This document shows, piece after piece, positions 1-32,801 of a stretch of DNA of 32,801 nt; within the stretch, counting starts at the first letter, position 1; each line of letters begins with the position of its first letter. This DNA is from an uncultured Alphaproteobacteria bacterium. Its GTDB lineage: Bacteria; Pseudomonadota; Alphaproteobacteria; HIMB59; GCA-002718135. Position numbers and translations under genes: made by a program. A model generated the notes under the pieces. The model made no database searches. It saw only the letters and a program-made list of their open reading frames with translations, and was not told the DNA's origin. The stretch covers positions 1-32,801 of the forward strand of contig CACOVJ010000010.1 of assembly GCA_902630465.1 (NCBI GenBank), in the 5' to 3' direction.

Positions 1-351
1 TAATGGAATAATGATATAGATTGGAACTATTTTATTATAACTTATTATCAAAGTTAATACTGAGCTAAATAGAAATGCTAGTAAGATTATTAGAATAATT
101 GAAATAAAAAAAATATTTGATGTACTATTATAAACAAAAAATGGATTTTTTATCCAAAAAAGAAAGCTTAGAAAAAAAGCAAAACTAAAAGTAAAATAAT
201 TTAAAAATATTTTTAATTTGCTTACAATTTTATTGTTATCTAGGAGAAAGCAGATTGTAGGAAATATAACAAACCCTAATGGTAAAAAAAAATATGGCGG
301 AAATAATAAAGATGTCAGTAAGCCAAGAATAAAATAAATTAATATATTCAA
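1..351 (-). CDS. lnt: Apolipoprotein N-acyltransferase, N-terminal part (cut by window edge)
   Basis: Lnt transfers an acyl chain to the N-terminal cysteine of lipoproteins in the inner membrane. Reading the minus strand from 351 to 1 gives 117 open codons with no stop, all strongly hydrophobic. The opening pattern (ILGLLTSLLFPPYFFLPLGF, then a charged turn, then a run ending FLFWI) is typical of the first Lnt membrane helices. The start is taken as TTG at 351-349, which overlaps the TGA stop of corC in the sequence TTGA; no ATG lies in frame near the beginning. Position downstream of corC is the usual alphaproteobacterial order. The catalytic nitrilase-like domain lies beyond the window, so the assignment rests on the N-terminal pattern and on context. 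Confidence 0.82.
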   Translation of the reverse strand, partial: MNILIYFILGLLTSLLFPPYFFLPLGFVIFPTICFLLDNNKIVSKLKIFLNYFTFSFAFFLSFLFWIKNPFFVYNSTSNIFFISIILIILLAFLFSSVLTLIISYNKIVPIYIIIPL

Positions 352-1190
352 TTATTTTTTTTAATTTCTATTGTTTCTATTTTTCGATTATTTGATTTAA
401 TAATTTTTATCATTAAATCATCTGTCTTAATAATTTCATTGTTTTTTGGTATTCTATTGATTTGAGAATAGACTAGTCCACCCATAGTAAATATTTCATC
501 TTCCTGATTTCTAGACACTTTGATGTTAAAATAATTTTCAAGGTCTTCTATTCTAAAACTTGCATCCACAGTAATTGAATCTTTAGATTTGAATATAATT
601 AAATCCTCTACGTCTTCTGCATCATGTTCATCTTCTATATCTCCTACAATTTCTTCAACTAAATCTTCAATAGTTACTAAACCATCTACTCCACCTACAC
701 CATCAACCACTAATCCAATATGAATTCTAGAAGAGCGCATTGTTTTTAAAAGATCTAATATAGGAGACTTAGGTGCAACGTATAAAACTTCTCTTATTAT
801 ACTGCTAATATTGAATTGATTTTTTGGAGTTTTAATAAAATCTTTAATGTGAAAAAATCCAATTACATTATCAATATTTGTTTTATAAACAGGCATTCTT
901 GAATGACTTTCAGCTTTAATAACATTTAATATTTCTAAATAATCTTGATCGTAATTTACAGCTATAATTTCACTTCTTGGAACCATCAAATCTTCAACAC
1001 TCTTATCATTTAATTTTAAAATATTTTTTATTAAATTTTTTTCATTATTATCATTAAGATCCTTTAGTTCATTACTATCCTCATTAGCAATAAAGTTTAA
1101 GACATCTTCTTTTGTAGAATCATTAGAAAGTAATTTTTTTATAAGCCAGTTTTTCCAGCTATATGATTTGTCATTATTATTTTTTGTCAT
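348..1190 (-). CDS. corC: CorC/HlyC-type CBS-pair protein
   Basis: This is a cytoplasmic protein of the CorC family, linked to divalent-cation (Mg/Co) homeostasis and membrane integrity; the exact function is unsettled in the family. It has 280 residues. The motif VEDLMVPRSEII near residues 65-76 opens the first CBS domain, a second CBS motif (GLVTIEDLVEEIVGDIEDE) lies near 168-187, and the C-terminal 80 residues resemble the CorC/HlyC transporter-associated domain. There is no DUF21 membrane domain, as expected for soluble CorC. The ATG start at 1190 overlaps the stop of ybeY by one base (TAATG), so the two are probably translationally coupled. The N-terminal 60 residues are rich in Asn, Asp and Lys, in line with the AT-rich genome. 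Confidence 0.9.
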   Translation of the reverse strand: MTKNNNDKSYSWKNWLIKKLLSNDSTKEDVLNFIANEDSNELKDLNDNNEKNLIKNILKLNDKSVEDLMVPRSEIIAVNYDQDYLEILNVIKAESHSRMPVYKTNIDNVIGFFHIKDFIKTPKNQFNISSIIREVLYVAPKSPILDLLKTMRSSRIHIGLVVDGVGGVDGLVTIEDLVEEIVGDIEDEHDAEDVEDLIIFKSKDSITVDASFRIEDLENYFNIKVSRNQEDEIFTMGGLVYSQINRIPKNNEIIKTDDLMIKIIKSNNRKIETIEIKKNN

Positions 1191-1672
1191 TAATAAGTAT
1201 ATGGATTTTTTATTTTAAAATTTTTAAGAATTTCAATTTCTTCTTTTTTCATCTTATTAAACTGTTTCAAATTTTTATGATCGTAACCATTGATGTGTAA
1301 TATACTATGAATCAATAAATGACAGTAATGATCATAAAATTTTACTTTGTATTTCCTAATAAAAGTTTCGATAGTATCTATTGAGAAAAAAATATCACAA
1401 TATATTATTTTTCCAAGACCTTTATTAGAAATTTTCGATACAAATGTAAGAACATCTGTATCTGAATGTGTATTTTTAAATTTTTTATTCAATTTTATCA
1501 TCCTTTTTTTATCAGAGAATATCAAATTAAGGTTAAATTCTTCATTCTTATTGAAGTAAATAATCATTTTTTCAACAGTGTCTTTAGAAATTTTTTTTAT
1601 TTTTGGTATTCGCCTATTCCATTTTTTTGATTGAGAAAAAAAATCGATATTAGTGATCTTTTTCATATGCAT
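1190..1672 (-). CDS. ybeY: Endoribonuclease YbeY (rRNA maturation)
   Basis: YbeY is a zinc-dependent endoribonuclease involved in 16S rRNA 3'-end maturation and ribosome quality control. The protein has 160 residues. The family signature HxxxHxxGYDH is complete at residues 122-132, giving the three zinc-binding histidines, and TDVLTF at 72-77 matches the conserved TDVLSF segment. The reading frame begins MHMKK, so the start could be the first or third codon. Either start overlaps the 3' end of phoH by about 20 bases. phoH-ybeY-corC-lnt is a common operon order in alphaproteobacteria. Confidence 0.93.
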   Translation of the reverse strand: MHMKKITNIDFFSQSKKWNRRIPKIKKISKDTVEKMIIYFNKNEEFNLNLIFSDKKRMIKLNKKFKNTHSDTDVLTFVSKISNKGLGKIIYCDIFFSIDTIETFIRKYKVKFYDHYCHLLIHSILHINGYDHKNLKQFNKMKKEEIEILKNFKIKNPYTY

Positions 1673-2606
1673 TTATTATTTTTTTTACCAAGTCATGTCG
1701 GACAACATCCTCTTCTTGTAATTCTATAAATCCTATATCATTAATTTTTTTGAGTTTTTTTTGCGCATCTTTCAAACCTGAATCTCTCTCACTAATAAGA
1801 TCAATTTGGGTAACATCTCCCACTATTACCATTTGACTATTTTTTCCTAATCTTGTCAAAAACATCTTCATTTGTGTTTTTGTTGTATTTTGCGCTTCAT
1901 CAAGAATAATGAAACAATCCTCAAGTGTTCTTCCTCTCATAAAGGCAATTGGAGCGATTTCTATTATATTGCTTGAAATTTTTCTTTCGACTTCGTCATA
2001 AGGCAGTAATGAGTAAAGAGCATCGTAAATTGGTCTTAAAAATGGGTCTACTTTATCTTTTAGATCACCAGGTAAGAAACCGAGTTTCTCACCTGCTTCA
2101 ACAGCAGGTCTAGATAATATAATCTTGTTAACTTTTCCATCTAGAAGAGCAGAAACTGCTTTTGCAACTGCAACATAAGTTTTACCAGTACCAGCTGGAC
2201 CAATAGCAAACACAATATTTTTAGAATTAAGTAACTTAAAATAATTTTCTTGATTTCTTGTGCGAGGTATAATTTTTCTTTTTTTTGTTTGGATATATAA
2301 ATCTATTTTTTTTCCCTGATTAATATTTAAATTAATTGAACTTTTACTGTCTCTTATTCTATCCTCATCTATTTCATCACCATTTTTTGCTTTGTTAAAT
2401 AAATCTAATATTGTCTCTTTAGTTTCAAAGATTGATTTTTTTCTACCTGATATTTTTATTTTATTTCCTCTATATTGAATTTTAACACCATTAATTTTTT
2501 CTATAATCTGTAGATTATTATCATTAATTCCAAAAAGACTGCTTAAAATATTATTGTCGTCAAGTTCTAACTCTATGTTCTCAATTTTTTTGTTCAGATC
2601 TGACAT
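1650..2606 (-). CDS. phoH: PhoH-family ATPase
   Basis: This is a PhoH-like P-loop ATPase thought to act in RNA metabolism. Its name comes from phosphate-starvation induction in E. coli, but this operonic form is normally housekeeping. Among its 318 residues, Walker A (GPAGTGKT) lies at 136-143 and Walker B (FIILDEAQN) at 232-240, with a short KH-like segment in the first 60 residues (around IQYRGNKIKISG). The ATG at 2606 overlaps the end of miaB by 13 bases. Length and motif spacing are normal for the family. It lies outside the phosphorus island and I see no reason to link it to that island. Confidence 0.93.
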   Translation of the reverse strand: MSDLNKKIENIELELDDNNILSSLFGINDNNLQIIEKINGVKIQYRGNKIKISGRKKSIFETKETILDLFNKAKNGDEIDEDRIRDSKSSINLNINQGKKIDLYIQTKKRKIIPRTRNQENYFKLLNSKNIVFAIGPAGTGKTYVAVAKAVSALLDGKVNKIILSRPAVEAGEKLGFLPGDLKDKVDPFLRPIYDALYSLLPYDEVERKISSNIIEIAPIAFMRGRTLEDCFIILDEAQNTTKTQMKMFLTRLGKNSQMVIVGDVTQIDLISERDSGLKDAQKKLKKINDIGFIELQEEDVVRHDLVKKIINAYEKDH

Positions 2607-3895
2607 TCAAGGGCAAAATTTGTAGAGTTGGTTATTTTTACTTCTAGTATTTTATTTAAAATTTTATCTTTTGAATTTATAAAAGTGCTTTGGTTATAAA
2701 TTGTCCTTCCAATAAATTGATTTTCGTGCCTTCCTTTTTTTTCAAATAGCACGTCCATTTTTTTGTTTAAGAATGATTTATTATAACTAACTTGTTGTTG
2801 TGTTAATAATGATTGAAGGGCACTTAATCTTGCTTTTTTTTCTGCAACTTCAACGTTATCTTTATATTGTGCTGGAGTTCCAGGTCTTGGACTATAAATG
2901 AATGAGTAAGCAATCACAAAATTCACTTTTTCTATAAACTTCATTGTATTTTCAAAATCTTCATCTGTTTCATCTGGGAAACCAACTATAAAATCAGAAG
3001 ACATTGCTATGTCTGGTCTCACATTTCTTATCTTTTCAACTATTTTAAGATAATCATCCACTGTATGTTTTCTATTCATTTTTTTCAAAATTCTATTTGA
3101 TCCAGATTGGATTGGAAGGTGTAAAAAAGGCATTAACTTTGAATTTGATGAATGTGTATTTATTAGTGAATCTGTCATATCAATTGGGTGTGATGTCATA
3201 TATCTAATTCTTTTTACCTCATCTATTTCTGATATTTTTTCAATTAAATAGGCTAAATCCCTTGTTTTCCCATTTGTATTTATACCATGATATGCATTGA
3301 CATTCTGTCCTAGTAAAATAATTTCTTTAATCCCGCTTGATACATATTTTTTAGTTTCCATAATTATATCATCAACTGGTCTTGAGAATTCTGGCCCACG
3401 TGTATAAGGAACTACACAAAAAGAGCAGAACTTATCACATCCTTCTTGTATAGATATAAATTCGGAAGATAGTTTTGAAGAATTATATATTAAATTTTTA
3501 AATTTTTCATTTTGAAGAAAATCACTATTTAATTGTTCATCTAAATTATCGATCATGTCTGGTAACTTGTGATATGATTGAGGACCAACAACAAAGTCTA
3601 CTGTTGGTGCTCTTTTTTTTATCTCATTTCCTTCTGCTTGGGCGACGCAGCCAGCAACAACTAATTTCATATCTTTTTGATTGTTTTTTAACTTTCTAAC
3701 TCTACCAATATCAGAGTAAACTTTTTCAACTGCCTTTTCTCTTATATGACATGTGTTTAATATCGTTAGGTTTGCTTTCGATATATCATCTGTAAGAGCA
3801 TAACCTTTGTTTACGAATAAGTCTTTCATTCTATCACTGTCATAAACATTCATTTGACAACCGTATGACTTGATATAAATAAATTTATCGCTCAT
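2594..3895 (-). CDS. miaB: tRNA-2-methylthio-N6-dimethylallyladenosine synthase MiaB
   Basis: MiaB is a radical-SAM methylthiotransferase that adds a methylthio group to i6A37 of tRNAs reading codons that begin with U. The protein has 433 residues. The N-terminal UPF0004 domain carries the auxiliary-cluster cysteines C13 (YGCQMN), C49 and C83. The radical-SAM motif CDKFCSFC gives C153, C157 and C160, followed by VVPYTRGPE. The C-terminal 60 residues form a TRAM-like RNA-binding domain. The gene starts six bases after the rimI stop and overlaps phoH. In many alphaproteobacteria a fur-family gene sits between rimI and miaB; it is absent here. Confidence 0.96.
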   Translation of the reverse strand: MSDKFIYIKSYGCQMNVYDSDRMKDLFVNKGYALTDDISKANLTILNTCHIREKAVEKVYSDIGRVRKLKNNQKDMKLVVAGCVAQAEGNEIKKRAPTVDFVVGPQSYHKLPDMIDNLDEQLNSDFLQNEKFKNLIYNSSKLSSEFISIQEGCDKFCSFCVVPYTRGPEFSRPVDDIIMETKKYVSSGIKEIILLGQNVNAYHGINTNGKTRDLAYLIEKISEIDEVKRIRYMTSHPIDMTDSLINTHSSNSKLMPFLHLPIQSGSNRILKKMNRKHTVDDYLKIVEKIRNVRPDIAMSSDFIVGFPDETDEDFENTMKFIEKVNFVIAYSFIYSPRPGTPAQYKDNVEVAEKKARLSALQSLLTQQQVSYNKSFLNKKMDVLFEKKGRHENQFIGRTIYNQSTFINSKDKILNKILEVKITNSTNFALECQI

Positions 3896-3901
3896 GGTGT
3901 T

Positions 3902-4378
3902 TCATAAATTTTTAAAATAACATTTAGCATTAACTTTTTCATTTTTACTTTTGTAATAATTATGTCTAAATTTAAAAAAAACAAAGTTGTTTTTCTCATA
4001 AAAGTTTACTGCTTGCAAATTATTTTCAGATACCTCCAAAAACATTTTATTAATATTTATTAGTTTTTTGTTTGTTTCTATATACTTTAAAATACTAGAA
4101 CCAATGTTTTTTCTTCTTTTTTTCTTTGATACAAACATTAAATGTATTTCAAGGTGAAAATTAATATAATTTAACAATTTTTCCCCTATCAAAAAACCGT
4201 ACAATTTTTCATCACAAAAATATCCGATTGATAAATTATTTTTTTTTTTAAAATGACCATATATATTTTTTTTACTCCAGCCTAATTTTTGAAAATTATA
4301 AAAATTATCTTTTTCATCAGAAATAAATCTATTCAAGATTTCTAAGTCATCAATTTTTAATTTTCTTATATTTTTCAA
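3902..4378 (-). CDS. rimI: RimI-like GNAT N-acetyltransferase
   Basis: This is a probable N-alpha-acetyltransferase of the GNAT fold; RimI acetylates the N-terminus of ribosomal protein S18. Among its 158 residues, the acetyl-CoA binding segment is KKKRRKNIGSSILKYIE (about 85-101), a variant of the R/Q-x-x-G-x-G/A loop. This is followed by a typical GNAT ending, VSENNLQAVNFYEKNNF. The start is TTG at 4378, overlapping the TGA stop of tsaB as TTGA, the same arrangement as at corC-lnt. The sequence is divergent and very rich in Lys and Asn. The name depends mainly on its place between tsaB and miaB, and it could be another GNAT enzyme. Confidence 0.75.
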   Translation of the reverse strand: MKNIRKLKIDDLEILNRFISDEKDNFYNFQKLGWSKKNIYGHFKKKNNLSIGYFCDEKLYGFLIGEKLLNYINFHLEIHLMFVSKKKRRKNIGSSILKYIETNKKLININKMFLEVSENNLQAVNFYEKNNFVFFKFRHNYYKSKNEKVNAKCYFKNL

Positions 4379-4989
4379 TTCAAAATTTTGTTGTTTGATA
4401 TGTATATTGGTTGAATAATATTATTATTCGTAAATACTAGTCTGTCAACATTAGCAATTATTTCTTTAATTATAGAGAATTTATATTGTTTTAGTTTTTT
4501 GTCATCTGTTTCAAGTTTTTTAAAATTATAAAAAATTTTATTTAATTGATTAGAAGTTATATTTTTATCACTTTCAATTTTTTTATAATCTACCTTATTA
4601 TATTTGTTTATACTACATAAAAATCTTTGATTATTTCCAGAACATAAAAAAATTCCTGATTTACTTTTGTTTGCTTTATTAGTTTTAAAAGTCAAAATGT
4701 CATAAATTGAGATCGGACAAAACAACAACTTTTTGGATATTTTAATACCTGAAATAAATGCAGCTCCAACTCTCAGGCTTGTATAAGATCCAGGCCCAAC
4801 AGTCATAGCTACTTTCTTTAGTTTTTCAGATAAATTTATATCTTTATTGATACTAACATAAGTTTCAAAAATATGATCGCTTAGTTTTTCAGACTCATTT
4901 TGTATTATTTTTCTTTTTAGTACTACTTTATTGTCTTCAATTAAGAAAATTTCTGGTATTGGAGAAATTACGTCTAAAAATAATAACAT
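4375..4989 (-). CDS. tsaB: tRNA t6A biosynthesis protein TsaB
   Basis: TsaB is the scaffold partner of TsaD in the complex that makes N6-threonylcarbamoyl-adenosine at position 37 of ANN-decoding tRNAs. The protein has 204 residues. MLLFLDVIS at the N-terminus corresponds to the actin-like start, and TVGPGSYTSLRVG at 63-75 is the hallmark of the family. The C-terminal half is divergent. Its ATG (rc of 4987-4989) directly abuts the ATG of the divergent deacetylase gene: the hexamer CATATG holds both start codons, so its promoter must lie inside the neighbouring coding sequence. Confidence 0.9.
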   Translation of the reverse strand: MLLFLDVISPIPEIFLIEDNKVVLKRKIIQNESEKLSDHIFETYVSINKDINLSEKLKKVAMTVGPGSYTSLRVGAAFISGIKISKKLLFCPISIYDILTFKTNKANKSKSGIFLCSGNNQRFLCSINKYNKVDYKKIESDKNITSNQLNKIFYNFKKLETDDKKLKQYKFSIIKEIIANVDRLVFTNNNIIQPIYISNNKILN

Positions 4990-6021
4990 ATGTTTTTTTA
5001 TAAATATCTTTTCTTACAAATATTAAAAAGTATTTCTTTATTTTTTTTATTAATAACTTTTGCTCAAGCGTCAAATATAAAGAATTCAGCTACTATATTT
5101 ATGTATCATAAGTTTGGAGTAGATAAATATCCATCAACAAGTGTAACATTAAATCAACTTGAGAGTCACGTTAATGAACTTGTAAATGGTGATTATAATA
5201 TTCTATCACTAGATTTTATAGTTGATACAATTATTAATGATGGAGAACTTCCCAAAAACTCAATCGGTATTAGTATTGATGATGCGGATAAATCTTTTTT
5301 TGAAGTTGGATGGCCAATATTTAAAAAAAATAATATTCCCGTTACATTATTTGTTACCACAGGAACAATAGCAAATAATAGTAAAAATTATATAAATTGG
5401 GAACAAATTCGAAATCTTAAAAAAGAGGGTGTTACTATAGGAGCTCACTCACATACTCACGCCCATATGCCAGAATTAGAAATTAATGATTTAAAAAAAG
5501 AAATTGAAACATCGAATAAAATTTTTTTAAGAGAGCTTGGTGAGATTCCAACTTTATTTGCTTATCCATATGGCGAGACAAATAATGAAATAATTAGTCT
5601 AATTAAAAGTTATAAATTCAAAGTTGCCTTTGGTCAACATTCTGGAGTTATAAATGAAACTTCAAATATGTATTATTTACCAAGGTTTTCATTAAACGAA
5701 AAATACGGAGAAATTGATAGAGTAAAATTTGCAGCTAACGCTATCGGATTAGGTATATATGATTTTATTCCAGATGATCCTACAATTTCACAAAATCCTC
5801 CATTTATAGGTTTTTCATTATTAGATGAAAAACTAGCAAGCTCTTTGAATTGTTTTATTTTTGACAGCAAAGGGCAAGTACAAAGTGAGATGTATAAATT
5901 CAATGAAAGAATTGAAATCAGACTTTCAAGAGAATTATCAGCAGGTAGGTCAAGAATAAATTGTACAGCTAAAGATAGTAGTGGAAACTGGAAATGGTTT
6001 GGACACCAATTTTATTTTTAA
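4990..6021 (+). CDS. Secreted polysaccharide deacetylase (NodB-like)
   Basis: This is a probable exported carbohydrate esterase family 4 enzyme, removing acetyl groups from N-acetylhexosamine polymers such as peptidoglycan or an exopolysaccharide. It has 343 residues. Residues 1-27 form a signal peptide ending FAQA. The NodB motifs are SIDDADKS near 95-102 (the usual TFDDG with Ala in place of Gly), HSHTH at 153-157 (metal ligands H153 and H157), and FAYPYG near 191-196. Residues from about 240 to 343 form an extra C-terminal domain I do not recognise. No other start codon precedes the signal peptide. The gene lies on the plus strand within a minus-strand run, with zero bases to tsaB at its 5' end and zero to the glucosaminidase gene at its 3' end. 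Confidence 0.87.
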   Translation: MFFYKYLFLQILKSISLFFLLITFAQASNIKNSATIFMYHKFGVDKYPSTSVTLNQLESHVNELVNGDYNILSLDFIVDTIINDGELPKNSIGISIDDADKSFFEVGWPIFKKNNIPVTLFVTTGTIANNSKNYINWEQIRNLKKEGVTIGAHSHTHAHMPELEINDLKKEIETSNKIFLRELGEIPTLFAYPYGETNNEIISLIKSYKFKVAFGQHSGVINETSNMYYLPRFSLNEKYGEIDRVKFAANAIGLGIYDFIPDDPTISQNPPFIGFSLLDEKLASSLNCFIFDSKGQVQSEMYKFNERIEIRLSRELSAGRSRINCTAKDSSGNWKWFGHQFYF

Positions 6022-7011
6022 TTAGTAAGAAATTTGCTTTAAATCGAACTTATTGAATTTATTTTTATTAATTACAGCTTTTATAGTTTTTATATAATTT
6101 GTATCTTCTGCATATGTATCAAGTTTTTCAACAAGCAGTTTAACATTTGTAAAATTGTTTCTATCTCTCATTACACTTCTTAAATTTCTAAATTCTTTAT
6201 AAGCATAATGTGAATTAATATTATTAAAATAAGATGCAACGCTATTATTGTATGATGTAAATGATTTTATCAAATGCTTTTCACCATTTTTTCTTTCAAG
6301 AGGTATAACGCCTTTATTATTGTCATATGTATATTCACCAAAAAGCGCGTTATATTCTTTTGCAAATCTAGATGTACCCCATCCACTTTCGATTGCAGCT
6401 TGAGCTAGTACTACAGAATTAGGAATAATATCGATTTTATTAAGCAGTTTATTAATTATCTCTGATTTGTGCTGATTATCAAAGTTCACATTATAAATTC
6501 TGGATAGTTTTTTTAAAAGTTTTATTTCGTTATTACTAATTGTATTATTCTTTAATAATTTATTGTTTATTGAATATAAATCACTTCTTAACGAAATTAT
6601 TTTTTGATTTTCATTTATAATTAAAGGTAAGACTGTTCTAACGAAATTTTTTTTTGTATTATTTAAATGATCTAAATCCATTTCAGTAAAATTTGATTTT
6701 TCAATATTCTGATTAAGAACTTTAATCTTAGAAACAGATTTGGGATCTAATGGTTTGTTTTTAATTTTTACAATAATATTAGGATTTTTATTTTTTCTGA
6801 TAATATCATTTTTTAGAACATCCTTTTCTGAGTAAAGCTTTGCTACTGTATAAGAGTCATATGTATTACAATATGTTAAAACTAGTTCATCTAGATTTGC
6901 ATTTAATTCATATTTAATATTTACTTTACTGCTTGGATCTTCAAAGGCGATTGTAGGTATTGCCATTACCAAGAGAGATACAGTAATTGGTGTTAGTAAA
7001 ATTTTAAGCAT
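6022..7011 (-). CDS. Bax/FlgJ-like glucosaminidase, exported
   Basis: This is a probable peptidoglycan hydrolase of the endo-beta-N-acetylglucosaminidase (Bax/FlgJ) type, acting in the periplasm. I chose the ATG at 7011, which gives 329 residues beginning MLKILLTPITVSLLVMAIP, a signal peptide. An upstream ATG at 7044 would add 11 polar residues and overlap the upstream gene by 41 bases; the chosen start leaves an 8-base overlap. The catalytic region VLAQAAIESGWGTSRFA (catalytic Glu about residue 208) and the downstream FTSYNNSVASYF and NSHYAYKEF segments match Bax-like proteins. The first 190 residues are poorly conserved. Pairing with the adjacent deacetylase suggests cell-wall remodelling, though the two are transcribed convergently. 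Confidence 0.82.
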   Translation of the reverse strand: MLKILLTPITVSLLVMAIPTIAFEDPSSKVNIKYELNANLDELVLTYCNTYDSYTVAKLYSEKDVLKNDIIRKNKNPNIIVKIKNKPLDPKSVSKIKVLNQNIEKSNFTEMDLDHLNNTKKNFVRTVLPLIINENQKIISLRSDLYSINNKLLKNNTISNNEIKLLKKLSRIYNVNFDNQHKSEIINKLLNKIDIIPNSVVLAQAAIESGWGTSRFAKEYNALFGEYTYDNNKGVIPLERKNGEKHLIKSFTSYNNSVASYFNNINSHYAYKEFRNLRSVMRDRNNFTNVKLLVEKLDTYAEDTNYIKTIKAVINKNKFNKFDLKQISY

Positions 7012-7567
7012 CAACAGGTCTGACTTCTTGAACCTCGGGTACATAATGTTTTAACATATTTTCTATACCCATTTTTAACGTTGCAGTAGAACTTGGACAT
7101 CCTGAACAGGCCCCTTGCATGTGAAGATAAACTACTCCATCTTTGAAACTGTCATAAATAATGTCTCCACCATCCATTGCAACAGCTGGTCTAACTCTTG
7201 TGTCGAGTAGTTCTTTGATTTGTTTAACTATGTCATTGTCATTTTCATTAGTTTTTAAAGATGTATTTTCTACTTTTTCATTTTTAATTATAGTTTCATC
7301 ACCAGAATTGTAATGATCCATAATTGAACCTAAAATTAAAGGCTTCATTACCTGCCAATCAATTGATTGGCTTTTAGTAATTGTTATGAAATCACTCCCA
7401 AAAAACACCCCTTCAACACCTTCTATTTCAAATAACCTCTTAGCAAATGGAGAGTTTGAGCCTTCATTAACGTCTTGAAAAAAAGCTGTTCCTTCTTCCA
7501 TAACAACTTTGCCTGGAAGGAACTTTAGGGTTTGAGGGTTTGGTGTATGCTCTGTTTGTATAAACAT
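7004..7567 (-). CDS. NifU-family Fe-S cluster carrier (NfuA_N plus NifU C-terminal domain)
   Basis: This is an Fe-S cluster scaffold or carrier protein. Residues 1-85 form the Nfu N-terminal domain, opening FIQTEHTPNPQTLKFLPG, the form typical of alphaproteobacteria and mitochondrial NFU1. A linker of about 20 residues rich in Asn and Glu follows. The C-terminal NifU domain carries the cluster-binding CxxC at C154 and C157 (GACSGCPSS). The length of 187 matches the family. The 73-bp gap before the gene contains TATATATAAT on the minus strand very close to the start codon, a possible promoter element that would leave almost no leader. Confidence 0.93.
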   Translation of the reverse strand: MFIQTEHTPNPQTLKFLPGKVVMEEGTAFFQDVNEGSNSPFAKRLFEIEGVEGVFFGSDFITITKSQSIDWQVMKPLILGSIMDHYNSGDETIIKNEKVENTSLKTNENDNDIVKQIKELLDTRVRPAVAMDGGDIIYDSFKDGVVYLHMQGACSGCPSSTATLKMGIENMLKHYVPEVQEVRPVDA

Positions 7568-7640
7568 AATGATTATATATAGTTATTAATATGTCTTTAG
7601 TATGAATTTTCTAAAAAAAAATTAAAAATTTGGGGAATTT

Positions 7641-8648
7641 TTAGCTCAAAAACCCTATTATTTCTTTAGTTTCTTTCAAAACAGGTTCGGCTACTGCTAT
7701 AGCATTCTCTTTGCCCTGATTTAAAATAGAATCGATATAAGAAACATCATTCATAAGTTTATTCATTTCACTCGTGATCGGCTCTAATTTAGATACTGAT
7801 AAATCCGCCAAATCTTTTTTAAAGATAGAAAATTCTTTTCCAGCATAATCTTTAATAACACTATCAATAGAAATGTTCTGTAAAGATGCAAATATCGATA
7901 TTAAATTTTCTGCTTCCGGTCTTTCACCTAAATCAGATTTATCTTTTGGTAATGGATCAGGATCAGTTTTTGCTTTTTTTATTTTTTGCGTTATGTTTTC
8001 TGCTGTATCAGTTAACATTATTCTCGAATAATCTGAAGGATCTGATTTACTCATTTTTTTTGATCCGTCTCGAAGACTCATAACTCTTGTTGCCTCGCCA
8101 AAAATCAATGGTTCAGGAATAGGAAATAAATCTGTTTTAAAATCATTATTAAATTTTTGTGCAATATCTCTTGTTAATTCCAAATGTTGTTTTTGATCGT
8201 CTCCAACAGGAACATGGGTAGCTAAATAAATTAGTATATCTGCTGCCATTAATGTTGGGTAAGAGAATAATCCAACAGAAACATTCTCACTATTCTTTCC
8301 AGCTTTGTCTTTAAATTGTGTCATTCGATTTAACCATCCCATTCGAGCAATACAGTTAAACAACCATGCAAGTTGGGCATGTTGAGGAACTTGTGATTGA
8401 ACAAAAATATTATTATTATTTGGATCAATACCAGAAGCAATAAAGGCAGCTGTTACTTCTCTTGTTTTATTGGCTAAAACTTTTGGATCTTGCCAAACTG
8501 TAATGGCGTGTAAATCTACAACACAAAAAAAACATTCGTATTCTTGTTGAAGAGTAACAAAATTTTTTATAGCACCAAGATAATTTCCTAAATGAAGATC
8601 TCCAGATGGTTGGACGCCAGATAGAATTCTTTTAGTTGGTTTTTCCAT
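7641..8648 (-). CDS. trpS: Tryptophanyl-tRNA synthetase
   Basis: This is a class I aminoacyl-tRNA synthetase that charges tRNA-Trp. It has 335 residues. The HIGH-type motif appears as HLGN at 19-22 ([13 protein letters not shown]), and the KMSKS loop is exact at 198-202 ([12 protein letters not shown]). Length and spacing are normal for bacterial TrpRS. The gene starts one base after the murJ stop, so the two are cotranscribed, a common pairing in alphaproteobacteria. Confidence 0.97.
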
Positions 8649-8649
8649 T

Positions 8650-10197
8650 TTATTTTTTTAAATAGTCTCTTAGTTGATTAATCGAAAAGACTTTTAACAC
8701 AAATACTAATCCAAAATAAATAATTATAGCTAAAAAGATCATTAGAAGTAAAAGTGTTGAATTTAATAAGACTGAATTAACACTAATATTAGTAAAGAAT
8801 AGTCCATTTAATAAGTATATTCCTACAAAAAATAAGGATGAACATAGTAAGATTTTAATGGAATTCCTTACTAAAAGATCGTCAAACTTCATATGATTTC
8901 TAATAGATAAAAAGACATAAAGTAATAATGCATTTACCCAAGCGCTAATTGCTGTTGCAACAGCAATTCCCATTTCTCTCATCGTTCCAATTAAAAGAAG
9001 CGATAACACGACATTAATAATTACACTGACAATAGAAATGTACAGAGGTGTCTTCGTATCTTCTCTTGCAAAGAAACAGGAAACTAAAACTTTTATTAAA
9101 ATATAAGCAGGTAGACCTAAGGCAAAGTAACTGAGAACTTTAGCAGTATAAAAAGTATCTTCTTTTACAAATGCACCTCTTTCAAATAAAATATGAATAA
9201 TTGGTCCTGCTAAAATAAATAGTCCAATTGCTGATGGTAAAGAAATTAACAACGAAAATTCAATAGATCTATTTTGAATATTATTTGTAGTTTCTTGATC
9301 TGATTGTTTAATAGCTTTTGATAAACTTGGTAGAAGAACTATACCAAGTGCTATTCCAAAAATCGCAAGTGGTAGTTGGTTGAGACGATCCGCATAATAA
9401 ATATGACTGATAGCACCAACGGGTAAAAAGGAAGCGATAATAGTTCCAATGACAATATTTAATTGAATAACACCTGAGCCAATAACTCCAGGTAAAAACA
9501 GTTTAAAAAACTTTTTTAATTTTTCATTTAAAATTGGAATTCGAATACGTGGTCGGTAAAAATTTAAAACTGATCTGTATAAATATAAAAATTGTAAAAC
9601 TCCTCCAATTAATACGCCGTACGATAAAGCATGGCCTACGGTTGTAACAAAAGGTGTTATAAAAAATAATGATAGAATAAAACTTATATTCAAAATCGCA
9701 GGGGCAAATGCACCAGCTGCAAAATGTTCATGGACGTTATTAATTGAGGTAAAGTGAGCAGCTAAAGAAATAAAGATGATGTAGGGAAAAATTATTTTTC
9801 CAAAATGCACAGCAAGTTCATAAGCCTCTTTATTATCGGTAAAACCTGGTGCTAAAACTTGGATGATATAAGGCATCCCAAAGAAAAAAATGATCGTTAA
9901 AACTACCGTAGCAAAAAGTAACATGGAGGTTGTGTTTTCAACAAAATCAGAAGCTTCACGTTCGTCTTTTGGATTGAGAACAACACCAGAGAAAACAGGA
10001 ATTAATGCAGCACTGTATGCTCCTTCTGCAAGGACACGACGAAAGAAATTAGGAATACGAAATGCTACAAAGAATGCGTCAGCAATTACTGTCGATCCAA
10101 GATATCTTGCTATTAATATGTCACGGATAAATCCTAATACTCGACTTAAAAATGTATAGAAGCTGACAGTAAAGAATGATCTAAAAAGACTCTTCAT
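8650..10197 (-). CDS. murJ: Lipid II flippase MurJ
   Basis: MurJ moves lipid II across the inner membrane for peptidoglycan synthesis. The 515 residues form about 14 membrane helices. The N-terminus ([23 protein letters not shown]) and the following [22 protein letters not shown] segment are the MurJ/MviN signature, including the charged central-cavity arginines. The gene is full length. It heads the minus-strand run, and its upstream region is shared with the divergent PiT-like gene. Confidence 0.97.
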
Positions 10198-10374
10198 AGG
10201 CTAGTTTTATAGTTAGAATAGTGATTTGTATAAGTGAATTTTAAGGCCTAATTATGCCCAAAGCTATAACCTGCAGATCTTACGGTTCTTGTTTGTTACA
10301 GAAGTATTATTTTTTTATCAAATCAAATAATTTATCTTTCGAATCTAATTTTAAATAAATATAAAATCTGAAAA
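10198..10374. promoter_or_regulatory. Intergenic region between divergent murJ and PiT-like gene
   Basis: At 177 bp this is the largest non-coding stretch in the window and must hold promoters for both genes. Reading toward murJ (minus strand), CTGTAAC at the complement of 10297-10303 resembles one half of an alphaproteobacterial Pho box, but I do not find a second half at the required 11-bp period. Toward the PiT-like gene, TATAAA about 15 bases before the ATG is a possible -10. No ORF or RNA structure is evident. Confidence 0.3.
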
Positions 10375-11334
10375 ATGGAGTTGACCTTAATTTATACTAT
10401 AATAGGTTTTGGACTCGCAGCATATTCTGTTATTGCAAACGACTCTGTTCAAACTCTCGGAACATTTATAGCTTCAAACCAACGTTTTAAATGGTACTGG
10501 TTAGCTACTGCTGGCTCTGCTGTACTAGCATTTACACTTATATATGGGTGGAACATTAACGATGGTGATATTACCTTTGGACGTTTAAATAAGATTCCAT
10601 ATCAAACTATTCAGTGGTACCACGCTGCTGCTCCATTAATTTTAGTACTTCTTACAAGAGGTGGAATTCCAGTATCTACTACTTTCTTAGTTTTGTCTGC
10701 ATTTGCATCAACAGTTGTATTAGAAAAAGTTCTGATGAAGTCTGTAATTGGTTACGGATTAGCAGCAATGATAGCCTATATGGTTTGGATTGGTGTAAGT
10801 TATTTTATCAATGAAAAATTTGATAAAGTTCAAGATAAACACAGAAGACCATGGGTAATAGCTCAATGGTGTACAACTGGTTTTCTTTGGTACACATGGT
10901 TAAGTCATGATATTGCGAATATAGCTGTCTTCCTTCCTCGTGAACTTCCATTCAGTTTATTAATAGGAATCATTGCTCTATTAAGTGTTCTCTTATTTTA
11001 TATCTTTTGGGATAGAGGCGGACGTATTCAACGAGTTGTTTATTCAAAAACTGGAACACGTTATACTCGTTCAGCCACTATAATAGATTTTGTTTATGCA
11101 GTCATTCTACTTTACTTTAAGCAATACAATGATATTCCAATGTCAACTACATGGGTCTTTGTTGGTTTATTATGCGGAAGAGAATTAGCAATATCGACAA
11201 TGAACAAAGATTATAAACTTCGTTATGTCTTTCCATTAATTGGAAAAGATTTTCTTAAAATGATTTTTGGATTAACAGTATCTGTTGGAATTGTTTTATC
11301 AATTCATTATGTTTTGATACCAAACGGTTTTTAA
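10375..11334 (+). CDS. Divergent PiT-family (inorganic phosphate transporter-like) permease
   Basis: This is a probable inner-membrane permease related to PiT phosphate transporters. It has 319 residues and about 9-10 hydrophobic segments. Both inverted PiT repeats are visible in degenerate form: YSVIANDSVQTLGTF at 17-31 and GGIPVSTTFLV at 96-106 in the first half, then SHDIANIAVFLP at 177-188 and IPMSTTWVFVGLL at 254-266 in the second. The canonical GANDxxN is reduced to ANDSVQ and SHDIAN, so substrate and ion coupling may differ from true PiT. A conventional PiT is present at 14780, which makes this a second, diverged copy. The location at the edge of a phosphorus island supports a role with phosphate or a related oxyanion. 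Its last 4 bases overlap the convergent SET gene. Confidence 0.7.
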   Translation: MELTLIYTIIGFGLAAYSVIANDSVQTLGTFIASNQRFKWYWLATAGSAVLAFTLIYGWNINDGDITFGRLNKIPYQTIQWYHAAAPLILVLLTRGGIPVSTTFLVLSAFASTVVLEKVLMKSVIGYGLAAMIAYMVWIGVSYFINEKFDKVQDKHRRPWVIAQWCTTGFLWYTWLSHDIANIAVFLPRELPFSLLIGIIALLSVLLFYIFWDRGGRIQRVVYSKTGTRYTRSATIIDFVYAVILLYFKQYNDIPMSTTWVFVGLLCGRELAISTMNKDYKLRYVFPLIGKDFLKMIFGLTVSVGIVLSIHYVLIPNGF

Positions 11335-11828
11335 AGTTTACCTTTTTTCTTTTTGAGTTCTTTTTTTAATTTAGGCCAATCATTATCACTTAAAATATAA
11401 CCTACACAATTTCTGGAACCACACTTACAAATGTGATCCACAAAATCTGTATCAAAAGGATAACCGTAGTTATAGAAAAGCTCGGCTCCTTTTTTTATTT
11501 GTTTAATGGAAGAGATCCAAATTTCGTTATCTATAATATCTACTTCACAATTTGGATTACATGAATGATTAATAAATTTTGCAAAATTATAATCAACATC
11601 ACCGTCTATGTCGTATCTCTTGTTTAGCTCAAATACATAAACCATGCCGTTATTTTTATCTTTTTTTGCTTTGCGGATTTGTTTATCAGCTCTTTTGTCA
11701 CCCTCTCTTTTTGTAACTTTATCCCCTATATACTGAATAACTTTTGAGCCTTTTTTGATATCATTTTTGGCAAATAAACCCGAACCGTGAAGAGGAGATT
11801 TTTTTTTGAACCAGAGTTTTTGTGCCAT
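11331..11828 (-). CDS. SET-domain protein (putative lysine methyltransferase)
   Basis: This is a small SET-domain protein, expected to methylate a lysine using S-adenosylmethionine; its substrate is unknown. It has 165 residues. SPLHGSGLFAKNDIKKG at 11-27 is the SET N-terminal strand region, FINHSCNPNC at 85-94 is the SAM-binding NHSCxPN motif, ELFYNYGY at 116-123 carries the catalytic-site tyrosines, and CKCGSRNC at 134-141 is a post-SET zinc-binding cysteine cluster. The C-terminus is a Lys-rich tail. Bacterial SET proteins of this size with a post-SET motif are found in several proteobacteria. It is convergent with the PiT-like gene and divergent from plcP (95 bp). Confidence 0.85.
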   Translation of the reverse strand: MAQKLWFKKKSPLHGSGLFAKNDIKKGSKVIQYIGDKVTKREGDKRADKQIRKAKKDKNNGMVYVFELNKRYDIDGDVDYNFAKFINHSCNPNCEVDIIDNEIWISSIKQIKKGAELFYNYGYPFDTDFVDHICKCGSRNCVGYILSDNDWPKLKKELKKKKGKL

Positions 11829-11884
11829 ATATTTATGATTAATCTATTAGATTACGTTGATATGCAAATAAATTATATTCTTAA

Positions 11885-11913
11885 ACGCATCTTTTATGTA
11901 TATAGACGCTTCT
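11885..11913 (+). repeat. Direct repeat ACGC(A/T)TCT upstream of plcP
   Basis: ACGCATCT at 11885-11892 and ACGCTTCT at 11906-11913 match at seven of eight bases and are 21 bp apart, two helical turns, just before the plcP start. In an AT-rich gap the paired ACGC cores stand out. It could be an activator site, or chance. Confidence 0.3.
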
Positions 11914-11924
11914 GTAAATTTACA
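11913..11924. repeat. 12-bp perfect palindrome touching the plcP start codon
   Basis: TGTAAATTTACA reads the same on both strands. Its last base is the A of the plcP ATG. No Shine-Dalgarno-like sequence precedes this ATG. A dimeric repressor bound here would block initiation, but palindromes of this A/T composition also arise by chance. Confidence 0.3.
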
Positions 11925-12736
11925 TGAAATTTGAAACTAACAAAAAATATTATCGAACGATCTGGATATCAGATACGCATTTAGGGACTAGTGGATGTAA
12001 AAGCTCCATGCTTTTAGAATTCTTAAAAGAAACAGATTCGGAATATTTATTCTTGGTAGGCGATATTGTCGATGGATGGCGCATGCGTAAGAAAATGTAT
12101 TGGCCTCAAGAACATAATGATGTGGTTCAAAAAGTTCTTAAGAAAGCTAAGAATGGAACTAAAGTAGTTCTAATTCCAGGAAATCATGACGAAGTATTAA
12201 AAGATTTTACAAATTTTTCTTTTGGGGAAATTTCAATCAAAAATGAAGATAAGCATCAATTGGCTGACGGAAGAAAAGTTCTTATTACGCACGGAGATGA
12301 ATTTGATGCTGTCATTATTAATGCGAGATGGTTAGCTAAAGTTGGATCAGCACTCTATGAATATTTATTAAAATTAAATAATGTATTTAATTTTATTCGA
12401 CGAAAAATGGGTTTGTCTTACTGGTCACTATCTCAATATTTAAAAAAGAAAACAAAACACGCAACTAATTTTATTAGTAACTTTGAGTTTGCTGTATCTG
12501 ATAGAGCAAGAAGGGAAAATGCCGATGTTGTCGTATGTGGTCATATACATAGACCTGAAATAAAAGAATTAAATGGTGTCTTGTATTGTAATGATGGTGA
12601 CTGGATTGAAAGTTGCACAGCTTTAGTAGAAGATGAAGTTGGTAATTTATCAATTTTAAATTGGCCGGAAGAAAGAGAAAAATTAAAGTTAGTTTCTCTT
12701 GAAGAAAGACGTAAAATTAAAGAGGATGCAGCATAA
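11924..12736 (+). CDS. plcP: PlcP-type metallophosphoesterase (phospholipase C, lipid remodelling)
   Basis: This belongs to the PlcP family of calcineurin-like phosphoesterases, which remove phospholipid headgroups to give diacylglycerol during phosphate starvation in marine heterotrophs. Among its 270 residues, the metal-site motifs are DTH at 17-19, GDIVDGW at 46-52, GNHDE at 86-90, THGDEFD at 122-128 and CGHIHRPEI near 206-214. The order resembles LpxH-like UDP-diacylglucosamine hydrolases, the main alternative. The immediate downstream glycosyltransferase, overlapping by 11 bases, is the diagnostic partner of plcP and decides the call. The only ATG available is at 11924; no clear ribosome binding site precedes it. 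Confidence 0.87.
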   Translation: MKFETNKKYYRTIWISDTHLGTSGCKSSMLLEFLKETDSEYLFLVGDIVDGWRMRKKMYWPQEHNDVVQKVLKKAKNGTKVVLIPGNHDEVLKDFTNFSFGEISIKNEDKHQLADGRKVLITHGDEFDAVIINARWLAKVGSALYEYLLKLNNVFNFIRRKMGLSYWSLSQYLKKKTKHATNFISNFEFAVSDRARRENADVVVCGHIHRPEIKELNGVLYCNDGDWIESCTALVEDEVGNLSILNWPEEREKLKLVSLEERRKIKEDAA

Positions 12737-13751
12737 AAAAATTGCTTTAATAAGCGATGCATGGGTTCCTCAGGTAAATGGTGTCGTTAGAACATTTCAA
12801 AGCATAATCCCTATTTTAGAAAATAAAGGGTTTGAGATAAAAATTCTTCATCCTGAAATGTACAATAATTTTAGTTATCCGTGGTATAAAGAAATAAAAA
12901 TATCTTATAATACTAAAAAAGTTACAAAAGAATTTTTTGAAAGTTTTAATCCTGACATCATTCATATAATTACTGAAGGTCCAGTTGGATTTGCTGGAAG
13001 AAAATATTGTAAGAGAAATAATCTAAAATATACCTCTTCATTCCACACGCGTTTTCCCGACTACATAAAGCAAAGAGCGTTTATTCCAAAAACATTAACT
13101 TACTCAATTTTGAGAAGTTTACATGACGATTCCTATAAAGTCTTAGTTCCATCTGATTCGATGATCCAAGAATTGAAAAAATATAACTTTAAAAATTTAA
13201 AAGTCTGGAACAGGGGTGTTGACACTAGACTTTTTGATCCAAATAAAAGAAATAGAGCAGATAAAAATTTACAGCTTACTTATGTAGGACGTGTTGCGAT
13301 TGAAAAAAATATTGAAGCATTTTTAAATCTAAAAGGAGATTATATAAAAACTGTAGTTGGTGATGGTCCTGAGCTACAAAAATACATTAAGAAGTATCCT
13401 GAAGTTAACTTTGTTGGATTAAAAGAAGGTGAAGAGCTTGCTGGATACTATGCTAACGCTGATGTATTTGTTTTTCCATCTAAAACAGATACTTTAGGTA
13501 ATGTAATTCTTGAAGCTCTGGCATGTGGAACGCCTATTGCTGCCTTTCCAGTTACTGGTCCAAAAGATATTTTACAAAATTCAAATTTAAATACCTTGGA
13601 TGAAAATCTGAATGCCTCAGTTAAGAAAGCTCTGAAAGTTAGCAGAAATGATTGTAGAAATTTCGCTCTAAAATTCAAGTGGGATGATTGTACTAATGAA
13701 TTTTTACAATCACAAATAGATGCGAATAGTGGTGCTTTATTATTTAGTTGA
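12726..13751 (+). CDS. agt: Agt-type diacylglycerol glycosyltransferase (GT4)
   Basis: This is a GT4-family glycosyltransferase that probably adds glucose or glucuronic acid to the diacylglycerol released by PlcP, making glycolipids that replace phospholipids under phosphate limitation. I place the start at ATG 12726 (341 residues, MQHKKIALISDAWVPQVNG), overlapping plcP by 11 bases. A TTG 27 bases upstream would add nine charged residues. Family features are the N-terminal SDAWVPQVNGVVRT acceptor-side loop, SSFHTRFPDY, VWNRGVDTRLFDP near 165-177, and the nucleotide-sugar motif around FPSKTDTLGNVILEALACG. The pattern also fits SQD2-like sulfolipid or mannosyltransferases, but coupling to plcP favours Agt. 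Confidence 0.87.
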   Translation: MQHKKIALISDAWVPQVNGVVRTFQSIIPILENKGFEIKILHPEMYNNFSYPWYKEIKISYNTKKVTKEFFESFNPDIIHIITEGPVGFAGRKYCKRNNLKYTSSFHTRFPDYIKQRAFIPKTLTYSILRSLHDDSYKVLVPSDSMIQELKKYNFKNLKVWNRGVDTRLFDPNKRNRADKNLQLTYVGRVAIEKNIEAFLNLKGDYIKTVVGDGPELQKYIKKYPEVNFVGLKEGEELAGYYANADVFVFPSKTDTLGNVILEALACGTPIAAFPVTGPKDILQNSNLNTLDENLNASVKKALKVSRNDCRNFALKFKWDDCTNEFLQSQIDANSGALLFS

Positions 13752-13759
13752 TTTTATTT

Positions 13760-13987
13760 TTAAGCAAATAAATAAATATACCCAATTAAAAAAAGAGGTA
13801 ATTGCAATCCAAAATTAGTTAACAAAGCTTTGTCTCTAGTCATGTATCCAACTACCGACCATCCAACTGCACCTATTCCATGAATAATAATATTATAGGG
13901 ATATATATTGATATTAGTCAGTAATATTCCTGATAAGACTAAAAAGGTACTAAACCACTTGATTCTATTGATCGAGACATCTGTCAT
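13760..13987 (-). CDS. Small two-helix membrane protein, unknown function
   Basis: This is a 75-residue hydrophobic protein that I do not recognise with certainty. It opens MTDVSINRIKW, a polar N-terminus, followed by a helix at about 12-28, a second hydrophobic segment around IIHGIGAVGWSVVGYMT, a short charged turn (RDK), and a third hydrophobic end (LPLFLIGYIYLFA). The gene is supported by a clear Shine-Dalgarno sequence (AGGAG, complement of 13993-13997), unusual in this window. It diverges from the DUF47-PiT pair and ends eight bases from the agt stop, so it is enclosed within the phosphorus island and could share its control. Confidence 0.68.
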   Translation of the reverse strand: MTDVSINRIKWFSTFLVLSGILLTNINIYPYNIIIHGIGAVGWSVVGYMTRDKALLTNFGLQLPLFLIGYIYLFA

Positions 13988-13992
13988 AAATT

Positions 13993-13997
13993 CTCCT
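13993..13997 (-). promoter_or_regulatory. Shine-Dalgarno sequence of the small membrane protein
   Basis: On the minus strand AGGAG stands five bases before the ATG (ATAGGAGAATTTATG). Most genes in this window have no such site, so it supports this short ORF being real and fixes its start. Confidence 0.65.
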
Positions 13998-14053
13998 ATT
14001 TTCTTTAATTTTTGTCTTTTAAATGTATCTTTAGGATAAAGATATTAATCAAA

Positions 14054-14071
14054 ATGTAACGAAATTTTAAC
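14054..14071 (+). promoter_or_regulatory. Candidate Pho box before DUF47-PiT
   Basis: ATGTAAC-gaaa-TTTTAAC is a pair of related 7-mers with an 11-bp period, the geometry of a PhoB binding site (consensus CTGTCAT-N4-CTGTCAT, with CTGTAAC variants in alphaproteobacteria). TATAAA at 14088-14093 could be the -10 element and the DUF47 ATG follows at 14111. The match to consensus is partial (T at position 2 and A at position 6 shared in both halves) and the background is AT-rich, so this is a candidate only. It could also serve the divergent small membrane protein gene. Confidence 0.4.
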
Positions 14072-14110
14072 ATTCCTTTATTTTTCTTATAAAAGTTCTA
14101 TAAGCGCTCC

Positions 14111-14773
14111 ATGTTCGGATTAAAAAGTGCATCATTATTTGGTGAAACCAAAAAGCTTGAGAGAGAAATAGACGAATTTGTTGATATTGTCTCTGAAGTA
14201 GGTTTGGTATTTAAATCTATAGTTCCTACTTATCTTAACCATTCTGCTAATGGTAAATTTGAAGAAATGGTAGAAAAAGTTAAAGAAATGGAAAGTAAGG
14301 CAGACAAAATTACGAAAGATGTTGAGCATACTCTTTATGAAGAAACACTAATCCCAGATGCAAGAAGTGATGTTTTACGACTTCTCGAGCATATTGATGA
14401 ATTGATTGGTATGTATCAAGGAAATTGTTATCACTTCTCTATTCAAAAACCTAACTTTCCAAAAGAGTTTCATGATGATCTAATTGAATTAACAGAGACT
14501 GTTGTTAATTGTGTCGAGTCACTTTGTTTAACTGTCCGATCATTTTTTAGAGATATTAAATCAGTTAGAGATAATGCACATAAAGTTACATTCTATGAAA
14601 AAGAATCGGATATTAAATTTAGTTCTCTCGCTAGAAGAATTTTTGATTCAGAGTTACCTTTAGATCAAAAAATGCATCTTCGTTATTTTGTAGAAAAAAT
14701 TGATCGTATATGTGATCAAGCAGAAGACATAGCTGACGAGGTTCAAATTTACGCTATTAAACGTTCCGTTTAA
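14111..14773 (+). CDS. DUF47 (PhoU-like) phosphate-transport accessory protein
   Basis: This is a cytoplasmic all-helical protein of the DUF47/TIGR00153 family, usually encoded directly before a PiT transporter and thought to regulate it, by analogy with PhoU. The 220 residues are mostly amphipathic helices with many Glu, Asp and Lys. Family landmarks are the repeated acidic helix segments EMESKADKITKDVEHTLYEE near 58-77 and EKIDRICDQAEDIADEVQ near 194-211, corresponding to the E/DxxAD metal-binding motifs of PhoU. The stop lies six bases before the pit ATG, so the pair is cotranscribed. Confidence 0.92.
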   Translation: MFGLKSASLFGETKKLEREIDEFVDIVSEVGLVFKSIVPTYLNHSANGKFEEMVEKVKEMESKADKITKDVEHTLYEETLIPDARSDVLRLLEHIDELIGMYQGNCYHFSIQKPNFPKEFHDDLIELTETVVNCVESLCLTVRSFFRDIKSVRDNAHKVTFYEKESDIKFSSLARRIFDSELPLDQKMHLRYFVEKIDRICDQAEDIADEVQIYAIKRSV

Positions 14774-14779
14774 TTTTCA

Positions 14780-15832
14780 ATGGAAATTACAATTCTAATT
14801 TTTTTACTTGGTGGTTTATTTTTAGGTTGGTCGCTTGGTGCCAATGATGCAGCAAATGTTTTTGGAACTGCTGTTGGAACACGAATGGTTAGTTTCACAA
14901 CTGCAGCAATTATTTGTAGTATCTTTGTAATTCTTGGTGCGATTATAAGTGGGGCAGGAACAACTGAAACGTTAGGAAAGCTTGGTGCAATAAATGCTTT
15001 GCCTGGAGCATTCGCTGCCTGTGTAGCTGCAGGGATATCAGTTTACTTAATGACAAAAGTTGGTTTGCCAGTTTCTACAACACAAGCAATTGTAGGAGCG
15101 ATCGTTGGTTGGAATTTATACACTGGATCTTCAACTAATATTCAAGTTTTATTAACTATATTGAGTACATGGATTTTGTGTCCAATAATAGCTGGCATTA
15201 TTGCAATGGGATTATTTACTTTTACAAAAAGAGTTATTTTAAATAGAAAATTACATATCCTAAGACTGGATGCTTATACAAGAACAGCATTACTTTTAGC
15301 GGGTGCTTTTGGTGCTTATAGTTTAGGTGCGAATAATATTGCCAATGTAATGGGGGTTTTTGTTCCTATTTCTCCTTTCACAGATGTGAATATGGGTAAC
15401 TTATTTATTTTTTCATCAAAAGAACAATTATTTTTACTGGGTGGTTTAGCAATTGCTGTTGGTGTCTTTACGTACTCAAAAAGAGTAATGTATACAGTTG
15501 GAAACGATCTATTGAAGATGTCGCCTGTGGCAGCTTTTATTGTTGTTGTTTCACATTCTATAGTTTTATTTTTATTTGCTTCTCAAGGTATTAGTGCTTT
15601 TTTACAATCTATTAATCTTCCTTCTATTCCACTTGTTCCTGTTTCTAGTTCGCAGGCTGTTGTTGGAGGTGTTATTGGAATAGGACTTTTAAAAGGTGGT
15701 AAAGAAGTACAATGGTCTATTGCTGGCAGAATTTCTTTGGGTTGGATGACATTACCTATAATAGCAGCATTAATTTCTTTGATAGTTTTATTTATTCTAG
15801 AGAATATTTTTAATTTAACAGTTTCTTTTTAA
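14780..15832 (+). CDS. pit: PiT-family inorganic phosphate transporter
   Basis: This is an inner-membrane phosphate permease, driven by cations in its family. It has 350 residues. Both PiT repeats are canonical: GANDAANVFGTAVGTR near 20-35 with LPVSTTQAIVGAIVGW near 96-111, and GANNIANVMGVF near 183-194 with VPVSSSQAVVGGVIG near 286-300. It is shorter than E. coli PitA (about 500 residues) and lacks the large central loop, the short form common in marine bacteria and archaea. The preceding DUF47 gene supports the call. Its stop overlaps the convergent phosphatase gene by 4 bases. Confidence 0.94.
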   Translation: MEITILIFLLGGLFLGWSLGANDAANVFGTAVGTRMVSFTTAAIICSIFVILGAIISGAGTTETLGKLGAINALPGAFAACVAAGISVYLMTKVGLPVSTTQAIVGAIVGWNLYTGSSTNIQVLLTILSTWILCPIIAGIIAMGLFTFTKRVILNRKLHILRLDAYTRTALLLAGAFGAYSLGANNIANVMGVFVPISPFTDVNMGNLFIFSSKEQLFLLGGLAIAVGVFTYSKRVMYTVGNDLLKMSPVAAFIVVVSHSIVLFLFASQGISAFLQSINLPSIPLVPVSSSQAVVGGVIGIGLLKGGKEVQWSIAGRISLGWMTLPIIAALISLIVLFILENIFNLTVSF

Positions 15833-16353
15833 TTTACGGCTCTGTAAGCAAAAATAAAGTCTTCTTGAATTTTAGATTCAATTGCACCTTTTCGTCTTGA
15901 GCGAACTAAATCGATTGCTTCTTGTTTAGGATAATTAAATTCTATAAGTAAAATAGCGGCGATAGTTCCCGCTCTTCCTTTACCACCACGGCAATGTAAA
16001 ACTATATTTTTTCCATCTATCAATTCGTTTTTTAATAAAACTTTTGTTGTTTCCCACTTATATTTAAAATCTTTATCAGGTGCTCCCATGTCATAAATGG
16101 GTAAATGATACCAATGTAAATTATGATCATAAATATTTTTAACGAATAATTTTTTGTCACATAATTTTTCAAATTCTACATCTTCAACAAATGAAGTAAT
16201 CGAACTACACTTATTATTCTTAAATAATTCAAGTTCAGAATTTAAAATATCTTCTTCAAAAATTCCCTTAGTATTTAGTCCGGGAAATGAAGTTAAAATA
16301 ATTTTTCCTGAAAATGATTTTGAATCTATAAAATCGTATTCGCTAAATTGCAT
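15829..16353 (-). CDS. Dual-specificity / protein-tyrosine-phosphatase-like protein
   Basis: This is a cysteine-dependent phosphatase of the DSP/CDKN3-like fold. It has 174 residues. The catalytic loop HCRGGKGR at 120-127 gives nucleophile C121 and R127 (CX5R), followed by AGTIAAILL. The general acid is probably D88 or D93 in PIYDMGAPD. It could act on phosphotyrosine, on a small phosphoester or on a phospholipid. It starts three bases after the stop of the HD-domain oxygenase gene, so the two are cotranscribed and probably belong to the phosphonate cluster. I cannot name the substrate. Confidence 0.84.
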   Translation of the reverse strand: MQFSEYDFIDSKSFSGKIILTSFPGLNTKGIFEEDILNSELELFKNNKCSSITSFVEDVEFEKLCDKKLFVKNIYDHNLHWYHLPIYDMGAPDKDFKYKWETTKVLLKNELIDGKNIVLHCRGGKGRAGTIAAILLIEFNYPKQEAIDLVRSRRKGAIESKIQEDFIFAYRAVN

Positions 16354-16356
16354 TTA

Positions 16357-16923
16357 TTATTGACTATCAAGAAAAGACTTTCTTGCTTCTTCTAAATAAG
16401 GGCGAAAGTGTTCAACATCTGGTGTTTTTTTATCAAGAATTTTTGCTAAATCATCAAATCTTCTTAACTCGACAGCTTCATCCATAAAAGGTTTACTAAT
16501 AAATTCTTCTGCTTCTTCTTTTGTAAACGGACCACCTTGAACTTTTAAAGAAAGTTTTGATGCCTCAGATAAATTATCATAATATCCGTCTTCAACACTT
16601 GATAAATATCTTTTTGAAGCAACATGAGCCCTAATTGGTAAAATAACATCTTCACCGAAATATTTTTTTAGAAAATCAGCTCCTAAGTTTTCATGATGTC
16701 CATCCTTACCTTCATGTATAGGGTCTCCATCTTCATAAATAAGATGTCCGACATCGTGCAGTAAAGCTGCAGCAATTGTTGGGCCTGGTAATTCATGTTG
16801 TTCAGCTAGTTCAGCACATTGAAGGGCGTGCTCTAGTTGTGTCACGTCCTCATTCCCATACTGAATATCTGCACCCTTTGTTTTTAAAAGATTTAGCAAA
16901 TAATCTACTATATTTTCTTCCAT
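16357..16923 (-). CDS. PhnZ/TmpB-like HD-domain oxygenase, phosphonate-associated
   Basis: This belongs to the phosphonate-operon-associated HD-domain family. PhnZ and TmpB in this family are mixed-valent di-iron oxygenases that cleave the C-P bond of 1-hydroxy-2-aminoethylphosphonates to an amino acid and phosphate. It has 188 residues. Visible candidates for all key sites: Y22 and E25 (YGNEDVTQLEH), H32, H56-D57 (LLHDVGH), H76/H77 (GHHENLGADFL), H100 and K104 (AHVASKRYL), and a late Asp in FDDLAKIL. These line up with PhnZ Y24, E27, H34, H58, D59, H80, H104 and K108 (numbering from memory). It diverges from phnW and is followed by the phosphatase gene. No PhnY/TmpA-type 2-oxoglutarate hydroxylase is seen in the window, so the natural substrate is open. 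Confidence 0.85.
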   Translation of the reverse strand: MEENIVDYLLNLLKTKGADIQYGNEDVTQLEHALQCAELAEQHELPGPTIAAALLHDVGHLIYEDGDPIHEGKDGHHENLGADFLKKYFGEDVILPIRAHVASKRYLSSVEDGYYDNLSEASKLSLKVQGGPFTKEEAEEFISKPFMDEAVELRRFDDLAKILDKKTPDVEHFRPYLEEARKSFLDSQ

Positions 16924-17019
16924 TCTAATTAATAATTAACTTATTAGAAAATAATTTCAATTCTAAGTTTAATACGATTGATAAGATTTATATTAATATT
17001 TAAGAAGATAATAAGTTTA
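16924..17019. promoter_or_regulatory. Divergent promoter region of the HD-oxygenase and phnW operons
   Basis: These 96 bp separate two diverging operons of the phosphonate cluster and must contain both promoters. The arms CTAAT at 16924-16928 and ATTAG at about 16942-16946 form a loose inverted repeat, but the sequence is so AT-rich that I give it little weight. I see no Pho-box-like pair here. AAGAAG lies about 12 bases before the phnW ATG. Confidence 0.35.
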
Positions 17020-18117
17020 ATGGATAAAAAATTATTAACACCAGGTCCCCTAACAACCTCAATGTCTACAAAAGAAGCTATGCTTCATGATTGGGGTTCA
17101 AGAGATAAAAAATTTATTGATCTCAATGCATCAATAAGAAGTTCTTTGGTCCGTTTAATTGAAGGAGAAGGCCAATATCAATGTGTTCCAATGCAAGGAA
17201 GTGGAACATTTGCTGTTGAATCTATGGTTAGTTCACTAACGTCAAAAGACTCAAAAATACTGATTTTAATAAATGGTGCATACGGACAGCGTATGAAAAA
17301 AATGTGCACTTACTTAAATAGAGATTTTATAGAGTATGAAGTTGCAGAACATGAAGTACATGATTTAATTAAAATTGAAGAGCTAATTGATAATAATGAC
17401 CTAACGCATGTTTTCACTGTCTATTGTGAAACAACATCTGGTATTTTAAATCCTATTGAAGAAATTGCAAATTTAGTTGAAACAAAAAAACTATCTTTAT
17501 TTATAGATGCTATGAGTGCTTTTGGGGCTTTACCTCTTAGTGCTAAACAAATTAAGTTTGATGCAGTGGCTGCTTCATCAAATAAATGTTTAGAAGGTGT
17601 CCCAGGTGTTGGTTTTATACTTGTAAAAAATGAGGTTATTGAAAATGCAAAAGGAAATAGTCATTCACTTAGTTTAGATTTGTATGATCAATGGCAAGCG
17701 ATGGAAAAAAATAAACAATGGCGCTTTACTCCTCCGACACATGTTTTAGCAGCTTTCAATCAAGCTATTAAAGAACATGAAAAAGAAGGCGGAGTTCAGG
17801 GAAGACATCAAAGATATAAAAGTAATTGTGAAATAATATGTACCGGTATGAAAGAATTAGGTTTTGAACAATTACTTCCTGATAATTTACAAGCACCAAT
17901 CATTATAACTTTTAAACAACCTAGTGATTCAAGTTTTAATTTTGAAAAATTTTATAATGCACTTAGTGAAAAAGATTTTTTAATTTATCCTGGCAAACTA
18001 ACTGTTGCTGAAACATTTCGCATAGGTTGTATTGGTAATTTAAATGAAAATGATATGCACGATACAATAAAAGCTGTTAAGGAAGTAATTCAAGAATTAG
18101 GTTTAAAAATTAATTAA
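17020..18117 (+). CDS. phnW: 2-Aminoethylphosphonate:pyruvate transaminase PhnW
   Basis: This PLP enzyme converts 2-aminoethylphosphonate and pyruvate to phosphonoacetaldehyde and alanine, the first step of 2-AEP use. The start is ATG 17020 (365 residues): the conserved LLTPGPLTTS opening begins at residue 5, while an upstream TTG at 16978 would only add a hydrophobic stretch atypical of the family. Signature segments are AMLHDWGSRDKKF at 20-32 and VPMQGSGTFAVE at 56-67, with D163 in FIDAMSAFG and the Schiff-base lysine K189 in AASSNKCLEGVPG. It leads an apparent operon with the cupin (6-base gap) and the phosphodiesterase. Confidence 0.95.
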   Translation: MDKKLLTPGPLTTSMSTKEAMLHDWGSRDKKFIDLNASIRSSLVRLIEGEGQYQCVPMQGSGTFAVESMVSSLTSKDSKILILINGAYGQRMKKMCTYLNRDFIEYEVAEHEVHDLIKIEELIDNNDLTHVFTVYCETTSGILNPIEEIANLVETKKLSLFIDAMSAFGALPLSAKQIKFDAVAASSNKCLEGVPGVGFILVKNEVIENAKGNSHSLSLDLYDQWQAMEKNKQWRFTPPTHVLAAFNQAIKEHEKEGGVQGRHQRYKSNCEIICTGMKELGFEQLLPDNLQAPIIITFKQPSDSSFNFEKFYNALSEKDFLIYPGKLTVAETFRIGCIGNLNENDMHDTIKAVKEVIQELGLKIN

Positions 18118-18123
18118 TTATAA

Positions 18124-18756
18124 ATGACACAAGAAATTGAGATTCCACTAATTCAAGCTACTGATGAAAATCTTAAGGGATACGGCTACTTAATTGATAC
18201 GTATGAAAAAAGTGAAATTGAAATTGTTACTTGGCCAAAACAAGGTTGGAGAGATATAGAAGAAGGAACAGGAAATGAAGGAGGGACAACAGAAGGATCA
18301 TTTGATACTTGGTGGCAAGGTGATACTCTCTATGGACAAAATAATGCTGTTCAACATAAAAGTGATTATGAAGTTGATGGAAAATATATTCTTGGATATT
18401 CAACTAATCCTGATAATGATTTACAAAAAGAAAATTATAAAACTCCAGATAAAATTTATTTATGGCATGCCAATTATCATCCAGATGGTGGACAACTTTT
18501 TTATCCTGAAGAAAAAAAACCTTTCATTTGTCCTTTAGCCTTACCAACTGACGATATAGAACCAGAGCAGTTTAAAGCATTTTATTGTGACGGATCAAAA
18601 GGTTTATATATTCATCCAAATATTTGGCATGAAGGAGTGTTTCCAGTTACGGAAAAACAATCTTTTCAAGGAAAACAAGGTAAGGTACATGCTAGAGTTA
18701 GCATAGACTTAAAAGAGGAATTTAATAAATATATTTATTTTAAAACCATGATCTAA
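18124..18756 (+). CDS. Ureidoglycolate-lyase-like cupin protein in the phnW operon
   Basis: This is a 210-residue protein that resembles the ureidoglycolate lyase (AllA, PF04115) cupin family, which is usually about 160-170 residues. Clustered histidines could bind a metal: H115 and H119 in LWHANYHPDGGQ, then H164 and H169 in YIHPNIWHEG, with H189 in a C-terminal HARVSIDLKEEF motif. None of the neighbouring genes concern purine or allantoin breakdown, so a true ureidoglycolate lyase role is unlikely. Its place six bases after phnW suggests work on a phosphonate intermediate or a by-product. I cannot name a reaction; the family assignment is from remembered motifs. Confidence 0.7.
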   Translation: MTQEIEIPLIQATDENLKGYGYLIDTYEKSEIEIVTWPKQGWRDIEEGTGNEGGTTEGSFDTWWQGDTLYGQNNAVQHKSDYEVDGKYILGYSTNPDNDLQKENYKTPDKIYLWHANYHPDGGQLFYPEEKKPFICPLALPTDDIEPEQFKAFYCDGSKGLYIHPNIWHEGVFPVTEKQSFQGKQGKVHARVSIDLKEEFNKYIYFKTMI

Positions 18757-18773
18757 TCATAAATTTATATTAA

Positions 18774-19565
18774 ATGATAAAAATTATTCACCTTTCAGAC
18801 CCTCATATTTATATAGATAAAATTCATGGCATAGATCCTGTTAGTAAATTTAAAAAAGCACTAAGTCATATAAAAAATAATCACAGTGATGCTGATTTAT
18901 TTGCAATCACAGGTGATATTACAGATTTAGGTGATAAAGATTCTTATCAATTATTTATAAAAATAATTGATGAAGCAGAGTTACCTAAGAATTTAAATCC
19001 TCAACTAATTATAGGTAATCATGATAAAAGAGATGAGTTTAAAATAAACTTTCCTAATATTGAAACTGATCCAAATGGATTTATTCAATACTTTAAGGAT
19101 ATAGGTAATAAACGATTAATTTTTATAGATACGAATCTGGTTAATACTCACCAAGGACATTATTGTGAAAAAAGACAGGAATGGTTGAATAATATTTTAA
19201 GTAAGACTAACACAGAAACTTATATCTTTATGCATCATAATCCACTGGCATTAGTAAATGAGGAGAGTGATGGAATAGGATTACAACAAAAAGAAGAGTT
19301 TCAAAAAATTTTAACTGAACATAATAAGATGATAAAACATATTTTTTTTGGACATCAACATATTACAAGTTCTGGTTCTTATTGTGGTGTTACTTTTTCC
19401 TCACCAAGAAGTACTTGGTCTCCTCTAATACCTAATTTTTCAAATGAATATCGTTTAGGAACTGCTAATACTGATACAAATTATAATGTTGCAATAATTC
19501 GATCTGACGCCTTGATTATTCATACAGAGGATTTTTTAAAAACTAAAGTTAATTGGTTTAAATAA
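18774..19565 (+). CDS. CpdA/GpdQ-like metallophosphoesterase
   Basis: This is a calcineurin-like phosphodiesterase of the class III cyclic-nucleotide/glycerophosphodiesterase type. It has 263 residues and no signal peptide, so it is cytoplasmic. The metal-site motifs are in order: LSDPHIY at 6-12, TGDITDLGD near 46-54, GNHDKRDEF near 82-90, FMHHNPL near 152-158 and FFGHQHITSSG near 195-205. Known relatives hydrolyse cAMP, glycerophosphodiesters or phosphonate monoesters, so the substrate is open. It is 17 bases after the cupin gene in the phnW operon, which suggests release of phosphonates or phosphate from esters. It is distinct from PlcP at 11924. Confidence 0.85.
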   Translation: MIKIIHLSDPHIYIDKIHGIDPVSKFKKALSHIKNNHSDADLFAITGDITDLGDKDSYQLFIKIIDEAELPKNLNPQLIIGNHDKRDEFKINFPNIETDPNGFIQYFKDIGNKRLIFIDTNLVNTHQGHYCEKRQEWLNNILSKTNTETYIFMHHNPLALVNEESDGIGLQQKEEFQKILTEHNKMIKHIFFGHQHITSSGSYCGVTFSSPRSTWSPLIPNFSNEYRLGTANTDTNYNVAIIRSDALIIHTEDFLKTKVNWFK

Positions 19566-19572
19566 ATTAAAT

Positions 19573-20679
19573 TTATTTTTTCTCTATTACAAAAATTTCA
19601 TTATTAAAATAAAGCCCTTTATTCTTGGAAACAACTGTTTGAACAATTTTTTCATAGTTTTTGGTTTTTTCCACCTTCATTACTTTATCATCATCCATTT
19701 GATTTACATATATAGATGCATTCCATGCAGAAAAAATAAGAGAGGTGGCTATTCCATTACTTATTTCTGTTGGAAGAGCTCTCAATTTACATTTAATAAT
19801 TTTTTTTTCTCCAAAAGATAATCGGCTTAATAAGTCTTTATCTAAATTTTTCTTAAGATAGGAAATGATACTATTTCCAAGATATGGAAATGGGTTCTCT
19901 TTTGGCCAAATTTTATTAATTATTTCATTAGCAGGATCTTTTCCTGAAGCGTGAATAGTTAATAATTTCCCTTTTGATTTTAACGCTCTAATCATAGGTT
20001 CAATGACATATTTTGATTTCTTTTCAGCTGAAATTCTTGACCGATAAGGTTGTGAAGCAATGATAAGATCAAATTTATTATCTGATTTTCTTTTGGTAGG
20101 TATTAATTCATTAATATTAAATTCTTGATCTTCGCGGTAGATAACCATCACTGATGGCTCTTTATAAGTATGGTTACCTGACTTTTTATTAATTTCTATA
20201 TTCCATTTTTTTTCTAAAAATTCATTTTGTTTTCTTAACTGTTGAGCAAATTCAAGGGAAGTGTCGCCTTTTAATTTAATAGTATTCCAGTTAATTTTTT
20301 TCTGTTTAACTTCATTTTTTGATTTTAGGTTCGCAGCTTCAGCGTAGTGTAAATTTGAAATTACAAAAACTGTGTTCTTATGCTCAACAAACCTGTCAGG
20401 TAATTTTTCTAAACCTAATCTTACATCTTCTATGCTTATTTCTTTTGTGCAAACTAATAGAGGAATATTAGGCCTAGCCTCGTGACACTGGCGCATAACA
20501 TTCATAAGTAAAGAACCATCTCCCATACCAGCATCAAATATTTTTATGCCAGGTTTTTGGGGTTTAATTTTATTTACATGAGGGCGAATAGCGTCAGCAA
20601 TTTGATTTTTTTCATTTGTTGTTGTTACAAATAATAAATATTTTTGCCTATTATCATAAAATCTAAAATTTTTTTTCAT
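19573..20679 (-). CDS. SAM-dependent methyltransferase-like protein, unknown substrate
   Basis: This is a 368-residue protein with a Rossmann-fold SAM-binding signature: IKIFDAGMGDGSLL at about 45-58 is motif I, and DLIIASQPYRS at 204-214 resembles the motif IV position. The N-terminus FRFYDNRQKYLLFVTTTNEK is distinctive and recurs, as I recall, in a conserved alphaproteobacterial family without a defined role. The gene starts two bases after the stop of the iron alcohol dehydrogenase, so it is the last gene of the phnA-phnY operon or of a sub-operon. Possible substrates include an aminophosphonate, but nothing in the sequence proves this. Confidence 0.68.
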   Translation of the reverse strand: MKKNFRFYDNRQKYLLFVTTTNEKNQIADAIRPHVNKIKPQKPGIKIFDAGMGDGSLLMNVMRQCHEARPNIPLLVCTKEISIEDVRLGLEKLPDRFVEHKNTVFVISNLHYAEAANLKSKNEVKQKKINWNTIKLKGDTSLEFAQQLRKQNEFLEKKWNIEINKKSGNHTYKEPSVMVIYREDQEFNINELIPTKRKSDNKFDLIIASQPYRSRISAEKKSKYVIEPMIRALKSKGKLLTIHASGKDPANEIINKIWPKENPFPYLGNSIISYLKKNLDKDLLSRLSFGEKKIIKCKLRALPTEISNGIATSLIFSAWNASIYVNQMDDDKVMKVEKTKNYEKIVQTVVSKNKGLYFNNEIFVIEKK

Positions 20680-20681
20680 TA

Positions 20682-21794
20682 CTAATAAAGTCCCATAGAT
20701 TTAGCAGAAGATATGAAAGCTTCTTTATTGCCAATAAAGTTTTTACCTCGTTCTCCTAAAAAGGCATCATCTACTATATTATTCCATTCTTGAACAGATA
20801 CTTTTATCTCATTTAAATTAAGAGGAACTTCTAAAGAACGCATAAATTCACTCAGACTTTCTGCGGCATTTTCAAGATTGTCATTAAATATTGATTTTAG
20901 TCTATCCTCAGCTACACTATCAATACCAATCATACTTTTAGTAATCATAGGTAAGGTAAATGAACATGCAATACCGTGCTGAATGCCATAATTGAGTGTT
21001 ACAGGATATGATAAATTATGAGCAATAGCAGTTTTTGTATTTGAAAACGCAAGGCCTGCATAAACACAAGCGCGTGCAATATTTGAGCGTAATTGAATAT
21101 TTCTTAAATCTTTAGAAAGAAGTGGTAAATTTTCTAATATTAATTTTGATGCTTGTATTGCATAAGAAGCAGAAATTGGGTTAGCATTAATATTCCAAAT
21201 ACTTTCCATTGAATGGGATAGTACATCTAAGCCAGTTGAAATGGTCAAACCTAAAGGCTTATCGACCATAATAGATGGATCGATAATTGCTTTTTCTGCA
21301 TAAAGAGATTTATGCTCCAAAGATAATTTATTATTTTTTTCTTTATCCCATATTGTGGCCCAACACGTAAGATCACTTGACGTTCCTGAAGTAGTAGGTA
21401 CTGCAATAATCTTGATTGGATTTTCGACTCTAGGGCTTTTCTTATTTCGAACAAAATCTGTTAGATATTCTTGCTTATCTTTAAATGCAGCAATTGCTTT
21501 AGCTGTGTCTGTAACGGAGCCACCACCTATAGCTAAAATATAATCTACAGTTTCATTGATTGAAGAAAATTTATTTTGTAACTCTAAAATATCCTTATAG
21601 TCTGGATTAGGCTGGACATCCGTTATAACAGATAGTGGTGGATTAAAAGAGGAATTTAACTCATCACTATATTTTTTAAAAATTTCATCTGGGTGAGTGA
21701 TTATAATATAGTTCTTACTTTTAAGAATATCATGAACTTCTTTAAATCTATATTCTCCGAATATAATTTCGACAGGATTAAAATAATTATACAT
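20682..21794 (-). CDS. Iron-containing alcohol dehydrogenase, phosphonoacetaldehyde-reductase-like
   Basis: This is a group III NAD(P)-dependent alcohol dehydrogenase that probably interconverts phosphonoacetaldehyde and 2-hydroxyethylphosphonate (HEP). The 370 residues show the nucleotide-binding GGGSVTDTAKAIA at 90-102, VPTTSGTSSDLT at 132-143, and all four metal ligands: D190, H194 (GLDVLSHSMES), H259 (IAHNLSYP) and H273 (YGIQHG). The overall look matches PhpC-type phosphonoacetaldehyde reductases, and its neighbours phnY and phnA support a phosphonate substrate. In a degradation operon it may run in the oxidative direction to bring in HEP. A 98-bp gap separates it from phnY. Confidence 0.82.
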   Translation of the reverse strand: MYNYFNPVEIIFGEYRFKEVHDILKSKNYIIITHPDEIFKKYSDELNSSFNPPLSVITDVQPNPDYKDILELQNKFSSINETVDYILAIGGGSVTDTAKAIAAFKDKQEYLTDFVRNKKSPRVENPIKIIAVPTTSGTSSDLTCWATIWDKEKNNKLSLEHKSLYAEKAIIDPSIMVDKPLGLTISTGLDVLSHSMESIWNINANPISASYAIQASKLILENLPLLSKDLRNIQLRSNIARACVYAGLAFSNTKTAIAHNLSYPVTLNYGIQHGIACSFTLPMITKSMIGIDSVAEDRLKSIFNDNLENAAESLSEFMRSLEVPLNLNEIKVSVQEWNNIVDDAFLGERGKNFIGNKEAFISSAKSMGLY

Positions 21795-21892
21795 TATCTT
21801 AAATTATTTTTTTTTTAGTAAATAAAGTTGAGTGAGTATTTGTTTAGATTTTGAATATACGCATTTCGTAGTTGTAGTAAGGGGCATTTTTT

Positions 21893-23332
21893 TTACCAAG
21901 GTAATGAGAAAGTTTTTACATTAGTAAAGCTTTTCATTGCTTCAATCACACCTTCCTTGTAACCAAGGCCTGAATCTTTAATCCCTCCAAAAGGAGACAT
22001 TTCAATTCTGTAGCCTGGAACCTCCCATATATTTACAGTTCCAACACTTAAACCTTGAATATATTTTTTCGCTCGCATGAAATTATTTGTACATACACCA
22101 GATGATAATCCGAATGCTGTTGAGTTAGATATTTTAATTACTGCATCATCATCATTTGGCACACGTATAATAGGGATCACTGGGCCAAATGTTTCTTCTA
22201 AAACTAATTCACTTTTAGGATCAACATTATCTAACACTATTGGAGGCAGCAAAGCAGCATTTCTTCCTGGATGATATAAAATTTTTGCACCGTCTTCTTC
22301 AGCCATTGAAACCCTTTTGTCAAAAAGTTCTGCTGCTTCAGCATTAACAACCGTACCTAAATCTGTTTCCATATTCATAGGATCACCAAATTTAATTTTC
22401 TTAGCACGCTCAAGAGCCATTTCAGCAAATTGGTCTGCAATAGATTCTTGTACTAATATTCTTTTAACAGCTGTACAACGTTGCCCGGAGTTTTTTGTAG
22501 CTCCGGTTACAGCTAACTCAACAGCTTTTTTAAGATCATCAGCATCTAAATCATTCAAAATAATTAATGGATCATTGCCACCAAGCTCAAGAACTGTTCT
22601 TTTGTAACCAGCTTGTTCTGCAATTAATTTTCCTACACCAACACTGCCTGTAAAAGTAATTAGATCGATATTTGAATTTTTGATCATTTCAGATCCAATA
22701 TCTTGAGGCCATCCAGTCACAACTGAAAACATTTCAGGTGGTAAGCCAGCTTCATATAAAACATCAGCGAGCACCATTGCTGTCAAAGGCGTTAATTCTG
22801 TCTGCTTACATACTGTACAATTATTAGTTGCAATTGAAGGCGCAATTTTATGGGCTACCATATTCAAAGGGTGATTAAATGGAGTGATTGCTGAAATTGC
22901 TCTTAAAGGCTCTCTTATTGTAAATATTTTTCTGGCTTTTCCATGTGGAGTTAAATCACAAGAAAATACTTCTCCATCATCGAGAATGCAAAGTTGTGCA
23001 GTTAATGAAAATACATCAAATGCTCTTCCTACTTCATATAAAGAATCTTGTTTTGAGATACCAAGTTCCAAAGTAATAATATCAGAAATTTCACCTTTTC
23101 TTTTTACAAGTTCTTCTGCTGCAGTTTGAAGAATTTTTTGTCTCTCATATCTAGTAAGTTTTGGTTGGTAATTTGCAGCAATATCTAGAGCCTTTCTTGC
23201 ATGTTCTGCGGTACCAGCTGGCACCGTTCCAATTACTTCACCTGTAAAGGGGTATTCAACATTTATAGTTTTATCAGAGGTAACTTTTTCTCCACCAATA
23301 CGCATTGCTTCATTAATCATTTTTTTGTGCAT
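21893..23332 (-). CDS. phnY: Phosphonoacetaldehyde dehydrogenase PhnY
   Basis: This NAD-dependent aldehyde dehydrogenase oxidises phosphonoacetaldehyde to phosphonoacetate. It has 479 residues. Catalytic C286 lies in [12 protein letters not shown]249 in VLELGGNDP and N153 in TPFNHPLN. The C-terminal [19 protein letters not shown] segment is typical of phosphonate-specific members. The name should not be confused with the 2-oxoglutarate hydroxylase also called PhnY in the PhnY/PhnZ system. The ATG at 23332 overlaps the phnA stop by one base; internal ATGs at codons 5 and 10 are possible alternative starts. It lies between PhnW and PhnA in the pathway. Confidence 0.94.
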
Positions 23333-24573
23333 TATAAGGCTCCATTAATTGCATAGTAAAACGCATCATAGTTATATAATTGTTTGCTAATATCTAAATT
23401 TTTTAATTTTAAATTTGATATGAATGGTACTTCTCTCTCATGAAGTCCACCATGTGAACGTAAAGGTTCATTTAATCCTGAAAGATTGTGTTTATCTTCT
23501 GATGAGCCAATAGTCATAAATTCTGATGACATACATATTATATCACCCATTCTATCAGTAGGTAAATTATAAGCCGAGCATCCTTCATCTTTTGTTAAAA
23601 CAACTTCTATATCTTTTATTTCTTTGATAGCATTTATAACTGAGTCTACCTTGCTCTTGTCTTTTAAATAGATTGTTGCAAAAGAACCAAGTGATCCATG
23701 ATGAACAACATATGGGTCAGTGATTGGTAAAATTACCTTAGTCATGTTAGGTTCAAATTTTTTATCTAAAAAATCTTGGAGGAATATTGCATTAGGAGAA
23801 CCATCTTCTTTGGATTTTGGTTTCATACCATGATCTGCTGTGATAATTATAGATGTATTTTCCTTGTTTAAGTGGCCTATGTATTTATCAAACATCGCAT
23901 AAAACTTGTTGGCTATTTCATTTCCTGGTGCATATTTGTGTTGGATATAATCAGTTGTTGATAAATACATTATATTTGGTTTAAACTCTTCAAGAAGTTT
24001 TACACCTGCAGCCATTACAAATTCAGAAAGTCCCTCAGAATATACTTCTGGCACTGGCATCCCTAACCAATCGTTTACATTATCCATACCATTAAGATCT
24101 TTTGTTGCTTGATCAGATTTTTCAGCAGAAAAACATATTGCTCTCTCATCATTAAAGCTTAACCCATTTCCTAAAAGTCCTCTCAATTTGTCTTTAGCAG
24201 TGACAAGAGCAATTTTAGAACCAGAATTGTAAAATTTTTCAAAAATAGTTGGTGCTCGCATATATTTTGGATCATTCATCATTACTTCTTCACCAGTTTC
24301 AGGTGTATAAAAGAAATTTCCACATATACCGTGAACAGAACTTGGCTGTCCGGTTACAATGGAAATATTATTTGGATTAGTAAAACTTGGAATAGCACTG
24401 TGAACTAGAAGATTTTCTCCATTTAAAATTAATTTATCAAGATTTGGAGTGAGATTGGATTTGGATGCTTCTTCAAGGTATTCTTTTTGACTACCATCAA
24501 GGCAAATTACAATGGCAGTTTTTGAGAAAGCACTTAGATATTCTCTATTATTAATTTCTAAATTATCGGTCAT
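23332..24573 (-). CDS. phnA: Phosphonoacetate hydrolase PhnA
   Basis: This is a zinc-dependent alkaline-phosphatase-superfamily enzyme that splits phosphonoacetate into acetate and phosphate, the C-P bond cleavage step of the PhnW-PhnY-PhnA route. It has 413 residues. The expected active-site residues are all present: D26 (VICLDGS), nucleophile T65 (PSFTNPNN), D208 and H212 (STTDYIQHK), D247-H248 (TADHGM) and H374 (LRSHGGLHE). They match Sinorhizobium PhnA positions with a constant offset of three (from memory). There is no signal peptide, so it is cytoplasmic. It is the first gene of its operon and diverges from the DMT permease gene. Confidence 0.95.
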
Positions 24574-24612
24574 AATTTCAACTATATATAAAAATTAATT
24601 TATAGTTATATG

Positions 24613-24624
24613 GAGTTTAAACTC
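24613..24624. repeat. 12-bp perfect palindrome upstream of phnA
   Basis: GAGTTTAAACTC lies 40 bases before the phnA start in the 164-bp divergent region. A second, imperfect inverted repeat, CAAC-N7-GTTG, is at 24654-24668. Either could be an operator for a dimeric regulator; LysR-type regulators often control phn genes, but none is encoded here. Confidence 0.38.
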
Positions 24625-24737
24625 AATACTAATTCAAATATTTGTTAATAAAACAACTAATATTGTTGCTTTTATAAGACAAAAATATTTACTGAAGGAA
24701 TTACTTTGACAGGCATGAAGGAAATTCTTATTTATTG

Positions 24738-25586
24738 ATGACATTGTCAGTGAATTTTATTTTTATCTTAATTCTTATTTCTGCTCTTTGTCATGCAGTT
24801 TGGAGCGCTATAATAAAATCAAGTAAGAACCCTTTATCGTTAATGGGTATAACGTCTGTCCTAGAAGTTACTATTTTTTTTCCTTTAACATTTACTGTTC
24901 CATTTCCAACTTTAGAGGCTTGGTATTTTTTAATTGCAACTGTGATTATTCATGTCATTTATAGATTAAATGTAATTTATTCTTACAGATATGGTGATCT
25001 TTCTTACATATATCCAATTTCCAGAGGAAGTTCGTGTTTGTTTGTAGCTATCATCAGTATTTTATTTTTAAGTTCAGATATTAGTGTCTCTGGTTTTATT
25101 GGAATATTAATTGTTTGCATTGGATTATTTTTAATTTCTTATTCTAAAAATTTATCTTTTAACTTTAGAGGTTTTGCTCTCGCAATATCAACCGCAATTC
25201 TAATTACTGCATACACTTTGGTTGACGGGGTTGGGGTTAGACTTTCTGAAAATGGTTTTTCTTATATTTACTGGCTCTTCACACTTAATGGAATACCTTT
25301 ATTAATCATTGGTTTGATCTCTAAAGATGGTTTACGAAAAAGAGGAACGTACACTTTTAGGTCAGGGATTGCTGCTGGTGTATTTGCAACAAGTAGTTAC
25401 GCAATTGTTGTTTGGAGTATGCAATTTATAGAAATAGCTTATGTCTCAAGTATTAGAGAAATAAGCATTGTCTTTGCCGCAATTATTGGAATGCTTTTCT
25501 TATTTGAGAAGAATGCAAAATCTAGAATAATACCTGCTATTTTAATAGTGAGTGGTATTTCTGTTGTTTATTTTCAGATTCTTTAG
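24738..25586 (+). CDS. DMT/EamA permease, phosphonate-utilisation-associated type
   Basis: This is an inner-membrane transporter of the drug/metabolite (EamA) superfamily, about ten helices in 282 residues. I use ATG 24738; a TTG one codon earlier is also possible. The opening (LSVNFIFILILISALCHAVW) and IRLNVIYSYRYGD-type loop (here YRLNVIYSYRYGDLSYIYPI near 72-91) match what I recall of the phosphonate utilisation associated membrane protein family (TIGR03340). Divergence from phnA over a shared 164-bp control region supports a role in moving 2-AEP, another phosphonate or a product. The substrate and direction are unproven. Confidence 0.78.
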   Translation: MTLSVNFIFILILISALCHAVWSAIIKSSKNPLSLMGITSVLEVTIFFPLTFTVPFPTLEAWYFLIATVIIHVIYRLNVIYSYRYGDLSYIYPISRGSSCLFVAIISILFLSSDISVSGFIGILIVCIGLFLISYSKNLSFNFRGFALAISTAILITAYTLVDGVGVRLSENGFSYIYWLFTLNGIPLLIIGLISKDGLRKRGTYTFRSGIAAGVFATSSYAIVVWSMQFIEIAYVSSIREISIVFAAIIGMLFLFEKNAKSRIIPAILIVSGISVVYFQIL

Positions 25587-25630
25587 GGAAAAAATATAGA
25601 CTTTTTGCATGAAAATTTTATATGACTTTT

Positions 25631-25792
25631 ATGACTGAGGATATTATTGAAGTAGACCCAAAAACTGAAACTATCTCTTGCGATGGTGGTGAAGATGGTT
25701 TAGGACATCCCGCAGTTTATTATACTTTCAATAACGAAAACAGAATTGTATGCGGCTATTGTGGTAAAATATTTATTAAAAAAGAAGAGTAG
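25631..25792 (+). CDS. Zinc-finger domain protein (zf-CHCC type)
   Basis: This is a short gene of 53 residues beginning MTEDIIEVDPKTETISCDGG; an ATG three codons earlier at 25622 is also possible. The pattern C17...H26...C41xxC44 (ISCDGGEDGLGHP then RIVCGYCGKIF) is the zf-CHCC motif shared with the mitochondrial complex I accessory subunit NDUFS6. Such small proteins are widespread in alphaproteobacteria. It is two bases before the next gene and cotranscribed with it. The zinc ligands are all present; the role in respiration is inferred only from the family. Confidence 0.9.
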   Translation: MTEDIIEVDPKTETISCDGGEDGLGHPAVYYTFNNENRIVCGYCGKIFIKKEE

Positions 25793-25794
25793 AA

Positions 25795-26151
25795 ATGTAT
25801 AAAGAATCTTGGGGACTTAAAAGAATTTGTCCGATGTGTAGTAAACAATACTATGATCTTGGAAAGACCGAACTTGAATGCCCTGAATGTGGCAAAGAAA
25901 TTGAGGTTACTACTATGACTCGTCCAAGAAGAGGACGAAAGCCAGGAAGTACTAACGCAGCTCCACTCACAAATCCTATTCCACCTAAACCAAAAGAAAA
26001 AGATGATGAACTTGATATTGAAAATTTGGACTTAGATAATAATGAAGATAACTTAGAGGATGATACTGTTCTTCTTGAAGATGAAACAGAAATTGATCCT
26101 GCTGTTGATGTTGGTATTAAACCAAAAGAAGACGGCGAAGAAGAATATTAA
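25795..26151 (+). CDS. TIGR02300-like protein (zinc ribbon plus acidic tail)
   Basis: This is a 118-residue protein of a conserved alphaproteobacterial family of unknown function. It has CPMC (residues 12-15) and CPEC (30-33) zinc-ribbon cysteine pairs around the KQYYDLGKTE segment, which corresponds to the FYDLN box that names the family. A basic RPRRGRKPG linker near 43-51 follows, and then a long tail rich in Asp and Glu. The basic linker resembles an AT-hook, so nucleic acid contact is possible. It is next to the zf-CHCC gene. Confidence 0.85.
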   Translation: MYKESWGLKRICPMCSKQYYDLGKTELECPECGKEIEVTTMTRPRRGRKPGSTNAAPLTNPIPPKPKEKDDELDIENLDLDNNEDNLEDDTVLLEDETEIDPAVDVGIKPKEDGEEEY

Positions 26152-26173
26152 TATTTACTAGAAATTCTAAAAT

Positions 26174-27412
26174 ATGTTTCCTGTATTACAAAAGACTTGG
26201 GCGCTTTTTTTTGGCTTTGCAATTATTTGTCTTGGACATGGACTTCAAGGAACTTTAATTGGAGTTAGATCTGTAATTGAAGGTTTTAGTTTTATATCAG
26301 CAGGTTTAATTATAGCAGGTTACTATGTAGGATATTTAACAGGCGCATTAACTATTCCAATTTTTTTACAAAGAGTTGGACATATAAGAGTATTTGCAGC
26401 GTTAGCCTCACTTGCTTCAATTGCTATTTTGCTTCACTCTGTATTTGTTCATCCTTACTCTTGGTTTTTTATTCGTATAATGACTGGAATTAGTCTCTCA
26501 GGAATTTATGTCATAATGGAAAGTTGGTTAAATGATAGATCTACGAATCAGACAAGAGGGCAATTGTTATCAATTTATATGATTGTTACATTTGCATTTG
26601 TAGGTGCAGGACAATTTTTACTAAATCTTAGTGATCCAGCAAAAGTAGATTTATTTATATTAGTATCTGTACTTCTATCATTTGCGTTATTGCCCATATT
26701 GCTTACAACAACTGAGCAACCAAATACCACAAATCCAAAATATTTTTCATTACGAGAATTTTATAATGTATCACCATTTGGTTTTGTTAGTGCACTAGCC
26801 ACAGGATTATCTCACAGTGCACTTTTTGGATATGGTGCTGTATATGCTACTTCAATAAATCTTAGCTTATTTCAAGTATCCTTATTTATGACTATCCTTT
26901 CTTCATTTGGTGCTCTGGTACAATGGCCAATTGGTTACCTTTCAGATAGAATTGACAGAAGAGTTATATTAATTGGTATAACTTTTGGGGCAGCAGGTCT
27001 AAGTCTTATTTTTATTTTTGCTAGCTTCTTACCAATTACACTTTTTTTAATAATGACTGCTATATTTTCTTGTTTTTGTCTTCCAATGTATTCTTTAGCT
27101 GTTGCTCACACAAATGATTTCTTGCAACCAAATGAAATTGTATCAGCCAGTGCCACATTTAGTATAATTATAGGCATAGCATCTATAATAGGTCCGTTAG
27201 CAGTTTCTATTTTCATGCAAGTAATTGGTTCAAGCGGGTTTTATATTTACTTATTTTTTGTTCATGGTGCCTTAGGTTTGTTTGGTCTATACAGAATGAC
27301 ACAAAGAACTAAACCAAGAGACCTTGAATCACAATATACCCCATTACCTAGAAATATTAGTCCTGCAGGTATGGAAATGAACCCTGTTACCGAGCCAACG
27401 GACGAGGAGTAA
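26174..27412 (+). CDS. MFS transporter (YcaD-like)
   Basis: This is an inner-membrane major facilitator superfamily permease with 412 residues and twelve predicted helices. The first-half motif GYYVGYLTGAL leads into QRVGHIRVFA, the loop 2-3 region, and the second half has GYLSDRIDRRVIL, the conserved GxLxDRxGRR-type loop 8-9. The pattern resembles YcaD-type transporters of unknown substrate. The last 26 bases overlap the convergent msrQ gene. It is probably cotranscribed with the two small zinc-protein genes upstream (22-base gap). Confidence 0.86.
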   Translation: MFPVLQKTWALFFGFAIICLGHGLQGTLIGVRSVIEGFSFISAGLIIAGYYVGYLTGALTIPIFLQRVGHIRVFAALASLASIAILLHSVFVHPYSWFFIRIMTGISLSGIYVIMESWLNDRSTNQTRGQLLSIYMIVTFAFVGAGQFLLNLSDPAKVDLFILVSVLLSFALLPILLTTTEQPNTTNPKYFSLREFYNVSPFGFVSALATGLSHSALFGYGAVYATSINLSLFQVSLFMTILSSFGALVQWPIGYLSDRIDRRVILIGITFGAAGLSLIFIFASFLPITLFLIMTAIFSCFCLPMYSLAVAHTNDFLQPNEIVSASATFSIIIGIASIIGPLAVSIFMQVIGSSGFYIYLFFVHGALGLFGLYRMTQRTKPRDLESQYTPLPRNISPAGMEMNPVTEPTDEE

Positions 27413-27992
27413 TTTTTTTAAAAACTCTATAAAGTAATAATAGTATTATTATTCCCATATATATTGCTGGTTCACTTTTGTTTGCTCTAACTAGCATATA
27501 AAAATGCATACTGGATAGAATTGCTGCTGGGTAAATTAAGTAATGAAGTTTTTTCCATAAATTAAATCCTAGTTTTTTTACCATGCTATTTGTGGAGGTT
27601 ACTGCGAGAGGTATAAGTAATAAAAAGCTTATAAACCCAAGGGTTATAAATGGTCTTTTAATAATATCTTTAATAATGAATTGTAAATCAAGAAAATGAT
27701 CTAAAAAAACGTAAGTCGAAAAGTGAAGTGATACATAATAAAAAGCAAAAAGCCCTATCATTCTTCTAAAAGTTGTTATGGACTTAAATGCTTTAATATG
27801 TGCTATTGAGGATATTATTAATGTTAGTATTATTAGTCTTAATGCCATTAAACCAAACTCATCCATTAACCTTTCAATTGGATTAACTCCTAAATTGCCA
27901 GTAACAAATTGGTAAATCCAAAGAATACTTGGAAGTAAAATTAATAAAAATATGAAAGGCTTACTTCGATTAAAAATTTTTTTTGAAAACAT
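27387..27992 (-). CDS. msrQ: MsrQ, membrane heme subunit of the methionine sulfoxide reductase system
   Basis: MsrQ is the b-type-heme membrane protein that passes electrons to periplasmic MsrP. The 201 residues form about six helices of the ferric-reductase-like transmembrane fold. Candidate heme ligands are the histidines in SLHFSTYVFLDHF and in LHYLIYPAAILSSMHFY. The motif pattern RRMIGLFAFYYVSLHF matches YedZ/MsrQ. It starts three bases after the msrP stop, the standard pairing, and overlaps the 3' end of the MFS gene on the other strand. Confidence 0.92.
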   Translation of the reverse strand: MFSKKIFNRSKPFIFLLILLPSILWIYQFVTGNLGVNPIERLMDEFGLMALRLIILTLIISSIAHIKAFKSITTFRRMIGLFAFYYVSLHFSTYVFLDHFLDLQFIIKDIIKRPFITLGFISFLLLIPLAVTSTNSMVKKLGFNLWKKLHYLIYPAAILSSMHFYMLVRANKSEPAIYMGIIILLLLYRVFKKITPRPLAR

Positions 27993-27995
27993 TTA

Positions 27996-28913
27996 TTAAT
28001 AAAATTTTTTTAAATCTAAATCTTTGTAAAGATGTGCAACTTCCTCTTCATATCCATTAAACATTAAAGTCTCTCTTCTTTTGAATTCTCCAATTCTTCT
28101 TTCAGTTGATTGACTCCATCTAGGGTGATCTACGCCTGGATTAACATTAGCGTAAAAACCATATTCCCAAGGAGCAAGAGTTTCCCAGGAGGTTTCAGGC
28201 TGTTTATCTAAAAACCTAATTTCTACAATTGATTTAATTGATTTAAAACCATACTTCCAAGGAACAACGAGTCTTATAGGAGCGCCATTTTGATTAGGCA
28301 TGTCGTGTCCATATAAACCAGTTGCTAATATTGTTAATGGATTCATAGCTTCATCCATTCGTAGTCCTTCTCTATATGGCCAAATAATTGTTCTTTTATT
28401 TTGTCCTGGCATTTCTTCAGGTCTAAATACGGTTACGAATTGAATATACTTTGCCGAACTCAGAGGTTCAGCCATTTTTATAAGTTCAGATAATTGAAAG
28501 CCTTGCCAAGGAATGACCATGGACCACGCCTCAACACATCTTAATCGATATATTCTATCTTCTATTGTGACATTTGACAGAATTTTTTCTAAGTCAAATG
28601 TTTGAGGTTTTGCTACTAGACCATCTATTTTTATTGACCATGGATTAGGATTAAAATTTCCTGAGTTTAAATGAGGATGTTTTTTATGTGTGCCAAATTC
28701 ATAAAAATTATTATAAGTTGTGATTTCTTCATAAGAATTAAGTTTATCTTTCTCACTTAAATATTTATTATAAATTAAAGTATTATTATCATGATTAGCA
28801 AAAGCCGAGGATGATACAGTTGCCAATAAGGCACTTGCTAATGAACCCTTGATGAACTTTCGTCTATTCAGGTAAGTTTTATAAGGTGTAATTTCAGAGC
28901 TTAAAATCTTCAT
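27996..28913 (-). CDS. msrP: MsrP, periplasmic molybdenum protein-methionine-sulfoxide reductase
   Basis: MsrP repairs oxidised methionines in periplasmic proteins using a molybdopterin cofactor. It has 305 residues. A twin-arginine signal (NRRKFIKGSLASALLAT at 16-32) sends the folded enzyme to the periplasm. The Mo-binding cysteine is C126 in YRLRCVEAWSMVIPW, and RLVVPWKYGFKSIKSI near 216-231 is the conserved sulfite-oxidase-fold region. Length and the following msrQ gene agree. It diverges from the YejA-like gene across 86 bp. Confidence 0.95.
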   Translation of the reverse strand: MKILSSEITPYKTYLNRRKFIKGSLASALLATVSSSAFANHDNNTLIYNKYLSEKDKLNSYEEITTYNNFYEFGTHKKHPHLNSGNFNPNPWSIKIDGLVAKPQTFDLEKILSNVTIEDRIYRLRCVEAWSMVIPWQGFQLSELIKMAEPLSSAKYIQFVTVFRPEEMPGQNKRTIIWPYREGLRMDEAMNPLTILATGLYGHDMPNQNGAPIRLVVPWKYGFKSIKSIVEIRFLDKQPETSWETLAPWEYGFYANVNPGVDHPRWSQSTERRIGEFKRRETLMFNGYEEEVAHLYKDLDLKKFY

Positions 28914-28950
28914 ATTCTAAATATATATTAATAAAACTAAAATTGTAGTA

Positions 28951-28963
28951 ATGTTAAGAACAT
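28951..28963. repeat. Short inverted repeat between msrP and the YejA-like gene
   Basis: ATGTT-aag-AACAT has perfect 5-bp arms around a 3-bp spacer, in the 86-bp divergent region. It could be a regulator site for either gene, but the arms are short and chance is a real possibility. Confidence 0.25.
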
Positions 28964-28999
28964 CTTTATCAAATCCATTTAAATTGTTAGTGTAAATGT

Positions 29000-30790
29000 A
29001 TGAAAAATCTTTCGTTCATACTATTTGGTGTTTTATTATTTTTATTGCCTATAAAATTTGCCTATTCAGAAAAAGTCCATGGAATTGCAATGCATGGTAT
29101 ACCAAAATATAACAGCAATTTTACACATTTAGATTATGTAAACCCTAATGCACCAAAGGGTGGTTCAGTAAAATTTGGGTCATATGGCTCATTTGATAAT
29201 TTAAATAGAGTTGCCTTTAAGGGTTCTAAAGCAGCTGGCCTTGGCTATGTTAATGATACATTAATGAGAAGAGTGTGGGATGAAGCATTTTCTCTATATG
29301 GATTGATAGCTGAAAAAGTAGAATTGCCTAAAGATAGATCTTCAATAACTTTTTATTTAAATCCAAATGCAACTTTTCATGATGGCTCATCAATAACACG
29401 TAATGACGTCTTGTTTAGTCTAGAAACATTTCAAACAAAAGGTACTCCAAATCAGAAAAAAACTTATGGAAAAGTTGTTAAAACTGAATTGATTGGAAAT
29501 AATGGAATAAAAATGATTTTTGAAAACAATGAAGATAAGGAACTGCCTCTCATTATTGCTGGCTTTCTACCCATTATTCCTAAAAAGTTTTATGAAAATC
29601 TTGATGTTACTAAAACATTTTTAGATATACCTCTAGGCAGTGGTCCATACAAAATCGATAGTCTCGATCCAGGGCGTCAAATTAAATACAAACGCGTGGA
29701 AGATTACTGGGCAAAAGATTTACCTGTAAATAAAGGTCTTTATAATTTTGATACAATTATTTATGATTATTACAAAGACTCCAATGTCTTGGTTGAGGCT
29801 TTTAAAGTTGGTGAGTATGACTTTAGAAGAGAATACAATGTAAAACGCTGGTTATCAGAATACGACTTTAAAGCTGTCCAAAATGGTGAGGTGATACTTA
29901 CAGAAATGAATAATGATAGACCAGTTGGAATGAATGGTCTTGTTATGAATACTAGACGTGATTTATTTAATAATAGAAATGTAAGGCTTGCTCTAAGTTA
30001 TGCTTACGATCATGAATGGATTAACAAAACAATATATCAAAATGCATATGTAAGAACTGATAGTTATTTTGATAATTCACCATTAGCATCTTTTGGCTTA
30101 CCTTCGAAAAAGGAATTAGAATTATTAAATGTGTGGAAAGATGAAATTCCAGGAGAAGTGTTTACAGAAACCTTTACTCCACCAGTAACAGATGGAAGTG
30201 GTAATGATCGTATAAATTTATTGAAAGCAAAAGAGATACTTGAAAAAGAGGGATGGTTTGTCAAAAATGGTAAACTTTATAAGGATGAAAAAGAATTCAA
30301 GTTTGAATTCTTGATTGTTAGCCCATCTGATGAAAAAATTGCGTTGGCATATCAAAGTAATTTGAAAAAACTTGGTATTACCATGAATGTAAGAACTGTT
30401 GATTCATCTCAGTATCAAGAACGTTTGTTAAGTTATGATTTTGATATGATTAAAAGATACTGGGGGGTCAGTTTAAGTCCAGGAAATGAGCAGCAATTTT
30501 ACTGGGGATCAGAAGTTGGTCAAAAAGATGGAAGTAGAAATTACCCTGGTATTAATAGTCCCGCAGTTGATGCATTGATTGAAAAACTAATTAGCGCAAC
30601 AAATAGAGAAGAGTTAACAACTGCAATTCATGCACTTGACAGAGTATTGTTATGGGGTCATTATGTAGTACCTCTTTATCATAGCAATAAAGACAGAATT
30701 GCTTATTGGGATTTTTTTGAATATCCGGATGAGATTCCACTTTACGGAATTGTAATTGAATCTTGGTGGATTAATAAAGATAAACAATAA
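29000..30790 (+). CDS. YejA-like extracellular solute-binding protein (family 5)
   Basis: This is the periplasmic substrate-binding component of an oligopeptide/microcin-C-type ABC importer. It has 596 residues. Residues 1-23 form a signal peptide ending FAYS. The mature start with HGIAMHGIPKY, followed by LDYVNPNAPKGGSVKFGSYG, is typical of YejA, as is the C-terminal YPGINSPAVDALIEKL region. No yejB, yejE or yejF homologues are in the window, so the permease and ATPase are elsewhere or shared. There is no sign of a lipobox. No N-terminal truncation is evident. Confidence 0.9.
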   Translation: MKNLSFILFGVLLFLLPIKFAYSEKVHGIAMHGIPKYNSNFTHLDYVNPNAPKGGSVKFGSYGSFDNLNRVAFKGSKAAGLGYVNDTLMRRVWDEAFSLYGLIAEKVELPKDRSSITFYLNPNATFHDGSSITRNDVLFSLETFQTKGTPNQKKTYGKVVKTELIGNNGIKMIFENNEDKELPLIIAGFLPIIPKKFYENLDVTKTFLDIPLGSGPYKIDSLDPGRQIKYKRVEDYWAKDLPVNKGLYNFDTIIYDYYKDSNVLVEAFKVGEYDFRREYNVKRWLSEYDFKAVQNGEVILTEMNNDRPVGMNGLVMNTRRDLFNNRNVRLALSYAYDHEWINKTIYQNAYVRTDSYFDNSPLASFGLPSKKELELLNVWKDEIPGEVFTETFTPPVTDGSGNDRINLLKAKEILEKEGWFVKNGKLYKDEKEFKFEFLIVSPSDEKIALAYQSNLKKLGITMNVRTVDSSQYQERLLSYDFDMIKRYWGVSLSPGNEQQFYWGSEVGQKDGSRNYPGINSPAVDALIEKLISATNREELTTAIHALDRVLLWGHYVVPLYHSNKDRIAYWDFFEYPDEIPLYGIVIESWWINKDKQ

Positions 30791-30811
30791 AATAAGTTAA
30801 TCAGAATTTGA

Positions 30812-31696
30812 ATGAGTCACACAAGAGCTAATATACTAATGTTAATTGCCTCACTTATTTGGGGCACTGCTTTTGTAAGCCAAACTACAGGAATGGGAGC
30901 CATAGGTCCTTTTACTTTTAGTTTTGGAAGATTCTTCTTTGCTTTTTTAACAGTAATTCCATTTGCTATTTATTTAGAACAGAAAAATATTTTAAAAATA
31001 TTAAATGATAGAAAAAAAGTTTATCTTTGTTTGGCTACAGGTTTTTTTCTTTTTGGAGGCATGGGTCTACAACAATATGCTTTACAAAAATCTTTAATAT
31101 CAAATGCTGCTTTTCTTAGCACTCTTTATGTTCCCTTTGTTGGTATAATTTCAAGATTCATAATAAAAAAACAAGTACATTGGATTATCTGGATTGCTAT
31201 TTTACTTTGTTTATATGGTTCATATCTTTTATCCTCTAATCAATCAGTAGAGATTCAACAATCAGATTCACTCTTGTTTATTGCTGCTTTATTTTTTGCT
31301 TTACATATTATTTGTATTGATATTTTTATGAAAGAACTCAACAGTCCTTTTTTATTTGGAAGTATTCAGTATTTAATTGTTTTTATTTTGTCTATGATCT
31401 TGGCTTTCATGTGGGAGGAACCAAGACTCTCAAATATGCAAATTGAATGGTTTGAAATTTTATACACTGGAATTTTTTCTGCTGGCATCGGATATACACT
31501 TCAAATTATTGCTCAACATAAAGCTAATCCTGCTCCAGCTGCTATTATTTTATCAATGGAGTCAGTCTTTGCTGCGATAGCAGGTTGGATACTTTTAAAT
31601 CAAGTTTTAGACACACAAAAAATACTTGGATGTCTTGCAATATTTATTGGAGTCATTATAGTACAACTTGTACCAATAATAATTAAACAAAAATGA
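30812..31696 (+). CDS. EamA/DMT-family permease
   Basis: This is an inner-membrane transporter of 294 residues with ten predicted helices and two EamA repeats. The N-terminal ANILMLIASLIWGTAFVSQT and the second-half MESVFAAIAGWILLNQ segment are typical of YedA/RhaT-like DMT exporters. It is a different subtype from the permease at 24738. Its stop overlaps the ATG of the adenosine kinase gene as ATGA, so the two are translated together. The substrate is unknown; nucleoside or purine export would fit the neighbour but is speculation. Confidence 0.87.
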   Translation: MSHTRANILMLIASLIWGTAFVSQTTGMGAIGPFTFSFGRFFFAFLTVIPFAIYLEQKNILKILNDRKKVYLCLATGFFLFGGMGLQQYALQKSLISNAAFLSTLYVPFVGIISRFIIKKQVHWIIWIAILLCLYGSYLLSSNQSVEIQQSDSLLFIAALFFALHIICIDIFMKELNSPFLFGSIQYLIVFILSMILAFMWEEPRLSNMQIEWFEILYTGIFSAGIGYTLQIIAQHKANPAPAAIILSMESVFAAIAGWILLNQVLDTQKILGCLAIFIGVIIVQLVPIIIKQK

Positions 31697-32667
31697 GTGA
31701 TAAATTAGACGTAGTTGGGATTGGAAATGCCATGGTAGATGCCATAATTCCTTCAAATCAAAGCGAGATTGAAAAGCATAAAATTAATAGAGATTCAATG
31801 AATCTTATTGATGAAAATTTAAAAAATAATTTACATGAAAGTTATTCTATTAGAGAAATGGCAGGTGGAGGTTCACTTGGTAACTCCATGTTTGGTATCA
31901 CCTCTTTTGGTGGCAATGGAAGTTTTATTGGTAAGATAAAAAACGATGAAGTTGGAATTTTTCTTCAAAAAGATATGGTCAGAGAAGGTTTGCAATTTCC
32001 ACTAGGGTTTACTTCACCAGATATTTCTACAGGATGTTGCACAATTTTTGTTGAGGAAGATGGGACAAGAACAATGTGTACATTTTTAGGAGCAGGAACA
32101 TTAATCGGACCAGACGATATTAATGATCAACATATAAAAAATCATAAAATAGCTTATTTAGAAGGCTACTTGTGGGATAATGAAAATGCAAAAAAAGCTA
32201 TGAAGAAAATGGTAGATATTTGTAAAGCAGATAATCAACAAATTGCTTTTACCTTGTCAGATCTTTTTTGTGTTGATAGGCATAGAGATTCTTTTAAAGA
32301 ATTAATTGAGAATGATGTAGATATTCTTTTTGCTAACGAAGATGAAATTAAGGCTCAATCTGAACAATTAAACTTTGATAATGCTGTAGAGTATGCAAAA
32401 TCATTAAATATGACAGTGGCTATAACAAGAGCTGAGAAAGGCTCAGTTATTGTAGAGAAAGATAATGTAATTGAGGTTAATCCAATTCAAGTAGATAAAG
32501 TTGTTGATACAACAGGAGCTGGCGATCTTTATGCAGCTGGATTGTTGTTTGGTATTGCTAGAGACAAAGACATTTCTACTTGTGGAAATTATGCCAGCAT
32601 TGCTGCTGCAGAAATCATTTCACATTATGGCGCAAGACCTTTAGTAAAATTATCTAATTTAATTTAG
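31693..32667 (+). CDS. PfkB-family carbohydrate kinase, probable adenosine kinase
   Basis: This is a ribokinase-family kinase, probably phosphorylating adenosine to AMP. The 324 residues show the N-terminal VGIGNAMVDAI motif, the substrate-binding GGGSLGNSM segment near 57-65, and the C-terminal PfkB signature DTTGAGDLYAAGLLFG near 274-289 with the catalytic Asp in GAGD. Alphaproteobacterial members of this subtype are generally annotated adenosine kinase. The convergent adenosine deaminase gene immediately downstream, acting on the same nucleoside, supports the call; a sugar substrate cannot be excluded. Confidence 0.86.
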   Translation: MSDKLDVVGIGNAMVDAIIPSNQSEIEKHKINRDSMNLIDENLKNNLHESYSIREMAGGGSLGNSMFGITSFGGNGSFIGKIKNDEVGIFLQKDMVREGLQFPLGFTSPDISTGCCTIFVEEDGTRTMCTFLGAGTLIGPDDINDQHIKNHKIAYLEGYLWDNENAKKAMKKMVDICKADNQQIAFTLSDLFCVDRHRDSFKELIENDVDILFANEDEIKAQSEQLNFDNAVEYAKSLNMTVAITRAEKGSVIVEKDNVIEVNPIQVDKVVDTTGAGDLYAAGLLFGIARDKDISTCGNYASIAAAEIISHYGARPLVKLSNLI

Positions 32668-32801
32668 CCAATAACTTATCTTTATTTTTTTTATCACAAA
32701 AAGAATATTTAATTGCATTATGAGTAAGTGAGGTTAGTTGTTTCTCATTTAAACCTAGATCTTCCATGACTTTGTATTCACCTTTAATAGTTGCATTAAA
32801 A
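32654..32801 (-). CDS. add: Adenosine deaminase, C-terminal end (cut by window edge)
   Basis: Reading the minus strand from 32800 gives 48 codons and a TAG stop at 32656-32654. The segment GEYKVMEDLGLNEKQLTSLT followed by HNAIKYSF matches the last helices of adenosine deaminases (EY..A...GLS...L..L..NA...SF). The stop lies inside the last codons of the convergent kinase gene (14-base overlap). The catalytic motifs are beyond the window, so the call rests on this C-terminal pattern and on the neighbouring adenosine kinase. Confidence 0.75.
   Translation of the reverse strand, partial: FNATIKGEYKVMEDLGLNEKQLTSLTHNAIKYSFCDKKNKDKLLAKLN

Follow-up and report, generated by a model that had tools for sequence, protein, structure and literature searches.

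A fixed phosphorus locus in AEGEAN-169 bacteria whose MurJ-SET slot holds either Pst-PhoBR genes or a single divergent PiT-superfamily gene

A flexible phosphate-related genomic island, fGIp, has already been described for the order HIMB59, with pst, phoU and phoBR content, a SET-domain gene and a fixed position; homologous recombination was proposed for it, and its versions track phosphate (PMC10734472). That study was confined to islands that contain pst (150 genomes, 61.72%), reported a Pit gene in 55 of 67 genomes of the family to which our sequence belongs, and noted two genomes of a second family with Pit inserted in the island beside pst. The hydrolytic PhnW/PhnY/PhnA pathway for 2-aminoethylphosphonate (2-AEP) occurs in more than 85% of members of Ca. 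Indicimonas (AEGEAN-169), which we assume to be the same family, and is transcribed in the South Pacific Gyre; a gene-cluster or slot analysis is absent from the accessible text (PMC11366302). The phosphonate island of PMC10734472 encodes C-P lyase, in contrast to the PhnWYA genes found here, and the gMED island of SAR11, a different order, places phosphonate genes beside pst and phoBR (via PMC10734472). Operons with plcP immediately upstream of a glycosyltransferase, an arrangement resembling that of the PlcP-like and GT4 genes in our sequence, are known from clusters that carry putative Pho boxes, whereas none was found here (PMC4796936). Co-clusters of phnA, phnZ and phpC have also been reported, in which phnZ is often paired with phnA, an iron-alcohol dehydrogenase occurs in 2-AEP catabolic operons and phpC is read as making 2-HEP (PMC9381506); in our sequence, entry of 2-HEP is equally possible.

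The window, that is, the whole stretch of 32,801 nucleotides analysed here, is one entire contig of a HIMB59/AEGEAN-169 genome that is 77% complete. Judged from the strands of its open reading frames, the block alternates between both strands in about eight likely transcription units and is not a single operon. Its features are as follows, with model scores in brackets.

8650 to 10197, minus strand: MurJ, left border of the slot here and in relatives (Pfam MurJ 405.1 bits)
10375 to 11334, plus strand: P319, divergent PiT-superfamily protein that fills the slot in place of phoB-phoU-pstBACS-phoR (PHO4 20.3 bits, E 3.1e-4, below the Pfam gathering cut-off of 33.7)
11331 to 11828, minus strand: SET-domain protein, bounding the slot on the right in both states (Pfam SET 81.4 bits)
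11924 to 12736, plus strand: PlcP-like metallophosphoesterase, directly upstream of and overlapping the next gene (Metallophos_2 52.6, Metallophos 51.8 bits; LpxH models below cut-off, 48 of 134 and 41.4 of 190.35)
12699 to 13751, plus strand: GT4 glycosyltransferase, Agt-like (Glyco_trans_1_4 66.9 bits; glycolipid synthase models below cut-off)
14111 to 14773, plus strand: DUF47 (PhoU_div), PiT partner (82.6 bits, cut-off 24.4)
14780 to 15832, plus strand: PiT-family permease, core copy (PHO4 212 bits, cut-off 33.7)
15829 to 16353, minus strand: dual-specificity-type phosphatase, DSP (PTP-SAK 47.4 bits, C(x)5R loop intact; DSPc model itself below cut-off)
16357 to 16923, minus strand: PhnZ/TmpB-like HD-domain oxygenase (best match the phosphonate-HD model, 201.6 bits, below its curated cut-off of 214.6)
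16978 to 18117, plus strand: PhnW, 2-aminoethylphosphonate:pyruvate transaminase (above cut-off for three NCBIfam models; TIGR02326 467.7 bits, cut-off 400.8)
18124 to 18756, plus strand: UGL, AllA-like cupin paired with PhnW (PF04115 41.4 bits)
18774 to 19565, plus strand: MPE, SpdA-like metallophosphoesterase (Metallophos 61 bits; SpdA model 175.1 of 400)
19573 to 20679, minus strand: MT, methyltransferase-like orphan (weak Methyltransf_31 match only)
20682 to 21794, minus strand: phosphonate-type iron alcohol dehydrogenase, PsrA/PhpC-like (best model TIGR03405, 364 bits, below the curated PsrA cut-off of 423.7)
21893 to 23332, minus strand: PhnY, phosphonoacetaldehyde dehydrogenase (TIGR03250 785.8 bits, cut-off 635.65)
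23332 to 24573, minus strand: PhnA, phosphonoacetate hydrolase (TIGR02335 467.2 bits, cut-off 407.55)
24735 to 25586, plus strand: EamA/DMT permease of the phosphonate-associated type (EamA 64.1 bits; best match the phosphonate DMT model TIGR03340, 145.6 bits, below its cut-off of 288.15)
25795 to 28913, no strand assigned: right border of FYDLN_acid, MFS, MsrQ and MsrP (domain matches and relatives' gene order)

TrpS and NfuA lie farther out past MurJ, and scans of the window with Rfam (gathering scores) and for tRNAs gave no match. An initial annotation, made from the letters alone, had named many of these genes; PhnW, PhnY, PhnA, the core PiT and DUF47 were borne out above cut-offs, whereas P319, the HD oxygenase and the DMT permease stayed below those of their specific models, and the metallophosphoesterase/GT4 pair matched no PlcP or Agt model. 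More general models (GT4, Metallophos, HD, PTP-SAK, EamA) do exceed their curated cut-offs in the block. The SET gene, the iron alcohol dehydrogenase, the AllA-like cupin after PhnW and the methyltransferase-like orphan had been missed.

The MurJ-SET slot of the window has the same chromosomal position as in pst-bearing relatives, and from its content and from AG-891-K05 (G079) we infer that it is the published fGIp. In those relatives the slot genes match PhoB, PhoU, PstB, PstA, PstC, PstS and PhoR (by annotation in L187, by similarity in other genomes); in the window P319 stands in place of the pst operon, and the 77% complete genome has no PstC above cut-off. A pst-less but filled slot holding P319 is absent from the published account as far as its main text is accessible, and the P319/Pst swap was found neither there nor in an open literature search (PMC10734472). 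Of 162 genomes, 36 carry P319 (E ≤ 1e-20; in two of them as a fragment at a contig end) and 100 have PstC above cut-off; none had both, against a chance expectation of 22.2 that treats related genomes as independent. In hand tallies of fetched stretches with MurJ in view, the direct neighbour of MurJ is PhoB in 26 of the 28 Pst genomes, and it is P319 in 12 of the 17 P319 genomes, counting the window. The second family shows both states as well, with P319 beside SET in L276 and L277, pst beside SET in L270, L271 and L272, and pst also in L275, there with an aquaporin gene in between.

The slot has switched repeatedly, sometimes with pho or pst genes left over. On the MurJ tree (52 rows) at least 14 state changes are needed, seven of them forced by starred branches, although many branches are weak and an equally low count arose in 37-43 of 500 shuffles (mean 17.3); the TrpS tree (42 rows) gives 7 changes and the SET tree (56 rows) 10. 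Two genomes of opposite state, G105 with Pst and G107 with P319, share 97.8% identity along 1439 bp of the MurJ flank. Leftovers next to P319 comprise PhoB and PhoR in G070, a PhoB piece in G101 and a PstS piece in G102, and because the PhoB of G070 is full-length, P319 need not be PhoB-free. At fourfold sites, 16 close genomes diverge from the window by 0.08-0.22 in P319 versus 0.26-0.49 in MurJ; constraint is not a likely reason for the low values, since P319 divergence reaches 0.54-0.62 in nine more distant genomes.

Slot content apparently follows the ocean of the cell. All nine North Atlantic cells of known site (sites from the tables of PMC6122165) carry Pst and none P319, whereas 19 of 23 Pacific and South-East Atlantic cells carry P319, three Pst and one neither; both South-West Pacific samples contain both states. 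Versions A and B of the second family's pst are reported from the Pacific, so that the split may hold for the window's family only (PMC10734472).

P319 itself would be a divergent member of the PiT superfamily. Its first half aligns with the core PiT (hhalign probability 82, E 1.1e-5), and a second-family homologue scores 31.9 bits against PHO4, also below the cut-off. We take the PiT signature to be a pair of repeats that both contain an ND-type and a P-STT motif; P319 has ND and PVSTT in its first half and PMSTT with only a degenerate D..N motif in its second. The halves align weakly with each other (probability 5.7), and the PHO4 match falls on the first half in the window and on the second in L065. 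No PDB sequence matched at E 1, and carriage of P319 by viruses was not confirmed in one IMG/VR scan. We read P319 as a cheap carrier of phosphate or a related anion that may replace Pst where phosphate is less scarce.

The core PiT, beyond which no PHO4 match was reported in the genome, is probably the Pit of PMC10734472 and with DUF47 would import phosphate. The PhnWYA hydrolytic pathway, with all three equivalog models above cut-off in one cluster, converts 2-AEP to acetate and phosphate. The HD oxygenase would add a PhnZ-type module: it matches TmpB (6npa, E 6e-35) and PhnZ (4n71, E 3e-30), with the TmpB (159.8 of 300) and PhnZ1 (154.1 of 300) models scoring lower than the phosphonate-HD model. 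The adjacent 2OG dioxygenase partner of the PhnY*/PhnZ pathway is absent, no block protein having a PhyH match; of the genome's three PhyH matches, the two examined fit no phosphonate model at 1e-10. UGL misses the AllA equivalog cut-off (32.9 of 230) though PF04115 and fold agree (Foldseek top match AllA 1xsq, E 3e-8); as a general phosphonate gene it was rejected, since none of its 21 matches had, in its flanks, a match to any phosphonate gene of the window (380 class genomes outside the order, flanks of about 1.5 kb). The predicted structure of MT is unusable (pLDDT 36.8). The PlcP-like and Agt-like labels rest on domain, gene order and gene overlap; in the window's subclade the pair would exchange phospholipid for glycolipid. 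Of 13 P319 genomes with the region between SET and DUF47 in view, counting the window, 7 lack PlcP there, so the P319 state and lipid remodelling do not go together as a rule.

The explanation that we consider probable, with doubt remaining, is a fixed chromosomal phosphorus hub of the AEGEAN-169 family whose MurJ-SET slot alternates between Pst-PhoBR and P319 by recombination and under selection by phosphate. Its core modules would be DUF47-PiT, PhnWYA, the PhnZ-type HD oxygenase and, in the window's subclade, the PlcP-like/glycosyltransferase pair. The slot would hold either phoB-phoU-pstBACS-phoR, for sensing and high-affinity ABC uptake, or P319 alone, and would be exchanged between cells through homologous recombination in the shared flanks. 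P319 would most likely act as an ion symporter that takes up phosphate, or a similar anion, and needs neither ATP nor a binding protein nor, in most cases, PhoB; it would be retained where phosphate is less scarce, and Pst-PhoBR where it is scarcest.

The initial annotation had instead proposed one phosphate-stress regulon or an exchangeable unit of about 15 kb; such an island, exchanged as a whole and under PhoB, we regard as improbable. The phosphorus genes are indeed functionally clustered and parts differ among relatives; however, this is a lineage locus, not a rare exchangeable island, within which modules are swapped. The synteny comparison that it suggested, made here for HIMB59 and AEGEAN-169, largely turns against its proposal within the family: of the genus's 102 genomes, PhnA occurs in 93 (contig ends explain two of the nine absences, G040 and G058) and in 6 of 8 other genomes of the family, and the order DUF47-PiT-DSP-HD-PhnW-UGL...PhnY-PhnA is mostly kept there, apart from a rearranged G001 and a few genomes in which extra sequence separates DSP from HD. 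The second family has just DUF47-PiT-PhnA-PhnY side by side, in 4 of 13 stretches, with PhnW not nearby. Two of the strategies that the annotation grouped, phosphate and phosphonate acquisition, are already reported together for the gMED island. As to regulation, the best PhoB match in the 77% complete genome is below cut-off (164.1 of 296.2 bits), and the Pho box scan gave one match, inside corC, against a shuffle mean of 2.84, although scanning does pick up a 12/14 tandem box immediately ahead of the pstS gene of L275. A looser pattern gave 27 matches versus 33.57 in shuffles. An unusual box could escape sequence scans; by eye, SET-PlcP intergenic sequences have no evident Pho box and do not differ between states. 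With neither PhoB nor PstC above cut-off in this incomplete genome and no Pho box beyond chance, a single PhoB regulon is not supported and was rejected.

It is unlikely, though clearly less so than a PhoB island, that P319 carries another anion (e.g. sulfate, like CysP, or arsenate) and took the old pst slot for some other reason. The PiT superfamily is not limited to phosphate and includes the CysP sulfate permease, whose model matches the core PiT, below cut-off; the sub-threshold PHO4 score of P319 points the same way, and outside the order PstC accompanies a P319 relative in 3 of the 8 genomes that have one. Against this stand the zero overlap with PstC in 162 genomes, the fact that P319 sits in the pst slot of both families, and its distribution among oceans. 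That exclusivity arises only from common ancestry and from gaps in single-cell assemblies is very improbable: most genomes are incomplete, 26 of 162 have neither P319 nor PstC, and in G096, which lacks PstC, PhoB lies some 1 kb short of the end of its contig, but missing contigs cannot yield a filled P319 slot with intact borders, and the forced switches and the differing states of the near-identical G105 and G107 also speak against it.

Variation in the phosphate islands of marine bacteria is commonly interpreted as Pst having been gained or lost; in this locus, the state without pst consists of a gene of its own. We tentatively entertain, while not thinking it the likelier case, that P319 represents a new family of short PiT-type phosphate carriers, a single-gene allele swapped for the whole Pst-PhoBR set and separating basins with phosphate sensing from basins without it. 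The pair would allow a direct test of how the two carriers compete at different phosphate levels and of how a streamlined cell manages without PhoB, and P319 may serve as a one-gene marker of phosphate niche in a widespread lineage. The locus also warns that lipid-remodelling and phosphonate genes can persist in the absence of PhoB, which is commonly taken to be their regulator.

In the order, the space between MurJ and SET exists in two states. In the window it holds only P319 (10375-11334, + strand), a divergent PiT-superfamily protein and putative phosphate/anion carrier, with PiT signatures clear in its first half and partial in its second, and in many genus members it holds seven genes matching PhoB, PhoU, PstB, PstA, PstC, PstS and PhoR. 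Of 162 genomes, 36 carry P319 and 100 a PstC that passes its cut-off; 26 have neither and none has both (22.2 expected; hypergeometric 1.5e-19, genomes treated as unrelated). Within the genus, 29 of 102 genomes are in the P319 state, 61 in the Pst state and 12 in neither (hypergeometric 3e-16, likewise treating genomes as unrelated). PhoB passes its cut-off in 59 of the 102, one of which, G070, carries P319 with diverged PhoB and PhoR adjoining and pst absent (L281:6227-8097), an apparent hybrid slot state; next to P319, G101 retains a fragment of PhoB and G102 one of PstS. The second family likewise has both states next to SET; its pst genes run the opposite way. The block of G002 (92% complete; L032), where neither P319 nor PstC passes its cut-off, meets the contig end, so its slot is out of view. 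At L187:14664-16212 SET overlaps phoR and shares the direction of phoR-pst; the SET protein may therefore be part of the pst operon where pst is present. Beyond the order, 8 of 380 genomes of the class have a P319 relative, in some cases as mere pieces or with a stop, and three of the eight also carry PstC; exclusivity is thus seen in this order and is not a property of the protein family.

A quick MurJ tree requires at least 14 switches of slot state (seven forced by starred branches), a TrpS tree 7 and a SET tree 10. Because 37-43 of 500 random labellings of the MurJ tree need as few changes, slot state hardly tracks MurJ descent. G105 and G107 are 97.8% identical on the MurJ side, yet differ in slot state. 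Across the same 16 close P319 genomes, fourfold-site divergence from the window is lower for P319 (0.08-0.22) than for MurJ (0.26-0.49), which fits a recent spread of P319.

The window is the entire contig G000:C10 of a 1.02-Mb genome, 77% complete. The initial annotation took 10375-25586 as one phosphorus-acquisition island, perhaps a single phosphate-stress regulon or exchangeable unit. Domain and equivalog searches bore out its gene content, namely PhnW, PhnY, PhnA, PiT, DUF47, an HD-domain protein of phosphonate-oxygenase type, a DMT permease, a GT4 transferase, a metallophosphoesterase and two further phosphatase-type genes, with window proteins scoring under the curated cut-offs of several specific models. 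Gene positions suggest eight units: P319; SET; PlcP-GT; DUF47-PiT; HD-DSP (DSP, dual-specificity-type phosphatase); PhnW-UGL-MPE (AllA-like cupin, SpdA-like metallophosphoesterase); PhnA-PhnY-FeADH-MT; and EamA. The methyltransferase-like orphan MT (19573-20679), for which family searches gave nothing over cut-off, stays next to Fe-ADH or to PhnY across much of the genus. Scanning nine stretches in the Pst state from the window's family gave no tandem Pho box above 11 of 14; in G066 an 11-of-14 match sits some 130 bp ahead of DUF47 (L266:18150). In the second-family genome G110, a single contig that we take to be strain HIMB59, a tandem repeat resembling a Pho box (12 of 14) immediately precedes pstS (L275:8108-8136).

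PhnA was matched in 125 of the 162 genomes (118 over cut-off): 93/102 in the genus, 6/8 in other genera of the family and 26/52 in the second family. Two of the nine genus genomes without it were inspected (G040, G058), and their block is present up to the contig end. We compared 40 PhnA-centred stretches. In the 27 from the window's family, several of which stop short of DUF47, gene order is mostly kept, except in G001 (rearranged) and in G008 and G107 (inserts separating DSP from HD). In the 13 from the second family, PhnW is within view in none; DUF47-PiT adjoins PhnA-PhnY in four, and the other nine show PhnA-PhnY with Fe-ADH and no PiT within view. The order in G110 is DUF47-PiT-PhnA-PhnY-FAD oxidoreductase-EamA-HAD-ABC. 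The best 80 of 108 named loci, nearly all from single-cell genomes (AG-, AH- plates) plus MarineAlpha5 bins, agree with the family order and are conditioned on UGL, through which they were retrieved. Variation between relatives is modular: a second, reversed PlcP-GT pair; MetE-like and UgpBCAE-like transport genes flanking PhnY-PhnA; and, separating UGL from MPE, a GDPD-ABC set. The MetE-like, UgpB-like binding protein and UgpC/A/E-like transporter genes flank PhnY-PhnA in most relatives (e.g. L033:10395-12810, 15807-18811); the window has no such insert there. The GDPD-like phosphodiesterase and ABC transporter set was seen in AH-287-M11 (L050:3735-9738), L092, L113 and L129. Five of the best 80 loci (L075, L076, L088, L142, L144) share the window's arrangement, in which PhnY comes straight after Fe-ADH.

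By an established pathway, PhnW, PhnY and PhnA convert 2-aminoethylphosphonate to acetate and phosphate. Fe-ADH may feed 2-hydroxyethylphosphonate into phosphonoacetaldehyde or work in reverse, a direction proposed in PMC9381506; 2-AEP pathway transcripts are reported for AEGEAN-169 in PMC11366302. UGL (18124-18756) follows PhnW in all 27 family stretches, the PhnW-bearing ones, with wider-class relatives located elsewhere, and is a candidate for a step adjoining phosphonate transamination. The HD protein gives good alignments to both TmpB and PhnZ; no partner dioxygenase adjoins it in the window, and neither of the two inspected PhyH-type genes, among three in the genome, matches phosphonate models.

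All 33 genomes from plates AG-891 to AG-920, presumably Sargasso Sea, are in the Pst state. They stand outside the site counts because the PMC6122165 tables list no such plates; three AH-plate genomes in the P319 state are likewise outside. Among genomes with a site in those tables, the North Atlantic has 9 Pst and 0 P319, and the Pacific and South-East Atlantic 19 P319, 3 Pst and 1 neither (Fisher 1.1e-5, omitting the last and treating cells from a shared sample as independent). At 30 S in the South-West Pacific, each of the two samples contains both states. The North Atlantic and Mediterranean are described as low in phosphate in PMC4796936, and PMC10734472 (which, like PMC10308909, names the order HIMB59/AEGEAN-169) reports under-recruitment of the P region of AG-891-K05 (G079) in samples from the North Indian and Pacific; both fit the ocean split. 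PMC10734472 also places two second-family pst versions in the Pacific, so the ocean claim is limited to the window's family. Here, we infer, replacement of Pst-PhoBR by P319 suggests constitutive, ATP-free uptake.
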